Notes under the pieces: model-generated
Database searches by the model: none
Told to the model about the DNA's origin: nothing
The model's input: the letters and a program-made list of their open reading frames with translations, nothing else
In this document: positions 1 to 64,000 of the stretch, in pieces
How positions within the stretch are numbered: the first letter of the stretch is position 1
Layout of the letters: each line of letters starts with the position of its first letter
NCBI RefSeq assembly: GCF_900103285.1
Contig: NZ_FNGS01000001.1
Coordinates: forward strand, 551,515-615,514
Direction: 5' to 3'
Length of the DNA stretch: 64,000 bases
Origin: Siphonobacter aquaeclarae
GTDB taxonomy: Bacteria; Bacteroidota; Bacteroidia; Cytophagales; Spirosomataceae
Translations under genes and position numbers: made by a program

Positions 1-235
1 AATAAACAATATCATCGCTGCCGCGGTAGGTACCGAAGTTCTCGAGGTGGAGGTCTCCCGTGATCCAGCAGCGGGTAGGGTCATCCCAATCCGCATACCG
101 GCGGAGGTCTTCGTAAAAAAGCCGGCAGGTACCGCGGAAGAACCGAAAGGGATCTTCCGTCAGCGCGGCATATTTGCGGGTTACCCATCGGGGGTCCCGG
201 TGTTGGTTATAGGCCAGAATCCGGTCAAGTACCAT
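1..235 (-). CDS. DUF2252 family protein, N-terminal fragment (cut by window edge)
   Basis: Only the first 78 codons are present; the gene runs off the left edge. The start is the ATG at 235-233. The readable N-terminus contains DPFRFFRGT and, further on, GDLHLENFGTY. These match the opening of DUF2252 proteins, a family with a kinase-like fold and no firmly assigned reaction. Seen: the motifs and the open frame. Inference: family membership. It lies about 50 bp downstream of the membrane acyltransferase gene on the same strand, so the two could be cotranscribed. Confidence 0.75.
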   Translation of the reverse strand, partial: MVLDRILAYNQHRDPRWVTRKYAALTEDPFRFFRGTCRLFYEDLRRYADWDDPTRCWITGDLHLENFGTYRGSDDIVY

Positions 236-282
236 AATTGATGACTTTTTTGTTGGACGAAAACCCACCCATCCGGCTTAAT

Positions 283-1452
283 TCACAGCTTCAGCCGGAT
301 ACCCCGGCGAACCAGCACGGACGTCATCCAGACAACCAGCAGCGAGAACAACAACGATTTCAGCAAACCGGCAAAACCCGTTACGAGTACCTCCGGCAAC
401 GATAGCCCGGAGAGCTCTGCCCCGGCATACAGCACATAGGGAATCAGGTAGCAGGTGAGCGAGTAGGTCCCGGCGGGACGGATGAGGTTGAACCATTGTT
501 CTTTCCCCCGCTCTTCGACCAGTACGTACAGCAGCGCATAAACCAGCAACGCGATCCCGCAGCAGAGGAATACCCAGGTAGGCGTAGCCCATATTTTCGA
601 GATGATGAAATACTGCCGGCAGAAAATTCCTGCCGCCAGAAAGGCCACGCCGGCCGCAATCGTCAGCCAGACAAATGAACGGGGCTGCCGCCGCCAAACG
701 AGCGTCGTCATGACACCCGTCATTACAAATGCATGAAACGCGCCGTTGCCGAGAATCCAGTCTTTCGGACCGCCGGGGCGTAATGCGGTCAGCCAACCGG
801 CATGCCCCGCCACCGGAAACAGGCAGAATAACAGCCAGGCGAGCGCGAGCAGCCATACGTTTCCCCGGAAAAGAAGGTACAAAAGTGCCACCGTACCATA
901 GCTCCAGCCGATCAGACCGAGAATACCCCACCATTGCGCTCGGAAAGGGACCGGTTCATTGTCCGTTCCGGCTCTGAACAGAAACAACAGCACGAGGAGC
1001 AGGACGATACCGCCGATCTCCAGACTGCGCGTCAGTTTGCGGGACAGTTGCTTCGGCCAGGCGTTCCAGACCAGGAAGAAGCCGATCACCATCAGGATCT
1101 GGTACCACGGCCGGCTCAGGCCGGTGCGTTCTTCGCTCAGGTCGGGCAGGTTGACCGTAAACACGCCCATCACAATCAGGGCGACGGACCGTACCAGGAT
1201 ATGCCAGGCAATCGACAGCGGCGGGTCTGATTTCTGTAAGCGCGACTCCAGCGCGAAGGGAATGGACAGCCCGACGATCACCAGAAAACACGGAAAAATA
1301 ACATCCGAAAAGCCCAGAAAATCAACGTCTGCTTTGGAGTGTTCAAGCCAAAGCGGGATATCCTGCAACGACCAGAGATCATTGACAAAAACCATCAGAA
1401 ACATAGTGACGGCCCGGAAGACGTCGATTGAAGCAACACGCTGTGGAATCAT
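283..1452 (-). CDS. DUF5009/HGSNAT-like multipass membrane acyltransferase
   Basis: A 389-residue inner-membrane protein with about ten hydrophobic segments. It opens with RVASIDVFRAVTMFLMVFVN, the typical N-terminus of the heparan-alpha-glucosaminide N-acetyltransferase-like family (COG4299/DUF5009), and has FSDVIFPCFLVIVGLSIPFA in the next helix. Family members are thought to move acyl groups from cytoplasmic acetyl-CoA onto periplasmic amino sugars. The ATG overlaps the TGA of the upstream GH20-like gene by 4 bp, so the two are translationally coupled. Coupling to a hexosaminidase-like enzyme fits a role in amino-sugar metabolism; the substrate itself is inferred. Confidence 0.8.
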   Translation of the reverse strand: MIPQRVASIDVFRAVTMFLMVFVNDLWSLQDIPLWLEHSKADVDFLGFSDVIFPCFLVIVGLSIPFALESRLQKSDPPLSIAWHILVRSVALIVMGVFTVNLPDLSEERTGLSRPWYQILMVIGFFLVWNAWPKQLSRKLTRSLEIGGIVLLLVLLFLFRAGTDNEPVPFRAQWWGILGLIGWSYGTVALLYLLFRGNVWLLALAWLLFCLFPVAGHAGWLTALRPGGPKDWILGNGAFHAFVMTGVMTTLVWRRQPRSFVWLTIAAGVAFLAAGIFCRQYFIISKIWATPTWVFLCCGIALLVYALLYVLVEERGKEQWFNLIRPAGTYSLTCYLIPYVLYAGAELSGLSLPEVLVTGFAGLLKSLLFSLLVVWMTSVLVRRGIRLKL

Positions 1453-2540
1453 GGGGCGGGAAAGAGGGTACGGAAACAGTTGGAGGCAGTATTGGGCGAA
1501 TCGGCCTTTTTACGGCCATAGTATTCATCGAGAAAATTGCCGGCGTCGGACCAGACGGTCTGCATCATTCCCTGAAAATGCGTTCGCATTTCCGGCGTAG
1601 CATTGGCGCGGAAACGAGCCATGTCTTCCGACTGCCGGACGGCATTACCCGGATTTCGCCAGGGGCAGGTAATGACATCGAGGCCTTTCATCGCAAACAG
1701 CACCGGCGTCGGGTCGGGGCGCTCGTAATGCCAGTCGCAGATCATGACATCTTTGGGGATCAGGTCGATCGCCCGGTGGGTCTGGTTCATGCTGGCTTCC
1801 CACATACCCAATCCGGTAGTCTTCCCGTCGAGCAGGCGGTCGCCCCAAATCCATAATTTCCTGTTTTTCAGCGACAAATGATTCCGAATAAGGGCTACCT
1901 CGCCGGCGAATAGCTCCGCCTTGTCGCGACCGCCGCAGCGGGGGCATTTGTCGTCGCCGAGGTAAAAGACTTCGTCCATTCCGGCGTGAAAATCAGAGGC
2001 TTCGAATGCATCGCAGATTTCGTCCACCAACTCAAACACGACCTTGTGCACGCCGGGGTGAAGCGGGCAATAGCTCTTGCAGTAAAGACCGTCGGCATTG
2101 GGCCAGGCGTATTTCGCAGGCATCATCACGTGCGGCGTCTCGTCAAATTCGGGGTATTTCGCGAGTAAGTTGTTGGTTTTGGAGGCCCAGGATTGGTGAC
2201 CGAGCAGGTTGATCTGCGGCACGACGCGAATCCCCGCTTCCCGGCAGGTCCGTACCAGTTTACGCACCTCCGACCGGGAAAGCGCAAGGCTGTCACGCAG
2301 CTCCGGATGGCTTTCGAACCGGTAGTTGAAGTCGACACGGAGGACAAGGGTATTGATCTTTCTCGGGGCAAGTTCTGAACGGATAAACTGTACAAATTCA
2401 TCCAGTCGGGCAGGTACCGGTGCGGCGATGCAAAAACCACGAACGGGATACAACGTATCAGGAGGAGTACCAACGCGGGCGTAGCTGCCCGTGGCCGGGA
2501 ATATCAGCAGGAAAAAGAAAAGGCGGTAGAGAGGTTTCAT
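1449..2540 (-). CDS. GH20-like secreted glycoside hydrolase
   Basis: A 363-residue protein whose start is set at the ATG at 2540. This gives an N-terminal signal peptide (KPLYRLFFFLLIFPATGSYA), whereas an upstream in-frame extension would bury it. The TIM-barrel motifs resemble family 20 hexosaminidases: VVPQINLLGHQSW near residue 108, and FHAGMDEVFY with the acidic pair D189-E190 in the position of the GH20 catalytic Asp-Glu. A CPRCGG motif follows. It is shorter than classical GH20 enzymes and lacks an obvious GH20b domain, so beta-N-acetylhexosaminidase activity is plausible but not certain. A terminator lies immediately upstream, so transcription probably starts in the short gap or reads through. 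Confidence 0.75.
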   Translation of the reverse strand: MKPLYRLFFFLLIFPATGSYARVGTPPDTLYPVRGFCIAAPVPARLDEFVQFIRSELAPRKINTLVLRVDFNYRFESHPELRDSLALSRSEVRKLVRTCREAGIRVVPQINLLGHQSWASKTNNLLAKYPEFDETPHVMMPAKYAWPNADGLYCKSYCPLHPGVHKVVFELVDEICDAFEASDFHAGMDEVFYLGDDKCPRCGGRDKAELFAGEVALIRNHLSLKNRKLWIWGDRLLDGKTTGLGMWEASMNQTHRAIDLIPKDVMICDWHYERPDPTPVLFAMKGLDVITCPWRNPGNAVRQSEDMARFRANATPEMRTHFQGMMQTVWSDAGNFLDEYYGRKKADSPNTASNCFRTLFPAP

Positions 2541-2553
2541 AGCAAACAGAGTA

Positions 2554-2593
2554 GAAAAAAAGCCATGCTGTTTACAGATGAAACAACATGGCT
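2554..2593 (-). terminator. Rho-independent terminator after the GNAT gene
   Basis: On the minus strand a 13-bp stem (one mismatch) with a short loop is followed by seven T residues. The arms are 2561-2573 and 2581-2593. It lies between the GNAT gene (upstream) and the GH20-like gene (downstream), only 13 bp before the latter's ATG. It could therefore also act as a leader attenuator for the hydrolase. Confidence 0.7.
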
Positions 2594-2669
2594 CACTCTT
2601 AACGTAGTAACCGCCATTACCCATTAAGAGTTGTTGGATAACGACGGAATGAGCCGGTTTAGTTCCTGA

Positions 2670-2975
2670 TCAGTCGGGTATTTCTTCATAGACGACCCGG
2701 TTCCATTCGGGGTGGCGTTTGAGGTAAGATACGACCATCGGGCAGATCGGTACGAGCTTCAGCTGCCGGTCTTCGATATACCGCAGCGTTTTCTCGATAA
2801 TGGCCGTTGCCGCGCCCTTTCCTTTCAGTCCTTCCGACACTTCCGTATGCAGCAGGTAGATGCGGTGGGGCGTTTGCTTGTACGTGATGCGGGCGAGTTC
2901 ACTTCCCACAGGCATTTCGAATTGTCTCAGATCGGTGTTGTTGATCAGCGCCAGGGCGGCATACGTTTCTTCCAT
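2670..2975 (-). CDS. small GNAT-like N-acetyltransferase (COG2388/NATD1 type)
   Basis: A 101-residue protein starting at the ATG at 2975. A longer open frame exists upstream, but only this start matches the compact size of the family. The motif EGLKGKGAATAIIEKTL is the acetyl-CoA loop (G-x-G-x-A followed by a helix), and CPMVVSYLKRHPEW is the C-terminal signature of NATD1-like proteins. Substrates are unknown for most of the family. It is divergent from the serine hydrolase operon, and the shared intergenic region holds a spaced direct repeat. Confidence 0.8.
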   Translation of the reverse strand: MEETYAALALINNTDLRQFEMPVGSELARITYKQTPHRIYLLHTEVSEGLKGKGAATAIIEKTLRYIEDRQLKLVPICPMVVSYLKRHPEWNRVVYEEIPD

Positions 2976-3032
2976 AGTTGCACAGATAGGTTTTGACTTG
3001 GGCCTTTCCGCTCCGGTTCCTACCTTCAGGGA

Positions 3033-3065
3033 CCGGTTGGCAGACAAATTTTCCCGGTTGGCAGA
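3033..3065. promoter_or_regulatory. two 12-bp direct repeats spaced 21 bp, candidate LytTR operator
   Basis: CCGGTTGGCAGA occurs at 3033-3044 and again at 3054-3065, start-to-start distance 21 bp (two helical turns). It sits in the divergent region, 66 bp upstream of the serine hydrolase ATG. LytTR regulators typically bind pairs of GTT-containing direct repeats with this periodicity, and the operon just downstream ends with a LytTR regulator. Binding is inferred; the repeat is seen. Confidence 0.5.
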
Positions 3066-3093
3066 ACAGACTTTCCAGCCGGGAGCATAGAGC

Positions 3094-3130
3094 TGAACTT
3101 CGGTTCAACGTTACTTAAAACAGACCGAAG
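3094..3130 (+). promoter_or_regulatory. alternative hairpins abutting the serine hydrolase start codon
   Basis: Two mutually exclusive stems share bases. One is a 5-bp stem with a TTCG loop (3094-3107). The other is a 7-bp stem pairing CTTCGGT (3098-3104) with ACCGAAG (3124-3130), which ends directly at the ATG at 3131. The second would hide the ribosome-loading site. Regulatory significance is only suggested. Confidence 0.3.
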
Positions 3131-4180
3131 ATGAAACAGTTGCTTGCGTTTTTCCTCCTTGTGCCCTCCCTCCTCGCCGCGCAACCGCCTTCCGACCGCG
3201 CCCGGCATTTTCTCGATTCTCTCCGCCGTGCCCAGGATATTCCGGGACTTTCGGTGGCCGTTGGCTGGAAAGGGGCCGTCCGCTATGCCGAAGGTTTCGG
3301 AATGGCCGATGCCGAGAATCAGGTTCCGGTGACGCCTTCTTCCCGTTTCCGGGTAGGCTCCGTCTCCAAGTCCATTACGTCCATCGCCCTCGGGCAGCTT
3401 ATTCAGTCGGGAAAACTAAATCCCGAAGCGCTGCTGCACATCGAAGGCATGCAGGCCGGCATACAGCCTTTTACCGTACGCCAGCTGGCTACCCATACGG
3501 CGGGGATCCGGCACTACGGCCCACGCGACGGACTGGATTGCCCCAGGCACTTCGACCGGGTGAAAGACGGACTGGTGATTTTTCTTTCCGATAGCCTCCT
3601 TTTTGAACCGGGAACCGCCTTCAACTATTCGTCTTACGGTTATAATCTCCTCAGCTATGTCATGGAGGAAGCTGCCGGCAAGCCGTTTCTGACCTGCCTG
3701 CAGGAAAGCGTGTTCGATCCGCTGGGAATGCGGCAGACCTGCGCCGACCGGGTCGACAGCGTCATCACCGGCCGGGTGCGGTTTTACGAACACGACAAAC
3801 AGCGGCGCCTCGTCAACGCGCCCCTGGTCGACAACAGCTATAAATGGGCCGGCGGCGGGTTGCTCTCCAGTCCCTCTGACCTGGTCACGATGTGCCTGGG
3901 AATCAGCAACATCCTTCGCAGCGATACCCAGCAGCTTCTTTTCACGCCGCAACTGCTGAAAAACGGCAAAAACACCGGCTATGCGTACGGATGGCGCATC
4001 GGGAAGGATACCGGAGGCCGCGCCATCCGGCACCACGGCGGCGTAAGCGAGGGCGGGCGTACATTTCTCCTCGTATACCCGGAACATGACCTCGTGCTGG
4101 CTGTAGCCGCTAATATGAGCGGCGTTTCGATCAACCTGCCGGAAATGGAAACGCTGGCTTCTTTCTTCCTTTCTAAATGA
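3131..4180 (+). CDS. secreted serine hydrolase, beta-lactamase class C family
   Basis: A 349-residue protein with a signal peptide (KQLLAFFLLVPSLLAAQ). It carries the three elements of the class C beta-lactamase/PBP4-like fold: S-V-S-K at 77-80 (nucleophile Ser and Lys), Y-S-S at 166-168, and HHGG at 301-304. This family includes esterases, D-amino-acid amidases and peptidases more often than true beta-lactamases, so drug resistance should not be inferred. Its last codons overlap the ATG of the sensor kinase by 4 bp, tying it to the two-component pair. The enzyme may act on cell-wall or secreted peptides under LytTR control (inference). Confidence 0.85.
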   Translation: MKQLLAFFLLVPSLLAAQPPSDRARHFLDSLRRAQDIPGLSVAVGWKGAVRYAEGFGMADAENQVPVTPSSRFRVGSVSKSITSIALGQLIQSGKLNPEALLHIEGMQAGIQPFTVRQLATHTAGIRHYGPRDGLDCPRHFDRVKDGLVIFLSDSLLFEPGTAFNYSSYGYNLLSYVMEEAAGKPFLTCLQESVFDPLGMRQTCADRVDSVITGRVRFYEHDKQRRLVNAPLVDNSYKWAGGGLLSSPSDLVTMCLGISNILRSDTQQLLFTPQLLKNGKNTGYAYGWRIGKDTGGRAIRHHGGVSEGGRTFLLVYPEHDLVLAVAANMSGVSINLPEMETLASFFLSK

Positions 4181-5226
4181 GAAAACCAGTCGTCATTCTG
4201 CTCCATGCTGGATACTGGCTTTTGTACGCCTTCCTGATCACTTTTTTGTATTTTATTTCCAGGGGTACCTCACAGGGGTTGTTTGACGAAGACTGGGCAT
4301 TTCTGACATCGCTTTGTTTTTTAACCGGTCCCGTCAGTTTTTATGCATTCTACGCCTGGCTGGTGCCGGATTACCTCACGCGCCGGCGGACCGCGGCGTT
4401 CCTGGCGCTGGGCCTCGGTGTCTGCGCAATCGCTTCGCTGCTTACGACTTCCGTACTTTCCGGGGTTGTTTACAGCCTTGCTTCCATTTTTCCGGAGATG
4501 GAAGGGCAGGCAACGCTCCTGTTTGCCTTCGGCGTTCTCGCCGCCGTAAATGGCCTGCTGGGGACGATGCTGAGGGGTTTTGTAACCTGGTACGGCGAAA
4601 TTCACCTCAAGGAAGCGCTCGCCGCCAGAAGCCTCGAAGCCGAACTGGCCCTGCTCAAGGCCCGGATGAATCCCCATTTTCTCTTCAATACGCTGCACAG
4701 CATTGATATTCTCATCGAGCACGACCCGCCAACGGCTTCCCGATACCTCCACGAATTATCGGACCTGCTCCGGTTTGTGCTCTATGAAACGCAGGAAGAG
4801 ACGATTCCGCTGGCCCGGGAGCTGGAATACATCGGACGGTTTGTCGCCCTGCAGAAAATACGGACATCAAACGAGCATTTCGTCCGCATAGAAATCGAAG
4901 GCGACCCGGGCGGCCTATCCGTAGCCCCCGTTCTGTTCATTCCGTATATTGAAAATGCATTTAAATATGCGCCGGATAAGCGGGTGACGGATGGCATCCG
5001 GATTCTCTTCCGCATTGAAGGACGCACGGTTCATTTCCGGTGCGTGAATCAGCTTGCGGAAGGCCATCGCCCGGCAACGACCATTCGCCCGGCCGCCGGA
5101 ATCGGGCAGGCCCTTCTCCGCCAGCGGCTGGACCTGCTCTATCCTGAGCGCTATCAACTTGATATTCAGGAAGAACATCAAACCTATTCGGTAGACCTGA
5201 CCCTCTATGACCTGCCTGCTCGTTGA
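4177..5226 (+). CDS. LytS-family sensor histidine kinase
   Basis: A 349-residue membrane kinase. About four transmembrane segments occupy residues 8-133. A short linker helix leads to the His_kinase (PF06580) motif NPHFLFN at 165-171, with H167 the likely phosphorylated histidine. The ATP-binding N-box FIPYIENAFKYAPD lies near residue 255. The C-terminal GxG region is compact, as usual for LytS/YehU-type kinases of Bacteroidota. It overlaps the hydrolase stop upstream (4 bp) and the response regulator start downstream (20 bp), so the three are made as one unit. No extracellular sensor domain is visible; the signal is unknown. Confidence 0.9.
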   Translation: MRKPVVILLHAGYWLLYAFLITFLYFISRGTSQGLFDEDWAFLTSLCFLTGPVSFYAFYAWLVPDYLTRRRTAAFLALGLGVCAIASLLTTSVLSGVVYSLASIFPEMEGQATLLFAFGVLAAVNGLLGTMLRGFVTWYGEIHLKEALAARSLEAELALLKARMNPHFLFNTLHSIDILIEHDPPTASRYLHELSDLLRFVLYETQEETIPLARELEYIGRFVALQKIRTSNEHFVRIEIEGDPGGLSVAPVLFIPYIENAFKYAPDKRVTDGIRILFRIEGRTVHFRCVNQLAEGHRPATTIRPAAGIGQALLRQRLDLLYPERYQLDIQEEHQTYSVDLTLYDLPAR

Positions 5227-5881
5227 AGACGAACCCCTCGCGCGGCTGCGGCTGAGCGACTACATACGCAAAGTACCTTTTCTGATTCCGGAAGGAGTAT
5301 TTGAATCAACCGAGGACGCGCTGCCGGCGCTGCTCAACCGCAAACCGGACCTCCTTTTTCTGGATATTGAGATGGACGGGCTCTCGGGCCTGGAGCTGCT
5401 GGCGGCACTTCCATACCGCCCTGCCGTTATCCTGACTACTGCATATGACCAATACGCCCTGCGCGGGTTTGAGCTCGGCGTAGCGGATTACCTTTTGAAA
5501 CCGTACACCTTCGAGCGTTTTCTGCAGGCCGTACTGCGGGTGAAAGAAGCTGTGGCTGCCTCCAGGGAGTACTTTTTTGTGAAAACGGAGTATCGTTTGC
5601 AGAAGGTCGACTTTTCGGAGATACTCTTTATTGAAGGCATGCGGGATTACCGCCGTCTGCATCTCACCGCATCGAAAATCATGACGCTCGAGACCTTCGG
5701 CGATCTCGAACGCCAGCTACCTGCCGGGCGGTTTTGCCGCGTCCACAAGTCCTATCTCGTCGCGCTCGATCGGGTAGAAAGTATTGAACGGGACCGGATC
5801 CGAATCGGCGCCGAATATATCCCCGTCTCAGATACTTATCGCGAGGATTTTTACCGGAAAATCGGCCGGCCAGCCAAATAA
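5207..5881 (+). CDS. LytTR response regulator
   Basis: A 224-residue cytoplasmic regulator. The receiver domain (1-115) has the acidic pocket VEDE at 6-9, the phosphoacceptor D53 in FLDIEMDG, and the lysine of DYLLKPY. A LytTR DNA-binding domain (about 121-220) follows, with FCRVHKSYLV typical of the family. The start lies inside the kinase gene (20-bp overlap), a common coupled arrangement. It probably regulates its own operon through the spaced direct repeats at 3033-3065. Confidence 0.92.
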   Translation: MTCLLVEDEPLARLRLSDYIRKVPFLIPEGVFESTEDALPALLNRKPDLLFLDIEMDGLSGLELLAALPYRPAVILTTAYDQYALRGFELGVADYLLKPYTFERFLQAVLRVKEAVAASREYFFVKTEYRLQKVDFSEILFIEGMRDYRRLHLTASKIMTLETFGDLERQLPAGRFCRVHKSYLVALDRVESIERDRIRIGAEYIPVSDTYREDFYRKIGRPAK

Positions 5882-5931
5882 AGCAGCAGTTTTCTGATTA
5901 AACTTAATATAAATTTATGGTTAGTAATAAT

Positions 5932-5954
5932 TTAATAATTCAAATCATTATTAA
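5932..5954. promoter_or_regulatory. AT-rich inverted repeat upstream of the sigma factor
   Basis: TTAATAAT (5932-5939) is followed after 7 nt by ATTATTAA (5947-5954), a perfect 8-bp inverted repeat in an AT-rich 120-bp gap. It could be an operator or an AT-rich stem ending the LytTR operon. There is no T-tract in the usual place. Confidence 0.3.
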
Positions 5955-6007
5955 GTCTCGACAGGACCGTTTAACTTGGAGGCAGTTTTGACAAACAGCC
6001 TGATTTT

Positions 6008-6610
6008 CTGAACGTTTTATCCTCACATATCGACTGGTGCAGCCGTCTTCGGCAGGGAGACCGGGAAACGTTTGACGCGTTGTACCGGTACTACTGGCGA
6101 CGGCTGTACGATTCTGCCTACAAACGGGTACAGGACCGGCACGAATGCGAGGAAATGATCCAGGATCTCTTTGTCGATCTCTGGGGAAGGCGCGAGTCGC
6201 TCGAAGTCACTACTTCCGCCGAAGTGTATCTTTTTACCGCCCTTCGGTATAAAATCTACAACTACATCCGGGCGCAACTGGTCCGGAAAGCCCACGTCGA
6301 TCACCTGCTGCGCTGGTCGCCCGAAGCCGGCAGCCCCGTCGAAGATCAGGTATACTACGAAGACCTCGCCCGGGCTGTCGAAGCGAGCGTGGCGCGCCTG
6401 CCCGAGAAATACCGGCGGGTATATGTGCTGAGCCGCCAGGAAAACCGGACCTACCGGGAGATCGCCGAACTACTCAACCTCCCCCCCGATACCGTCGAAA
6501 AACAGATGAGCCGCGCCCTGCAGCTCATGCGGGTACACCTGCATGACTACCTGGTTTCTGCCCTGCTCGTCGCCGGTAGCCTGCCGCTCCAGGGTACTGA
6601 TTTACAGTAG
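6008..6610 (+). CDS. ECF RNA polymerase sigma factor, FecI-like
   Basis: A sigma-70 region 2 / region 4 protein of about 200 residues. Region 2 includes RLRQGDRETFDALYRYYWRR and then EMIQDLFVDLW. Region 4 has LPEKYRRVYVLSRQENRTYR and EIAELLNLPPDTVEKQMSRA (helix-turn-helix). The start is uncertain. Homology clearly begins before the first conventional start in frame (TTG at 6080). The only upstream candidate before the in-frame stop at 5972 is CTG at 6008, so 6008 is proposed. A GGAGG lies at 5978-5982, rather far upstream of it. With the following FecR and the STN-domain SusC it forms a trans-envelope signalling set. Confidence 0.8.
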   Translation: MNVLSSHIDWCSRLRQGDRETFDALYRYYWRRLYDSAYKRVQDRHECEEMIQDLFVDLWGRRESLEVTTSAEVYLFTALRYKIYNYIRAQLVRKAHVDHLLRWSPEAGSPVEDQVYYEDLARAVEASVARLPEKYRRVYVLSRQENRTYREIAELLNLPPDTVEKQMSRALQLMRVHLHDYLVSALLVAGSLPLQGTDLQ

Positions 6611-6705
6611 TCTGCAAAAAATTTCAGATTTTTTCCGGAGAAAATGGCGGAAGGTATATCCCCTGCGTGACTTACAGGCTGAATGATCTATCCAACGTAC
6701 TTTTC

Positions 6706-7674
6706 ATGACACGGGATCGACTGCGTTACCTGCTCGACCAGGCCCGCGCCGGCCGGCTGACTACCGAAGAAACCTCCGAGCTGGAAGGCTGGTACGGCGG
6801 CTTCGACGCGGCGCCCGATTTTACCGAAGGCCTTTCCGACGATGCCCGCCGCCAGCTGGAAAGCCGTATGCTCGATGCTATTCACGGAAAAATCGACGAA
6901 CCCCGCGTTCTTCCGCTCCGGCAGCGCAGCTGGTTCCGGTATGCAGCGGTGATTGCGGTTGTCGTGTTACTCGCCGGCGGCTGGTTCCTGTACCGGCCGG
7001 CGTCAGTACCTGCCGCGGAGGCGACCGAAATGGTGTACACAACCGGCTTCGGTCAAACGAAAACGATTGTGCTGCCGGACCGGTCCGAAGTAATACTGAA
7101 CGGAAATTCACGGCTCACGTATGCGCCCGACTGGAAGAAAGAGCGGAAGGTATGGCTTTCGGGAGAGGCCTTTTTCAAGGTCGTCCATACGCATAACCAT
7201 CAGAAATTCAGTGTCATAACGGCAGATGATTTTCAGGTAGACGTACTCGGGACGCAGTTTGTCGTCAGCAAGCGCAAAAGCGGTACCCGCGTCGTCCTTA
7301 GCGAGGGGAAAGTCCAGTGCCTCCTGAAGGAACGCGCCCGGGAAGACTCTGTTGTGATGCGCCCGGGAGACCTCGTCGAGTTTGACCGCAATCCTTCCCG
7401 CTATACCCTTAAAAAAGTAGACCCTTCCCTGTACCTCGCCTGGAAGGATCAGAAGCTGATATTCCGGAATACTTCGCTCAAAGAAATTACCCAGGTACTG
7501 GAAGACACGTACGGGTTTACCGTACGGATCGACGATGCGTCTCTGTTGCAACGGCGTATTTCGGGTTCGGTGCCGACCACCAATGTAGAATTGCTTCTGG
7601 AAGGTATTTCAGAGGCGTGCCAGGTAAAAATCCGTCAGGAAGACCGCCGCATCTATCTTTCTGACCAGCGCTGA
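6706..7674 (+). CDS. FecR-type anti-sigma factor
   Basis: A 322-residue inner-membrane protein. The start is put at the ATG at 6706 rather than an in-frame GTG at 6667, because MTRDRLRYLLDQARAGRLT is the usual FecR N-terminus. Residues 1-70 form the cytoplasmic sigma-binding region. One membrane segment (WFRYAAVIAVVVLLAGGWFL) follows at about 76-97. The FecR beta domain covers ILNGNSRLTYAPDW, GEAFFKV and LGTQFVVSKR. The C-terminal DUF4974-like domain, LIFRNTSLKEITQVLEDTYG, contacts the receptor STN domain. It is expected to hold the adjacent sigma factor until the SusC receptor signals substrate. Confidence 0.92.
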   Translation: MTRDRLRYLLDQARAGRLTTEETSELEGWYGGFDAAPDFTEGLSDDARRQLESRMLDAIHGKIDEPRVLPLRQRSWFRYAAVIAVVVLLAGGWFLYRPASVPAAEATEMVYTTGFGQTKTIVLPDRSEVILNGNSRLTYAPDWKKERKVWLSGEAFFKVVHTHNHQKFSVITADDFQVDVLGTQFVVSKRKSGTRVVLSEGKVQCLLKERAREDSVVMRPGDLVEFDRNPSRYTLKKVDPSLYLAWKDQKLIFRNTSLKEITQVLEDTYGFTVRIDDASLLQRRISGSVPTTNVELLLEGISEACQVKIRQEDRRIYLSDQR

Positions 7675-7762
7675 TTGCCCTTTTTTCTGAATCTGATTGC
7701 GTACGGAGCTCGGCCGGGCCTCCCCAGGAGTGTTGTTTACCATTGTCAACCGTCCCGACTAC

Positions 7763-10700
7763 ATGAAAAAACGCCTTACTCTTTTTCTACCCCTCCTTCT
7801 ATGCGCCGGGCAGGTTCAGGCGCAGGCGGAACAAGCCGTCGCCTCCGTCTCCGGACGGCAATCCGGCGCGCGTTTCAGCCTGGAAAAAACCCTGCAGGAA
7901 CTCGAAAAACACTACCGGGTTTCCATTCTCTACAATCCTGAGCTCGTCAACCGACGGAAAATCGCTGAATTCCGGCGCCAGGCCACGCTTGATGCAACGC
8001 TCGAGCAATTGCTTCGCCCGATCGGCCTTTCCTTCAAGAAAATCAACGAAGGGTTTTATATTATTTCGGACGAGAAGAAAGGCGTTTCGCCTGAAATTTC
8101 ACCTCTGAGAATCAAACAGTTACCACCTGAATCGCCGGAAATACCGGTACATCCGGCGGCATTGCCCGGAGCAGCTTCCCTGGCGACGGCCTTTCCCGAA
8201 ACAGCCGCTTTTCAGGTCAAAGGAAAGGTCACAGATGCCGTCACGCAGGAACCTCTGCCGGGTATCAATGTCGTCGTGAAGGGTACTTCCCTCGGTACCA
8301 ATACCGGTGCAGATGGTACGTACACGCTCGCCAATGTTCCGGAAAACGGTACGCTTGTGTTTTCGTCGGTAGGTTATGAACCCCGCGAAGAGGCCATCCG
8401 CAACCGGAGCCGCATCGATATCAGCCTGAAGCAGTCGTCGAAAGAACTGGATCAGGTAGTCGTGGTGGGCTACTCCCAGCAAAAACGCGCGACGCTGACG
8501 GGATCCGTCGCCCAGATCAATTCCGACCAGCTCAAGCAGGCGCCGCCGCTCAATATTTCCAATGTACTGGCGGGACGGTTGCCGGGGGTAATCGTCACAC
8601 AACCGTACGGGCAGCCGGGCGCAGACAATGCGACGATCAACGTACGCGGTATCAGCACAACGGGGAATAACCAGCCGCTCGTTATCGTCGACGGTGTTGA
8701 GCGCAGTTTCACCACCATGGACCCCAACGAAATCGAAAGCATCAGCGTCCTGAAAGACGCCTCAGCAGCAGCGGTTTACGGGGCGCGGGCAGCCAACGGC
8801 GTTATTCTCATTACGACGAAACGCGGGAAATCCGGCAAGCCGGTCATTACCTACGAAACCAACTTCTCGCTCAACCAGAATACCCGGTACCCGAAGTTCC
8901 TGAACGGTCCGGACTATATGCGCTGGTACAAACGGGCGGAAGAGCTTGATAATGAGTACCTCCGGTCACAGGGAAAAACGCCTTTTGCGCTTACCTATAC
9001 CGATGCTGAAATCGACGCCGTCGCGAATGGTACAGACAAATCCGGATTCTACGGAAATACCGACTGGTCGGGTATCATGGTCAACAATACCAGCGTCAGT
9101 CAGTACCACAACCTGTCGGTCAACGGCGGTTCCGAAAAAATCCGGTATTTCAGCACGCTCGGCTACTGGAACCAGGACGGGGTGCTGAACAACACCAGCT
9201 ACAAGCGGTACAATGTGCGGACCAATATCGATGCGCAGATCAGCGAGTACCTGTCGACCCGCCTGGACCTCAGCGTCCGGATGGAAGACCGCCTCAACCC
9301 GTCGCTCGGGCCTGTTGACCAGAACTACCAGAACCCGTACATCCTCGCCCAGCGCATGCAGCCGAACCTGCCGATGTTCGGGCCGAACGGCCTGAAAGTA
9401 GGCGCCAACTCGGATGCCGGCGTCGGCAACCCCCTCGTGGCGGTTGACGATATCGGAAACAAAAAAGCGCAGACGACGACCTTTAACGGAAACATTACCC
9501 TGATCCTCAAGGTCCCGGGTGTCAAAGGGTTACAGGCGAAACTCCTCGCCGGATACGACAAAGGATTCACCGATTCCAAGACCTGGGTACAACCCGCGAC
9601 GCTGGCCATCCGTACCCGGAATGCCAACGGCTGGGCCTGGACGACGGCCCGCATGAGCGCGTACAACGTCAACGCACTGTACAATGACTTCGCGGGAAGT
9701 GCCCGGACAACGTTCCAGCCGTCGATTACCTACGACAATGCTTTTGCGAAACATACCGTCAGCGGCTTGCTGCTGTACGAGTACTCCGGCTATACCACCA
9801 ACGGCTACGGCGCGCAGGCACGGAATTTCGTGATCGACGACCTGAAGGATATCAACTTCGGCAGTAAGGCGACGGACGATCTCCGCGCGGCGTATGGTTC
9901 GAGTTCGCAAACGAAAAGGGCCGGGTATGTCGGGCGTCTGCACTACGGATATGACGATAAGTACCTCGTTGAATTTGCTGCCCGTTATGACGGATCGGTT
10001 CTTTTTCCGGAGTCTACCCGCTGGGGATTTTTCCCCTCCGTGTCCGCGGGTTGGGTGATGAGCCGTGAGAATTTCTTCCAGGGATTGAATTCTCCTGTCA
10101 ACTTCCTGAAATTCAGAGGTTCAGCCGGAAAAATGGGGAACGACCGCATCGATGCCTTCCAATACCTGAATACGTTCCAGCTCCGGACGACGCCCGTTGT
10201 CGCCATTGGCAACCAGCTCGTTTCGACCCTGTACAGCAATGCGCCGGCTAATCCGTTGATTACCTGGGAAGAAGCCCATATGTACAACGGCGGCTTTGAA
10301 GTCGGACTGTGGAACAACGCCCTGACCCTGGAGGTCGACTATTTCTACAAACTGACGAAGAATATCCTGACCGGTCAGGGCGGTGTTTTCGCGCCGTCAG
10401 TCGGCGGAAACTTTGCTTCAACGGTCAATGCCGGTAAGGTAGACAACCGCGGCATAGACCTCCAACTGAGCTTCGCCCGGTCAAAAGGAAAACTCAATTA
10501 CAAAGTCATCGGAAACTTCACCTTCGCGAAAAACCGTGTGCTGCGGCTGAATGAGTCGGTCAACGCGCCCGCGGATCAGCGCCGGGTAGGCAAACCGGTC
10601 GGAGCGAAGTTCGGATTTATGGTCGACGGACTTTATCAAACCCAGGAAGAAGTCGACGCCGGGCCGAGCTTCCCCTATGGCCCCGGAGCGCCGGGATATG

Positions 10701-11293
10701 TCCGGTACCGGGATCTGAACGGGGATGGTAAAATCTCCTTTGAGCAGGATGTCACGATGATCGGAAAGAGCAATACCCCGGAAATCATGTACGGGCTGAA
10801 CCTGCAGGCGTCTTACGGGCGATTCGATTTTTCGGCCCTGCTGCAAGGCGCGGCCCGGTCGAACGTGGCGCTCGCAGGGGTGTATAATTCAGGCGTCCAG
10901 GGAAACACCGTATACACACAAACGTTCGCCGGAAACGGCAACAGTCCTTACTTCCTGGTGGAGCAGGCCTGGCGTCCCGACAATCCGGATGCGAAGTATC
11001 CGCGCCTGACGGCCAACAAGGCCGGCCTGACCAATCAAAACGGGTACCAGAACTCTTTCTTTATCCGCGACGGCAGCTACCTGCGTCTGAAATCGTTGCA
11101 GGTCGGGTATAACCTCGGCAAGCCGTTCCTCGGTAAGCTGGGTATTCAGCAGTGGCGCTTTTACGTCGCGGGCTCCAACCTGCTGACGTTCGACAACATC
11201 AAATATGCCGATCCGGAGACGCCGAGCGTCGTTCAGGCCGGCTTTTATCCCCAGCAACGCGTCATGTCCGTCGGTACCAATATCACTTTCTGA
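7763..11293 (+). CDS. SusC/RagA TonB-dependent outer-membrane transporter with STN domain
   Basis: A 1176-residue protein. The ATG at 7763 gives a signal peptide (KKRLTLFLPLLLCAGQVQAQ). Domains in order: STN signalling domain (about 35-95, LEKTLQELEKHYRVSILYNP), carboxypeptidase-regulatory-like beta-sandwich (about 150-230, VTDAVTQEPLPGINVVVKGT), TonB plug with VVVVGYSQQKRATLTGSV and the SusC-type VIVDGVERSF, then a large beta-barrel. The STN domain means it both imports ligand and signals to FecR and the sigma factor upstream. It is paired with the SusD 4 bp downstream. The substrate is not evident; no classic glycoside hydrolase is in the operon. Confidence 0.95.
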   Translation: MKKRLTLFLPLLLCAGQVQAQAEQAVASVSGRQSGARFSLEKTLQELEKHYRVSILYNPELVNRRKIAEFRRQATLDATLEQLLRPIGLSFKKINEGFYIISDEKKGVSPEISPLRIKQLPPESPEIPVHPAALPGAASLATAFPETAAFQVKGKVTDAVTQEPLPGINVVVKGTSLGTNTGADGTYTLANVPENGTLVFSSVGYEPREEAIRNRSRIDISLKQSSKELDQVVVVGYSQQKRATLTGSVAQINSDQLKQAPPLNISNVLAGRLPGVIVTQPYGQPGADNATINVRGISTTGNNQPLVIVDGVERSFTTMDPNEIESISVLKDASAAAVYGARAANGVILITTKRGKSGKPVITYETNFSLNQNTRYPKFLNGPDYMRWYKRAEELDNEYLRSQGKTPFALTYTDAEIDAVANGTDKSGFYGNTDWSGIMVNNTSVSQYHNLSVNGGSEKIRYFSTLGYWNQDGVLNNTSYKRYNVRTNIDAQISEYLSTRLDLSVRMEDRLNPSLGPVDQNYQNPYILAQRMQPNLPMFGPNGLKVGANSDAGVGNPLVAVDDIGNKKAQTTTFNGNITLILKVPGVKGLQAKLLAGYDKGFTDSKTWVQPATLAIRTRNANGWAWTTARMSAYNVNALYNDFAGSARTTFQPSITYDNAFAKHTVSGLLLYEYSGYTTNGYGAQARNFVIDDLKDINFGSKATDDLRAAYGSSSQTKRAGYVGRLHYGYDDKYLVEFAARYDGSVLFPESTRWGFFPSVSAGWVMSRENFFQGLNSPVNFLKFRGSAGKMGNDRIDAFQYLNTFQLRTTPVVAIGNQLVSTLYSNAPANPLITWEEAHMYNGGFEVGLWNNALTLEVDYFYKLTKNILTGQGGVFAPSVGGNFASTVNAGKVDNRGIDLQLSFARSKGKLNYKVIGNFTFAKNRVLRLNESVNAPADQRRVGKPVGAKFGFMVDGLYQTQEEVDAGPSFPYGPGAPGYVRYRDLNGDGKISFEQDVTMIGKSNTPEIMYGLNLQASYGRFDFSALLQGAARSNVALAGVYNSGVQGNTVYTQTFAGNGNSPYFLVEQAWRPDNPDAKYPRLTANKAGLTNQNGYQNSFFIRDGSYLRLKSLQVGYNLGKPFLGKLGIQQWRFYVAGSNLLTFDNIKYADPETPSVVQAGFYPQQRVMSVGTNITF

Positions 11294-11297
11294 TTGC

Positions 11298-12995
11298 ATG
11301 AAAAAGAAACTCATCTCCCTCACCTGTACCGCCGTTTCGCTGGCGATGCTTTGGCTGACACAGGCCTGCAAGCTGGAGGTTACCCCGCTCGACCGGTACA
11401 CGGACGTCACCGTCTGGGGCAACGAAAACAACGCCCGGCTGTACCTTCTCGACCAGTATGCGCTGCTGCGGACGTTTGCCTTCGGGCAGTTTCCGGTCGG
11501 GTACAGCAACGCCACGGACGGCTTGACTGACCTCGTCAAATTCACGTCTACCCTGAGCGGAAACGGAACGGTGAATATGATAGCCTTCAACCCGTCGAGT
11601 ATCACGGCGGCCAACCCGACGTTTTCGTATTGGGCGGAAGGCTACCAGCGCATTTTTGCGATCAATAACTTCCTCGCCGGAACAGAGAAGTATAAAACCT
11701 TTTCGGATAGTACGGCAAAGAAGAGCTATGAAGCCGAAGCCCGTTTCCTCCGCGCCTATGTCTATCACTGGCTGGTACGGTTGCATGGCAGCGTGATTTT
11801 GCTGGAAAAGCCCGTTTCCACCAACAACAATCCGCGGGCATCGGAGGATGAATGCTGGAACTTCATCGCACGTGACCTCGCCTTCGCGGCGCAATACCTG
11901 CCTGAAACAAGGGGTACTGCGGATGTCGGCCGCGCGACAAAAGGAGCCGCCTACGCCCTTCTGGCCCGTACCTGGCTCTACGCGGCCTCCGTTGCCGAGT
12001 ACGACCGGAAGCAGTACAATGCCGATCCGCTGACGGGCGTACCGGTTTCCAAAAAAGAAACCTACTATAAAAATGCGACAGCAGCAGCCGAAGCCGTCAT
12101 GGCGCTGGAAACGAAGGGTATTTATCAGTTGTTGCCGCGGTATTCCGACGTATTCTACACGAAGAACAACAGGGAAATGCTGCTGACCTTCAACTTCATC
12201 CGCCCCACGCTCACGCATGCAATGGACCGGGACTATGCCCCTCCGGGAGATACCCCGGCCTATGGCTCCATGGGCGTACCAACGGCGGAGCTGGCCGACG
12301 CCTTCGAAATGGCGGATGGAAAAGCGTTCTCCTGGACAAACGCCGCAATGGCCGCCGCGCCGTTCCGCGGACGGGAGCCGCGGTTTTACGCTACGATCCT
12401 CTTCAACGGCTCCGTCTGGAAGGGGCGGACGCTGAATACCGCTACCGGAAACGAAGGATATGTGGACTACGGCTCGCAAAGCGAACCCAAAAAGACCGTG
12501 ACCGGCTACTACATCCGAAAGTACATCGATTCGACGAATACCGACGCCCTGCGGAATGCGAGCGACCTGCAGTCGACCGACATCCGTTACGCCGAAGTAC
12601 TCCTCATCTATGCCGAAGCGCAGGCGAAAAACGGGCAGTTTGCTGCCGCCCGGGACGCGATCAATAAAGTACGTAAGCGCGCCGGGCTTCCCGGTGTAAC
12701 AGCGAACGACGAAGCCGGACTGATGGCGGCCGTCGAACACGAGCGTATCGTAGAGCTGGCGTTTGAAGGCCACCGCTTCTGGGACCTGCGCCGCTGGCGG
12801 AAGGCACATGTGGTCCTCAACAACATGCGGGTGCACGGGCATCGTCCGGTAGCAGATGGAAAGGGCGGCTTTACCTATGAGCTCGTCGATGCCGACAAGC
12901 AAAACCGGTACTTCGCACCCATCACGTATTACATCCCGCTGCCGTCGACCGAAATCGTCAATAACCCCTCACTCACACAAATCCAGGGCTGGTAA
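11298..12995 (+). CDS. SusD/RagB surface lipoprotein
   Basis: A 565-residue outer-membrane lipoprotein that caps its SusC partner. The start at 11298 gives a lipoprotein signal ending in LWLTQAC (acylated Cys24); an upstream frame extension overlaps SusC and is rejected. SusD features include EAEARFLRAYVYHWLVRLHG, AYALLARTWLYAA, RYAEVLLIYAEAQAKNGQ and ELAFEGHRFWDLRRW, all in family order with the C-terminal YIPLPSTEIVNNP. It should bind the same ligand as the SusC; ligand identity is unknown. Confidence 0.95.
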   Translation: MKKKLISLTCTAVSLAMLWLTQACKLEVTPLDRYTDVTVWGNENNARLYLLDQYALLRTFAFGQFPVGYSNATDGLTDLVKFTSTLSGNGTVNMIAFNPSSITAANPTFSYWAEGYQRIFAINNFLAGTEKYKTFSDSTAKKSYEAEARFLRAYVYHWLVRLHGSVILLEKPVSTNNNPRASEDECWNFIARDLAFAAQYLPETRGTADVGRATKGAAYALLARTWLYAASVAEYDRKQYNADPLTGVPVSKKETYYKNATAAAEAVMALETKGIYQLLPRYSDVFYTKNNREMLLTFNFIRPTLTHAMDRDYAPPGDTPAYGSMGVPTAELADAFEMADGKAFSWTNAAMAAAPFRGREPRFYATILFNGSVWKGRTLNTATGNEGYVDYGSQSEPKKTVTGYYIRKYIDSTNTDALRNASDLQSTDIRYAEVLLIYAEAQAKNGQFAAARDAINKVRKRAGLPGVTANDEAGLMAAVEHERIVELAFEGHRFWDLRRWRKAHVVLNNMRVHGHRPVADGKGGFTYELVDADKQNRYFAPITYYIPLPSTEIVNNPSLTQIQGW

Positions 12996-12998
12996 ACG

Positions 12999-13370
12999 AT
13001 GAAAAAGCTACTCCCCTTACTCCTGCCGGCTGTATTGTTGGCTTGCGACAAGCCGGATGTCCGGCTCCGGAACGATGACGCTACGCTATCGGCCCTGTGG
13101 GTGAACGTACCCGGGGCAGATGAAAATGCGGCCCGGTACAACGGCGTCTTCAGCGCCGGCCGGGATACGGTCACGGTGACGGTACCCCGTGCCACGACCA
13201 ACGGCATAGACATCAGTCTCAAACGCCTGAAACTGAGAGGGTCCATACCGTCAGACGCTGTTTCCGTACCCGCGATGAGCGTCATGGATATGAGTCAGCC
13301 TTTTTCGCTGGACGTTGTTTCGGGACGACAAACCCGGAAAACCTACCGGATCATCGTCCGGCAGCAGTAA
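12999..13370 (+). CDS. small surface lipoprotein downstream of SusD
   Basis: A 123-residue lipoprotein with signal and lipobox LLAC (Cys16). The mature part looks like one Ig-like/beta-sandwich domain with the repeated pattern of DUF5018-type proteins seen after SusD genes: RDTVTVTVPRATTNGIDISL, then a C-terminal RKTYRIIVRQQ. It starts 3 bp after the SusD stop. It is probably an accessory ligand-binding protein at the cell surface; no catalytic motif is visible. The exact family is uncertain. Confidence 0.65.
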   Translation: MKKLLPLLLPAVLLACDKPDVRLRNDDATLSALWVNVPGADENAARYNGVFSAGRDTVTVTVPRATTNGIDISLKRLKLRGSIPSDAVSVPAMSVMDMSQPFSLDVVSGRQTRKTYRIIVRQQ

Positions 13371-13376
13371 TCATCA

Positions 13377-13399
13377 GGGGAGGCCGTGATGGCCTCCCC
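13377..13399 (+). repeat. perfect 9-bp stem hairpin between the lipoprotein and phosphoesterase genes
   Basis: GGGGAGGCC and GGCCTCCCC flank a 5-nt loop. No T-tract follows, so a simple terminator is unlikely. An intra-operonic mRNA-stability or attenuation hairpin separating SusCD-lipoprotein from the enzymes is more probable. Confidence 0.55.
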
Positions 13400-13412
13400 A
13401 ACCGCTGAACCT

Positions 13413-14483
13413 ATGAAATACCTTTTGCTATGGCTGGGCCTGTCGCTTCCGGCACTCGCTCAGGAACCTTACCGGGCGCCGGCGCTGAGTGATCCGAAAT
13501 CGTGGACGATGGTCGTGCTGCCCGATCCGCAGAACTATGTCAAATTCGCTGAAAATCAGCCGTTGTTTGACCTGATGACGGTATGGATCCGGCAAAACGC
13601 CGCCAAACTCAATATCGGTCTGGTATTGTGCACCGGCGATCTGGTGGACCAGAACCTCAACCCGCATCCTGACGGCACGCACGGCAACCAGACCGGTACG
13701 CAGCAATGGGAAGCCGTGTCGAAGTCGTTTGCGCACCTCGACGGGCAGGTACCTTATATCCTCTGTACCGGAAACCATGACTACGGTATTAAAAATGCGG
13801 AAAACCGCTATTCCCAGTTCCAGCGCTGGTTTCCGCCGGAGCGCAATCCGCTGACAAACAGCCTATTGAAGGCAATGACGGCCAACGCGCAGGGGATCCC
13901 GACGCTGGAAAATGCCTGCTATTCCTTCACGGATCCCCACGGGCAGAAACGGCTGATCTTTTCACTCGAATTTTTACCGAGAAAAGAAGTGGTTGACTGG
14001 GCCGGAAAACTCGCCGCCGACCCCGGGTACGCCGACCATACCGGCATCGTCCTGACGCACAGCTACCTGCGTTCGTCTCTGAAAAACAACGAGCCGATTG
14101 ACGCGGAATCGTATCCGCTCGGCACGCAGACGGTGGGTCGTGAACTCTGGAAAACCCTGCTGGCTCCGTCGCGCAATCTGCAACTCCTCATCTGCGGCCA
14201 TGTCGCTGATTCAGAAGGGCATGAAGGCCATGTCGGATACCGGGAAGACCGGAATGCGGCAGGGAAAACTGTCGCCCAGATGCTCTTCAACGCCCAGCGC
14301 GAAGGCGGCGGCTGGCACGGCAACGGCGGAGACGGCTGGCTGCGCCTGCTGGAATTCCTGCCGGACGGGCATACGATCGTCGTCCGGACGTTTTCTCCGC
14401 TCTTCGCCGCCTCGCCGGCGACGCAGCACCTGGCCTGGCGCATGGCCCCTATCGACTCGTTTCGCATCGATTTAAGCAAGTGA
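13413..14483 (+). CDS. secreted calcineurin-like metallophosphoesterase
   Basis: A 356-residue protein. The ATG at 13413 gives a signal peptide (KYLLLWLGLSLPALAQ). Metal-binding blocks appear in order: VVLPDPQNY (Asp), LCTGDLVDQN (GDxxD), CTGNHDYG (GNHD), LTHSYL (His) and CGHVADSEGH (GHxx). This is the binuclear metallophosphoesterase pattern. The SusCD genes upstream and the GDPD downstream suggest it hydrolyses phosphomono- or diesters in the periplasm. Substrate is inferred from context only. Confidence 0.88.
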   Translation: MKYLLLWLGLSLPALAQEPYRAPALSDPKSWTMVVLPDPQNYVKFAENQPLFDLMTVWIRQNAAKLNIGLVLCTGDLVDQNLNPHPDGTHGNQTGTQQWEAVSKSFAHLDGQVPYILCTGNHDYGIKNAENRYSQFQRWFPPERNPLTNSLLKAMTANAQGIPTLENACYSFTDPHGQKRLIFSLEFLPRKEVVDWAGKLAADPGYADHTGIVLTHSYLRSSLKNNEPIDAESYPLGTQTVGRELWKTLLAPSRNLQLLICGHVADSEGHEGHVGYREDRNAAGKTVAQMLFNAQREGGGWHGNGGDGWLRLLEFLPDGHTIVVRTFSPLFAASPATQHLAWRMAPIDSFRIDLSK

Positions 14484-14484
14484 T

Positions 14485-17112
14485 ATGCATTACCTCCTGA
14501 GTTTGGTTACGTTCTGGTTTCTGTCGCCGTTTGCCGGTGATCCTCCGAAAAAAAGTACAACCGCGCCGCCCGACAGCAGCCGGTTTACGCACATGACCCT
14601 GGCGGATGGGTTCGACGAACCCATGCAACTCGCTGTTTTGCCGGACAACAGCGTCCTGGTAGCAGAGCGAAAGGGCGCCGTGCGGATGTATGACTCGGCT
14701 GAAAAGCGGCTGAAGACCATCGCACATTTCAACGTGTACAGCGGTATCGAGGATGGCCTGCTGGGCGTGGCCGCCGACCCGCAATTCGCCCAAAATCACT
14801 GGGTGTATTTTTATTACGGCCTGGCTGGGAACCGGAACGTCAGCCAGCTCGTCCGGATGGAACTGAGGGGCACCGAGCTGATTGCTTCGTCGAAAAAAAT
14901 CCTGCTGGAGATACCCACCCAGCGCACGTACTGCTGTCACTCAGCAGGTTACATTACATTCGGAGCCGACGGACTCCTGTACCTTTCGGTAGGAGATAAT
15001 ACCAACGCCGAAGAAATCGAGGGGCATAATCCGACAGACGAGCGGCCGGGTCGCTCCCTGGCCGACGGGCAGGGCACCTCTGCCAACAGCAATGACTATC
15101 GGGGAAAAATCCTGCGCATCCGGCCCCTGCCGGACGGTACCTATGCCATTCCCGAGGGTAACCTTTTCCCGAAAGACGGCTCCAAAGGCAAGCCGGAAAT
15201 CTATGTCATGGGTTGCCGGAACCCGTTCCGGGTATCTGTCGACCCGAAAAACGGCTATGTCTACTGGGGCGACGTCGGGCCGGATACCCAGGTCCCGGCC
15301 GAGGAAGGTACTATGAGCTACGACGAGATCAACCAGGCGCGAAAACCGGGATTTTTCGGCTATCCGTACTTCCTGGGCGCGAACGAGGCTTTTCCGAAAT
15401 ATGATTTCGCAACGAAGAAGGAAGGCCCGAAACAGGATCCGGCACATCCCGTAAACCTGTCGCCCAATAACACCGGTGTCCGGGAATTGCCGCCGGCCCA
15501 ACCGGCTTTCATCTGGTACGGGAAGGGGCCATCGAAACGCTGGCCGCTGGTCGGCAAAGGTGGGGCCAGCGCGATGGCCGGGCCGGTTTATTACAGCGAT
15601 CGTTTCAAAAATGCCGCTTACCGTCTGCCGGAATATTACAACGGTAAGCTATTTATCTACGAGTGGATTCGTCATTGGATGATGGTGGTGACACTCGATG
15701 AAGAGGGTAATTACGTTTCGATGGAGCCTTTCCTGCCGCAGCTCAAGGTGGTAGCGCCGATCGACATGCAGTTTGCGTCCGACGGGGCGATCTACCTCCT
15801 CGCCTATGGTACCAACTGGTTTGCCCGGAATACTGACGCCGGCCTGATTCGGGTGGAGTACACGGAAGGCAACCGGAATCCGATCGCAGATATACGGGTC
15901 GACAAGCGGTACGGCGGCCTGCCGATGACGGTACAACTCTCTGCTGCTCAGTCGAAAGACTATGACGGTGACTCGTTATCCTATGAATGGAAGATCGGTA
16001 GTATCCGGAAAAAGGGCATGTCTGTCAAGCACACGTTTACGCAACCCGGCGCCCACCCGATCTCGCTGACCGTCTCGGATCCGCACGGTGGCAAAAGTAC
16101 TTCTTCGATTCAGGTGAAAGCCGGGAACACACCCCCGCAGGTCGCAATTCGTACTGCCGCCAACCGTACCTTCTACCAGGACGGCGGGAAGCTGGATTAC
16201 GAAGTAATTATCCGCGACGCGGAAGACAAAAAAATCGACCCCACCCGCACACAGGTTTCCTTCCACTACCTGCCGTTTGGAAAAGACATGGCCAGCGTAT
16301 TGTCGGCCGGGGAATCGGCGGCGCACGCCGGCGGACAGAAGCGGTTTCTCTCGCTCGACTGCAAATCCTGCCACGCCGTAAATGCCAAATCCATCGGTCC
16401 GAACCTGACAGAAATTGCACGCCGCTACCACGAAAAAGGCGCGCGTGAGCCGCTGATCGACAAGATCATACAGGGCGGAAGCGGTAATTGGGGAAGTTAT
16501 CCCATGCCGCCGCACCCGACCCTCCCCCGGCAGGAAGCAGGCGAGATTGTCGACTACATCCTTGCGCTTGCCGAAAAACCCGTCTCCCTTCCGCTGAAGG
16601 GTTCGGTGGCCCTCGACCGCCACCAGGGCAAAGAAGGCGCCTATCTGCTTCAGGCCACATACAAAGACGGCGGTGCGCGGGGAATCGAAGCGCTGACGTC
16701 GTCCGAAAGGATTATCCTCCGGGACCCGCAGTTTGAAATGGAAGACTATGCCGAAGGGAATGTCGGCGTTACCATCGCGACCAAAAACACCGGATTTGTT
16801 TCCTACATCCGCGGGCTGACCGACGGCCGGTATGTACGCTTCAACGGTTTTGACCTGACCGGTATCCGCTCGATTACCTTCCGCGTGCTCGAACAGGGAG
16901 CGGGCGGTACCATCGAAATCCGTACAGGCAGCAAAACCGGTCCGGTGATCGGTACGGCGATTGTCGCCGCCGGCCACGCCGACACCTGGAAAGAACACTC
17001 CGCCACGCTCACCCCTACTACCGGCACCCACGATCTCTACTTCCTCTTCCGCAACCCGGACCATGTGAATCAGCAGTTGTTTTATGTGGATTGGGGGAGG
17101 GTGGGGAAATGA
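14485..17112 (+). CDS. multidomain GSDH-like dehydrogenase with PKD, cytochrome c and CBM6-like domains
   Basis: An 875-residue exported protein. The beta-propeller of the glucose/sorbosone dehydrogenase (PQQ) family spans about 35-450, with LADGFDEPMQLAVLPDNSVL, GIEDGLLGVAADPQF and MGCRNPFRVSVDP. It is followed by a PKD domain (about 470-555), a c-type haem domain with C-K-S-C-H at 626-630 and a distal methionine in YPMPPH, and a C-terminal CBM6-like jelly roll (about 735-875). Fusing the propeller to its own cytochrome suggests periplasmic sugar or alcohol oxidation with electrons passed on to the respiratory chain. The start follows the phosphoesterase stop by 1 bp. Confidence 0.88.
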   Translation: MHYLLSLVTFWFLSPFAGDPPKKSTTAPPDSSRFTHMTLADGFDEPMQLAVLPDNSVLVAERKGAVRMYDSAEKRLKTIAHFNVYSGIEDGLLGVAADPQFAQNHWVYFYYGLAGNRNVSQLVRMELRGTELIASSKKILLEIPTQRTYCCHSAGYITFGADGLLYLSVGDNTNAEEIEGHNPTDERPGRSLADGQGTSANSNDYRGKILRIRPLPDGTYAIPEGNLFPKDGSKGKPEIYVMGCRNPFRVSVDPKNGYVYWGDVGPDTQVPAEEGTMSYDEINQARKPGFFGYPYFLGANEAFPKYDFATKKEGPKQDPAHPVNLSPNNTGVRELPPAQPAFIWYGKGPSKRWPLVGKGGASAMAGPVYYSDRFKNAAYRLPEYYNGKLFIYEWIRHWMMVVTLDEEGNYVSMEPFLPQLKVVAPIDMQFASDGAIYLLAYGTNWFARNTDAGLIRVEYTEGNRNPIADIRVDKRYGGLPMTVQLSAAQSKDYDGDSLSYEWKIGSIRKKGMSVKHTFTQPGAHPISLTVSDPHGGKSTSSIQVKAGNTPPQVAIRTAANRTFYQDGGKLDYEVIIRDAEDKKIDPTRTQVSFHYLPFGKDMASVLSAGESAAHAGGQKRFLSLDCKSCHAVNAKSIGPNLTEIARRYHEKGAREPLIDKIIQGGSGNWGSYPMPPHPTLPRQEAGEIVDYILALAEKPVSLPLKGSVALDRHQGKEGAYLLQATYKDGGARGIEALTSSERIILRDPQFEMEDYAEGNVGVTIATKNTGFVSYIRGLTDGRYVRFNGFDLTGIRSITFRVLEQGAGGTIEIRTGSKTGPVIGTAIVAAGHADTWKEHSATLTPTTGTHDLYFLFRNPDHVNQQLFYVDWGRVGK

Positions 17113-17211
17113 GGAGTCTGTTTTCGGTTTTCTGTTTCCGGTTTTCAGTTGGGGATCCGACGAAGCCTGTGGAAACAGAAAACTGAAAACCCCTAAACTG
17201 AAAACCGTTTT
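17113..17211. repeat. palindromic GAAAACTGAAAACCG-type repeat, copy A
   Basis: The gap between the GSDH and oxidoreductase genes is filled by degenerate units related to CGGTTTTCAGTT and their complements. GTTTTCTGTTTCC is matched by GGAAACAGAAAAC further on, and CGGTTTTCAGTT by AACTGAAAACCG. The same units occur at 31846-31937 and 52504-52590, both inside cobalamin riboswitches. Confidence 0.75.
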
Positions 17212-17214
17212 TCT

Positions 17215-18408
17215 ATGTCTCAAAAAATCGCCATGCTCGGCTCCGGGTTCATCGCCCGGTTTTATGCCGACTCCATTCAGGGAATCCGCAGTCAGGACAA
17301 GATTGTCTCCGTATACTCCCGCCGGGAAGAAAGTGCCCGGAAATTTGCCGATGACTATGCTGTGGCTCACTCGACGACGTCTATGCTCGAAGCCATTCAG
17401 CATCCGGAGGCAGACGTAGTCGTCATCGCCCTGCCCAACAACCTCCACGAAGAGGCGGTACTCGCCGCGGCAGCCGCCGGCAAGGGGGTACTTTGCACAA
17501 AACCCCTCGGCCGCAACGCCGAAGAGGCCCTTCGTATGCTCCAAGCAGTGGAGGCGGCCGGCGTCTTTCACGGATACCTCGAAGACCTCGTTTACACGCC
17601 AAAATTCCTGAAATCACTTTCCAGCGTGCAGGAAGGCCACATCGGGCAGATTCTCTGGGCTCGCTCGCGCGAGACGCACCCCGGCCCGCACAGCGACTGG
17701 TTCTGGAACCAGGACGAGTCGGGCGGCGGCGCGATCCTTGATCTGGGCTGCCATTGCATCGAAATCACACGCAGTTATATCGGGAAAGACATCCGGCCGG
17801 TCGAAGTCATGTGCTGGGCCGATACGCAGGTAAAACCGATCACAGCCGAGGACCACGCCGTAGGCCTCGTGAGGTACGAAACCGGCGCGGTAGCGCAGTT
17901 TGAAGTGAGCTGGACGTTCCGCGGCGGCCTCGACCTCCGTGACGAAGTCATGGGCACCGAGGGTACCATCTGGGTCAATAACTTCCTCCGGACCGGTCTG
18001 GAAATGTTTGTCTCCGGAAAAGGCGGAAACTACGTCGCCGAAAAATCGGAAAGCAACAGCGGCTGGATCTTCCCCGTGGGCGACGAAGTACATGACCTCG
18101 GCTACAATACCATGTTTGCCGATATGTTTTTTTCGATGGAAACCGGTACCGAAGGTCGTGAGACGTTTTACGACGGCTATGTCGTAAACGCCATCATGGA
18201 CGCGGCGATGAAATCCGCCAAAACCAAGCTCTGGGAACCGATAGAGCTGCCGCTCTGGCGTGGGAAAGAAGGCGTCACAAAGATCTCTGCCCTGCAGGAA
18301 TACGACGAAGAACACTACCTCATCAAGCAGGAAACCATCCACGATGGTCGAACAAAGGTCATCGTCAAGGAAAAACAAAGCGGCAAAATCAGCGAGCGGG
18401 TACTATGA
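17215..18408 (+). CDS. Gfo/Idh/MocA family oxidoreductase (cytoplasmic)
   Basis: A 397-residue NAD(P)-dependent dehydrogenase with no signal peptide. The N-terminal Rossmann fold starts KIAMLGSGFIARFYADSI; the family lysine motif is CTKPLGRNAEEALRML. The C-terminal beta domain carries ILDLGCHCIEITRSYIGKD, with the conserved Asp and His of the active site. It probably oxidises or epimerises a sugar or cyclitol imported by the locus. It overlaps the next oxidoreductase by 4 bp. Confidence 0.88.
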   Translation: MSQKIAMLGSGFIARFYADSIQGIRSQDKIVSVYSRREESARKFADDYAVAHSTTSMLEAIQHPEADVVVIALPNNLHEEAVLAAAAAGKGVLCTKPLGRNAEEALRMLQAVEAAGVFHGYLEDLVYTPKFLKSLSSVQEGHIGQILWARSRETHPGPHSDWFWNQDESGGGAILDLGCHCIEITRSYIGKDIRPVEVMCWADTQVKPITAEDHAVGLVRYETGAVAQFEVSWTFRGGLDLRDEVMGTEGTIWVNNFLRTGLEMFVSGKGGNYVAEKSESNSGWIFPVGDEVHDLGYNTMFADMFFSMETGTEGRETFYDGYVVNAIMDAAMKSAKTKLWEPIELPLWRGKEGVTKISALQEYDEEHYLIKQETIHDGRTKVIVKEKQSGKISERVL

Positions 18409-19355
18409 ATCCACGGAGAACCTTTCTCAAAAATGTCTCCCTGGCTGGAATGAGTCTGGGCCTCGGGGCCTGGGCTTCTCCGCCGGAGACCCGGCGTATC
18501 GGCATTATCGGCCTGGATACGTCGCACAGCGAAGTCTTTACCCGTTTAATCCATGAATCATCCGGCGCATACCGCGTTGTGGCGGCCTATGCGCAGGGCA
18601 GTAAAGATATTCCGTCGGCGCTGCAATTACGCCCGGGCGTAACACAGGCGGTGCAGAAGATGGGCGTTGAGCTCGTCGGCTCCATCGCCGAACTGCTCGA
18701 CAAAGTAGATTGTGTATTACTGGAAACGAACGACGGTCGCCCGCACCTCGAACAGGTACTCCCGGTCCTGAAGGCCGGGAAACGCGTCTTCGTCGACAAA
18801 CCCCTCGCCGCCAGTCTTGCCGACGCCGAGCGGATTTTCCAGGCGGCGGAAGACGCCAAAACACCGCTTTTTACCACGTCGGCCCTCCGCTTTGACGCCA
18901 ACGTGCAAAAGGTCGCCAACGGATCGATCGGCGCCGTGACCGGCGCCGATGTCTACGCCCCCGCCACGCTCGATCCGCATCACCTGGACCTGGCCTGGTA
19001 TGCCATTCACGGGGTAGAGATGCTCTGCACGGTAATGGGTACGGGCTGCAGGCGTGTGTCGCGTGTGTACGAGGCGGGTACGGATCTCGTCACGGCCGTG
19101 TGGGAAGACGGGCGGATCGGTACCGTCCGCGGCATCCGGAAAGGAGCCACGAATATTGCCGGTACGGCTTTCGGCGAAAAAGGCATTGCACCGCTGGGGC
19201 CGTTTTCGTCTTATCAGCCGCTGATCGATCAGATTCTACGCTTTTTTGATACCGGCGTACCGCCTGTTACCCCGCAGCAAACCCTGGAAATTTTCCGTTT
19301 TCTGGACGCCGCCGACCGGAGTCGCCGGAAGAACGGAAAAACCATCGTTCTCTGA
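18405..19355 (+). CDS. Gfo/Idh/MocA-like oxidoreductase with Tat-type signal
   Basis: A 316-residue protein beginning NPRRTFLKNVSLAGMSLG, a twin-arginine export signal, then a Rossmann fold (RRIGIIGLDTSHSEVF) and the family motif VFVDKPLAASLADAERIF. It is shorter than the usual 350-400 residues, and the C-terminal domain is reduced. The glycine fingerprint is partly replaced (GIIGLDTSH), so cofactor binding may be altered. Coupling by 4-bp overlap to the cytoplasmic paralogue suggests the same pathway on opposite sides of the membrane. Confidence 0.82.
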   Translation: MNPRRTFLKNVSLAGMSLGLGAWASPPETRRIGIIGLDTSHSEVFTRLIHESSGAYRVVAAYAQGSKDIPSALQLRPGVTQAVQKMGVELVGSIAELLDKVDCVLLETNDGRPHLEQVLPVLKAGKRVFVDKPLAASLADAERIFQAAEDAKTPLFTTSALRFDANVQKVANGSIGAVTGADVYAPATLDPHHLDLAWYAIHGVEMLCTVMGTGCRRVSRVYEAGTDLVTAVWEDGRIGTVRGIRKGATNIAGTAFGEKGIAPLGPFSSYQPLIDQILRFFDTGVPPVTPQQTLEIFRFLDAADRSRRKNGKTIVL

Positions 19356-19370
19356 CACCGCACCACCAAC

Positions 19371-20111
19371 GTGAACAAACTCTTTCTTCTTGCCGGACTG
19401 CTGATCACCTTCAGCAGTCCGGCCCAGCAGGTCATTGCCCACCGGGGCGCCTGGAAAAACTCGGCTCAGAACTCCCTGGCTTCGCTGCGCGAGGCTATCC
19501 GGCTGGGCTGTTACGGCAGCGAATTCGATGTGCACCTCTCGGCCGATTCCGTGCCCGTGATCAGTCATGACCACGAGATCGGTGGACTTTCCATCGAAAA
19601 AAGCACCGTCGCCGAACTCTCCCGCGTGCGCCTGGCCAACGGCGAGTCTGTACCGACCCTCGAAGCCTACCTGCGGGAAGGGTTACGTCAGCGAAAAACG
19701 AAGCTCATCCTCGAAATCAAGGTATCCCGGATCAGTCCGGAACGTTCGCTGCTGCTGACGAAATACTGTGTGCGTCTCGTCCGAAAACTGAAAGCCCGGA
19801 AACAGGTGGAGTACATCAGCTTCGGGCTGCCGGTTTGCCGTAAAATCCGCGAACTGGACCCCAAAGCACCGGTTTACTACCTCAACGGAGACATTGCTCC
19901 GGGAAGCCTTCCCGGGGGTATTCAGGCCGACTATCCCTATCCCGCCTGGGAGAAGAACCCCGGCTGGCTGCCGGAAGCGCATGCCCGGAAACAGAAGGCC
20001 AACGTCTGGACGGTTAACGATTCAGAACGGATGCATGCATTCATCGATCGCCGCATCGACTTTATCACCACAGACGAACCCGAACGTCTCCTCCAACTTC
20101 TCCGCCCATGA
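19371..20111 (+). CDS. glycerophosphodiester phosphodiesterase, secreted
   Basis: A 246-residue protein starting at GTG 19371, which gives a signal peptide (NKLFLLAGLLITFSSPAQ). The GDPD TIM barrel has the catalytic opening QVIAHRGAWKNSAQNS (His-Arg-Gly), then GSEFDVHLSADSVPVISHD with the metal-binding Glu and Asp and the second His, and the late NVWTVND motif. It would cleave glycerophosphodiesters to sn-glycerol-3-phosphate and an alcohol in the periplasm. Its stop overlaps the MFS permease start by 4 bp. Confidence 0.92.
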   Translation: MNKLFLLAGLLITFSSPAQQVIAHRGAWKNSAQNSLASLREAIRLGCYGSEFDVHLSADSVPVISHDHEIGGLSIEKSTVAELSRVRLANGESVPTLEAYLREGLRQRKTKLILEIKVSRISPERSLLLTKYCVRLVRKLKARKQVEYISFGLPVCRKIRELDPKAPVYYLNGDIAPGSLPGGIQADYPYPAWEKNPGWLPEAHARKQKANVWTVNDSERMHAFIDRRIDFITTDEPERLLQLLRP

Positions 20112-21268
20112 ATTACCGGCTGGCCCTGATGATCTTCCTGCAGTTTTTTACCTGGGGCACGTGGTACGGGCAGATCACCAAATACCTCGCCGTGCGGCTC
20201 GACGCCAGCGGCCAGCAGCAGGGAGCTGTTTTTGCGACCTTCAGCCTGGCGATGCTGGTGGCTCCTTTTTTTGTGGGGTTCGTGTCCGACCGGTACTTTT
20301 CGGCCCAGAGGGTACTGGCTGTTCTCGCGCTGGCAGGGTCGGCGCTGCTTTTTTTACTGCCGGGCATAAGCGATCCGGCTGTCTTTTTCGGGTACATGCT
20401 CGTGTACTGCCTGACGTTTACCCCAACGCTGGCGCTCACGACGCGCATCGCCATGTACCACCTGGCCGCTCCCGAGCGGCAGTATCCGGGCGTCCGCATC
20501 TGGGGGACGGTGGCCTGGATACTGGTCAGCAACCTGATCGGTTACCTGCACGCCGGAACCAGCCCGGTGCTTTTTCAGATCGGGGGTACGGCGTCGCTGC
20601 TGCTGGGTCTTTTTGCATGGACATTGCCGGATACGCCTCCGGCAACTTCGGCGCCTGTGAGCTGGCGGCATCTGGCTGGCGTAGATGCGTTTGCCTTGCT
20701 CAGTAAACCGGGATACGGACTTTTCTTCGCCGCTTCTGTCCTGATTTGCCTACCCTTGTCTTTCTATTATGCGATGGCGAACCCAGCCCTGACCGACGGC
20801 GGTCTGCCAAACGTAGAAAGCACCATGTCACTCGGTCAGGTATCGGAAGCGGGATTTCTGCTCCTCCTCCCGCTCGCCTACCGGAAGCTGGGTGTGAAGG
20901 GCACGCTTGTCATCGCCCTGGTTGCGTGGACGGTTCGCTTCCTCTGTTTTGCGTCCGGAAATGTGGCGTTGTTTTATCCGGGGATACTGTTGCATGGCAT
21001 CTGTTACGATTTCTTTTTTGTGACGGGTCAATTGTATACCGACCGGCAGGCCGGTCCTGCTATCAAAACCCAGGCGCAGAGCCTGCTGACGTTTGCGACC
21101 TATGGCGTGGGAATGGGATTAGGATCACTGCTTTCCGGCCGGATGAAGGACGTTTTTACCGCCGGCGGGACTACCCAATGGGCGTACTTCTGGCTCGTTC
21201 CTGCCGGGGTATCGGCTGTTATTCTCTGCTTTTTCCTTTTCACCCGTTTTCCGGAAAGTCATGAATAG
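20108..21268 (+). CDS. MFS permease, nucleoside:H+ symporter (NupG/XapB-like) family
   Basis: A 386-residue protein with twelve predicted membrane segments. The N-terminus (LALMIFLQFFTWGTWYGQIT) and IRIWGTVAWILVSNLIGYLH-type motif in helix 5 (here VRIWGTVAWILVSNLIGYLH) match the nucleoside:H+ symporter family PF03825. Expected role: uptake of a nucleoside or related glycoside across the inner membrane. It is coupled to GDPD upstream and ADP-ribosylglycohydrolase downstream (8-bp overlap). Confidence 0.85.
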   Translation: MNYRLALMIFLQFFTWGTWYGQITKYLAVRLDASGQQQGAVFATFSLAMLVAPFFVGFVSDRYFSAQRVLAVLALAGSALLFLLPGISDPAVFFGYMLVYCLTFTPTLALTTRIAMYHLAAPERQYPGVRIWGTVAWILVSNLIGYLHAGTSPVLFQIGGTASLLLGLFAWTLPDTPPATSAPVSWRHLAGVDAFALLSKPGYGLFFAASVLICLPLSFYYAMANPALTDGGLPNVESTMSLGQVSEAGFLLLLPLAYRKLGVKGTLVIALVAWTVRFLCFASGNVALFYPGILLHGICYDFFFVTGQLYTDRQAGPAIKTQAQSLLTFATYGVGMGLGSLLSGRMKDVFTAGGTTQWAYFWLVPAGVSAVILCFFLFTRFPESHE

Positions 21269-22778
21269 ATTGTTGCTGCTCGTTTTGTTTTTCGCGGGAC
21301 AGGTTGCCCGTTCCCAGACACTTACCCTCTCGCACGACCGTCTTCTTGATAAAATCAAAGGCGGCTGGGCCGGGCAGACCATCGGGGTGACCTATGGCTG
21401 GCCGACAGAGTTCGTACACATGGGTACGTTTATCCCTGATTATCAACCCATTCATTGGGATAAGGGGTATGTCTCCCGGGCCATGACGGAGTTTCCGGGT
21501 TTGTTTGACGACCTCTATATGGATCTGACGTTTGTGGAAACGTTCCGGCGACTCGGCCTGGAAGCGCCTGCCGACTCGTTTGCCGTCGCCTATGCCCGGA
21601 AAGACTACGAGCTCTGGCATGCCAATCAGGCCGGCCGGTACAATGTCCGGCAGGGGTTACGGCCGCCGGCTTCCGGCCACTGGCTGAACAATCCGCATGC
21701 GGATGACATTGATTTTCAGATAGAAGCGGATTTTGCAGGATTGATGAGCCCCGGTATGCCGCGGGCTGCAGCGGCGGTATGCGATAAAATCGGGCGGATC
21801 ATGAATTCGGGCGACGGCTATTACGGCGGATTATATGTCGCGACGCTGTACGCGCTGGCCTTCACCGACCGGCCCATCCCGGCGCTGGTACGCGAAGCGC
21901 TGAAAGCCATTCCACGCCAAAGCACTTTTTACCAGTGCATTTCAGATGCAATCCGCTGGCACGACCGCTTTCCGAACGACTGGAAACGCGCCTGGTTTGA
22001 GCTCCAGCGCCGCTGGGCCGAAGATACCGGCTGCCCCGACGGCGTTTTTCATCCGCTTGACATCGACGCGAAGATGAATGCGGCCTATGTCGTCCTCGGG
22101 TTATTGTATGGAAAGGGAGACATAGGCCGTACCCTCGATATTTCCACCCGGATGGGGCAGGATTCGGACTGTAATCCCTCCACCGCCGCCGGTATACTTG
22201 GTACGCTGATCGGCTACAGCCATATTCCGGAACGCTGGCTCGCGCCCGTACAGGAAGCCGAACACCGCGTATTCAGCCATACCTCGCTTTGCCTCCGCGA
22301 TGCCTACGACCTGAGCTACCGCCAGGCCCTGGAGCATATTCGCCTGAACGGGGGTATTGTCTCTGAAAAAACCGTCCGGATTCCGTGGAAACCACCCGTA
22401 CCGGCGCCACTGGAGGTGAATTTTGCCGGTCATATCCCGCTTCGGAAGAACTGGCTGGGTGTCGGTATTGAAAAAGAATACACGTTTGAAACCGGAAAAG
22501 GTATCGGATTTGTCCTCCGCGGCTATGTCCGGAAAAAACAGAACGGTATTGCGGATCGCCCGGTCCGCGCCGCGCTGTACGTAGACGGAACAAAGGTTGA
22601 AGAAGCGGTTTTTCCGACAGGCGTCAACGACCGGCGAACGGAACTATTCTGGCGATACCAGCTGGATGACAAACCGCATACTGTGCGCATCGTCGTACTC
22701 AATCCGGATCCGGGGTACGATCTGTATGCGAGCGAATGTTTGCTCTACGGGAAAACCGGACTCAATTCGGTCCGGTAA
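21261..22778 (+). CDS. exported ADP-ribosylglycohydrolase-family protein
   Basis: A 505-residue protein with a signal peptide (NRLLLLVLFFAGQVARSQ). The ARH fold is recognisable by KIKGGWAGQTIGVTYG at the start, DDLYMDLTFVETF (metal-binding acids), GDGYYGGLYVATLYA, and STRMGQDSDCNPSTAAGILG near residue 290 with the second pair of metal-binding Asp. About 130 C-terminal residues after the ARH domain form a probable beta-sandwich. Family enzymes cleave N- or O-glycosidic bonds of ADP-ribose; periplasmic location next to a nucleoside-type permease suggests a nucleoside glycoside substrate (inference). Confidence 0.85.
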   Translation: MNRLLLLVLFFAGQVARSQTLTLSHDRLLDKIKGGWAGQTIGVTYGWPTEFVHMGTFIPDYQPIHWDKGYVSRAMTEFPGLFDDLYMDLTFVETFRRLGLEAPADSFAVAYARKDYELWHANQAGRYNVRQGLRPPASGHWLNNPHADDIDFQIEADFAGLMSPGMPRAAAAVCDKIGRIMNSGDGYYGGLYVATLYALAFTDRPIPALVREALKAIPRQSTFYQCISDAIRWHDRFPNDWKRAWFELQRRWAEDTGCPDGVFHPLDIDAKMNAAYVVLGLLYGKGDIGRTLDISTRMGQDSDCNPSTAAGILGTLIGYSHIPERWLAPVQEAEHRVFSHTSLCLRDAYDLSYRQALEHIRLNGGIVSEKTVRIPWKPPVPAPLEVNFAGHIPLRKNWLGVGIEKEYTFETGKGIGFVLRGYVRKKQNGIADRPVRAALYVDGTKVEEAVFPTGVNDRRTELFWRYQLDDKPHTVRIVVLNPDPGYDLYASECLLYGKTGLNSVR

Positions 22779-22823
22779 AGCAACAATTCCGGCCGCTGTT
22801 GAGTACTTTTCCGAAAAAAAAAC

Positions 22824-23138
22824 ATGACACTGGCCGAAACCCGCTTTCACGAAATAGCTGCCCAACTACCGGAGGCTGTAAAAGGCAAAATGTTCGGCGC
22901 GCTCTGCCTCAAGGCGCCAAACGGAAAGGCTGCGCTGATGGTCTGGCACGGGTTTATGATTTTCAAACTCGATAAACCGGCGCTGAACGAAACCCTCAGC
23001 CTCGATGGCGCACAACTCTTCACACCAATGGAAGGGCGCCCGATGAACGGCTGGGTACAACTGGACGCCTCTCACGCCGACCGCTGGGAATCGCTTGCCG
23101 GAGAAGCCTTCGCCTATGTCCGGACGCTGGAAAAGTAA
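22824..23138 (+). CDS. TfoX/Sxy N-terminal-like small protein
   Basis: A 104-residue cytoplasmic protein. KMFGALCLKAPNGKAALMVW and FMIFKLD resemble the TfoX N-terminal domain (MFG....K..gk....), found alone in many non-competent bacteria. No catalytic residues are visible and the function is unknown. It is a single-gene unit 45 bp after the ADP-ribosylglycohydrolase. Confidence 0.7.
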   Translation: MTLAETRFHEIAAQLPEAVKGKMFGALCLKAPNGKAALMVWHGFMIFKLDKPALNETLSLDGAQLFTPMEGRPMNGWVQLDASHADRWESLAGEAFAYVRTLEK

Positions 23139-23281
23139 CCCGTTCGTGTGCGGGCTACCTGACAACGTGGATATAGATAGCGACTGAAACTCAGTCTGGA
23201 AGCAGATGAACGCAATTCATCCGCCTGGGTTTGGTATCTTTCCTGTTGTTGCGGTTCTTTTGGGTTTGATCCTTCATCCGT

Positions 23282-24085
23282 ATGAAACCTGCCCTGCTCC
23301 TCCCGGCTTTTCTGGCTACGCTGTCTCTTTATGGCCAGCGCCCCATCGATACACTGATAAAAGCCGAGCAGCATTTTGCCGGGGCTGCCGCCAAAGACGG
23401 CCTGAAAGCTGCTTTTCTTGCCGCCCTGTCCGACGAATCGCTGGTATACCGCGGTACCCGTTTTGTTCCGGGAAAAGCTTTTTACGAAAAAGTACCGGAT
23501 ACTTCACCTTTTCTGCTGTCCTGGAAGCCTGCCTATGCCGAAATTTCCGCTGCCGGGGATCTTGGCTTCACGACCGGACCTTTCGATATCCGCAATCCGG
23601 CAGGCGGTGAACCAACCGGCTACGGTCATTTCGTTTCCATCTGGCAAAAAGAGGCAGATGGTACCTGGAAAAACCGGATGGACCTCGGGATTTCGCATCC
23701 CCGGCCAACGGAAGATGAACACCTGACAACTTATCAACCCGAAACCGTACCGGGCACGCTTGCCGAACTGGCAGAGGCCGAACGGCGCTTCGTTGCGACC
23801 GCGCAAAACGACCTCGCCGGAGCGTTGAAGGCAGTATTCACCGATCACAGTCGCCTGCTGGTGGACGGAGCGCTCCCTTATTCCGGTCCTGCTGCACAAG
23901 CCTATGCCCGGACAATATCCGGCGGGCGACCCTACGAAACACTCCGGACGGTCCTTTCCCTCTCCGGTGATTTGGGGTACTCGTACGGCTACTCTCCTTC
24001 CGAAAAGGGCGGATACCTCCGTGTCTGGCGACGGCTGCGCGACGGCTGGAAACTCGCGCTTCAGGTTACCGCGCCGGGGCAATAA
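23282..24085 (+). CDS. exported NTF2-like (DUF4440) protein, two domains
   Basis: A 267-residue protein with signal peptide (KPALLLPAFLATLSLYGQ). The first half is a DUF4440/SnoaL-like cone: AEQHFAGAAAKDGLKAAFLA, GDLGFTTGPFDI, then FVSIWQKEADGTWKNRMDLG. The second half repeats the pattern: AEAERRFVATAQNDLAGALK, GDLGYSYGYS, then LRVWRRLRDGWKLALQV. It is thus an internal duplication. The role is unknown; ketosteroid-isomerase-like folds bind small hydrophobic ligands. It ends at a bidirectional terminator shared with the converging SusD gene. Confidence 0.8.
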   Translation: MKPALLLPAFLATLSLYGQRPIDTLIKAEQHFAGAAAKDGLKAAFLAALSDESLVYRGTRFVPGKAFYEKVPDTSPFLLSWKPAYAEISAAGDLGFTTGPFDIRNPAGGEPTGYGHFVSIWQKEADGTWKNRMDLGISHPRPTEDEHLTTYQPETVPGTLAELAEAERRFVATAQNDLAGALKAVFTDHSRLLVDGALPYSGPAAQAYARTISGGRPYETLRTVLSLSGDLGYSYGYSPSEKGGYLRVWRRLRDGWKLALQVTAPGQ

Positions 24086-24113
24086 AAAAGCCGGCCTTGC
24101 GGGGCCGGCTTTT
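24086..24113. terminator. bidirectional Rho-independent terminator
   Basis: AAAAGCCGGCC and GGCCGGCTTTT form an 11-bp stem around a 6-nt loop, giving a T-tract on both strands. It lies between the converging DUF4440 and SusD genes, one base after the former's stop. Confidence 0.9.
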
Positions 24114-24116
24114 CCT

Positions 24117-25529
24117 CTACTTTTTATCCCACCACAAAGGCTCGGAGAGCGGTACTTCTGCGGGGACATTGTTCCCGTTTTTGGAGATTTCACCGCTGGG
24201 ATAGGCTACCCGTCGGATAAAGGTCGTCAACGCAGCGTTCTCCGGTAGCTTGAAGCCTTTATACTTGTAGTCGAACCGCCGGGCGTCGTTCCACGCCTCC
24301 GGGTTGAGGTAGGTCGCGACATATTTTTCCTTGAAAATCAGGTCGAGCGTCAGCGCAGACTCACCTACGCTGACGGATGCATTGGCTACGTATGCGTCGC
24401 GGGCAGCGGTCGCCACGCCGAATTTATCCATGTTCGCGCGGATACCTGCCAGGTACGCCGCATAGGCTTTGGTCTTATCTCCGGCACGGAAAGCCGCTTC
24501 GGCTTCGATGAACTTCAATTCGGCGAAGGTGACGAGAAACAGGGGAGATTCATCGCCGGTCCACGTTGAATTAAGCGAGATGTAGCACTCATCCTTGATC
24601 GTATTGGCCGCGCCGACATTACCTCTGCCGTTCACGGTGCCGACATAGTTGTCATTCACCGTCTTATCCGTAATCTTCTCGATGCGTGGGTCGAAGACAC
24701 CATAGGTTTTACCGCTCAGCTGGTCCACCAACTGGCTTGATAACCAGCCGTCCAGCAACAGGGAAGCATTGTTCCGCGCCACCTGCGCCCAGGGATTCCG
24801 GGTCTGGAAAGAAGCCATCTGCGCGTCGTCGGCATTGGAAGTATAGGAGCTGCCAAGAGCCGCGAGTACGTCGGCCGGTTTATACGATGCCGTTTTCGAT
24901 ACGCGGTTCAGCAGGCGAGCTTTAAGGGCATAGGCCGTCTTGATCCAGGCCGCGGTTTTTCCTCCGTGGATCAGGTCGTTCGAGGCATTGAGTTTCACCT
25001 TTGAATCCGTTTTCGCCAGCTCGGTAATCGCTTCGTTGAGCAGGCTTGTCGCTGCGGCATAGAGGTCCGTGGCCTTGTCGTACTTCGGCGTCAGAATGGT
25101 TCCCAGAAAAGCCTCTGCATAGGGTGCGTCTCCAAAAAGATCAGAAATCAGCATCAGGTGATAGGCCATCATGACATCGGCGGCGCCGACGTATTCGGAA
25201 GCTCCCTGTTCGGTTGCTTTCCTCTTCAGGTCGTAGATATCCGCCATGCCGAGGTAAATCGCGTCCCAGGTACTGGTGTAATCCGTGACCTGGTAGGTAT
25301 CGGTGGATCCCGCTGTGCTCGAATTGGCCAGGTATTGTACAAAATAGGACGTGATATTCGACACCCGCTGGGAGTTCAATGCTGTTTTTTGGGTTGAAGT
25401 CGATAGCATCGCCGACAGCGGCGGATTCGAAATCAGGTTTGGATTTTCGTTCAGATCGAAGTACTTCTTGCAACCTGCGAGGCTCGTGAGCAGCAGGCCT
25501 GACAACAGAATATAGCGTATCTTTTTCAT
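24117..25529 (-). CDS. SusD-like lipoprotein (SusD/RagB, SusD_2 type), second pair
   Basis: A 470-residue lipoprotein with signal ending LLLTSLAGC. It starts the mature chain with KKYFDLNENPN, a hallmark of the shorter SusD_2 group, and has FVTFAELKFIEAEAAFRAGD, FKEKYVATYLNPEAWNDARR and the C-terminal RRVAYPSGEISKN. It follows its SusC by 12 bp on the minus strand. No enzymes are in this unit, so a peptide or metabolite rather than a polysaccharide may be the ligand (inference). Confidence 0.92.
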   Translation of the reverse strand: MKKIRYILLSGLLLTSLAGCKKYFDLNENPNLISNPPLSAMLSTSTQKTALNSQRVSNITSYFVQYLANSSTAGSTDTYQVTDYTSTWDAIYLGMADIYDLKRKATEQGASEYVGAADVMMAYHLMLISDLFGDAPYAEAFLGTILTPKYDKATDLYAAATSLLNEAITELAKTDSKVKLNASNDLIHGGKTAAWIKTAYALKARLLNRVSKTASYKPADVLAALGSSYTSNADDAQMASFQTRNPWAQVARNNASLLLDGWLSSQLVDQLSGKTYGVFDPRIEKITDKTVNDNYVGTVNGRGNVGAANTIKDECYISLNSTWTGDESPLFLVTFAELKFIEAEAAFRAGDKTKAYAAYLAGIRANMDKFGVATAARDAYVANASVSVGESALTLDLIFKEKYVATYLNPEAWNDARRFDYKYKGFKLPENAALTTFIRRVAYPSGEISKNGNNVPAEVPLSEPLWWDKK

Positions 25530-25541
25530 GCGAAAGAAGGA

Positions 25542-28500
25542 TTAAAAACCAACGTTTACGGTAAACAGGACGCTCCGCAGCGCCGGATAGGTGAAGCCCG
25601 AGAAGCCATCGACATTGCTGCCGCTGCTCATTGTACTCGCCTCAGGATCGTATCCGGAGTACCCTGTCCAGAGTACCAGGTTGTTGCCGGTGACACTGAG
25701 ACGGGCATTCTTCACGAACGATCCCTTCAACAGAGCCGCCGGCAATGAATACGCCAGGCCGACCGACCGCAGGCGTACCCACGAGGCGTCCTCGATGAAA
25801 TTCTCGGACGCTCCGCGGTGCACGTTCCGGTAAAAGCCGTTTCCGTAGTTCACACCATCGGGTCCGACGCCCTGGCCCAGCCAGACGGCTTTGGTATTCC
25901 GGGACCCGTCGGCCAGCACGCCGTCAAATACCTTGACATCGTTGCGGTCTTCGGTGTATTTCGCGATTCCGAAAGCAGAAAAGAAGTTACCCATCTGGTT
26001 GTACCGCTTCTGGCCGACGCGGGCGTCAAACAGCGCCGTCAGCGAAAAGTTTTTGTATCGCAACGTGTTGTTCAACCCGGCGAGCCACTTCGGTTGGGTA
26101 TTGCCAAGCAGTTTCTGGGCGGAGCTGATGACGGGGAAGCCGTTGGCTCCGATGACGACGGCCCGGTTTTTGTCGAGTACACCCGGTATTTCTTCCGATG
26201 CCGTTGGGTAGTACCGCTGATAAGCCCGGCCATAGAGGTTACCGTAGGCCATACCGGGTACGAGTTTCATCGTCACGGTCGAGTTGGCATAGCCGTATTC
26301 GGAAGCATAGTTGATCTCCGTCAGGCCCTCTCGGATGCTGAGTACCTTGTTTCGGTTGGCGGAGAAATTCAGGCTGACATCCCAGGAAAAATCTCTTGAC
26401 TGAATGGGCGTACCCCGCAGCACCAGTTCCACACCCCGGTTGCGCATCTGCCCGGAGTTAATGGCGGCCTGGACATAGCCCGTCGTGGAGCTGACATTCA
26501 CCTGAATAATCTGGTCTTTGCTGACGGAGTTGTAGAAGGTAAAGTCAAGGCCGAGCCGTTTTTTGAGGAAGCTCAGTTCTACTCCGGCCTCCCAGGTATC
26601 GGTAAATTCAGGGCGCAGGTCGGGGTTGCCGAGCAATGAGCCGCGTGTGAAGCCCGTCATTCCCGACGGCAAACTCTGGTAGGCCGCATAGCCGTTGGCC
26701 GTGGAATAGGGCGCGGCATCCTTCCCGATTTTCGCGTAAGACGCCCGCAGTTTCCCCATCGTAATGAACTGAGGCAGGTTCAGGTGCTGGGAGAAAAGGT
26801 ACCCGAGACTTGCCGAGGGATAAAAGAAAGAGTTATTCGGCGATTGCAGCGACGAGGTAATATCGTTCCGGCCCGTCAGCGTCAGGAAGAGATAATCCTT
26901 GTAATCGAGCGTCAGTTCGCCGAACAGACCCATCAACCGGTAGTCTTCACCACCCTGGCTGGCGACGATGGTCTTCGCGTTGCGGAGGTCGAAATAGTTG
27001 TATACCGTCAGCTCTGTCCCGTCGATGCCGAAGCTTCGCACTTTCCGGTCGTAGAGGTCGTGCCCCAGGCGCAGAGTAGTATTGAGTGACTGGCCGAACT
27101 TATGCGTCGCGGCGGCGGAGAAGGTGGAAGTAATCGCCCGGAAGTTGGCGTGGTGCTGCTTCACGAAACCCAATCCGTTGTCTTCAAACGGAATTTCGTT
27201 GGCAATACCCATCGGTCCCGGCGCCGTAAAAAGGCGGTCTTCCGAGTAGGTATCCAGACCGGCGCGGTAGTTGAATGTCAGCCAGCTCAGCGGCGTATAG
27301 GTAAATCCGGCGCCGCCAATGAAGCGGTTGACGTTGTCCTTGAAACGATTCGTCATAGCCGCGTAGATCGGGTTGCCGTTGTCCACCGAATAGGCGTTCA
27401 TGGACCCGTCGGCTTTCTGGTAATCGCGGACATCGTAGCGGGGAGACCAGTAGCTCAGCAACTCGCTGTACCGGTTGGCGTTATAGCGGTCGCCCCCGGA
27501 ATTGACGAAACTCAGGTTCACGGAAGTTGAAAACTGGTCGCTGATTTTCGCCTGGGTATTCAGGCGGAGCGTGAGTTTCTTGTAGTTCGTAAACGGAATA
27601 ATTCCCTCCTGCGAAAGGTGTGAAACCGAGGACAGGTACGTAATCCGGTCTGAACCACCTGAAAAGGAGATGTTATTCTGAAATTGAGAACCCGTCTGGT
27701 ACGCGTCCTTGAACTGATTGTAGAGCTTTTTCGGGTGAGTAGGGTCAATTTTGACCGCCTCTTCTACCGTCGGACCGAACGAAGGCCAGAAGCTTTTCGG
27801 GTCGTACACGCCCATCCAGCCGATGGTATATTTATCCTGCACTTCAGGCAGTTTATTCGGGGAATCGAAGCCATAGCTGCCGGTATAATTCACGCGCATA
27901 GCGCCGGCTTTGCCTGATTTCGTGGTGATAACAACTACCCCATTCGCGCCGCGGAGACCGTACAGCGCCGTGGCCGCGCCGCCTTTGAGGATATTGATGG
28001 TTTCGATGTCGTCGGGGTTGATATCGGCCGCCCGGTTGGTCATGCCCCGGCTGGCAGTTTCGTCGCCGCCCTGGGTGGAAGTTGAGTTGTCGAGCAGGAC
28101 GCCGTCAACCACAAACAGCGGCTGGTTATCCCGGCCTACGTCAATCGAGTTGATTCCGCGGATGAGAATGCGGGCGCCCTGACCGGGCGCACCTCCGGTA
28201 CCGGAGATGGTTACCCCGGCTACTTTTCCCTGAAGGGCGTTGACCATGTTGGTCTGCCGGTTCTGCATGAGTTCGTCGGAACTGACGCTCTGGGCGGCAT
28301 AACCGAGCGCTTTTTTCTCCCGGCTGATGCCGAGCGCGGTGACGACTACTTCGTTGAGCGCGGTGTTGTAGGGTTTGAGCCGGACGTCGATAACGGTACG
28401 TCCGCTCACCGGTACTTCCTGTGTCGTAAAACCGACGGAACTGAACACCAGAACGGGGTTCCCGGAGCTGGTCAACGCGAAGGAGTACTGCCCTTTCCCG

Positions 28501-28664
28501 TCGGTCACCGTACCCTGGGACGTTCCTTTGACGTAGACGTTTACTCCGGGAACGGGCGAGGCATCCGCCTCCGAAGTAACGGTACCGCTGACCTGAACGC
28601 GTTGAGCGACGGCAGCACTACCAAACAGCAAGAGTATCAGGTAAGTGTGTAAAGTTTTACGCAT
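25542..28664 (-). CDS. SusC/RagA TonB-linked outer-membrane protein, second pair
   Basis: A 1040-residue protein with signal peptide, then the carboxypeptidase-like domain (about 22-110, VPGVNVYVKGTSQGTVTDGK). The plug is typical of the SusC subgroup with TALGISREKKALGYAAQSVS, PGQGARILIRGINSI and ANGVVVITTKSG, followed by a C-terminal barrel. It lacks an STN domain, unlike the SusC at 7763, so it is not wired to an anti-sigma factor. Cotranscribed with the SusD downstream. Confidence 0.94.
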   Translation of the reverse strand: MRKTLHTYLILLLFGSAAVAQRVQVSGTVTSEADASPVPGVNVYVKGTSQGTVTDGKGQYSFALTSSGNPVLVFSSVGFTTQEVPVSGRTVIDVRLKPYNTALNEVVVTALGISREKKALGYAAQSVSSDELMQNRQTNMVNALQGKVAGVTISGTGGAPGQGARILIRGINSIDVGRDNQPLFVVDGVLLDNSTSTQGGDETASRGMTNRAADINPDDIETINILKGGAATALYGLRGANGVVVITTKSGKAGAMRVNYTGSYGFDSPNKLPEVQDKYTIGWMGVYDPKSFWPSFGPTVEEAVKIDPTHPKKLYNQFKDAYQTGSQFQNNISFSGGSDRITYLSSVSHLSQEGIIPFTNYKKLTLRLNTQAKISDQFSTSVNLSFVNSGGDRYNANRYSELLSYWSPRYDVRDYQKADGSMNAYSVDNGNPIYAAMTNRFKDNVNRFIGGAGFTYTPLSWLTFNYRAGLDTYSEDRLFTAPGPMGIANEIPFEDNGLGFVKQHHANFRAITSTFSAAATHKFGQSLNTTLRLGHDLYDRKVRSFGIDGTELTVYNYFDLRNAKTIVASQGGEDYRLMGLFGELTLDYKDYLFLTLTGRNDITSSLQSPNNSFFYPSASLGYLFSQHLNLPQFITMGKLRASYAKIGKDAAPYSTANGYAAYQSLPSGMTGFTRGSLLGNPDLRPEFTDTWEAGVELSFLKKRLGLDFTFYNSVSKDQIIQVNVSSTTGYVQAAINSGQMRNRGVELVLRGTPIQSRDFSWDVSLNFSANRNKVLSIREGLTEINYASEYGYANSTVTMKLVPGMAYGNLYGRAYQRYYPTASEEIPGVLDKNRAVVIGANGFPVISSAQKLLGNTQPKWLAGLNNTLRYKNFSLTALFDARVGQKRYNQMGNFFSAFGIAKYTEDRNDVKVFDGVLADGSRNTKAVWLGQGVGPDGVNYGNGFYRNVHRGASENFIEDASWVRLRSVGLAYSLPAALLKGSFVKNARLSVTGNNLVLWTGYSGYDPEASTMSSGSNVDGFSGFTYPALRSVLFTVNVGF

Positions 28665-28761
28665 TTTTCGATGGGTGAAGTGAATAAAAGTAATTACCTA
28701 CTGCAAGGTGAGGGATTTTTGGTAGGAAGAAAAGGGTACGTTACCGAAAAGTTTCGGGATA

Positions 28762-28838
28762 ATGCCAGGTTTATGGCAGGCGGGGAAGATCCCCGGGCCG
28801 ACGCCCGGGGTTACCGGAGTTTGACCCCTTCAGGGTCA
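28762..28838. repeat. cluster of short GC-rich palindromes (REP-like)
   Basis: Hairpins lie side by side. TGCCA/TGGCA spans 28763-28778. CCCCGGGC (28791-28798) pairs with GCCCGGGG (28803-28810), perfect with a 4-nt loop. TGACCC (28822-28827) pairs with GGGTCA (28833-28838). The cluster sits between two minus-strand TonB-type genes. Its density of palindromes resembles intergenic REP elements. Confidence 0.55.
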
Positions 28839-28851
28839 GCCCGGCACAACG

Positions 28852-28878
28852 AAAAAAGACTCCGTCTCCGGAGCCTTT
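28852..28878 (-). terminator. terminator of the NiCoT-TonB receptor transcript
   Basis: On the minus strand AGGCTCCG and CGGAGTCT (one G-T pair) form an 8-bp stem with a short loop followed by six T residues. It lies 55 bp after the receptor stop codon. Confidence 0.75.
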
Positions 28879-28932
28879 CTTCAGGTAGTTTTAAGCAGAT
28901 GGGGATAGATAATTCCTGTACACAGGTATTCC

Positions 28933-31065
28933 TCAAAATACGATCCCATACCTCAGCGAAACCGCTCTTCCCGCCAAATTATACCCGCGTTTTTCGTAGT
29001 AATTTTCGTCGGTAATGTTAGTGATAGCGAACGTGACGGAGTGGTTTTTCCGGAAACGCCAGGAAGCCGATGCATCCGCCGCCGCATAAGGAGCATACTC
29101 GATTTCAGGGCTTTCTACATCGGTATAGTCGATATCCTTCCGGACGCCTGTCCACCGGGCAGATAGCCGTACCCGGAACTGCTTCAGGTCGTCGTATTCT
29201 ACTCCGATTTGTCCGTTGCTACGGGCGACGTTCATGACGTCCCGTACAACTACCGACCGGTCCGTCCCGACAATATCCTCCGTCGCCCGGAACATAACCG
29301 TCGCATTGGCAAACACGCGCAGGGAGTATTTATACTGTGTTTTTGCGCCGAAATCATATGCTCCTTCGGCTTCAAGGCCGCGGATACGTGAACCGGCGGC
29401 GTTGACGAACGTCGTCCGGGAAACGATCACATCGCCGTTTGCAAGCGGTTCATTCACCTGTTGCACGACCTTCGCAATACGGTTGGTGACTTCGGTTGAA
29501 AAGTACGTAATTCCGCCGGAGAGGCCATTTTTGGCGTTCCGATAGCCGAGCGCTGCATCCCAGCTGACACTGCTTTCGTTTTTCAGGTCAGGGTTTCCAC
29601 TGGTTATGGCGATCTTGCCGGCAGTTGTCCGCGCTTCCACATAACCTGCTACACTATACGCGTCTGTTGTGACAAAGGCGCGGCCCACCGTTCCGCTTAC
29701 CCGGAAGTATTTCGGGAGCTGGTATACCAGGCCGAGGTTCGGACTCCAGAAGGCATTTGCTTTTTTCCCCGGCTTATACGCGCTGAGCAGCGGCGTTTCC
29801 CTGACATCGAACGTACTATTGTCATACCGTAACCCCGGCTGAACCGTCAGCCGGTTAAACGTCAGCATGGCCTGCGCGTATACGGCCGAGGAAATCAGGG
29901 CATAGTCGGGCTGCGTTGGCGCACGCTCTGTCGTGGCATCTGACCAGCGGCGGCCTTTCGTCGAGGCATCCAGGTAATCGTATCCGAAAACGACCGAATG
30001 TGCTCCGATCGTCCATATATCCTTGATTTGCAGACCCGTCCAGGCGTTGGCAGTACGGTTTGAGCGATAGGGCGCAATGGCTTTTCCGCCGGAATTCAAG
30101 GTATAATTGGCATTGGATTCGTCTGCGGTGAAAACACGGAGCGTCGGCCGGTGATATGCGCCGATTTTCCCCGAAACAGCCAGTTCCAGGGCATTCCGCT
30201 GGACGTCTTTGCTGCTGGCGTCGGTAGTACCGGAGGAAATTTCTCCGGGTGATTGCACGTTTTTCGCTTCAAAACGATCGCCGCGCACATCCATCCGCCA
30301 TCCCTCCGTCAGTTGATAGCCCAGGCGGAGACCACCGGAATAGTAATGCAGCTGGGTATTGGGACGTACCTGCCCGTCGCCCTGCCGGTCGTCCACCTCG
30401 GCTGACGGCTTGTTCGTGTAGTTTTTCACCGCTGTACCAAAGCCGAAGAGGTTGCGAAGCAGGTTATCCCCCCCGATCCGGAAATCTGCCGAACGCTCGA
30501 CATAACCGAAAGACAGGTCATAATCCAGCCGCTTTGTGAGGTTTCCGCCCGACGATAGACCAGCCTGAAGCGTACGAAAACTACCGTAATCGAGGTAGGC
30601 GGAGCCACCGGGCTCACCTGTCGACCGCCGTGTAATCACATTTATCACACCGCCCATCGCCTGGGAACCGTATAGTGCCGAAGCCGTGCCTTTGAGTACT
30701 TCCACGCGTTCGACCCCCGTCAGCATGAGCGTAGCCAGGTTCGTCGCGCCCGCCGGGCGACCGTCCACCAGCAGCAACGTACGCTGATTTAACCCGGAAA
30801 ACTGCGGCCGGAAGCCACGGATACCAATTCCCGCCGAAAGATTGGGATACTGGATGATATTGACGGCGGCCGTTTTTTTGAGAAGATCCGGGAGGTCTGC
30901 CGCCGGTACCAGCGCGATGTCCTGTCTCGAAATAGTCACTAATTTTTGGGGGATTTTGTCGAGACGGGTTTCCGACCGGGTAGCGGAAACCACCACCGGA
31001 TCAAGTACGCGAACCGAATCCGCCGGCGTCGCCGCCAGCGTGAGCATCAAAAGGGAAGTATACAT
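28933..31065 (-). CDS. TonB-dependent receptor, BtuB-like, in a cobalamin-riboswitch operon
   Basis: A 710-residue outer-membrane transporter. The ATG at 31065 is preferred over the adjacent in-frame TTG; it shares a base with the TGA of the permease gene (TGATG coupling). The TonB box/plug region reads VLDPVVVSATRSETRLDKIP, followed by RGFRPQFSGLNQRTLLLVDG, VERVEVLKGTASALYGSQAM and GGVINVITRR; the C-terminus ends in aromatic-rich barrel strands. Since a cobalamin riboswitch and a metal permease head the operon, corrinoid or cobalt chelates are the likely cargo (inference from regulation). Confidence 0.9.
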   Translation of the reverse strand: MYTSLLMLTLAATPADSVRVLDPVVVSATRSETRLDKIPQKLVTISRQDIALVPAADLPDLLKKTAAVNIIQYPNLSAGIGIRGFRPQFSGLNQRTLLLVDGRPAGATNLATLMLTGVERVEVLKGTASALYGSQAMGGVINVITRRSTGEPGGSAYLDYGSFRTLQAGLSSGGNLTKRLDYDLSFGYVERSADFRIGGDNLLRNLFGFGTAVKNYTNKPSAEVDDRQGDGQVRPNTQLHYYSGGLRLGYQLTEGWRMDVRGDRFEAKNVQSPGEISSGTTDASSKDVQRNALELAVSGKIGAYHRPTLRVFTADESNANYTLNSGGKAIAPYRSNRTANAWTGLQIKDIWTIGAHSVVFGYDYLDASTKGRRWSDATTERAPTQPDYALISSAVYAQAMLTFNRLTVQPGLRYDNSTFDVRETPLLSAYKPGKKANAFWSPNLGLVYQLPKYFRVSGTVGRAFVTTDAYSVAGYVEARTTAGKIAITSGNPDLKNESSVSWDAALGYRNAKNGLSGGITYFSTEVTNRIAKVVQQVNEPLANGDVIVSRTTFVNAAGSRIRGLEAEGAYDFGAKTQYKYSLRVFANATVMFRATEDIVGTDRSVVVRDVMNVARSNGQIGVEYDDLKQFRVRLSARWTGVRKDIDYTDVESPEIEYAPYAAADASASWRFRKNHSVTFAITNITDENYYEKRGYNLAGRAVSLRYGIVF

Positions 31066-31664
31066 CAAAGAGAAGAAAAGGATTCAAACAAAGTCACCAG
31101 GCCCACCAGTATCGAAAACAGGCCGAGCCCGATACGGATGCCGTTGAGCGACGGCATGTGGGTCCATTTCCGGAAAGAAACGGCCAGAAAACATCCGTAG
31201 AGCGTCATCGCAAGCAAAATGGCGGCGCTCTGAAAGACAATTACCCAGACGGCCGTCGCCGTATCTTCTGCCGCCAGCGTCAGCGCGGCCGTGCAGGCGG
31301 CGCCTGTCCCGGCCAGCCCGTGGATCATGCCGACGCCGAACGAACGGCCCGCGAGGGGTTTTGCGGGTGTATTACGGCGGAGGATGGCATTCGCGCCGAG
31401 GGCGATCATCAGCGGCCCGACGACCCACTCCGCATACGCGCTGACATTTTCCGACAGCTGCGATTTCAGTAACAAAATCAGGCAGGCAAATACAATCAGC
31501 GTAAAGGCATGGCCCAGCGCCCACTGAGAAGACCGCCAGATGACTTTCCTTACCTGGCTTCGGTCTTTTTCGTCCGATAAAACGGAGACAGCCGCCAGGT
31601 GATCCGGCTCAAAAGAATGCTGGACGCCCAGCGCCAGCGAATCAATCAGTAAAGGGTAAAGCAT
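31065..31664 (-). CDS. NiCoT/UreH-type nickel/cobalt permease
   Basis: A 199-residue inner-membrane protein with about six helices. The N-terminal helix has ALGVQHSFEPDHLAAVSVLS; H16-x4-D21-H22 is the HX4DH signature of nickel/cobalt transporters. A second polar helix carries GMIHGLAGTGAACTAALTL. Regulation by a cobalamin riboswitch argues for cobalt as the physiological substrate. It is coupled with the TonB receptor downstream. It is short for classical NiCoT (8 helices), so UreH/HupE-like assignment is the alternative. Confidence 0.85.
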   Translation of the reverse strand: MLYPLLIDSLALGVQHSFEPDHLAAVSVLSDEKDRSQVRKVIWRSSQWALGHAFTLIVFACLILLLKSQLSENVSAYAEWVVGPLMIALGANAILRRNTPAKPLAGRSFGVGMIHGLAGTGAACTAALTLAAEDTATAVWVIVFQSAAILLAMTLYGCFLAVSFRKWTHMPSLNGIRIGLGLFSILVGLVTLFESFSSL

Positions 31665-31667
31665 ACT

Positions 31668-31689
31668 CCCGTGCTTTTAAACCCACGGG
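31668..31689 (-). promoter_or_regulatory. hairpin hiding the ribosome-binding site of the cobalt permease
   Basis: On the minus strand CCCGTG and CACGGG enclose a 10-nt loop. The 3' arm overlaps the GGGAG ribosome-binding sequence 5 nt before the ATG. This is a likely translational expression platform for the cobalamin riboswitch upstream. Confidence 0.5.
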
Positions 31690-31771
31690 CAAAGGCAAGA
31701 CGGACACAGCCTGCAAAAGGCTCTGCAACCAGCTTCCCCACCTTTTTTCCCGAAGGCGATGAACGAATACC

Positions 31772-31998
31772 GGAAAGGCAGGTCTTCTGGCTTACCCCTC
31801 TCTTCACAGCCTTCCCGCGGGTGAGCGCAGTGGCGTCGGGGTGAAGAGTTTTCGGTTTGGGGTTTTCTGTTTTCAGTTGGCGGGACAACATTAACCGTAA
31901 ACTGGCAACAGAAAACCGAAAACTGAACAAGGTTTACAGCAGCGGGTACTGCTCCGGTTTTTCACCGGATTCCCTATTAAATCCTTTGGGAAAAGGAT
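31772..31998 (-). ncRNA. cobalamin riboswitch 1 (controls the NiCoT and TonB receptor genes)
   Basis: On the minus strand the class-I cobalamin aptamer is plain: TTAATAGGGAATCCGGTG, CCCGCTGCTGTAA, GCCACTG, CGGGAAGGC and the B12 box GCCAGAAGACCTGCC, in that order. Between CTGTAA and GCCACTG there is an unusually long insert built of GAAAACTG-type repeats (31846-31937). CTCTTCAC and GTGAAGAG form the stem flanking the GCCACTG segment. It should lower expression of the permease and receptor when adenosylcobalamin is plentiful. Confidence 0.95.
31846..31937. repeat. palindromic GAAAACTGAAAACCG-type repeat, copy B, inside riboswitch 1
   Basis: AGTTTTCGGTTT at the left is complemented by AAACCGAAAACT-like sequence at the right, with inner units GTTTTCTGTTTTCAGTT and GTAAACTGGCAACAG. 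The left arm matches the start of copy A and the complement of copy C. It lies wholly within the variable arm of the aptamer. Confidence 0.8.
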
Positions 31999-32084
31999 AC
32001 CGTTTCCGGCCGCGATATTACGCCAATTCGACCGGAATCCGGTATATTCGTCGGCTAAAACGTTCTTTCTTTATTTCTTCCAAC

Positions 32085-32276
32085 AGGAAAAGGTTCTGCT
32101 TAACAGCGGATTAATAGGGAATCGTGTGTGAATCACGAGCTGTCGTGCAACTGTAAGTAACCGGAGGACGGAAGCCATGCTTTCCCCTCACATCCGGATC
32201 GGCGTTATCTCCACTGTTCTTTCGGGAATGGGAAGGAGGATTCGGGTGGTACAAGTCAGGAGACCTGCCTTTTTCG
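32085..32276 (+). ncRNA. cobalamin riboswitch 2 (controls TonB receptor-cobB-cobN operon)
   Basis: The plus-strand aptamer has TTAATAGGGAATCGTGTGTG, GTCGTGCAACTGTAA, CCACTG, GGGAATGGGAAGG and the B12 box AGTCAGGAGACCTGCC. P1 can form between GGAAAAGG (32086-32093) and CCTTTTTC (32268-32275). The variable arm between CTGTAA and CCACTG is about 55 nt and does not contain the GAAAACTG repeat. It is divergent from riboswitch 1 with under 100 bp between them, so both leaders share one intergenic promoter region. Confidence 0.95.
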
Positions 32277-32282
32277 GTGCGG

Positions 32283-32383
32283 ACGATGCCTTCACGGGTG
32301 AGGCAAGTCAGGGTTGGCTTTCAGGATGTTCCGCTCCGGAACACCCCTGTTTCTCCTTTTCTTTCCCGCCGCTGCGGCATCGT
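32283..32383 (+). promoter_or_regulatory. candidate expression platform of riboswitch 2
   Basis: ACGATGCC (32283-32290) can pair with GGCATCGT (32376-32383), or its 3' half can join the local hairpin TGCCTTCAC/GTGAGGCA (32287-32305). Between them a stem with TGTTCC/GGAACA and CAGG/CCTG (32322-32349) is followed by a T-rich run, resembling a weak terminator. The alternatives are mutually exclusive. Confidence 0.45.
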
Positions 32384-32428
32384 GAAATATAGCTGGGGCT
32401 TGTTTTTCATTCCCAAAAACAATCTTTT

Positions 32429-34780
32429 ATGCTATTCACGTCTACCTGTCGCTCACGATTTGGCGTCAGTTTGTTCTTTTTATGGTTTTCTGCTTGTTCT
32501 GTTTTTGCCCAGACCGGCCGTCTCAAAGGCATTGTGCGCTCGGCGCAGGGCGGGTTTATTGCCGGAGCGGCGATCCGTATCGAGGGTAGTACCCGCGGCG
32601 CTTCTACCGGCGACGACGGCCGGTTCGAATTCCGGAAACTCCCCGCCGGGCCCTATTCCCTGCGTATCAGCGCGATAGGGTATCAACCTGTCACACAGGC
32701 GGTTACAATACGATCGGACGAGGTAACAACAGTCCGGGTCTCCCTGTTACATGAAATCCGCGAGCTGTCAGAAGTGACCGTATCCTCTCAGCGTATCACG
32801 CCGTTTGTTTCGCTTAACAAGCTCGACGTACCGGCCCGTGATCTTCCGGTGACGACCAGCGCCGTCACCCAGCTCACCCTCGCTCAGCGCGGAAGCGATG
32901 ATCTCGGCGACGCGCTTAAGAATACCACCGGCGTTCGTTCAAACAATACCTATGGTGGATTTCAACATTTTACGATTCGGGGCTTTAACAATTTTGTGTT
33001 ACTGGTCGACGGAGTACGGGACGAACGTCATAACATTTCCACCAGCGCGCCAAACACCAACCTGGCCAATGTCGAACGCATCGAAGTACTGAAAGGCCCG
33101 GCCTCGGTTCTTTTCGGGCATTCTGCGCTGGGAGGCGTGATCAATATTGTCCGGAAAAAACCTACTGCTGACTTTCAGGGTGATTTCTCCGCCAGCTACG
33201 GCAGCTACCAGACCCGGCGCCTGCGGGCCGGAGCAGGCGGAGCGCTGACCAATACGCTGCGGTACCGCGTCGATTTGGGGACCTCCGACGCCGACGGCTT
33301 CCGGCAGGCCGGCGCGCAGACCAACAATGCCTATGCTGCGCTGGAGTTTACACCGACAACGAAAGACTATTTCTTACTGACCGTCGGCGCCAACGACGAT
33401 CACTACCGTACCGATACGGGGCTGCCCGTACTTCCCGACGGCACGCTCGTGCCGGGAATGAGCCGGAATACCCGGTACAACGACCCTGCGGACTTTCTCA
33501 AGCATAAACGTACCGACTATCAGCTGCGCTACGTACGTGAGCTGGGTCCGAACCTGCATCTGTCCGATCAGCTCTCTTATTCCTCGGATAATATCGACTA
33601 CCTGTCGACCGAGCAGCTCACCTTCAACGCCCGGAAAGACTCGCTCACGCGTTCTTCCCCCCTGTATTTCAACCACTTGACCAAGCCGTTGCAGAACCAG
33701 CTGGAGCTGACATACGACCTGTCGTCCGGAAAAATCAAACAAAAACTCCTCGTCGGTTACTCCTTCAGCCTGCTCGACCGGAAAACCTACAGCGCCACCC
33801 TGACCGGTCCGGGCAAAGGCGCGAAAATACCGGTTGCTAATCCCATTCTGAATCAGGGCTACCTCGGCTATACTCCTACCCTTTACCGGGCAAGCGACGA
33901 AACCGTGCATGGATTTTACCTGCAGGACTGGCTTAGCCTCACAGAAAAGTGGAAGGCGCTGGTAGGGTTGCGTTATGATTCCTTCGCGGGAACATATTAT
34001 ACGGATAAAGTCGATGCCAACCGGAACGTGACCGAAAAAGGCGCGAAAACCACGATCCGGACCGGCGCGCTTACGTATCGCGCAGGGCTTGTGTATCAGC
34101 CTGTCACGCCACTTTCCGTCTACGCATCGTACGCTACCTACTTCAAGCCCTCGCGGCGGATTGCTCCGAACGGCGAGACCTTCGACCCCGAAACCGGCTT
34201 CCAGGGCGAAGCCGGAGCGCGGCTCGAACTGTCATCCCGCTGGACCGCTACCCTTGCCGCGTACTACATGCGGAAAGACAACCAGGTGGAAAGCCTGGCC
34301 GGCGGTGTTTACAAACGCATCGGTTCGGCAGAGTCCAAAGGCGGAGAGGTGGAGTTGCATGGAAATCCCCTTACGGGATTGGAAATAACAGCCGGGTATA
34401 CCTATACGCGTGCAAAATACCTGCCGTTTTCGGGGAGTGAGGTGAATCCCGTCGCCGGAAACCGCATGGTACTCGCGCCGGAGCATATGGCGAATGCCTG
34501 GGTCCATTACGAGCGCCGCGGCGGCCTGCTTTCCGGGTGGAGCGTCGGCGCCGGATTGAATGCCCAGAGCGATACCTATGCCAACAGCGCCAATACCTAT
34601 GTGCTCCCGGCCTATGCGACGGCGGATGTGTCGCTCGGATACCGGATCGGGAAAATCGGCCTCCAGCTCAATGTGAACAACGTTTTCGACAAGGCTTATT
34701 TCACCAACGTCATCATTACCAACCAGTTTTATCCGGGAATGCCGCGCAATTACCTCCTGACGATGCGGTATTCCTTCTGA
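32429..34780 (+). CDS. TonB-dependent receptor (siderophore-receptor type) under a cobalamin riboswitch
   Basis: A 783-residue outer-membrane transporter. Signal peptide to about residue 28, then a carboxypeptidase-regulatory-like domain (QTGRLKGIVRSAQGGFIAGA), and a plug with VTVSSQRITPFVSLNKLDVP, TTGVRSNNTYGGFQHFTIRG and VERIEVLKGPASVLFGHSAL. The barrel ends in YPGMPRNYLLTMRYSF, as in FhuA/FecA-type siderophore receptors. The riboswitch places it in corrinoid or cobalt acquisition rather than iron uptake, possibly binding a cobalt-chelating metallophore. The PepSY membrane protein follows after 4 bp. Confidence 0.92.
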   Translation: MLFTSTCRSRFGVSLFFLWFSACSVFAQTGRLKGIVRSAQGGFIAGAAIRIEGSTRGASTGDDGRFEFRKLPAGPYSLRISAIGYQPVTQAVTIRSDEVTTVRVSLLHEIRELSEVTVSSQRITPFVSLNKLDVPARDLPVTTSAVTQLTLAQRGSDDLGDALKNTTGVRSNNTYGGFQHFTIRGFNNFVLLVDGVRDERHNISTSAPNTNLANVERIEVLKGPASVLFGHSALGGVINIVRKKPTADFQGDFSASYGSYQTRRLRAGAGGALTNTLRYRVDLGTSDADGFRQAGAQTNNAYAALEFTPTTKDYFLLTVGANDDHYRTDTGLPVLPDGTLVPGMSRNTRYNDPADFLKHKRTDYQLRYVRELGPNLHLSDQLSYSSDNIDYLSTEQLTFNARKDSLTRSSPLYFNHLTKPLQNQLELTYDLSSGKIKQKLLVGYSFSLLDRKTYSATLTGPGKGAKIPVANPILNQGYLGYTPTLYRASDETVHGFYLQDWLSLTEKWKALVGLRYDSFAGTYYTDKVDANRNVTEKGAKTTIRTGALTYRAGLVYQPVTPLSVYASYATYFKPSRRIAPNGETFDPETGFQGEAGARLELSSRWTATLAAYYMRKDNQVESLAGGVYKRIGSAESKGGEVELHGNPLTGLEITAGYTYTRAKYLPFSGSEVNPVAGNRMVLAPEHMANAWVHYERRGGLLSGWSVGAGLNAQSDTYANSANTYVLPAYATADVSLGYRIGKIGLQLNVNNVFDKAYFTNVIITNQFYPGMPRNYLLTMRYSF

Positions 34781-34784
34781 TCCG

Positions 34785-36257
34785 ATGCTGAAAAAAGCCA
34801 TCCTGCTGACGCACCGGTACCTCGGCGTTGTGCTGTGCCTCCTGTTCGTGATCTGGTTTCTGTCGGGATTTGTCATGATGTACGTGCCCTTCCCGACGAT
34901 GAAGCACCAGGAACGACTCGGGAAACTGCCGGAAGCCGATTTCCGGAATTGCCGGGTTACCCTGCGGGAGGCCTGGCAACAAACCGGCTGGAAATCGTCT
35001 CTAAAAACTGCCCGCCTCGGCATGATGCTCGGCCGGCCGGTTTACCGCCTTGTTTCGCAGAACAACGAACACGCACTGATCCGGGCAGATACCCCGGAGC
35101 GCATCGGCGCCATCGATATGCCGACTGCCACCCGATTGGCGCAGGAATTTCATCCGGCAACGATCAGGCACATCGAAGAACTGACGCAGATCGACCAATG
35201 GATGGCCGGGCATAAATACCAGGGTTATCTGCCGCATGTTTACCGGTTTGAGATGACAGACGGCATGTATGTGTACGTAGCCGTTCACTCGGGAGAGGTA
35301 GTACAGTATGTCACGCAGCGGCAGCGCATACTGGCCTGGCTGGGCCCGATTCCACACTGGATTTATCCGACGATACTCATCCGCAACCGCCCTATCTGGA
35401 GTCAGGTAGTCATCTGGGTATCCATAGCCGGGTCAGTGATGTCGCTTTCGGGTATCCTCATGGGGATTATCCGGGTGAAACGCCGCCGGAAGGCACCTAT
35501 ACTCGCCATCAGTCCCTACAAAAAACGCTGGTTTCGCTGGCACCACTATACGGGGTTTGTGTTCGGGCTGTTTGTCTTTACCTGGGTACTGAGCGGGTTG
35601 TTTTCGATGAGCCCGTTTGGCTGGGCGCCGTCCACCAAACTTACCGCGAAAGAAGCGGAGGCCTGGAGCGGCGGATCACCGGAGACGGCGGACTGGAAAC
35701 TTCCTCCCTCCTCCATCGGCTCGTTACCCGGATTTCGGTTGAAGGAAATACACTTCCAGGTAGTCCACGGCCGGCCGTATTACCTCGCCTGGGAAGACGA
35801 ACACCGGACACGACTGCTGCCGGCTGACTCCCTGACAACCGGCAGCATACAGGTACTTCCAACCCGCCCCGAACAGCAGGCGCTCGCCCGGCTGCGCCCG
35901 GACGCAACCATCCGCGAAGCCGCGCTCCTGACAGCCTATGACGATTATTACTATTCGAAACGGGGAGAGAAGCGCCTGCCGGTTCTTCGTGTTACCTTCG
36001 CCGACCCGGATGAAACCGCCTACTACGTCGACCTCCATACCGGCCAGGTAGTCCTCCGCCACCAGTCGGCCACGCGTCTGGAACGGTGGCTGTACCACGG
36101 ACTGCATAGTTTCGACTTCCGGTGGCTGGTCTACCGCCGGCCGCTTTGGGACATCGTGGTAGGCGTGCTGATGACGGGCGGACTGGCGGTGAGCGTCACC
36201 GGACTGGTACTCGGATACCGCTGGCTTCGCCGGAAAACCAAAAACAGCTTGACATGA
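34785..36257 (+). CDS. PepSY-associated transmembrane protein
   Basis: A 490-residue inner-membrane protein with four to five helices at about 10-30, 205-230, 260-285 and 455-480. Its first helix HRYLGVVLCLLFVIWFLSGF and the later WHHYTGFVFGLFVFTWVLSG are the paired signatures of the PepSY_TM family. Such proteins often follow TonB siderophore receptors and may reduce or release metal from chelates in the periplasm. Here it is under the cobalamin riboswitch. It overlaps cobB by 4 bp. Confidence 0.88.
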   Translation: MLKKAILLTHRYLGVVLCLLFVIWFLSGFVMMYVPFPTMKHQERLGKLPEADFRNCRVTLREAWQQTGWKSSLKTARLGMMLGRPVYRLVSQNNEHALIRADTPERIGAIDMPTATRLAQEFHPATIRHIEELTQIDQWMAGHKYQGYLPHVYRFEMTDGMYVYVAVHSGEVVQYVTQRQRILAWLGPIPHWIYPTILIRNRPIWSQVVIWVSIAGSVMSLSGILMGIIRVKRRRKAPILAISPYKKRWFRWHHYTGFVFGLFVFTWVLSGLFSMSPFGWAPSTKLTAKEAEAWSGGSPETADWKLPPSSIGSLPGFRLKEIHFQVVHGRPYYLAWEDEHRTRLLPADSLTTGSIQVLPTRPEQQALARLRPDATIREAALLTAYDDYYYSKRGEKRLPVLRVTFADPDETAYYVDLHTGQVVLRHQSATRLERWLYHGLHSFDFRWLVYRRPLWDIVVGVLMTGGLAVSVTGLVLGYRWLRRKTKNSLT

Positions 36258-37549
36258 TCGCACATTTTCTGCTCGCGGCGCCTTCCAGCGGTTCAGGAAA
36301 AACAACCCTGACCCTGGGCTTGCTGCGCGCTTTCCGGAACAGGGGGTATTCGGTCCAGCCGTTCAAATGTGGCCCGGATTACATCGATACACTGCACCAA
36401 TCGGCGGCCGCCGGCCGGGCATCCCTCAACCTGGACCTGTTTTTGTCGTCGGAAGAACACGTGAGCCACCTCTATACCACCGCCGACGCCGATATTGCCA
36501 TTACAGAAGGCGTCATGGGCCTTTTTGACGGAGCAGACCGGATGAAGGCCAGCAGCGCCGCCATCGCGGAACTACTCGACATCCCTATTATCCTGATTGT
36601 CAATGCAAAAGCAATGGCCTATTCCGCGGCGGCGCTCCTGTTTGGATTCAAAAACTTCCGGCCTGGCCTTCGGATTGCGGGAGTCATTTTTAATCAGGTC
36701 AACACCCCGACACACTACCGCATTCTCGCCGAAGCGGCGGAAGATGCCGGAATCGAGGCGCTCGGCTACCTGCCAACCCGCCCGGAATTTGCCATACCGT
36801 CCCGGCACCTCGGTTTGCGGGTGTATGGGGAAACGGACTATGAAGCGATCATAAACGGTATCGCGCAAGCGCTTCCGGAGACAGTAGACCTCGATCGGCT
36901 GCTTTCCCTTACTACCTGTCAACCGTTCCGGCAGGTTACTTCCCGTCCTCAGCAACGCGGGAATTACCACATCGCCATTGCGCGTGACGAGGCCTTTTGC
37001 TTCCGCTATGAACAGAATATCCGGATGCTGGAGTCGTTCGGAAATATTCACTGGTTCAGCCCTTTACACGATACTTCTCTTCCGGAAGCCGACCTGCTCT
37101 ACCTGCCCGGCGGGTATCCGGAGCTGGCGGCAGAAGCCCTGAGTACCAATACGTTCATGCGGCAGGCAATTGCCGACTACTGCCTCGACGGCGGGCGCTG
37201 CTATGCTGAATGCGGCGGACTGATGTACCTCGGCGAATCCCTGACCGATCCGGAAGGCCGTACTTTTCCCATGGCCGGTGTATTCCCGCTTCAAACTGCC
37301 ATGCACAAACTCACGCTCGGCTACCGGGAGGTACGCTGGGAAGACCATGCATTCCGGGGTCACGAATTTCATTACTCCGCAGCTTCGGAAACGGATGAAA
37401 TCGCCTCGGTAGCGGAAGTACTGAGCGCGAAAGGAATACCCGTCCCAACGCCTTTTTACCGGAAACAACATACCATTGCTTCCTACATCCATTTATACTG
37501 GGGAGAAGACCCGACGCTTCTGACCCGCCTGTTCTCTTTTCAGCCATGA
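36254..37549 (+). CDS. cobB: cobyrinate / hydrogenobyrinate a,c-diamide synthase
   Basis: A 431-residue cytoplasmic enzyme. The start at ATG 36254 directly precedes the P-loop HFLLAAPSSGSGKTT (residues 13-18). FKCGPDYID and MGLFDG are ATP-binding motifs of CobB/CbiA. The C-terminal class-I glutamine amidotransferase domain has CYAECGGLMYLGESL, with nucleophile Cys320. It amidates the a and c side chains using glutamine and ATP. Because cobN is in the same operon, the aerobic substrate hydrogenobyrinate is likely, but CbiA-type activity on cobyrinate cannot be excluded. Overlaps both neighbours by 4 bp. Confidence 0.93.
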   Translation: MIAHFLLAAPSSGSGKTTLTLGLLRAFRNRGYSVQPFKCGPDYIDTLHQSAAAGRASLNLDLFLSSEEHVSHLYTTADADIAITEGVMGLFDGADRMKASSAAIAELLDIPIILIVNAKAMAYSAAALLFGFKNFRPGLRIAGVIFNQVNTPTHYRILAEAAEDAGIEALGYLPTRPEFAIPSRHLGLRVYGETDYEAIINGIAQALPETVDLDRLLSLTTCQPFRQVTSRPQQRGNYHIAIARDEAFCFRYEQNIRMLESFGNIHWFSPLHDTSLPEADLLYLPGGYPELAAEALSTNTFMRQAIADYCLDGGRCYAECGGLMYLGESLTDPEGRTFPMAGVFPLQTAMHKLTLGYREVRWEDHAFRGHEFHYSAASETDEIASVAEVLSAKGIPVPTPFYRKQHTIASYIHLYWGEDPTLLTRLFSFQP

Positions 37550-38418
37550 ATACACGCATTATTCTCACCGGAGGACCGGGAGCGGGCAAAACGACCGCCC
37601 TTGCCGAGCTGGCCCGACGCGGTCACCTGATCCGGCCCGAAGCCGGGCGGGATATTATCCGCGAAGAAGTCCGGAATGGAGGCGACGCCCTGCCCTGGAA
37701 AGACGCGACGGCCTATGCTGCCCGCATGCTGGACGTTTCCAAACAGGATTATCAGACCGGCGATTCGCCCTTTCCCGTGTTTTTTGACCGGGGTATCCCT
37801 GACGCCGTCGGGTACCTGCGCCTGATCGGGCAGGAAACGGCGCAGGCTGCAGAGCTGCGGGAAAACTATCCCTATCACCCGACGGTATTCCTCTTTCCGC
37901 CCTGGGAAGCTATTTATGAAAACGATACCGAGCGGACGCAGGATTTTGCCGAAGCTGTCCGCACCTGCGATATAATCTCGGATCTCTACCAGAAATGGGG
38001 CTATTCCTGCATCGAAATACCCAAAGTCCCTGTGACAGAGCGGGTTGACTTATTACTGGAACTGCTCCGAAAGCAGGGTAAGGACACTGATACCGGATTT
38101 ACTATCCTGTTTTTTCTGGAAGGAAGCAACGTGGATATTCTTGAAATCAAGCGAAATAATCCTAAGTCAACCGATAAAAAAGACATCTACCAGTGGCTGT
38201 TTTTTGATCGGGAATCCGGCGTGTTACGACCGCTTTCTTTTGTTTCGATGGAAGCCGGACCGGAGCAGGTACGTGTCTTCAGCGAAGGAGTGCTTCGGTT
38301 CGGAAATCAGACAGGCAGCTGGGAAAGCGACGGCCGAAGCCTTCCGCTGCATGTACCCGGGCTTCCGCGACTCTCCATTTCGCTGAGAACCCAGTTGAAA
38401 GCCTTTCTCCTTTCCTGA
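37546..38418 (+). CDS. AAA_28-type P-loop ATPase/kinase-like protein with extra C-terminal domain (paralogue 1)
   Basis: A 290-residue protein. The N-terminal 180 residues have Walker [10 protein letters not shown] (9-17), [19 protein letters not shown] (DRGIPD at 81-86), and [17 protein letters not shown]. This set is shared with the gene at 51849. DRG-type motifs after a P-loop recall nucleoside and nucleotide kinases. The last about 110 residues (from [20 protein letters not shown]) are absent from the paralogue and unrecognised; their DNA is visibly more AT-rich. It is sandwiched between cobB (4-bp overlap) and cobN (2-bp gap), so a step in corrinoid synthesis is inferred. Reaction unknown. 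Confidence 0.75.
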
Positions 38419-38420
38419 CT

Positions 38421-41400
38421 ATGGCCGAACACAAACGTCAGCGCGTCATCCGCCCCGACGGCAAGGCCGTCAACCTCGTCCAGCGACGGGGGCACCTGTC
38501 CTATTGCTACAATGCCTGCTGCTGCGGGCGAACGGACCGCGGCTATGCGCCCGTTCCCGTCGATATCTATAAAAACGAATGGCTGAACCGCAAGCTGCGC
38601 AACCGCATCCACCTGACGAAAGGGGGCTGTTTGGGACCGTGTACGCTGGCCAACGTCGCCACGTTGCTGTTCGACGGGCATTCGGTCTGGTTCCATTCCG
38701 TCAACAGCGAATGGCACGTCCGGGCGATTTACGATTACATAGAACAGATGCTGGAAGCCGACCGCTTCCTGGCGCCACCGGCGGAGCTCGCCGAATATGT
38801 TTTTCAGTTTTATACGTGGAAAGGCCCCGAATCTGTAGCGCTACCGGGAGAAACGGCAACAGCAGACGGAAGTCTTGTCTTCCTCACCCATGCTGATACC
38901 GACCTGCTGGCGCTGGCGCGGGTGATGCAGGAATTGCCGGAGGAGTTTCCGGTGGTCCGCGGTATCAACCTCATGTCGGTCAAAACCGACGCGCACATGG
39001 CGCAGCTGCTGGACCGTGAAATCGCCGCAGCGCAGATCATTGTCGTCCGCATTCACGGAAGGCCCGGTAGTATTCCGGGTTTCAGCGAGCTGGTTTCCCG
39101 CGCGCGGGAAACCGGTCAGCACCTGATTGTGGTGAGTGGAACGGGAGAGCTGAACCCGGAATTTGCGGCGGTCTCGACCGTATCTCCGGCCGTTCAGCAG
39201 GATGTATTGGCTTATTTGCAGGCGGGGGGATATGTAAACCTCACGTCGCTGCTGTATTACCTGTCTGATCACCTGCTGCTGTCGGGTTTCGGAGCGGAGC
39301 CGCCGGTGCTTCTGCCCGAGCACGGTATCTACCACCCGGAATTGCCTGAAAACGCGGATCCGGACGACTGGGTCCGTCGCCATGATCCTCACGCACCGAC
39401 TATTGCCATCGTTTTTTACCGTTCGCACTGGCTCAGCGGCAATACCTTGTTTATCGATGCGCTGGTGCGGGCGCTGGAAGACCGGGGCGTCAATGCGCTG
39501 CCGGTGTATACGACGTCGCTCAAATCCGTCGATCCCGATACCGGCCTCCCGTCTGCTTTCAGTTGCTGGAAGACGCCGGTCGACGGGCTGATTACCACCG
39601 TATCCTATGCCCTCGGTGACGCAGACGAGGCCTCTTCCGCACTCAGGGCGCTTGATGTGCCTGTTTTTCAAGCGATTACGAGCGGTATGGGCCGGGTATC
39701 GTGGGAGTTATCGTCCCGTGGATTGACCCCTCTGGATACGGCCATGAACGTCGCCATTCCGGAATTTGACGGACGAATTATCACCGTTCCGCTGTCTTTC
39801 AAGGAAAAAGAAGGAAGCGCCGCGCGGTATGAACCCGTCGGAGACCGGGTCGAACGTATTGCCGGAATTGCCACACGATTTGCCCGTCTGAAACACCTGC
39901 CGAATAAACGGAAGAAAATCGCTTTTGTCTTCACCAATTCAAGCAGCAAAGCCTCACAGGTCGGAAATGCCGTCGGGCTGGATGCACCGGAATCGTTACG
40001 GCATATTTTGATCGCGATGCAGGCGGAAGGCTATGGTATTTCGGCTCTTCCGGAGACGGGTACGGAGCTGATACACGCCTTGCTCGATCGCTGTTCATAC
40101 GACGAGACTTTTCTGACGGATGAACAGCTCCGCCAGGCTATTGCCCGGATCCCGCAGGCTACATACGAGCAGTGGTTTGCCGATCTGCCTGAGGCGATCC
40201 GGAAAAAAATGCTGCGGCAATGGGGCCCGCCTCCCGGAGAAACGTATGTCGCAGATGGCGCCATTTCGGTCGCGGGTATCGACCTGGGCAATGTCGTAGT
40301 CCTGCTCCAGCCGCCGCGGGGCTATGGCATGGACCCGGACGCGATCTACCACCAGCCGGATCTGCCGCCGACACACCACTACTATGCCGTCTACCGCTGG
40401 CTGCGGGATACGTGGGGGGCAGACGCCATCGTGCATGTCGGCAAGCACGGAACGCTGGAATGGCTGCCGGGAAAAGGAACTGGTCTTTCCGAAAATTGCT
40501 TTCCGGATGCCTTACTGGGGGATATGCCGCTTTTCTATCCGTTTATCATCAACGATCCGGGGGAGGGTTCTCAGGCCAAACGGCGCGCACATGCCGTTGT
40601 AGTAGACCACCTGACTCCGCCGATGACCTCTGCCGATACCTATGGCGAACTGGCCGAGCTGACGCGGCTGGTAGACGAATACTACCAGGTCGAACTTCTC
40701 GATCCCGCCAAATTGCCCCTGCTGCAACGCCAGATATGGGACCTCATCCGGCAAACCAACCTGGATACTGACCTGGCGGCGCTGCTCAGCCGGGATCACG
40801 GTGATCACAAACACGACTGGGACGAAGAAATGACCCCGGAAGGCGTACCGGTATCGCTCAGTGAAATGGGCGGCAAGGACGTCGCCCACCTCATCGAGGA
40901 CCTCGACGGATACCTCTGCGAACTTGGAGCCGCCCAGATACGCAACGGTTTGCACATCCTGGGGCAAATGCCGGAGGGAGACGAACTAACCGATATGTTA
41001 CAGGCGCTGACGCGGTTGCCGGGCCTGCACACGCCGGGCCTGCCCGATGCCGTCGGCAGTCTTTTTGGGCTTATCTGGGGGAATGAAGCCACCGGAGAGC
41101 GGTTACAACACGTCGACGCGCGGCTGACAACGCTGGCGGGCCGGCCAGTCGTCACGGTGGCCGACGCCCGGGAAATAACAGACGAACTCGGTCATCACCT
41201 GCTTGAGCTATTGCAGCGGCGCCGGTATGACCTTAGCGGGATCCGCGATGTGATACACGAAACGTTCGGCTTTTCAGTTCCGGAAAACCACCCCCTGGTC
41301 TCCGTCCTGACGAGCATCTGCAAGCAATTAGTACCCGGTCTTGGTCAGACCTATGACGAAATTCATCACCTGCTTCATGGATTATCAGGCGGTTATGTCC

Positions 41401-42653
41401 CTCCCGGACCGAGCGGAGCGCCCACCCGCGGGATGGCTCACCTGCTGCCGACAGGCCGGAATTTTTACGCCGTAGACCCCCGGGCGCTGCCGTCCGCGGC
41501 GGCATGGGAAGTCGGTCGCCAACTCGCCGACGAAGTACTCCGGCGGCACCTCCGCGAAACCGGCGCCTATCCGGAACGCGTGGGCATCAGCATCTGGGGT
41601 ACCAGCGCGATGCGGACGCATGGCGACGACGTCGCGGAAATACTCGCGCTGCTCGGCGTAAGGCCGGTATGGCAGGCAGAAAGCCGCCGGCTCACCGGCG
41701 TGGAAGTCATCCCTCGGGAAGAACTGGGCCGGCCGAGAGTCGACGTTACGGTTCGCATCAGCGGGTTTTTCCGGGATGCTTTCCCGCACCTGATTCAGTT
41801 GATGGACGAGGCCTTCCGGGTAGTCATGCAGCTCGACGAGCCGGATAATTTCGTCCGGCAACATTACCTCGCTGACCTGTTGACATCGTCGGACGTACCC
41901 GTCGAAGAAGCCGAGGAAAAAGCTGCCTACCGTATTTTCGGCTCTGCGCCGGGAACCTACGGCGCGGGTATTCTGCCATTGATTCAGGAAAAAAACTGGA
42001 AAACAGAAGCCGATTTCACACAGGCATACGTCAACTGGGGCGGCTATGCCTATTCCGGTAACGCCCAGGGCGTAGATGCGCGACCGGAATTCCGGCAGCA
42101 ATTGGCCGGCATACAGGTAGCGGTGCATAACCAGGACAACCGGGAGCATGATATCTTCGACAGCGACGACTACCTCCAGTTTCACGGCGGAATGATCGCC
42201 AGTATCCGTAGCCTGACCGGGCAGCAGCCCAAACACTACTTTGGTGATTCCCAGAACCCGGCGCGGCCCGTGGTGAGGGACTTGAAAGAAGAAGCACTGC
42301 GGGTGTTCCGGTCGCGTGTGGTGAACCCCAAGTGGCTCGCCGGTATCCAAAAACACGGGTACAAAGGCGGATTGGAACTGACGGCTACAGTCGACTACCT
42401 CTTCGGCTACGATGCCACAGCCGGTATTCTGGAAGACTGGATGTACGAAAAAGTAGCCGAAACCTATGCGCTCGACCCGGACATGCAGCAGTTTTTGCAG
42501 GAAAACAATCCCTGGGCTCTGCAGGCCATCTCCGAGCGATTGCTGGAAGCCGCAGGCCGGGATCTCTGGAAAGAGCCGGACGCTGCTACCCTCGAAGCCC
42601 TGCAGCAACTGCAACTGAGTAACGAGGGAATGCTGGAGATACGGGGAGAATAA
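38421..42653 (+). CDS. cobN: cobaltochelatase CobN with N-terminal [2Fe-2S]-ferredoxin-like domain
   Basis: A 1410-residue protein, longer than ordinary CobN (about 1250). Residues 1-130 form a COG3411-like ferredoxin domain with C29, C33-C35, then [12 protein letters not shown] (C70, C74). The rest is CobN, the large porphyrin-binding subunit of the aerobic cobalt chelatase: [60 protein letters not shown] and the late [17 protein letters not shown]. It inserts cobalt into hydrogenobyrinate a,c-diamide using ATP, with a ChlI/ChlD-type partner, here probably the gene at 46697. No CobS/CobT pair is present. Confidence 0.93.
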
Positions 42654-42660
42654 AAGTCAG

Positions 42661-42677
42661 CGCGGGCTTCGCCCGCG
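42661..42677. terminator. GC hairpin between convergent cobN and ThuA genes
   Basis: CGCGGGC-TTC-GCCCGCG, a perfect 7-bp stem with a 3-nt loop, sits 7 bp after the cobN stop. The T-run is clear only on the minus strand a few bases later (ACTTTTA). It may end the ThuA transcript and slow read-through from cobN. Confidence 0.5.
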
Positions 42678-42821
42678 GTCTTGCTCTGGAATTTCCGAAA
42701 AACCGCGTTGAGTACCCGGCAACAGGTTTACATACTGCCGGCCGGAACCTTTTCCGACGGCGAGTTTGAACGACCGCAACAGTCACAAACCGATTCAGCA
42801 TGCGTCACAGACATGGCTGGA

Positions 42822-43565
42822 TCACGGCCGGAGTATCCAGCGCAAAGCGTTCGTCAGAAGTACTTTGTAAGAAGCGTTTTCAAACAGGTTCGGGTCATGC
42901 CCCATGAAGATATAGAGGTTTTTTCCCTTGATCTGCTCGTTGGTCCAGACGACAGGGTGGTCTCCCATTTTCCGGTCGGAAGCGGGCTGATACGTCGATT
43001 CGTCTACCGCAGCCAGTACCCGGACGTTTGGCCTCGGGCTTCTGTCGTAGGTGTACCATTCTTCTTTCACAACGCTGAACCGGGCAGGAACGCCTTTCAT
43101 AACCGGGTGCGTAGCGTCTTCCACGACGACTTCCGCCGCCACAAACGTCGGGATATACGATGTAAACCGGATACCGCCCATGAATTCCTGAAACCAGGGC
43201 CAGACAGTATGCCCGTTGAAATCGCCGAGCAGCGTCGCATGATGAACGCCGATCCAGCCGCCCCTGCCGCTTTCCATATAGTCCTTGAACGCCTGTTTCG
43301 CCGTTTCCGGCCATCCGTACGGCGGGTAGTTCAGCTGGAAGACGAGGGCATATTTCGCGAGGGACTCTTGGGTAAAGGAAGCCGTATTTTCCACATAATC
43401 AATGGAAAAGTGCTCCGTTGCCGCCAGGCGGTCGAGCCATATCCGCGCGGTATCAACATATGGCTGATGCTGTTCGCCGCGCTCTGCCAGAACGAGTATC
43501 CGGGGGTACTGGGCGAAGGCAGGCAGACCGATTGCCAGCAGGCATATCCAAAGCAAGTGTTTCAT
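42822..43565 (-). CDS. ThuA-like domain protein, secreted
   Basis: A 247-residue protein with signal peptide (KHLLWICLLAIGLPAFAQ). The ThuA fold (glutamine-amidotransferase-like) shows in LVFQLNYPPYGWPETAKQAF, GGWIGVHHATLLGDFNGHT, EVVVEDATHPVMKGVPARF, EEWYTYDRSP, DHPVVWTNEQIKGKNLYIFM and GHDPN. Function is unclear; ThuA proteins occur with trehalose/sugar oxidation genes and Gfo/Idh enzymes, and one is divergent here. It is not obviously part of cobalamin metabolism. A near-consensus promoter lies directly upstream, implying an almost leaderless mRNA. Confidence 0.85.
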   Translation of the reverse strand: MKHLLWICLLAIGLPAFAQYPRILVLAERGEQHQPYVDTARIWLDRLAATEHFSIDYVENTASFTQESLAKYALVFQLNYPPYGWPETAKQAFKDYMESGRGGWIGVHHATLLGDFNGHTVWPWFQEFMGGIRFTSYIPTFVAAEVVVEDATHPVMKGVPARFSVVKEEWYTYDRSPRPNVRVLAAVDESTYQPASDRKMGDHPVVWTNEQIKGKNLYIFMGHDPNLFENASYKVLLTNALRWILRP

Positions 43566-43572
43566 GGGTTGC

Positions 43573-43603
43573 CAAAGTTAGGGACGAAGCCCGTATCTTC
43601 AAC
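43573..43603 (-). promoter_or_regulatory. Bacteroidota-type promoter of the ThuA gene
   Basis: On the minus strand GTTG (43603-43600), a 19-nt spacer, then TAACTTTG (43580-43573) match the TTTG-N19-TAnnTTTG consensus in all but one base. The start codon is only 8 bp downstream of the -7 box, so the transcript should have almost no leader. Confidence 0.7.
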
Positions 43604-43628
43604 CGCATTCTCCGTTCTCTAAATCCTG

Positions 43629-44714
43629 ATGAAAAAAACACTGATTTTCGGCCTTTTACTGCTGGCGTCTTACCTGGCTGACGCGCAAAAACCGCTTCGT
43701 CTGGCAGTAGCCGGCGTTTCGCACGGACACGTTCCCTGGATTCTCAACCGGAAAGACAAAAAGGATATCGAGCTGGTCGGTGTCGCCGAGCCTGATAAGG
43801 AACTTTCTGCCCGGTATGCAGCCCGTTACAAGCTCGACCCGAAGCTGTTTCATACCGACCTCGGAAGGATGCTGGACGAAGTAAAGCCGGAAGCTGTCGT
43901 CGCCTTCGGCTCAATCTACCAGCACCTGGCCGTGGTAGAGGCCTGCGCTCCGCGGGGCATCCACGTCATGGTCGAAAAACCGCTCTCCTACCGCCTTGAT
44001 CATGCCAAACGTATGGTGGAACTGGCCGAGAAAAACCATATCTATTTGCTGACGAACTACGAAACTTCCTGGTATCCGTCGATTGAAAAGGCCTTTCAAC
44101 TCGTAGCAGATAGCAATTTTGTCGGAAAACTGCGAAAGGTAGTCGTACATACCGGACACGAAGGGCCGAAAGAAATCGGCGTCGGCAAAGAGTTTTTCGA
44201 CTGGCTGACCGACCCCGTCCAGAACGGCGGCGGCGCCCTGATCGATTTCGGCTGCTACGGCGCCAATCTGATGACGTATTTCACGAAAGGCGAAAAGCCG
44301 CTTTCGGTGACGGCGATTACCCGTCAGTTCAAGCCGGAAATATATCCGAAGGTAGACGACGAGGCGACGATCATCGTCGAGTATCCGTCCTCTCAATGCA
44401 TTATCCAGGCGTCGTGGAACTGGCCTTTCGGGCGAAAAGACATGGAAGTCTACGGCGACAAAGGCTATATCATCACCGATAACAACACCGATTACCGTCT
44501 CCGCAACCGGACCCACCCGGAGCGCAGGACGAAGGTTTCAAAAGAGGCGCTCGGGGTGTATGACGACCCGTTTGCCTACTTCCATGACGTCATCCGCGGA
44601 AAAATCGAACTGCGGCCCTATGACTTATATTCGCCCATTAATAACCTGACCGCCGTTCAGATTCTGGATGCCGCCCGCCAGTCGGCCAAAACCGGAAAAA
44701 CCGTGACGCTGTAA
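43629..44714 (+). CDS. Gfo/Idh/MocA family oxidoreductase, exported
   Basis: A 361-residue protein with signal peptide (KKTLIFGLLLLASYLADAQ). The Rossmann part begins LRLAVAGVSHGHVPWIL, and the family motif is HVMVEKPLSYRLDHAKRM. The C-terminal domain has GGGALIDFGCYGANLMTYF, where the usual catalytic His of the family is replaced by a Gly/Ala context. It is divergent from the ThuA gene, a frequent pairing in Bacteroidota sugar metabolism. It heads a run of four plus-strand genes leading into the chelatase subunit. Confidence 0.85.
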   Translation: MKKTLIFGLLLLASYLADAQKPLRLAVAGVSHGHVPWILNRKDKKDIELVGVAEPDKELSARYAARYKLDPKLFHTDLGRMLDEVKPEAVVAFGSIYQHLAVVEACAPRGIHVMVEKPLSYRLDHAKRMVELAEKNHIYLLTNYETSWYPSIEKAFQLVADSNFVGKLRKVVVHTGHEGPKEIGVGKEFFDWLTDPVQNGGGALIDFGCYGANLMTYFTKGEKPLSVTAITRQFKPEIYPKVDDEATIIVEYPSSQCIIQASWNWPFGRKDMEVYGDKGYIITDNNTDYRLRNRTHPERRTKVSKEALGVYDDPFAYFHDVIRGKIELRPYDLYSPINNLTAVQILDAARQSAKTGKTVTL

Positions 44715-44718
44715 TCGC

Positions 44719-46053
44719 ATGAGTCAAACTTCTTCTTCCCAATGGCTGGGCCATCCCCGCGGACTTTTCATCCTTTTTCTGACCGAACTCTGGGAACGTT
44801 TCAGTTTCTACGGCATGCGGGCCATTCTGGTGCTGTACCTGACCGCGCCCATGACCGGCCTGAACCCCGGTCTGGGCTGGAGCAATGCCGAAGCCCTCAC
44901 GTTTTACGGTTGGTATGGTTTCAGCGTGTACATGGCCAGTCTTCCGGGGGGGTACCTCGCTGACAAATGGCTGGGGCAGAAAAAGACGGTCATGATCGGG
45001 GCCATTCTCCTGACGGTCGGCCACGGTATTCTGGCCATTCAGGCGATGTGGGCGTTTTACCTGGGGATATTCTTCATCGTATCAGGCGTAGGCCTGCTCA
45101 AGCCGAATATTTCGACGATGGTGGGCGGGTTATATGGCCTGCACGATACCCGCCGCGACAAAGGATTTACAATCTTCTACATCGGCATCAACATCGGCGC
45201 GGCAATTGCGCCACTGCTGGTAGGCTGGGTAGCCTATCGATACGGCTGGCACTATGGCTTCGGCCTGGCGGGTGTCGGGATGGCGCTGGGTTTTCTCGGG
45301 TACCTGCAAGGCCAGAAATACCTGCAATCTGTCGGTAACTTCCTCGGCACCAGCGAAGACGCTTCCGACCGGGAAAAATTACACAAGCCGCTGACGCCCG
45401 TCGAAAAAGACCGGGTACTCGTGCTCGTTCTTTCCTTCCTGATTGTCATTATTTTCTGGGGAGCATACGAGCAGGCCGGCGGTCTGATGAACCTGTATGC
45501 CGAGCAGAAAACCGACCGGCATTTACTTGGTATGGAGATACCGGCGTCCTGGTTTCAGTCGCTGCCAGGCATTTTCGTAATTTCACTGGGAACGATCGTC
45601 GCCGCCTGGTGGAGCCGCCGCGCCAAAAAAGGAAAGGAATCGTCTTCCCTCGCTAAACTGGCGATCGGGACGATGATTACCGGCTCCGGATTCTTCTTTA
45701 TGACAGCAGCGTCGCTCCAATATGCGGCAGACGGCAAAGCGGCTATGTACTGGCTGGTACTGGCTTACCTCTTCCACGTGATCGGGGAGCTGTCGTCTTC
45801 GCCGGTGTCGCTGTCGTTTATCACGAAACTCGCGCCGGCCAAGTACGCCTCCATGATGATGGGCTTGTATTGGGCGGCTACCGGAATGGGCGAAAAACTC
45901 GCCGGAACGCTGGGCGCGTGGTCGCAAACCTGGGGAGAATTCGAAACCTTCACGGGCATCGCGGTTTTCTGCGTCCTTTTCGGAGGGTTGATCCTCCTGC
46001 TGCTCAAACCGCTGAAACGGCTTACGCACGGAGCCGACGATGATTACGAATAG
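44719..46053 (+). CDS. POT/PTR-family proton-coupled peptide transporter
   Basis: A 444-residue inner-membrane protein with twelve or more helices. The N-terminal TELWERFSFYGMRAILVLYL is the ExxER proton-coupling signature, followed by GGYLADKWLGQKKTVMIGA and FIVSGVGLLKPNISTMVGGL with FTIFYIGINIGAAIAPLLVG. These are diagnostic of POT di/tripeptide transporters. It begins 4 bp after the oxidoreductase gene and ends 2 bp before the methyltransferase. Its substrate may be peptides or related conjugates; a link to corrinoid metabolism is only positional. Confidence 0.9.
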   Translation: MSQTSSSQWLGHPRGLFILFLTELWERFSFYGMRAILVLYLTAPMTGLNPGLGWSNAEALTFYGWYGFSVYMASLPGGYLADKWLGQKKTVMIGAILLTVGHGILAIQAMWAFYLGIFFIVSGVGLLKPNISTMVGGLYGLHDTRRDKGFTIFYIGINIGAAIAPLLVGWVAYRYGWHYGFGLAGVGMALGFLGYLQGQKYLQSVGNFLGTSEDASDREKLHKPLTPVEKDRVLVLVLSFLIVIIFWGAYEQAGGLMNLYAEQKTDRHLLGMEIPASWFQSLPGIFVISLGTIVAAWWSRRAKKGKESSSLAKLAIGTMITGSGFFFMTAASLQYAADGKAAMYWLVLAYLFHVIGELSSSPVSLSFITKLAPAKYASMMMGLYWAATGMGEKLAGTLGAWSQTWGEFETFTGIAVFCVLFGGLILLLLKPLKRLTHGADDDYE

Positions 46054-46055
46054 CC

Positions 46056-46691
46056 ATGGAAACGGAACAATTGAAAGAACTCGCCCGGCAGCTGAGCTGC
46101 CCCGAAGGTGAGAACGGCCTGAAAACGGCCGAGCAGATGAACTTCTCCAACGGTGGCATGACCCGCTTCACCATCCGGACGCTTAACCCGCAACCGGGCG
46201 AAACGGTACTGGAAATCGGCCCGGGAAACGGCGAACATGTCCATGAACTGAGCGACGTGCAGTACCAGGGGGCGGATATTTCAGGACTGATGGTCGCCGA
46301 GGCTCGCCGCATCAACCACGCGCGGGTAGCAGCCGGAACGGCTGCCTTCGATCTGGTTCCGGCCGATCGCCTGCCTTATCCGGACCATTCGTTCGACCGC
46401 ATTTTCACGGTTAATACCCTGTATTTCTGGCAACAACCGGAAGCCTACGCGAATGAGATTTACCGGGTTTTACGGCCGGGAGGCACCTTTTGCCTCGCGT
46501 TTGCCCTGCGCTCGTTCATGGAAAAACTACCCTTCGTCACCTACGGCTTCCGCCTCTATGACGAGCAGGCGGCACTCGCCGTGCTCGGGTCTTTTTCCCG
46601 GAAAGAAGTAGTCTTTCAAACCGAAGAAATCGTCGGCAATACCGGGCAGTCGGTCATCCGTGATTACGCGGTCATCGTCGCTCATAAATAA
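46056..46691 (+). CDS. class I SAM-dependent methyltransferase
   Basis: A 211-residue cytoplasmic enzyme. SAM-binding motif I is TVLEIGPGNGEHVHEL, motif II/III region DLVPADRLPYPDHSFDRIFT, and the motif IV-V region NEIYRVLRPGGTFCLAFALR, as in the Methyltransf_11 family. The substrate is not indicated. It does not resemble the tetrapyrrole (precorrin) methylases, which have a different fold. It lies 2 bp after the POT gene and 5 bp before the chelatase subunit. Confidence 0.85.
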   Translation: METEQLKELARQLSCPEGENGLKTAEQMNFSNGGMTRFTIRTLNPQPGETVLEIGPGNGEHVHELSDVQYQGADISGLMVAEARRINHARVAAGTAAFDLVPADRLPYPDHSFDRIFTVNTLYFWQQPEAYANEIYRVLRPGGTFCLAFALRSFMEKLPFVTYGFRLYDEQAALAVLGSFSRKEVVFQTEEIVGNTGQSVIRDYAVIVAHK

Positions 46692-46696
46692 CGATC

Positions 46697-48487
46697 ATGA
46701 TTTATCCATTTGCGGCGTTGGTCGGACAGGAACGGCTTGTCCGGGCGCTTCTTCTCTGTGCTGTTCATCCGGGTATCGGCGGGGTGCTGATCCAGGGAGA
46801 CAAGGGAACGGCCAAAAGTACCGCTGCCCGCGGCCTGGCTGAAATCCTGCCTCCGGTACGCCGGGCGGTCGGCTCTCCGCTGAATTTGTCGCCGGAGGAA
46901 ACGGATGGTACTTCCGGAGCGGAACTCGTTCCGGCTCCTTTTGTTACCCTTCCCCTCGGCGCTTCGGAAGACCGGGTCATCGGGCAGCTGGACCTCGAAA
47001 CCGTACTCACCGAACGCCGCAGGACATTGCAACCGGGCCTGCTGGCGGCGGCGCATCAGGGGATTCTATACATTGATGAAGTAAACCTGCTGCCGGATCA
47101 CCTGGTGGACGTCCTGCTGGACGTCGCCGCTTCCGGTGTGAATACCATCCAGCGCGACGGACTATCCGTCAGCCACCCCTCCCGGTTTTTTCTGATCGGA
47201 ACAATGAACCCTGAGGAAGGATCGCTCCGGCCTCAGTTTCTGGACCGTTTTGGCTTGATGGTCCACGTGCATGCACCGGATGATCCGGTTGTCCGCGCCG
47301 AAGTCATCCGCCGTCGTATTGCCTTTGAGCGGGAACCGGCGGTATTCCGTCAGGCCTGGCAGGAAACCGAAGATATGCTCAAAACCCGCATACTCGCGGC
47401 ACGCGCCCTGCTCCGGCATGTCCGTCTGTCCGACGAGCTGCTGCTGCACATCAGTCAGCTTTGCCGCGACGCCGGTGTGCAAAGCCTCCGGGCGGATATC
47501 GTTTTATACAAGACGGCCCTCGCCTGGGCAGCGCTCGAGCAACGCAACGAAGTAACGGAATCGGATATACAACAAGCGTCTGAACTCGTCCTGGCGCACC
47601 GGCGGAAAAACCGGCAACCAGACCGGCCTTCGGGCGGGTCACCGGAACCGCCGCAGATCGATCCTCCTGCCGGCGGTTCGGAGAAGCAAGAGGAAGTTTT
47701 CGGCATTCTCCCGACCGGAGCAGCACCGGTGATTGAAGTACGGGATACCGGGCTGGCCGGGCTGGCGGGTCGTCGCAGCCAAACCCCTGACCGCTCGCGG
47801 GGGCCCGTTGTCCGGACGACGCCGTCGCCCTTCCCCACAGAATTAGCCCTGGAAGCCAGCATCCGCCAGGCGCTGCTGCGTGATCCGGATAACGCCGGCC
47901 TCACCCGGCAGGACCTTCAACAGGCCGAACGGAGCGGAAAAACCGGTCATTTTCTGTTGTTTGTCGTGGACGCCTCCGGCTCCATGGCTGCCAACCGGCG
48001 CATGGAAGCGGTGAAAGGTACGATCCTGTCTCTCCTGACCGACGCCTACCAGAAACGGGATACGGTAGGACTGATTACCTTCCGTGGCGCCGAAGCCCAG
48101 GTAGTACTGGCGCCCACGCAGCGTACCGAACACGCGGAAGAAGCGCTGCGGTCGCTCCCAACGGGCGGGCGTACGCCGCTCGCGCATGCGCTGCTCCTCG
48201 CAGAAGAACTCGTACGGTTCGGGCCGGAAAACCCGCTGCTGGTCATCGTCAGTGACGGTAAGGCCAATGTACCCCTGCCGGGCGGCGGTGATCCCATCCG
48301 TCAGGCACTCACCATCGCCGGACGCCTCGCGGGTACGCCCGCCATCGTTCTGAATACGGAAATCGGGTTTCTTCCTTCCGGTCAGGCCGCCCGCCTGGCT
48401 GAGGCACTGCAGGCACCCTGTTTATCTCCGGAAGCTTTTTCCTCCGAAAATATCCTTCGTCTTCTTACCTCCTACCGAAAGAAATGA
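46697..48487 (+). CDS. ChlI/ChlD-type chelatase subunit (AAA+ plus VWA), probable CobN partner
   Basis: A 596-residue protein joining a ChlI/BchI-like AAA+ module (Walker A GDKGTAKST at 34-42, Walker B ILYIDEVNLLP, FLIGTMNPEEGSLRPQFLDR) to a proline-rich linker (about 305-365) and a VWA domain with the MIDAS motif DASGS at 425-429. CobN-only clusters without CobST are thought to use such a protein as the motor. No close ChlI paralogue is in the window. Its stop overlaps the start of cobQ. The alternative, a magnesium chelatase, is unlikely as no chlorophyll genes are seen. Confidence 0.88.
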   Translation: MIYPFAALVGQERLVRALLLCAVHPGIGGVLIQGDKGTAKSTAARGLAEILPPVRRAVGSPLNLSPEETDGTSGAELVPAPFVTLPLGASEDRVIGQLDLETVLTERRRTLQPGLLAAAHQGILYIDEVNLLPDHLVDVLLDVAASGVNTIQRDGLSVSHPSRFFLIGTMNPEEGSLRPQFLDRFGLMVHVHAPDDPVVRAEVIRRRIAFEREPAVFRQAWQETEDMLKTRILAARALLRHVRLSDELLLHISQLCRDAGVQSLRADIVLYKTALAWAALEQRNEVTESDIQQASELVLAHRRKNRQPDRPSGGSPEPPQIDPPAGGSEKQEEVFGILPTGAAPVIEVRDTGLAGLAGRRSQTPDRSRGPVVRTTPSPFPTELALEASIRQALLRDPDNAGLTRQDLQQAERSGKTGHFLLFVVDASGSMAANRRMEAVKGTILSLLTDAYQKRDTVGLITFRGAEAQVVLAPTQRTEHAEEALRSLPTGGRTPLAHALLLAEELVRFGPENPLLVIVSDGKANVPLPGGGDPIRQALTIAGRLAGTPAIVLNTEIGFLPSGQAARLAEALQAPCLSPEAFSSENILRLLTSYRKK

Positions 48488-49932
48488 TGAAACCGATGAT
48501 GTTGGTCGGGACGGCGTCGGACGTGGGCAAAAGTGTCATTACAGCCGCCTTTTGCCGTATTTTCCGGCAAGACGGCTATCATCCTGCGCCGTTCAAGGCC
48601 CAGAATATGTCGCTCAACAGCTACGCCACGCCCGAGGGCCTTGAGATCGGGCGGGCACAGGCCGTACAGGCTGAGGCGGCTGGTATTCCCTGCCATACCG
48701 ACATGAACCCTGTTTTGCTGAAGCCGACAAGCGACAAGGCCTCCCAAATCGTACTCAACGGCAAACCGGTCGGTACGCAATCGGCGTGGGAGTATTTCAT
48801 GGCGGACGATCGCCAGGCGCTATTCACCGCCGTCACCGAAGCGTATGACCGGCTTGCGGCCCGCTATTCGCCCATCGTGATGGAAGGCGCGGGAAGTATT
48901 TCCGAGCTCAATCTCCGTCACCGCGACATTACCAATCTCCGCATGGCTATCCATGCCGGCGCAGCTACATACCTCATCGGCGATATCGACCGGGGCGGGC
49001 TGTTTGGCAGTGTCTATGGTACCATTGCGCTGCTGACACCTGAGGAAAGAACCTGTATCCAGGGTATTATTGTCAATAAATTCCGCGGAGATGCCCGGTT
49101 GTTCGAAGACGGCAAACGCATGCTTGCGGAGCTGACCGGCGTCCCGGTAGTCGGCGTACTGCCCTACTACCGCGATATTTACATCGAGGAAGAAGACTCC
49201 GTAGCACTCGACTGGAAGCGGCGCTCAGCCCTGGACGGCAAAGTGAATGTCGCTGTCGTACTTCTTCACCGCATGTCCAATTTTACCGACTTCAACCGAC
49301 TGGAACGGGACCCCCGGGTAAATCTCTACTATGCCGCGACGCCCCGGGAGCTCGAAGCCGCCGATGTGGTGATTCTTCCGGGAAGTAAAAACACAGTCGA
49401 AGACCTGATTTCGCTTCGCCAGCGGGGCATGGCAGCCGCCATTCTCTCCGCCCGGAAAAACGGAAAAACCGTGATCGGAATCTGCGGCGGCTATCAGATG
49501 ATGGGAGAATCGGTCGAAGATCCGGAAGGGGTGGAAAGTACCGTTCCATTCGTTCCCGGCCTGGGTCTTCTGCCCGTGCGGACGGTACTGACTCCGCATA
49601 AAACGACGAATCAGCGAACCTTTACCTTTCAGGGAGCAACGTGCTCGGGATATGAAATTCACATGGGTGTGACCAGCGGCGGCGGCCAACCGGTAGCAAT
49701 ACTGGCGGACGGTACTCCGGACGGATGCCGCGCAGACAATACCTGCTGGGGTACCTATCTTCATGGTATCCTCGACAACGATGCTGTCGTCAATGCAGTC
49801 CTCGAACCGCATACGGCTGCACGGGCGGCCCCTTTTTCCTATCCTGACTGGAAAGAAGAACAATACGACAAACTGGCCGACTGGCTCCGCAGCCACATCG
49901 ACCTCGACTATATCTATGGAACGCTGAGATAG
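48484..49932 (+). CDS. cobQ: cobyric acid synthase
   Basis: A 482-residue enzyme with P-loop GTASDVGKS (9-17), then FKAQNMSLNSYATPEGLEIG and NPVLLKPTSDKASQIVLNG, signatures of CobQ/CbiP. The C-terminal glutamine amidotransferase has VIGICGGYQMMGES (nucleophile Cys) and YEIHMGVT. It amidates the b, d, e and g side chains of (adenosyl)cobyrinate a,c-diamide. The start overlaps the chelatase stop by 4 bp. An ATG one codon later is also possible. Confidence 0.95.
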   Translation: MMKPMMLVGTASDVGKSVITAAFCRIFRQDGYHPAPFKAQNMSLNSYATPEGLEIGRAQAVQAEAAGIPCHTDMNPVLLKPTSDKASQIVLNGKPVGTQSAWEYFMADDRQALFTAVTEAYDRLAARYSPIVMEGAGSISELNLRHRDITNLRMAIHAGAATYLIGDIDRGGLFGSVYGTIALLTPEERTCIQGIIVNKFRGDARLFEDGKRMLAELTGVPVVGVLPYYRDIYIEEEDSVALDWKRRSALDGKVNVAVVLLHRMSNFTDFNRLERDPRVNLYYAATPRELEAADVVILPGSKNTVEDLISLRQRGMAAAILSARKNGKTVIGICGGYQMMGESVEDPEGVESTVPFVPGLGLLPVRTVLTPHKTTNQRTFTFQGATCSGYEIHMGVTSGGGQPVAILADGTPDGCRADNTCWGTYLHGILDNDAVVNAVLEPHTAARAAPFSYPDWKEEQYDKLADWLRSHIDLDYIYGTLR

Positions 49933-49948
49933 TGTTCTGATTCTGACT

Positions 49949-50956
49949 ATGTTACACGGACACGGAGACGACGGATACCGCTATCCGCAACCCATACGGG
50001 CCGATTTCAGCACCAACGTCTGGTATGGCGGCGAGCCGGAAGGCCTGAAAGAACACCTCTTCGCCAACTGGGCGCGGGTAAACCGGTATCCGGAGGTAAC
50101 CGCCGAGCGGCTCGCCGATCAGATCGCTGCTCAAAAGGGCTTGCGGGCCGGGCAGGTACTCGTTCACAACGGTACCGCGGAGAGCATTTACCTGCTCGCG
50201 CAGGCCTTCGCAGGCGTTGTTACGACGATTGTCTATCCGTCATTCTCTGAATACGAAGACGCCTGCCGGCTGCACGGTCATACCCTCCGGTTTGTCGCCT
50301 GGGAATACCTGGATCGGCTCGAAGCCGGCAGTACCCTGCTTTTCATTTGCCACCCGAATAATCCAACAGGGCAGACCTTTCCTTCGCTCGTATCCCTTCT
50401 TTCCCGGTTTCCGGAGACGATTTTTGTGGTGGATGAAGCTTTTATCGACTTCACGGATCAGGTATCTTCCCTGATTCCGCTGATCGGCCGGTATCCTAAC
50501 CTGCTCATTCTCCGATCATTGACCAAAACCTATGCCATTCCGGGATTACGCCTGGGATATGTCGCCGGAAGTGAGGCAGTACTCGACCGGGTCCGGGCCG
50601 TGCGGCCTCCGTGGACGGTCAACGCCCTCGCGCTGGAGACCGGTTATTACCTGCTTGATAAGCCGGCTCCCTTTGAACTGACTTCCTATCTCCGGGAAAG
50701 GGATGATTTCCGGCAACAACTGCAAAGGATATCCTCGCTTGTCGTCCACCCGACGGATACCCATTTTTTCCTTTGTGAAACAACAAAAGCTACGGCGGCT
50801 GACCTCAAGTCCTGGCTCGTGGAGCGCCACGGCCTGCTGATCCGCGACGCAGGAAATTTCCGGGGGTTGTCGCCGCGGCATTTCCGGCTCGCCACACTCG
50901 ATCCGACCCGAAACCAATGGCTTCTTAACGCGCTGACTGAATGGGAGTTATCCTGA
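49949..50956 (+). CDS. cobD: L-threonine-phosphate decarboxylase-type PLP enzyme
   Basis: A 335-residue class I/II aminotransferase-fold enzyme. HGHGDDGYRYPQPIRADFST at the start is typical of CobD/CobC. FICHPNNPTGQTFPS, VVDEAFIDF and SLTKTYAIPGLRLGY follow, with K193 the PLP-binding lysine. It should make (R)-1-aminopropan-2-yl phosphate from threonine phosphate for the nucleotide loop. It sits between cobQ and cbiB, the next step's synthase, which it overlaps by 16 bp. The Pseudomonas naming convention calls this cobC. Confidence 0.9.
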   Translation: MLHGHGDDGYRYPQPIRADFSTNVWYGGEPEGLKEHLFANWARVNRYPEVTAERLADQIAAQKGLRAGQVLVHNGTAESIYLLAQAFAGVVTTIVYPSFSEYEDACRLHGHTLRFVAWEYLDRLEAGSTLLFICHPNNPTGQTFPSLVSLLSRFPETIFVVDEAFIDFTDQVSSLIPLIGRYPNLLILRSLTKTYAIPGLRLGYVAGSEAVLDRVRAVRPPWTVNALALETGYYLLDKPAPFELTSYLRERDDFRQQLQRISSLVVHPTDTHFFLCETTKATAADLKSWLVERHGLLIRDAGNFRGLSPRHFRLATLDPTRNQWLLNALTEWELS

Positions 50957-51870
50957 GCTTGCTGATCGGGTACGGCCTGGATTTGCTTCTGGGTGATCCG
51001 GACAACTGGCCGCATCCGGTGCGGGTATTCGGAACCGCCATTGCCCGGGGAGAGACTATCCTGAATACCGGTGCAAACCGGTTCGGGAAGGGCCTTTTGC
51101 TGGCATCGATCCTTGTTCCGGCCGTATTTCTCTTTTTTTGGGCGACGAACCGCTTGCTCGAACATATTCATCCATGGCTGGCGATAGCCGCTAACGGTAT
51201 CTGGGTATGGTATGGGCTGGCAAACCGGAGCCTGATTGACGAGGGGCGGAACGTGGGGAGGGCGCTGGAAGAACGCGGTTTGGAAGCAGGCCGAAAACAG
51301 TTGTCACGCATTGTCGGCCGGGATACTTCCCGTCTGACTCCGCATCAGATCCGAACCGCTGTTCTCGAAACCATGTCCGAAAACCTCAGCGACGGCGTCG
51401 TAGCGCCGCTTTTCTACCTCGCGTTTGCGGGCGTTCCGGGGATGATGGCCTATAAAATGATCAATACGCTCGATTCCATGATTGGCTACCGAAGCGAGCG
51501 GTACGAACAGTTCGGGAAGGCCGCCGCCCGTCTGGACGACCTTGCTAACCTCCTACCCGCACGACTGACAGCCTTTTTGATGGTGCTGGTGACGGGAAGC
51601 CGCCGGGCGATCCGCTTTGTCTTCCGATACGGCCGTGCCCACAAAAGCCCGAATGCCGGGTATCCGGAAGCCGCGCTGGCAGGAATACTTGACTGTCGTT
51701 TCGGCGGACCGAATGTGTACCACGGCGTCGCGGTATCTAAACCTTACATCGGGATAAACGACCGGGAGTTGACGCAGGAAGACCTCAGCACGGCGATTTC
51801 CGTCAACCACCGGGTATGTTTCGTTTGTATTTTACTGATTATCAGCATATGGTTACCCGGATTATTCTGA
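50941..51870 (+). CDS. cbiB: adenosylcobinamide-phosphate synthase
   Basis: A 309-residue membrane protein of the CbiB/CobD family. The N-terminus SLLIGYGLDLLLGDPDNWPH followed by PVRVFG is diagnostic. LSDGVVAPLFYLAFAGVPGM, MAYKMINTLDSMIGYRSERY and PNAGYPEAALAGILDCRFGG follow. It attaches aminopropanol phosphate to adenosylcobyric acid. Its start lies within cobD (16 bp) and its end overlaps the second P-loop ATPase by 22 bp. Confidence 0.95.
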   Translation: MGVILSLLIGYGLDLLLGDPDNWPHPVRVFGTAIARGETILNTGANRFGKGLLLASILVPAVFLFFWATNRLLEHIHPWLAIAANGIWVWYGLANRSLIDEGRNVGRALEERGLEAGRKQLSRIVGRDTSRLTPHQIRTAVLETMSENLSDGVVAPLFYLAFAGVPGMMAYKMINTLDSMIGYRSERYEQFGKAAARLDDLANLLPARLTAFLMVLVTGSRRAIRFVFRYGRAHKSPNAGYPEAALAGILDCRFGGPNVYHGVAVSKPYIGINDRELTQEDLSTAISVNHRVCFVCILLIISIWLPGLF

Positions 51871-52418
51871 CCGGAGGCCCCGGAGCGGGCAAAACAACAT
51901 TATTGGAAACGCTGGCCGGGTTGGGTTATGCCTGTTCGGAGGAAGTATCGCGGCGGCTGATCCGGGAAGAAGTAGCAGTGAAATCCGACTGTTTACCCTG
52001 GAAAAACCTGGCCTGCTTCGCCGGAAAATGCCTGGGTGAAATGGAAAAAGACCATCATCGGGCAACTGGCCTTACTTTTTTTGACCGTGGCATACCGGAT
52101 ATCGTCGCATACCTCGTGGCCGGCGGGCAGCCGGTAGCTGCCGCCTGCCGCGAGGCCCTGGCGCGGTGCGAATACCACCCGGAGGTGTGGATAGCACCAC
52201 CCTGGGAAGCTATCTATCAGCAAGATGACGAACGCTGGCAGACGTTTCCGGAAGCAGTACGTTTGTATGAACACATTTCAGAAACATATCTGTCACTCGG
52301 ATTCCGGCTCCGGGAATTACCGCTTTCATCGCCGGAAGAACGGGCCGGAATAATCCTTCAGGCGCTCGGTATTACCGCAATCCCCGCCGCCGGATCGCGC
52401 AATCGCCCCGATTCTTGA
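51849..52418 (+). CDS. AAA_28-type P-loop ATPase/kinase-like protein (paralogue 2)
   Basis: A 189-residue protein. The ATG at 51849 gives [15 protein letters not shown] at the N-terminus, nearly identical to the protein at 37546. Shared blocks: Walker [10 protein letters not shown] (9-17), [24 protein letters not shown] (DRGIPD at 79-84), YHPEVWIAPPWEAIYQQDDE. It lacks the extra C-terminal domain of paralogue 1. The start is 22 bp inside cbiB, so translation is coupled to the aminopropanol-attachment step. Function unknown; a small-molecule kinase for the nucleotide-loop pathway (for example making threonine phosphate) is a testable guess. Confidence 0.78.
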   Translation: MVTRIILTGGPGAGKTTLLETLAGLGYACSEEVSRRLIREEVAVKSDCLPWKNLACFAGKCLGEMEKDHHRATGLTFFDRGIPDIVAYLVAGGQPVAAACREALARCEYHPEVWIAPPWEAIYQQDDERWQTFPEAVRLYEHISETYLSLGFRLRELPLSSPEERAGIILQALGITAIPAAGSRNRPDS

Positions 52419-52419
52419 T

Positions 52420-52427
52420 TAGCTTTG
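52420..52427 (+). promoter_or_regulatory. -7 element of riboswitch 3 transcript
   Basis: TAGCTTTG matches TAnnTTTG exactly, one base after the stop of the P-loop ATPase and 4 nt before the aptamer begins. No good TTTG is seen 19-20 nt upstream, so the -33 element is weak or absent. Confidence 0.5.
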
Positions 52428-52430
52428 CAA

Positions 52431-52661
52431 CCAGCCAGGGTCACATTTTGTGTGAAAACGGGAATGCCGGTGGGAATCCGGAACAGTCTCCGCTGCTGTG
52501 AGAACCCGGTTTTCAGTTTACCGTTGACGGTTTACGGTGCGCACCGTTTTCCAAACTGAAAACGAAAAACTGAAAACCGAAAACTCCTCACCACTCGCCA
52601 CTGCGTCTCCACGCGGGAAGGCGGTGAGGAGGGAGCAAAGTCAGAAGACCTGCCCCGGCTG
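52431..52661 (+). ncRNA. cobalamin riboswitch 3 (controls the corrinoid ABC transporter operon)
   Basis: Aptamer landmarks in order: GGTGGGAATCCGGAACAGTC, CCGCTGCTGTGAGAA, GCCACTG, CGGGAAGGC, and the B12 box AGTCAGAAGACCTGCC. P1 pairs AGCCAGGG with CCCCGGCT. CTCCTCACC and GGTGAGGAG flank the GCCACTG segment just as in riboswitch 1. The variable arm carries copy C of the GAAAACTG repeat (52504-52590). Only about 40 nt separate it from the ATG of the binding-protein gene, favouring translational control. Confidence 0.95.
52504..52590. repeat. palindromic GAAAACTGAAAACCG-type repeat, copy C, inside riboswitch 3
   Basis: CCGGTTTTCAGTTTACCG on the left and AACTGAAAACCGAAAACT on the right, with GGTGCGCACC at the centre. 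Read on the minus strand it starts like copies A and B (GAGTTTTCGG) and has GTAAACCGTCAACGG where copy B has GTAAACTGGCAACAG. Confidence 0.8.
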
Positions 52662-52701
52662 ATTCACCTGATGGCTTTCGGAAGAAAAGCCGGTAGAAAC
52701 C

Positions 52702-53856
52702 ATGATCCATTTTTTGACTACCTGCCGTTTCGGCAAATGGTGGGGCTGTATCCCGCTCCTCCTTGTTTCCTTTTTTCTTTCTGCCCAGAGCAGCACCCGA
52801 CCGGAGCAGGTTCGCATCCGATATGCGAAAGGGTTTTCGGTCCGCTATGCGGGTACGTACAAAATCGTTCACATATTAAGTCCGTTTGGAAAATCGACGG
52901 ATACGGCCCGGTACCTGCTGATTCCGCGGGGAAAGCCGCGCCCAAAGGGTTTTGCCGGTTACGAGGTCGTCGAGACGCCGGTCCGGAGCCTGGTGGCCAT
53001 GTCTTCGATGCATATCGGACTGCTCGGTTTTCTGGGGGCGGAAGACGTGCTGACGGGACTGGGTAACCTGAAGTACGTTTCTTCTCCGAAAGTCATTGCC
53101 CGGATTGAAGCAGGAAAAGTAAAGGAAGTCGGTAAGGACCAGACGCTTAACGAGGAATTGGTCGTAGCGATGCACCCCGACCTGGTGATGGCCGTTGGAA
53201 CGCCCAACGCGCGCCTCGACCGGTATGAAACGCTCCGGCGGGCCGGCATTCCGGTGTTGGTCAACTCGGAATGGGTCGAAACCACACCCCTTGCGCGGGC
53301 AGAGTGGGTAAAGCTCGTCGCCGTTTTGCTGAACCGCGAGACGCTCGTCAATCAACAGTTTGCGAAAGTAGAAGCCGAATACAACCGCCTGGCGGCCCTC
53401 ACCCGGGCGGTGAAGACCCGGCCGGGCGTTATTACCGGTACGGCATACAAAGACTCCTGGTTTGTTCCGAATGGAGACAGCTACATGGCACGGTTTTTCA
53501 AAGACGCCGGGGCGAGCTATCCGTGGGCGCATACCCGGTCAACCGGCAGCCTGCCCCTGAATTTCGAAACCGTTTTTCCGGTAGGATTAAAGGCGGATGT
53601 CTGGCTGAATGTCGGACTGACCGACGCCGATACGAAGAAGGGCGTCCTCGGAAAAGATCCGCGTTATGCCGAATTCAAGGCTTTTAAGTCGGGTCGGATG
53701 TATAATTACAGTAAGCGGACCAACAGCCGCGGTTCCAACGATTACTGGGAATCCGGGGCGGTGAGCCCGCACCGGGTACTCGCCGATCTGATCCGCATCC
53801 TGCATCCGGAACTGCTTCCCACACACGAACTATACTATTACCAGCAAGTCAAATGA
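52702..53856 (+). CDS. ABC transporter substrate-binding protein, BtuF/FecB-like
   Basis: A 384-residue exported protein with a signal sequence (GKWWGCIPLLLVSFFLSAQ). The Peripla_BP_2 fold shows in GTYKIVHILSPFGKSTDTAR, VAMSSMHIGLLGFLGAEDVL, LNEELVVAMHPDLVMAVG and RAGIPVLVNSEWVETTPLAR. FETVFPVGLKADVWLNVGL is in the second lobe. Regulation by cobalamin riboswitch 3 and the adenosyltransferase and cobU downstream mark it as the corrinoid-binding component. The 4-bp overlap with the permease shows coupling. Confidence 0.88.
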   Translation: MIHFLTTCRFGKWWGCIPLLLVSFFLSAQSSTRPEQVRIRYAKGFSVRYAGTYKIVHILSPFGKSTDTARYLLIPRGKPRPKGFAGYEVVETPVRSLVAMSSMHIGLLGFLGAEDVLTGLGNLKYVSSPKVIARIEAGKVKEVGKDQTLNEELVVAMHPDLVMAVGTPNARLDRYETLRRAGIPVLVNSEWVETTPLARAEWVKLVAVLLNRETLVNQQFAKVEAEYNRLAALTRAVKTRPGVITGTAYKDSWFVPNGDSYMARFFKDAGASYPWAHTRSTGSLPLNFETVFPVGLKADVWLNVGLTDADTKKGVLGKDPRYAEFKAFKSGRMYNYSKRTNSRGSNDYWESGAVSPHRVLADLIRILHPELLPTHELYYYQQVK

Positions 53857-54884
53857 CAGGCAGACTCCTCATCGGCTGCCTCCTGCTGGCTGTTGCCGGA
53901 TGCCTGATTCTCAACATCGGTATTGGTTCGGTGGCAATTCCTCCAGGGGAAATCGTGCGTATTTTGCTGGATGGAAAATCGGACGACGAGGCCTGGCTGT
54001 ACATCGTCCGGGAAATCCGTCTGCCCAAAGCACTGACGGCGATACTCGTAGGCAGCGGCCTGTCCGTCAGCGGATTACAGATGCAGACCCTGTTCCGGAA
54101 TCCCCTGGCCGGTCCTTCCGAACTCGGCATTACAGCCGGCGCCGGTCTGGGCGTCGCGACGGTGATGCTGTCCGGTGGGAGCGCCGCGAGCCTCTACGCA
54201 ATCCGGCAACTGGGGCTATCCGGTAGCTGGCTGATCGTTGCGATGGCGTCGCTCGGTTCGGCAGCCGTACTGCTCCTGGTACTGATGATAGCCGGTCGCC
54301 TGAAAGACAACGTCGTTCTGCTGCTCGTCGGCGTGATGATCGGCACAATGACCTTATCGCTCATTAGTATCTGGCAGTACTTCAGTCAGCCGGAGCAGCT
54401 TCAGGAATACCTCATGTGGACCTTCGGCTCGCTCGGCGGCGTGGTAGACGATCACCTGACCGTACTGGCGTCTGTTGTGGCGTTTGGTCTGCTTCTGGCT
54501 TATGCGTCGTCCAAAGCGCTGAATGCGTTGCTTCTCGGAGAGCAGTATGCCCGAAGCATGGGGCTGACCGTTGGTCGGGCCCGGACGATTATCCTACTCA
54601 GTACCAGCCTGTTGACGGGCAGTATTACGGCGTTTTGTGGTCCGGTGGCGTTTGTCGGCATTGCCGTACCGCACCTGACGAGGGCGTTGCTCGGCACGTC
54701 CAATCACCGCCTGCTGATTCCGGCCTCGGCCCTGCTGGGGTCGGTATTGCTGTTGTTGTGCGACAGCATCGCGCAACTTCCGGGAACGCAGGCCGTATTG
54801 CCCATTAATATTGTGACATCGTTGTTCGGCGCGCCGGTCGTTATCTGGATGATCGTTCGCCGGCATAATTTCCGTTCCGTATGA
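53853..54884 (+). CDS. FecCD-family ABC permease, BtuC-like
   Basis: A 343-residue inner-membrane permease with about ten helices. Family landmarks: REIRLPKALTAILVGSGLSV, LQMQTLFRNPLAGPSELGIT, LMWTFGSLGGVVDD, FCGPVAFVGIAVPHLTRALL, QLPGTQAVLPINIVTSLFGA. It forms the homodimeric channel of a type II ABC importer for corrinoids with the flanking genes (both 4-bp overlaps). Confidence 0.92.
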   Translation: MTGRLLIGCLLLAVAGCLILNIGIGSVAIPPGEIVRILLDGKSDDEAWLYIVREIRLPKALTAILVGSGLSVSGLQMQTLFRNPLAGPSELGITAGAGLGVATVMLSGGSAASLYAIRQLGLSGSWLIVAMASLGSAAVLLLVLMIAGRLKDNVVLLLVGVMIGTMTLSLISIWQYFSQPEQLQEYLMWTFGSLGGVVDDHLTVLASVVAFGLLLAYASSKALNALLLGEQYARSMGLTVGRARTIILLSTSLLTGSITAFCGPVAFVGIAVPHLTRALLGTSNHRLLIPASALLGSVLLLLCDSIAQLPGTQAVLPINIVTSLFGAPVVIWMIVRRHNFRSV

Positions 54885-55855
54885 CCGGCATTTTCCTGCA
54901 AACCGATGCCCTGCACATCGGGTATGCGTCGCGGTCGGTTTCGGGACCGCTCAATCTTTCGCTTCGTAAGGGGGAACTGGTCTGCCTGCTCGGGCCGAAC
55001 GGCGCCGGAAAATCGACACTGATGCGGACATTATCCGGCCTGCAGGCGCCGTTGAAGGGCTCCATCTTATTGGAGGGGATTCCGCTGGAGGCGCTTTCTC
55101 CGCTTGAGCTTGCCCGGAAACGCAGCCTTGTCCTCACCGACCGTACCGACCCGGGGAACCTCACCGCCGGGGAAGTAATCGCGCTCGGACGTACGCCGCA
55201 TACCAATTGGCTGGGGCGTTTGACGCCGGTCGACCAGCAGCAAATCCAAACCGCTATTGACCTGACAGACACCGGCTTTCTGCTGTCCAGGCGAATGCCG
55301 GAGCTGAGCGACGGCGAGCGGCAAAAGGTCATGCTGGCGCGGGCCCTGGCACAGGATACCGACCTCATTTTGCTGGATGAACCGACGGCACACCTCGATC
55401 TGCCTAACCGGGTGGCGATGATGCAATTGCTCCACCGGCTGGCCCGAACCACGGGTAAGGCGATACTGCTTTCGACCCATGAGCTGGACCTGGCCCTGCA
55501 AACGGCCGACCGTCTCTGGCTGATCACGCGCGACGGGACGCTCCATGCCGGTGTTCCGGAGGATCTGGTACTCAATGGAACGTTTGAAACGGCCTTTGCC
55601 CGGGACGGACTCCAGTTCGACCGGCAAACCGGTGGTTTCCGCATCCGTCTGACGGAAGAAGGGCCGGTTGTTTCCTTAGCCGGTCCGGATTCTATCTGGC
55701 TGCGTCAGGCGCTCGCCCGCGAGGGCTACCGGATCCGGGCCGACGGCGGTTATCTTCTTTCGGTAGAAGAAAGCGGGTGGAAAACTACTGATGGTCAGTT
55801 ATTTACCACGATTGAAACACTTCTCGCGCACCTGCGCAACCAGTTATTCCAATGA
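54881..55855 (+). CDS. ABC transporter ATP-binding protein, BtuD/FecE-like
   Basis: A 324-residue ATPase. Walker A GPNGAGKST at 38-46, ABC signature LSDGERQKVMLARALAQ near 143, Walker B LILLDEPTAHLDLP, switch His in STHELDLALQTAD. A C-terminal extension of about 90 residues after the core, found in many Bacteroidota iron/B12 importers, has no assigned role. It completes the btuFCD-like importer. Confidence 0.92.
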   Translation: MTGIFLQTDALHIGYASRSVSGPLNLSLRKGELVCLLGPNGAGKSTLMRTLSGLQAPLKGSILLEGIPLEALSPLELARKRSLVLTDRTDPGNLTAGEVIALGRTPHTNWLGRLTPVDQQQIQTAIDLTDTGFLLSRRMPELSDGERQKVMLARALAQDTDLILLDEPTAHLDLPNRVAMMQLLHRLARTTGKAILLSTHELDLALQTADRLWLITRDGTLHAGVPEDLVLNGTFETAFARDGLQFDRQTGGFRIRLTEEGPVVSLAGPDSIWLRQALAREGYRIRADGGYLLSVEESGWKTTDGQLFTTIETLLAHLRNQLFQ

Positions 55856-56424
55856 AAATCTATACGAAAAAAGGAGATAAAGGCACCACCGGCCTGTTTG
55901 GCGGCAAGCGTGTCGACAAAGACGACGTTCGGGTAGAATGCGTCGGTACGCTCGACGAGGTCAATTCGACGATCGGACTGTTACGGTCCAAACTCGGCAA
56001 CGAACATCCCTGGCAACCCAATCTTCACCGGATTCAGAAAGACCTGATGGACATGATGTCGCACCTGTCACGGCCTTCTGACGCCAAAAAGGAAAACAAA
56101 AACCCGATGCCGGTTGACGGAAGCGACTTCTGCGAAGCCTGGATCGATGCGCTCGAAGCGGCGATGACTTCGCCATCCGATTACTTTCTTTTACCGGGAG
56201 GAAACGAAGTATCGGCGCTCTGCCACGTCATCCGGACACAGGTACGCCGGGGGGAAAGAAGGCTGGTTTCCCTCCTCAAAACAGACCTTGTACACCAGGC
56301 AATTCCGGCGTATATTAACCGTCTGTCGGACCTCTTCTTCACGCTGGCCCGCGCTGAAATGGACAAAGCCGGCGTCGCGGAGGAGAAATGGCAGTTGTTT
56401 CTCTACAAACGCTTCAAAGAATGA
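55852..56424 (+). CDS. PduO-type ATP:cob(I)alamin adenosyltransferase
   Basis: A 190-residue cytoplasmic enzyme: N-terminal KIYTKKGDKGTTGLFGGKRV (ATP-binding), then VECVGTLDEVNSTIGLLRSK, and the C-terminal FLLPGGNEVSALCHVIRTQV with RRGERR. These are the three signature blocks of the PduO/MMAB family. It transfers the 5'-deoxyadenosyl group from ATP to the reduced cobalt of incoming or newly made corrinoids. It overlaps the ABC ATPase and cobU by 4 bp on each side. Confidence 0.95.
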   Translation: MKIYTKKGDKGTTGLFGGKRVDKDDVRVECVGTLDEVNSTIGLLRSKLGNEHPWQPNLHRIQKDLMDMMSHLSRPSDAKKENKNPMPVDGSDFCEAWIDALEAAMTSPSDYFLLPGGNEVSALCHVIRTQVRRGERRLVSLLKTDLVHQAIPAYINRLSDLFFTLARAEMDKAGVAEEKWQLFLYKRFKE

Positions 56425-56924
56425 TCTGGTACGTTTCCGGTGGAGCCCGCAGCGGGAAAAGCCGGTATGCACAGGAATTGGCACTGAAGTTATCACGGGA
56501 GCCGGTGTATGTTGCCACCGCCCGTATCTGGGATGAAGATTTTGCCAAACGGGTGGAACGCCACCGCGACGAGCGCGGGCCCGAATGGACGACATTCGAG
56601 ACGGAAAAGGAAATCCGTTCTCTTCCGCTCGACGGGCGCGTCGTAGTAATCGACTGCGTAACGCTCTGGCTGACCAACCTGTTTTTTGCGTTTGATAGTC
56701 AGATAGAGCCGGCTCTCAAGGCCTTCCAGCGTGAGATAGATGCGCTGGCGGCCCGGGAAGGGACGTTTATCGTTGTTTCCAATGAGCTGGGGATGGGCCT
56801 GCACGCCGAAACGGAATTGGGCCGTGCCTTCACCGATTTACAGGGCTGGGCGAATCAGTATGTGGCGAAACTGGCCGAACACGCGTGTTTTATGGTTTCC
56901 GGTCTGCCGCTGAAAGTCAAGTAA
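56421..56924 (+). CDS. cobU: adenosylcobinamide kinase / adenosylcobinamide-phosphate guanylyltransferase
   Basis: A 167-residue enzyme. The ATG at 56421 precedes the P-loop YVSGGARSGKSRYAQELA (GGARSGKS at 7-14). RVERHRDERGPEW contains H48, the position guanylylated in the family. VIDCVTLWLTNLFF and VSNELGMGLHAETELGRAFT are the other CobU signatures. It phosphorylates adenosylcobinamide and adds GMP before joining of the lower ligand by CobS, which is not in the window. It ends 8 bp inside the convergent acyltransferase gene. Confidence 0.95.
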   Translation: MIWYVSGGARSGKSRYAQELALKLSREPVYVATARIWDEDFAKRVERHRDERGPEWTTFETEKEIRSLPLDGRVVVIDCVTLWLTNLFFAFDSQIEPALKAFQREIDALAAREGTFIVVSNELGMGLHAETELGRAFTDLQGWANQYVAKLAEHACFMVSGLPLKVK

Positions 56925-57975
56925 GAGGAGACGCAACAACGGCTGTTGTTCTCCGCCGAATCATGGGTTTCTCGACAAAATTCCAGGAGAACCACGCCAG
57001 GGGCATCGTGCAAACAACCGACAGGATGATCAGCAACCCGACGTGGATGCCGGGGAAGTAATACAACAGCGTCTGCTGAACCGGAAAAGAATAGATATAG
57101 ATACCGTAAGAGAAATCCCCTCTCGCGCCAAAGGTATTCAGTTTACCGGGTTGAAAGGCCAGGTAATAAATTCCGGGGGGAAGTGTCAGAAAAGCCAGGG
57201 CGCGGCTCCACGGCGCCGGGAGCATTGCCAGCAATACCAACCCCGCCAGCGAAGCAAGTGCCAGCACTTTTCGCCGGCGGCGTGCTTCTTCGCGGTAGAG
57301 ATACAGAACAATCCCACCGGTAAAGAAGGTAGTAAATTCGATGGCAGACCCGGCGACCATGTTGACCGAGGGGTAGAAATTATTGGCATATGTCGTACCG
57401 GAAATCAGCGCGTCAGCGACAATTCCGAGCAGAAAGAAGGCCAGTACCAGCGACCGCATCCGAAGCACTCCGGCGCGGTGCATGAGAAACAATCCAATGT
57501 AGCAGGAAAATTCGTACACCAGCGTCCAAAGCGACCCGTTGACAATGTCCGTATCGTTTGTAGAGAAGACACCCGGCAGGCTGAATTGCGAGCGGTATAG
57601 CAGGATATTAATCAGGTAGTTATAGGTTTCGGGGAGAAGGAAGTACTCTCGAGCTGGTAGGATTGTCACCAAAGGACCCAGAACAAACGCACAGAGGACA
57701 ACCACGACAACAAGACCCGGGAAGATACGCCTCACCCGCCGCTTGAAAAACCTGACCGCATCCGGATTGCTGACCAGGCTGCTGCAAATAAGGTATCCGC
57801 TGATGACGAAAAAAGTCCGCACGCCGAAGAAACTGAACGAATAGTTTGCAAGAATACGCAAAGGCTCTTCCAATACCCGGCCCGAAAGATCATAGGAATG
57901 AGATACGACTACCGACAAGGCCGCGAGAAAACGAATAAAGTCGAGGTTGTTATGGCGTTCGTCGGATAAATTCAT
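56917..57975 (-). CDS. OafA-like membrane acyltransferase (acyltransferase family 3)
   Basis: A 352-residue inner-membrane protein with about ten helices. The ATG at 57975 gives NLSDERHNNLDFIRFLAALS, the usual start of the family; an upstream frame extension is rejected. VVVSHSYDLSG holds the catalytic His of acyltransferase-3, and FGVRTFFVISGYLICSSL and FKRRVRRIFPGLVVVVVLCA follow. It ends FVEKPMIRRR, typical of O-acetyltransferases of surface polysaccharides. It converges on cobU with an 8-bp overlap and no room for a terminator. Confidence 0.9.
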   Translation of the reverse strand: MNLSDERHNNLDFIRFLAALSVVVSHSYDLSGRVLEEPLRILANYSFSFFGVRTFFVISGYLICSSLVSNPDAVRFFKRRVRRIFPGLVVVVVLCAFVLGPLVTILPAREYFLLPETYNYLINILLYRSQFSLPGVFSTNDTDIVNGSLWTLVYEFSCYIGLFLMHRAGVLRMRSLVLAFFLLGIVADALISGTTYANNFYPSVNMVAGSAIEFTTFFTGGIVLYLYREEARRRRKVLALASLAGLVLLAMLPAPWSRALAFLTLPPGIYYLAFQPGKLNTFGARGDFSYGIYIYSFPVQQTLLYYFPGIHVGLLIILSVVCTMPLAWFSWNFVEKPMIRRRTTAVVASPLT

Positions 57976-58617
57976 TGACAGTATGGACAATACTTCTGCA
58001 ATCAACTGATTACGCTTCAGCCAACGACAATGAAAGCAGTAGCAGGAGACGTCAGAATCTCCGGGACTCATACCTATTCATTGGAGAAGGCCCGCAAATT
58101 TCGATAGAATTTCCCCGATTTGCAAGGCATCCTTTTACGAGTGATTTTACGGTTATTCCGGTCTGCGATACATTTCCGATAAAACACCGGTTAGGTATTT
58201 ATTTCGCGGCAATCATACCTTTCCGCGCGGAAAACACGCCGCTTGCGCAGTAGTTATCTGTTAAGCATACAGGATTATAATCTATTCATTTTCAATTACT
58301 TGTATAGTAAGTTAATTTCAAAAAAAAGACGACTGTATGGATTTTGAAAAACAAACAATCAGATACAGCGGCTGTCCGTTATTTTATGATCCAGAGTAAG
58401 TATCCGCGGCTAAAGATAGCACAATACCCCTGCTTTACAGGGACGCAGAAAAGTGCCGGAACTATCCGCTGAAAAGCAAATAAGGAAGCATTTCTGCTTC
58501 CTTATTTGCTTTTTAAATGTGTTTTAAAGCGATGATCTCTTTTCAGCCTACCGATCCAACTTTTTCGGGCTGCGAATTTACGTCGTCAACCAACCATTAA
58601 GAGTAGCATAGCCTGTA
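57976..58617. other. AT-rich non-coding gap
   Basis: No convincing gene is visible in these 642 bp. The centre (about 58250-58420) is far more AT-rich than its neighbours. The region holds the long terminator at 58472-58514. A 20-codon open frame at 58336-58398 has no ribosome site. The segment before the terminator could be an untranslated RNA, but no known family is recognised. Confidence 0.6.
58472..58514. terminator. very strong bidirectional terminator
   Basis: A perfect 19-bp stem (58472-58490 with 58495-58513), 4-nt loop, A-run on one side and T-run on the other. It lies about 100 bp beyond the minus-strand SGNH gene, so it probably ends that transcript. It would equally end a plus-strand RNA from the gap. 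Confidence 0.9.
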
Positions 58618-59505
58618 TTATAGAAATTCCAAAATTTTCTTGGAAATAGCCTCCATACCCGCGTCGGAAGGGTGCGACGCTACTCCGGCATCTTTGAACA
58701 GACCATAGGCCGTATTTCCCCGGTTATTGATGGAATACAGGTACGTATAACCAAAACCGCGCTTGATGCTGACCCGCTCAATTGCCGCACTGGCCTCGGG
58801 GTGGTCAAAAAAAGCACCTGTGCAAACCACCTTTCCTTTGAAATTCTCCGTGAGGTATGTCATCAGGGTATCGAATTCCGGTTCGAAATTCAGTTTTTTG
58901 ACGAACGTCTCACCCACGTTGTCTCCGATACGCATGATGATCAGGTCCGCTCCGAACGCCTTTTCATCCTTGAAAAACTGCCTGGTATCCATCGTCCAGA
59001 ACGTCGTCTCGAACGTGGATCCTTTGTTTGTCGCCAAAAATTCGGTTTTGGGATTCCGTTTCAGCAATTCCTTTTTCAGGAGGGATACATAGTCCTTATC
59101 GGCTGCCGAGGCGGCCATTCCCCAGTCGCCATACCATTCAAGCTGCGGTGCAGGCGGATGTCGTGTGATGCTGTTTCCGATAATCAGCACCTTGTTGAAC
59201 GTCAATTGGTACTGCGCATCAACAGACCGCGACACTTTTCCGTTTACCCGCGTGCGGATACGGAGGTTTGCCGACTGTGTAAGCAGCAGACTGTCCCCTG
59301 CCATCCAGTCCGTCCCGTTGACCGAATACTCGGTTTTGCCACCGACGACGTCCGAACTGACCCGAACGAGCGTATTGAAAGGTACATATCCGGGTTTCGG
59401 AGACAGCTCCGGAACGGCTAGCGAATCATCTACCGGATCATTGTTCTCTTTTTTACAGCCGGTTAGTAACGCGAATACCAAAAAGACAATAAAAAACTGC
59501 TTCAT
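58618..59505 (-). CDS. SGNH/GDSL-type hydrolase lipoprotein
   Basis: A 295-residue lipoprotein. The ATG at 59505 gives the lipobox ALLTGC. Residues about 35-110 resemble a CHB_HEX_C_1 beta-domain (PKPGYVPFNTLVRVSSDVVG, YSVNGTDW). The SGNH fold follows with KVLIIGNSITRHPP (block I, Ser in GNSIT), IIMRIGDNVGETF (block III) and GVASHPSDAGMEAI (block V, Ser/Asp-x-His region). Probably a surface esterase acting on acylated glycans. Substrate unknown. Confidence 0.85.
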   Translation of the reverse strand: MKQFFIVFLVFALLTGCKKENNDPVDDSLAVPELSPKPGYVPFNTLVRVSSDVVGGKTEYSVNGTDWMAGDSLLLTQSANLRIRTRVNGKVSRSVDAQYQLTFNKVLIIGNSITRHPPAPQLEWYGDWGMAASAADKDYVSLLKKELLKRNPKTEFLATNKGSTFETTFWTMDTRQFFKDEKAFGADLIIMRIGDNVGETFVKKLNFEPEFDTLMTYLTENFKGKVVCTGAFFDHPEASAAIERVSIKRGFGYTYLYSINNRGNTAYGLFKDAGVASHPSDAGMEAISKKILEFL

Positions 59506-59555
59506 ATAAACGATGGAACTTCCCGGCAAAAGAACAGGGAATGCCAGTATAAAAA

Positions 59556-59589
59556 CAAATTTACAGCGTCTTCTCACTTTTTTTCCAAA
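59556..59589 (-). promoter_or_regulatory. putative promoter of the SGNH lipoprotein gene
   Basis: On the minus strand TTTG (59589-59586) and TAAATTTG (59563-59556) are separated by 22 nt, slightly more than the usual 19-21. It precedes the ATG by about 50 bp. Confidence 0.5.
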
Positions 59590-59616
59590 GCCAGCAGCCG
59601 GTCGCGGATATACCGG

Positions 59617-60195
59617 CTATTCGGTCACCCATTTCACCTTCTCTTCGATAGGCTTTCGGACGGGAGTCCGTTCCGGCAGCTGGTGATAGCCCATGTAAAA
59701 AAGTCCGACACACTTTTCATTCGGTCCCAGTCCCAGAAATTCACTGAACAAGGCCAAATTCCCCGGCGTACTCCAGTACGCTCCAACGTTCAGCGCCGTG
59801 GCGGTCAGCCACATATTCTGCACCGCACAGGCAACTGCCGCCAGCTCTTCCCACTCAGGGACTTTCTCCGGGTGAAGTTCCATGCAGATGGCGATGACGC
59901 ATGACGACCGCGTCACTTTCTCCCGCGTACCCTTCCACTTGGCTTCAGAAAACAATTCAGGCAGCGTTTGTGCTTGATAGGTATCGCCAAGGAAGTCGGC
60001 GAGCCGGGTTTTACCTTCGCCACGGAAAACGGTAAACCGCCAGGGTTCCGTCAGCCGGTGCGTCGGTGCATAGTTGGCGTTGGCGAGAATGGTCTCCACA
60101 ACGGAAACGGGGATTTCTTCTCCGGTATAATCAGGTGGGAAAATACTTCTGCGGGTCCGGATAATCCGGTTCAGGGCTTCTGCGGCTGGTGTCAT
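59617..60195 (-). CDS. nitroreductase-family FMN enzyme
   Basis: A 192-residue protein with the nitroreductase fold: RIIRTRRSIFPPDYTGEEIP at the start (FMN phosphate contact RxRRS), ANYAPTHRLTEPWRFTVFRG, AVACAVQNMWLTATALNVGA, then GLGPNEKCVGLFYMGY. This is the small YdjA-like group of FMN-dependent NAD(P)H reductases. Natural substrate unknown. Divergent from the hybrid kinase. Confidence 0.9.
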   Translation of the reverse strand: MTPAAEALNRIIRTRRSIFPPDYTGEEIPVSVVETILANANYAPTHRLTEPWRFTVFRGEGKTRLADFLGDTYQAQTLPELFSEAKWKGTREKVTRSSCVIAICMELHPEKVPEWEELAAVACAVQNMWLTATALNVGAYWSTPGNLALFSEFLGLGPNEKCVGLFYMGYHQLPERTPVRKPIEEKVKWVTE

Positions 60196-60495
60196 CAGGT
60201 GTTCATTTTTTCCAAAAGTACATGCTGCCGGGCTACCGGCGCTGCCTGTTTTCCGATATTTCGCCGGATGTCCCGGAAAATACGCTGAACCGTCGGATCG
60301 GCCGGATGGAGCCCGGCGGTATGCTTATCCCCTGCCAACAAATTTTCCTGCCGATCTTCAAACCTTCCGAAAAAGTCTATATTTACGCCATTGGGAACCG
60401 CCCTCCCGTTCTGCCACCGCGACCTTATCCATTCATCCGCATCTGTCAATCCGACTGGCCTGCTGCCAATCGGACCTTTGCTCTATAGGCGTAGC
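60196..60495. promoter_or_regulatory. divergent promoter region, nitroreductase / hybrid kinase
   Basis: No gene is seen in these 300 bp. On the minus strand a perfect -7 match TACTTTTG lies at 60220-60213, 18 bp before the nitroreductase ATG, without a good -33 partner. Toward the kinase, TATATTTA near 60380 is a one-mismatch -7 candidate. Confidence 0.4.
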
Positions 60496-62844
60496 ATGAG
60501 AGCCTCTATACGATCGCTTTATCTGGTATTGCTCGTTTTCTACGTGTTTTCCGCGCAGAGTCAAACCCATGAATCCGGGGTTCGGCAAGGTGTACTGGAT
60601 CTGAAAGGGAAGTCTTTGAAAGAGACGTCTGTCCTCCTCGACGGGGAATGGAAATGGTACTGGAACCGCTTCAAACAGCCCTGGGAAGTGGATACCGATT
60701 TCGAATACATCCACTTTCCAACGTTATGGAACAATAGTACCTGGAAAGGGCAACCTATTGAATCTCAAGGATTTGCCACCTACGAAATGGTCATCGTACA
60801 TCCGGCGGCAGGAGAGCGGCTCGCGCTTAATCTGCCGGATGTGTACTCCGCTTCGCGGTTGTTTGTCAACGGGAGACTCGTCGCCCAGTCCGGCGTTCCG
60901 GCGACATCCAAGGATAAATCTGTTCCTTTCTGGTCCTTTCGTGCGGTCCCGCTTCCTGCCGCAGATACCATTCGTTTATTGCTCCACGTCTCTAATTACC
61001 GGCATTCAAAAGGCGGGCCGTATCAATCCATCGAAATCGGGGATGCAGCCGCTCTTGCCTCCCGGGATTTCATCGGGCAGGCGTCCGACCTGTTTCTGAC
61101 CGGCTGCCTGTTTATGGGCGGATTGTTCTTTCTCGGGCTGTTTGTATTCGGACAGCACGACAGGGCCATTTTGTATTTCTCGCTGTTTTGCCTGTTGTAT
61201 AGTTACCGGATCATCGGAACAGACCGGTATGTACTCCATTCCCTGTTTCCCTTTATCAGCTGGTTTATTACGGTGCGGCTGGAGTACCTGACGCTCTTCC
61301 TGGGCGTGGCCATGTTTGTGGAGTATACCCGGGCGCTGTACCCCCTGGATGGCAATCCGCGTATTCTCCGGGCGATGACCTGGCTCTGCTTCGGGTTCGG
61401 ATTACTGGTGATTGTGCTGCCGCCGATTCTTTTCACCCGACTGATCAACCCGTTTCTGGTGCTGATGTTTCTCTACATCGGCTATGCGTTCTATATTTAT
61501 TACATCGCGGCGCGGCATCACCGGCCGGGAGCAAATTATGCGCTGCTGAGTACAGGTGTGCTCCTGACGGTTTTTGTTGCGATTAATCTGGACTATTTCG
61601 GGGTATCGATCGTCGGAAAAACCCTGGTTTTCCTTGGCTATATTCTGTTCTTTTTCCTGCAATCGCTTATCCTCTCCTTCCGCTTTGCCTACACGCTGAA
61701 ACAGGCCCGCCAGCAGGCAGAAGAGGGACTCGTGGCCAAGAGCGAATTTCTGAGTACCATGAGTCACGAAATTCGCACGCCGCTTAATTCTGTCATCGGG
61801 ATGATGAACCTGCTTCAGGCCGAAAATCCCCGGCCCGATCAGGAACATCACCTGGAAGTGATGCAATTCTCCGCCAACCACCTCATGAGCATTATCAATG
61901 ACATTCTGGACTTCAACAAGATCGAAGCCGGGAAAATCAGGTTTGAATCGATCCCGTTCGATATCCGGACGCTGGTCCGCAATACCCTTGAAAGCTACCG
62001 TACCTATGCCGATGAAAAGAAGATCGACGTGCACCTGCGCGTCGATCCGTCGATTCAGACTCTCGTTATCGGTGATCCTACCCGTACATCCCAGGTATTG
62101 AATAACCTTGTCCACAATGCCATCAAATTCACCCAGAAGGGCTGGATAAAGCTCAGTGTTGATACTGAAAATCAAACAGATACACAGATCACGCTCAAAA
62201 TTACTGTAGAAGATACAGGCATAGGCATTGAGCCTGAGAAACAACGGTTGATTTTCGACCGGTTTACGCAGGCGGATTCGTCCATGAACCGGAGTTTCGG
62301 CGGAACGGGACTCGGGCTGGCCATCTGCAAAAACCTCCTGGCGCTGCAAGGCATTGAACTGCATCTGGACAGTACGCCGGGCCGTGGTTCGGCCTTCTAT
62401 TTCCTGCAAACCTTCCAGAAATCTTCCCAGCCGGTCCCCGAAGCGCAAACGCCGGTCAAGGTGCTGAATGAAAAAGCACTGGAGGGGGTTCCTATTTTGC
62501 TGGTCGACGACCAACCCATGAACATTCTGGCCGCCCGCGGCATTCTCAAACGCTGGGGAGCGATCGTCGACGTCGCCATTAACGGCCAGGAAGCACTGGA
62601 AAAACTGGAATCAACCAAGCCCTTTCTGGTGCTGATGGACCTTCAAATGCCGATTCTCAACGGCTACGAAGCCACCAAACAGCTGCGGGCACGCGGCATC
62701 AACGTTCCGATTGTTGCGCTCACGGCCAGTCTTGTTCCCGAAATCGAAGACAAAGTCCGGGAAGCGGGGCTGAATGACATCGTCCTGAAACCCTTCAACC
62801 CGCAGGAACTGCTGCGGGTCATATTGAAATACACTGAGCATTAA
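60496..62844 (+). CDS. 7TM-DISM hybrid sensor histidine kinase / response regulator
   Basis: A 782-residue protein. The ATG at 60496 gives a signal peptide (RASIRSLYLVLLVFYVFSAQ); an upstream frame is rejected. An extracellular DISM-type jelly roll (about 30-195, LDGEWKWYWNRFKQPWE, SRLFVNGRLVAQSGVP) precedes seven membrane helices (about 200-405). A coiled linker leads to HisKA with H424 in STMSHEIRTPLNSV, then HATPase (NLVHNAIKF, DTGIGI, GTGLGLAI). The C-terminal receiver has D715 in VLMDLQMPILNG. No output domain is present, so phosphotransfer to another regulator is expected. Confidence 0.93.
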   Translation: MRASIRSLYLVLLVFYVFSAQSQTHESGVRQGVLDLKGKSLKETSVLLDGEWKWYWNRFKQPWEVDTDFEYIHFPTLWNNSTWKGQPIESQGFATYEMVIVHPAAGERLALNLPDVYSASRLFVNGRLVAQSGVPATSKDKSVPFWSFRAVPLPAADTIRLLLHVSNYRHSKGGPYQSIEIGDAAALASRDFIGQASDLFLTGCLFMGGLFFLGLFVFGQHDRAILYFSLFCLLYSYRIIGTDRYVLHSLFPFISWFITVRLEYLTLFLGVAMFVEYTRALYPLDGNPRILRAMTWLCFGFGLLVIVLPPILFTRLINPFLVLMFLYIGYAFYIYYIAARHHRPGANYALLSTGVLLTVFVAINLDYFGVSIVGKTLVFLGYILFFFLQSLILSFRFAYTLKQARQQAEEGLVAKSEFLSTMSHEIRTPLNSVIGMMNLLQAENPRPDQEHHLEVMQFSANHLMSIINDILDFNKIEAGKIRFESIPFDIRTLVRNTLESYRTYADEKKIDVHLRVDPSIQTLVIGDPTRTSQVLNNLVHNAIKFTQKGWIKLSVDTENQTDTQITLKITVEDTGIGIEPEKQRLIFDRFTQADSSMNRSFGGTGLGLAICKNLLALQGIELHLDSTPGRGSAFYFLQTFQKSSQPVPEAQTPVKVLNEKALEGVPILLVDDQPMNILAARGILKRWGAIVDVAINGQEALEKLESTKPFLVLMDLQMPILNGYEATKQLRARGINVPIVALTASLVPEIEDKVREAGLNDIVLKPFNPQELLRVILKYTEH

Positions 62845-62913
62845 TACTCATCAATCCGTTTTTCAGCAAAAGGACAGTCTGTCACTTTGCAAAAGGCAGT
62901 TTTTATGAGTATT
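62843..62913. repeat. long-range inverted repeat after the hybrid kinase
   Basis: AATACTCAT (62843-62851, starting in the stop codon) is complemented by ATGAGTATT (62905-62913). Inside lies an imperfect 12-bp hairpin around GGACAGTCTGTCAC (62866-62890). It may be a terminator variant or a 3' stability element. Confidence 0.4.
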
Positions 62914-62997
62914 TATGGTTATTTTAGGACAATAACTTCCTTGCTTTTACTTCGCCCCAAAGTCATCTTTTTTCGTCTGCCTTTGCCGATCCGACTG

Positions 62998-63048
62998 TAG
63001 CTTTGGCGTGGAGAGGCCCGTGTGCCGGGCAGGTGGAAAGCGCCTCTC
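62998..63048 (+). promoter_or_regulatory. cydA -7 element and structured leader
   Basis: TAGCTTTG (62998-63005) matches TAnnTTTG exactly. About 5-10 nt later, at the expected start of the transcript, GAGAGGC and GCCTCTC enclose an inner GCCCG/CGGGC hairpin (about 63011-63043). The structure ends some 25 nt before the cydA ATG. Confidence 0.45.
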
Positions 63049-63067
63049 TGTAAACCCCGAAAATGCC

Positions 63068-64000
63068 ATGGATGATTTTCTTGCTGCCCGTTCCCAGATG
63101 GCCCTTTCCCTGGGCTTTCACATTATCTTCTCGTGTATCGGCATGGTCATGCCTTTTTTCATGGCCGTTTCTCACTTTTACTGGCTGCGTACAGGGCGCC
63201 CCGTTTTCCGCAACATCACGAAGGCCTGGAGCAAAGGCGTTGCGATATTTTTCGCGACAGGCGCTGTTTCCGGAACGGTACTCTCTTTTGAACTGGGGCT
63301 TCTCTGGCCGACGTTCATGCAGCATGCGGGTCCGATTTTCGGCATGCCCTTTTCGCTGGAAGGCACAGCTTTCTTCATCGAAGCCATCGCGCTGGGCTTT
63401 TTTCTGTATGGCTGGGACCGGTTTCACCCGTGGTTTCACTGGGCGACGGGTGTTGTAGTCGGTATCAGCGGACTCGTTTCCGGCATTCTCGTCGTTTCCG
63501 CCAATGCCTGGATGAATAGTCCGGCCGGGTTTGACTACGTCGACGGGAAATACCTCAACATCGATCCCATCGCAGCGATGTTCAACGATGCCTGGCCGCT
63601 TCAGGCCCTGCATATGTGTCTGGCGGCTTTTGTGGCTACCGGTTTTGCGGTCGCCGGTGTTCATGCCCTCATGATCCGGCGGGGCCAATACGTTGATTTT
63701 CACAGCAAAGCGTTCCGGATCGCCGCCGTCTTTGGTACCGTCGCTGCCGTACTGCAACCCCTGAGCGGTGATTTATCGGCGAAAGACATCGCGAAACGGC
63801 AACCGGCGAAACTGGCAGCGATGGAAGCACATTTTCACACCGAAAAACGGGCTTCCCTCATCGTTGGAGGCCTTCCGGACGAAGACGCGCAGGAAGTAAA
63901 ATACGCGATCCGGCTCCCTGGTATGCTGAGTTTTCTGGCGCATGGCGATTTCGATAAGCCCGTCGCCGGTCTCGATACGATACCCAAAGAAAACCAACCG
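63068..64000 (+). CDS. cydA: cytochrome bd ubiquinol oxidase subunit I, N-terminal part (cut by window edge)
   Basis: The first 311 codons are present; the gene continues past the right edge. The start ATG at 63068 gives DDFLAARSQMALSLGFHIIF, with the conserved His of the haem b595/d site in GFH. GMPFSLEGTAFFIEAIALGF contains the proton-channel Glu pair region, and VSANAWMNSPAGF and the GDLSAKDIAKRQPAKLAAME motif are diagnostic of CydA. A terminal quinol:oxygen oxidoreductase with high oxygen affinity. cydB is expected just outside the window. Confidence 0.95.
   Translation, partial: MDDFLAARSQMALSLGFHIIFSCIGMVMPFFMAVSHFYWLRTGRPVFRNITKAWSKGVAIFFATGAVSGTVLSFELGLLWPTFMQHAGPIFGMPFSLEGTAFFIEAIALGFFLYGWDRFHPWFHWATGVVVGISGLVSGILVVSANAWMNSPAGFDYVDGKYLNIDPIAAMFNDAWPLQALHMCLAAFVATGFAVAGVHALMIRRGQYVDFHSKAFRIAAVFGTVAAVLQPLSGDLSAKDIAKRQPAKLAAMEAHFHTEKRASLIVGGLPDEDAQEVKYAIRLPGMLSFLAHGDFDKPVAGLDTIPKENQP

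What the first reader, a model, noticed from the sequence alone, without database searches (positions are those of the whole stretch)
17113..52590. A palindromic repeat family has invaded the same arm of two cobalamin riboswitches
Copies at 17113-17211, 31846-31937 and 52504-52590 are built of the same degenerate units (CGGTTTTCAGTT, GAAAACTGAAAACCG). Copies B and C sit between the CTGTAA and GCCACTG landmarks of riboswitches 1 and 3, directly next to matching stems CTCTTCAC and CTCCTCAC. Copy A is in an ordinary intergenic gap, so the element is not simply a riboswitch part. Riboswitch 2 lacks it. The repeats are seen; that they are mobile, and that the aptamer tolerates them as an extended stem, is inference. 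A mobile palindrome lodging in the peripheral arm of an RNA sensor would be a notable route of riboswitch evolution.
Basis: partly seen in the sequence, partly recalled or inferred. Interest (0 to 1): 0.7.

Follow-up and report, generated by a model that had tools for sequence, protein, structure and literature searches.

The report
Repeat hairpins lodged in B12 riboswitches
Short repeated DNA hairpins that are scattered through a bacterial genome also sit in a side arm of some of its vitamin-B12-sensing RNA switches, and relatives carry other repeats there or none, so the outer parts of an RNA sensor can be exchanged while its core sequence stays.

Summary
Confirmed and extended. The genome belongs with Siphonobacter. 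Its three window cobalamin riboswitches are real (RF00174). Riboswitches 1 and 3 carry, in the same place, a hairpin of degenerate 7-nt units (GTTNNNN...NNNNAAC); copy A is the same element between two genes. Of 46 genome sites examined, nearly all outside riboswitches lie in gaps without a divergent promoter region, usually a few nt after a stop codon. In six Siphonobacter genomes 23 of 31 cobalamin riboswitches carry such a hairpin (21 by script), in two unit classes; all 31 keep the B12 box; 13 TPP riboswitches carry none. Two sister species (flanks ~95% alike) share all 17 compared sites, but at 6 of 17, one in a riboswitch, the whole hairpin is exchanged for another class. Dyadobacter orthologues lack this arm; 21 of 28 scored carry instead an 8-nt palindromic repeat in another arm, 7 are empty. 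So peripheral arms of this riboswitch are repeatedly occupied by lineage-specific repeat hairpins. Not shown: transposition (no shared loops; the one Y1 transposase gene found has no repeats nearby; other transposases were not searched) or that the switches work. Precedents: heptad hairpins in the Nostoc trnL intron; a pneumococcal BOX element between two T-boxes.

The parts
17113..17211 (.). Copy A: heptad hairpin in the gap between a GSDH/PKD/CBM6 gene (stop at 17112) and a GFO/IDH/MocA gene (start 17215); arms about 17120-17150 and 17174-17207
31760..32019 (-). Cobalamin riboswitch 1 (upstream of a HupE/UreJ-like gene, 31065-31664 -)
   Evidence: RF00174 85.1 bits
31846..31937 (-). Copy B: class I heptad hairpin forming an extra arm of riboswitch 1
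31841..31848 (-). Helix strand CTCTTCAC (minus strand) next to copy B, pairing with GTGAAGAG (plus-strand 31800-31807)
   Evidence: read; fold
32074..32286 (+). Cobalamin riboswitch 2 (upstream of a TonB-receptor gene, 32429-34780 +), without the repeat
   Evidence: RF00174 92.1 bits
52421..52671 (+). Cobalamin riboswitch 3 (upstream of a periplasmic-binding-protein gene, 52702-53856 +)
   Evidence: RF00174 69 bits
52504..52590 (+). Copy C: class I heptad hairpin forming an extra arm of riboswitch 3
52584..52591 (+). Helix strand CTCCTCAC next to copy C, pairing with GTGAGGAG at 52624-52631
   Evidence: read; fold

Best explanation
The element belongs to a class of short-period palindromic repeats (7-nt units in Siphonobacter, 8-nt in Dyadobacter) that form long hairpins. 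In these genomes they mostly sit a few nt after stop codons, in gaps without a divergent promoter region. Cobalamin riboswitches are the exception: a 5' leader that accepts them, because certain peripheral arms can be replaced by any self-pairing hairpin without touching the ligand-binding core. Once a site holds such a hairpin it stays a site while the hairpin's own sequence turns over, at times by exchange of the whole hairpin for another unit class. Shown by comparison: the same repeats at stop codons and in riboswitch arms; the same arm in many riboswitches; orthologues without it; class exchange between near-identical flanks; retained core motifs; a parallel case in Dyadobacter. Inferred: that the RNA folds so in the cell, that the switch still works, and that exchange comes from unit slippage with template switching or from very short recombination tracts and not from transposition. 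A role of the stop-adjacent hairpins in mRNA end protection or in uncoupling neighbouring genes is inference, untested.
For: Genome-wide repeat with zero reversed controls in G000. 46 sites: 36 co-directional, 7 convergent, 2 divergent (one is riboswitch 1), 1 unassigned, 0 in genes. Stop codon within 15 nt at 28 of 35 co-directional non-riboswitch sites, 17.1 expected. 23 of 31 genus riboswitches filled by eye, 21 by script; B12 box in 31 of 31. Six of 17 sites exchanged between G001 and G004, one in a riboswitch with core identity 0.99 and arm 0.62. No heptad hairpin in the 76 non-Siphonobacter of 80 HupE loci. Dyadobacter octads: 21 of 28 filled, 7 empty, at least 6 changes on the tree; insert in a different hairpin loop; 4 of 7 Dyadobacter genomes have the strict octad hairpin pattern. 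0 of 13 TPP riboswitches filled.
Against: No experiment. Filled riboswitches of G000 score lower with Rfam (85.1, 69 bits) than its empty ones (115.2, 92.1, 81.4), as insertions cost score. Three of 7 Dyadobacter genomes with octad-like arms have no strict octad hit. Own-arm pairing exceeds cross pairing only slightly. The 60-260 nt gap control shows some low-identity gaps without a detected hairpin too (4 of 101 co-directional). Gene calls and orthology groups are my own simple ones. The site list was capped, so 46 is not all sites.
Confidence: 0.7

Rival explanations
1. Non-autonomous mobile elements (MITE- or REPIN-like) that transpose into riboswitch arms and gaps through a transposase acting in trans.
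For: Dispersed copies; patchy filled and empty orthologues in Dyadobacter and the empty G000 members of groups B and C.
Against: Loops and flanks of 23 G000 elements all differ by eye, best matches 72-85% through shared units; 0 of 17 empty sites between G001 and G004; the single PF01797 gene found has no repeat within its 3.3-kb locus. Other transposase families and target duplications were not searched.
Confidence: 0.15
2. The hairpin is a selected functional extension of the aptamer (for folding speed, stability or expression-platform timing) and the repeats were recruited because they give a strong hairpin.
For: Very frequent in orthology groups B to F (23 of 25 members) while ordinary gaps are filled far less often (13 of 152 gaps of 60-260 nt in G001); the hairpin is kept though its sequence is exchanged; Dyadobacter does the same in another arm.
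Against: Group A has 0 of 6, G000 has two empty orthologues, 7 of 28 Dyadobacter are empty, and the two genera use different arms.
Confidence: 0.2
3. The hairpins are intrinsic transcription terminators that happen to lie in the leaders.
For: Strong hairpins near stop codons; copy A is followed by TTTTT; TTTT follows in 7 of 56 flanks against 4.9% of random 12-mers.
Against: 49 of 56 flanks lack TTTT; 36 of 46 sites are between co-directional genes; the terminator scan does not report copy A.
Confidence: 0.05

Closest known systems
Heptanucleotide P6b hairpin of the Nostoc trnL (tRNA-Leu UAA) group I intron (PMC4476775; abstract, sections 3 and 18, and passages seen)
   Same: Degenerate 7-nt units build a hairpin in a variable peripheral arm of a structured RNA; two unit classes; one class repeatedly replaces the other at the same place.
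   Different: Other RNA (self-splicing intron), other phylum, other units (TDNGATT, NNTGAGT); here also at dozens of stop-adjacent sites, two genera, periods 7 and 8, two different arms.
Pneumococcal BOX element between two T-box riboswitches upstream of the trp operon (PMC3049150; passages seen)
   Same: An interspersed hairpin repeat in a riboswitch leader, transcribed with it.
   Different: Lies between two T-boxes and not inside an aptamer arm; BOX is a modular MITE-like element without 7-nt units.
TAACTGA heptamer repeats of Beggiatoaceae, cyanobacteria and some Bacteroidetes (PMC4679880; abstract, section 12 and passages seen)
   Same: Intergenic repeats with a 7-nt unit of related sequence.
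   Different: Direct repeats, one fixed unit, mostly just upstream of start codons; not palindromic; no riboswitch (that word is absent from its main text).
REP/RAYT elements, GTAG- or CGTC-tagged palindromes (PMC3733652; passages seen)
   Same: Small extragenic palindromes in many copies.
   Different: Conserved sequence with a tag and a tyrosine transposase; here degenerate units, unlike loops, and no repeat near the one Y1_Tnp gene found.
STRR heptamers inside cyanobacterial RNase P RNA (recalled, no paper seen)
   Same: Short tandem heptamers inside a structured RNA.
   Different: Other RNA and phylum; recalled only.

Membership tests
Cobalamin riboswitch (RF00174) | Match above Rfam's gathering score | tested here: met
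   85.1, 92.1 and 69 bits against 31.5
Cobalamin riboswitch (RF00174) | B12 box near the 3' end | tested here: met
   31 of 31 riboswitches of G000-G005
Cobalamin riboswitch (RF00174) | Binds cobalamin and controls expression | not testable with these tools
   needs an assay
REP/REPIN mobilised by RAYT | RAYT gene flanked by the repeats | tested here: not met
   one PF01797 match in G000; no heptad hairpin and no class I unit in its locus L151
REP/REPIN mobilised by RAYT | GTAG or CGTC tag at one end | not tested
   no systematic count; no common tag stood out in the flanks printed
MITE | Copies alike over their full length with shared termini | tested here: not met
   23 elements, best 15 matches 72-85% and through shared units, loops unlike by eye
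MITE | Target-site duplication | not tested
   no systematic test; none obvious in the L234/L236 pair
Heptanucleotide hairpin arms of structured RNAs (Nostoc trnL P6b type) | Period-7 units forming a hairpin arm | tested here: met
   lag 7/14/21 identity 0.69/0.70/0.66; folds
Heptanucleotide hairpin arms of structured RNAs (Nostoc trnL P6b type) | Unit classes replace each other at one site | tested here: met
   6 of 17 sites, one in a riboswitch
Heptanucleotide hairpin arms of structured RNAs (Nostoc trnL P6b type) | Lies in the trnL intron with units TDNGATT or NNTGAGT | tested here: not met
   cobalamin riboswitch and other units: works like it, is not a member
Intrinsic terminator | T run after the hairpin | tested here: not met
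   TTTT in 7 of 56 flanks

The most novel reading that the evidence does not exclude
A genome-wide process rewrites hairpins in place: at fixed sites (just after stop codons and in certain riboswitch arms) a whole hairpin is exchanged for one of another short-unit class, without transposition and without disturbing flanks that are about 95% alike. It has acted on two different arms of the same riboswitch family in two genera, with units of 7 and 8 nt, making the periphery of a riboswitch an interchangeable, evolving module.
Probability: 0.35. Interest if true: 0.8.

Novelty: new variant of a known kind. Interest (0 to 1): 0.62.

Why it matters
It offers natural empty, filled and re-filled versions of one riboswitch, so that one can test directly how free the periphery of an RNA sensor is to change and whether repeat hairpins alter its switching. 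It also poses a tractable question of mechanism: what exchanges a hairpin in place at a fixed site? The Nostoc intron raised that question for one RNA; here there are many sites, several species and whole genomes.

Tried and rejected
Considered and rejected: (1) aptamer part only: the units recur at dozens of other sites. (2) RAYT-mobilised REP: one Y1_Tnp gene without nearby repeats; other transposases not searched. (3) Intrinsic terminator. (4) Spread into other structured RNAs: Rfam on 20 G000 loci with class I units (59 kb) gave one tRNA, on 7 G001 stretches (140 kb) nothing; none of 13 TPP riboswitches (11 over Rfam's cut-off, 2 just under) holds a heptad hairpin in the aptamer, though several of their 3-kb loci hold one elsewhere.

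Literature: listings showed no description of these repeats or of interspersed repeats inside cobalamin riboswitch arms. The library lacks most subscription journals and only the top rows were listed, so this is weak evidence of absence.

Led nowhere or redone: detector too strict; one sequence; one row in a wrong frame, redone. The detector misses degenerate hairpins: it reports no hairpin in 4 counterpart stretches that by eye do carry heptads; at least three of the four lowest co-directional gaps counted as 'without hairpin' hold heptad-like fragments by eye. Rows dropped or scored by judgement: L260 left out, L248 and L261 counted as octad leniently; the two riboswitch sites left out; 35 of the 80 loci given to; one of 18 octad loci (L344) is itself a riboswitch arm. 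The unit-class test used 39 of 46 sites.
Full report
WHERE IT IS. The window is G000:C14:551515-615514 of a 6.19 Mb genome. G000 itself is unnamed. Three genomes that the tool calls the same genus, G002, G003 and G004, have contigs of exactly the lengths of Siphonobacter records (336101, 334657, 342356 bases), so the genus is taken to be Siphonobacter. The window holds cobalamin genes between riboswitches 2 and 3 (CobN, CbiA/CobB-like, CobQ-like), and HupE/UreJ-like, TonB-receptor, periplasmic-binding-protein and FecCD genes beside the riboswitches.

The three copies are where stated and three RF00174 riboswitches are confirmed. Folded alone, each copy beats all 200 shuffles. In the minimum-energy fold of each whole riboswitch the insert is a separate long hairpin next to the helix CTCTTCAC/GTGAAGAG or CTCCTCAC/GTGAGGAG; the program ignores tertiary contacts and need not give every consensus pair. 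Letter identity within the arms of 39 G000 elements is 0.69, 0.70 and 0.66 at lags 7, 14 and 21 and at most 0.45 at the other lags up to 24. The commonest units are GTTTTCA (84), GTTTTCG (52) and GTTTAGG (27). I call GTTTTCN-like units class I and GTTTAGN/GTTTTGA-like units class II.

A GENOME-WIDE REPEAT. AAACTGAAAACCG occurs 78 times in G000 (reversed control 0), 8, 11, 3, 10 and 10 times in G001-G005, and 0 to 6 times in 19 other genomes of the family. The general hairpin pattern GTTTNNNGTTT N5-35 AAACNNNAAAC gives 107 hits per strand in G000 (overlapping hits counted apart) and 28 to 64 in the five congeners, control 0 (1 in G003). In the family sample 92 of 150 genomes have a hit; several other genera reach 10 to 36, many do not exceed their controls. 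I examined 46 distinct G000 sites: those in 340 kb of contig C14, those around the first class I hits, and those in the capped list, so not all sites. Of these 36 lie between co-directional genes, 7 convergent, 2 divergent (one is riboswitch 1), 1 unassigned, 0 in genes. Without the two riboswitches 1 of 43 assigned sites is divergent against 25 of 129 background gaps (Fisher p 0.006). At 28 of 35 co-directional sites the hairpin begins within 15 nt of the upstream stop codon (17.1 expected by uniform placement, 0 of 100,000 simulations reaching 28), against 11 of 35 within 15 nt of the start codon; median distances 5 and 27 nt. Genes were called by a simple codon-usage script.

RIBOSWITCHES OF THE GENUS. 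The five RF00174 matches of G000 and 26 of the congeners were read. By eye 23 of 31 carry a heptad hairpin at the same place (sequences); the script counts 21, missing G003_4 and G004_6. By my orthology groups: A 0 of 6, B 5 of 6, C 5 of 6, D 5 of 5, E 6 of 6, F 2 of 2; G000 is the empty member of B and C. All 31 keep the B12 box and three other landmarks. Mean core identity in groups A-E is 0.78-0.92, arm identity 0.54-0.75, with approximate arm borders. Of 13 TPP riboswitches in the same genomes (11 over the cut-off) none has a heptad hairpin in the aptamer. Against a wholly free insertion: the filled riboswitches of G000 score lower (85.1, 69 bits) than its empty ones (115.2, 92.1, 81.4), as any insertion does in such a model.

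TURNOVER IN PLACE. G001 and G004 have flanks about 95% alike. Over about 560 kb of collinear sequence each, 17 distinct sites with a detected hairpin in either species were compared; all have a hairpin-like counterpart and none is empty, though for 4 the script reports no hairpin and I rely on reading. Eleven are alike or nearly so (one with a 45-nt length difference, one with units changed around the same loop). Six are wholly exchanged for another class between unchanged flanks: G001 C5:46701 (riboswitch group E; core identity 0.99, arm 0.62) and C1:545368, 593928, 3144553, 3169536 and 3218764. Control: among 152 gaps of 60-260 nt, identity is under 0.7 in 4 of 13 with a hairpin, 4 of 101 other co-directional gaps and 10 of 139 of all others (Fisher p 0.006 and 0.02). 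A third unit class (GTTGATG) and octad-like gaps also occur in G001.

A SECOND GENUS, ANOTHER ARM, ANOTHER PERIOD. Eighty loci were found with a HupE alignment. The heptad detector finds hairpins in the four Siphonobacter loci and in none of the other 76. In Dyadobacter the orthologous leaders have a short linker at the Siphonobacter site. Most of them carry instead a palindrome of 8-nt units (GAATGANT; identity 0.78, 0.76 and 0.68 at lags 8, 16 and 24 in eight arms, with a half-period at 4) in the terminal loop of the CCACTG...GGGAAGG hairpin: for L234 Rfam shows 94 nt there where the model has 4. D. jiangsuensis (L236) has GGGA-TGT-TCCC where D. fermentans (L234) has the repeat, the rest being very similar. 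Of 28 Dyadobacter scored, 21 are filled and 7 empty, at least 6 changes on a HupE tree; direction is not told, several forks are open, and two rows were scored leniently. The strict octad hairpin pattern has 7, 6, 23 and 10 hits per strand (overlaps apart, riboswitch arms included) in four of seven Dyadobacter genomes, none in the other three, none in G000 and G001, and no control hit in the nine. Of 18 octad loci looked at one is a riboswitch arm; of the other 17, 16 are not divergent, and 15 of these 16 lie within 20 nt of a stop codon (counted by eye; only L344 was checked against a riboswitch). G011 and G015 have the same loop expanded by other sequence.

MECHANISM. Shown: hairpins of short units occupy certain kinds of places; peripheral arms of cobalamin riboswitches are among them; the hairpin can be exchanged while the site stays. 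In 23 G000 elements the loops and flanks differ by eye and the 15 best mutual matches are 72-85%. The one PF01797 gene found has no repeat in its locus. I therefore favour local processes (unit slippage plus template switching, or very short recombination tracts) over transposition. Evidence for one arm being copied from the other is weak: own-arm scores exceed cross scores slightly (class I 19.4 against 18.0, p 0.004; class II 20.1 against 17.1, p 0.001; the own partner is the best one in only 5 of 30 and 3 of 9). A role in mRNA end protection or uncoupling of genes is inference. Termination is unlikely: TTTT follows in 7 of 56 flanks, somewhat above the 4.9% of random 12-mers.

COMPARISON. 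The nearest case is the P6b arm of the Nostoc trnL intron, two classes of 7-nt units that replace one another (PMC4476775; abstract, sections 3 and 18, passages). The pneumococcal BOX between two T-boxes (PMC3049150, passages) is a repeat next to, not inside, an aptamer. TAACTGA heptamers (PMC4679880; abstract, section 12, passages) are direct repeats upstream of start codons; that paper reports an earlier proposal that 7 nt may be the length in contact with DNA polymerase. REP elements: PMC3733652, passages. STRR in RNase P RNA is recalled. So the kind is known in other structured RNAs; its occurrence in riboswitch arms, in two genera with two periods and two arms, with exchange both in riboswitches and in ordinary gaps, was not met in the listings named in Tried and rejected.

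Noticed in passing
L257 (leader upstream of HupE, Dyadobacter soli) and L223 1386-1658 minus (Dyadobacter sp. CY312): The octad arms of two different riboswitches in two species share about 28 nt (CGCACCGGCGACCCGGTC and neighbours) nested in the repeat: perhaps a further element inside the octad hairpin.
   Followed up: no
L303, L305, L311 (G000 C7:225466, C7:633580, C12:66825): Long pure tandem runs of one heptad on one side only (GTTTTCG, GTTTAGG or GTTTTCA, about 8 to 11 units), with the opposite arm short: slippage-like expansions.
   Followed up: no
L093, L094, L095 (G005 contigs C128, C197, C30): Three of four cobalamin riboswitches of G005 lie within about 500 nt of a contig end, on their upstream side, which suggests an assembly break there.
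   Followed up: no
G001 C1:592539-592603 and C1:3177132-3177224: Siphonobacter gaps with Dyadobacter-type octad units (GAATGA/TCATTC), so both unit types occur in one genome.
   Followed up: no
L333 and L334 (G011, G015): Cobalamin riboswitches of two other genera with the CCACTG hairpin loop expanded by other, partly self-complementary sequence.
   Followed up: partly
window 36122-50956: Cobalamin gene cluster (CobN, CbiA/CobB-like, CobQ-like, Mg-chelatase-like, aminotransferase) with a GFO/IDH/MocA oxidoreductase and a POT-family transporter gene inside it.
   Followed up: partly
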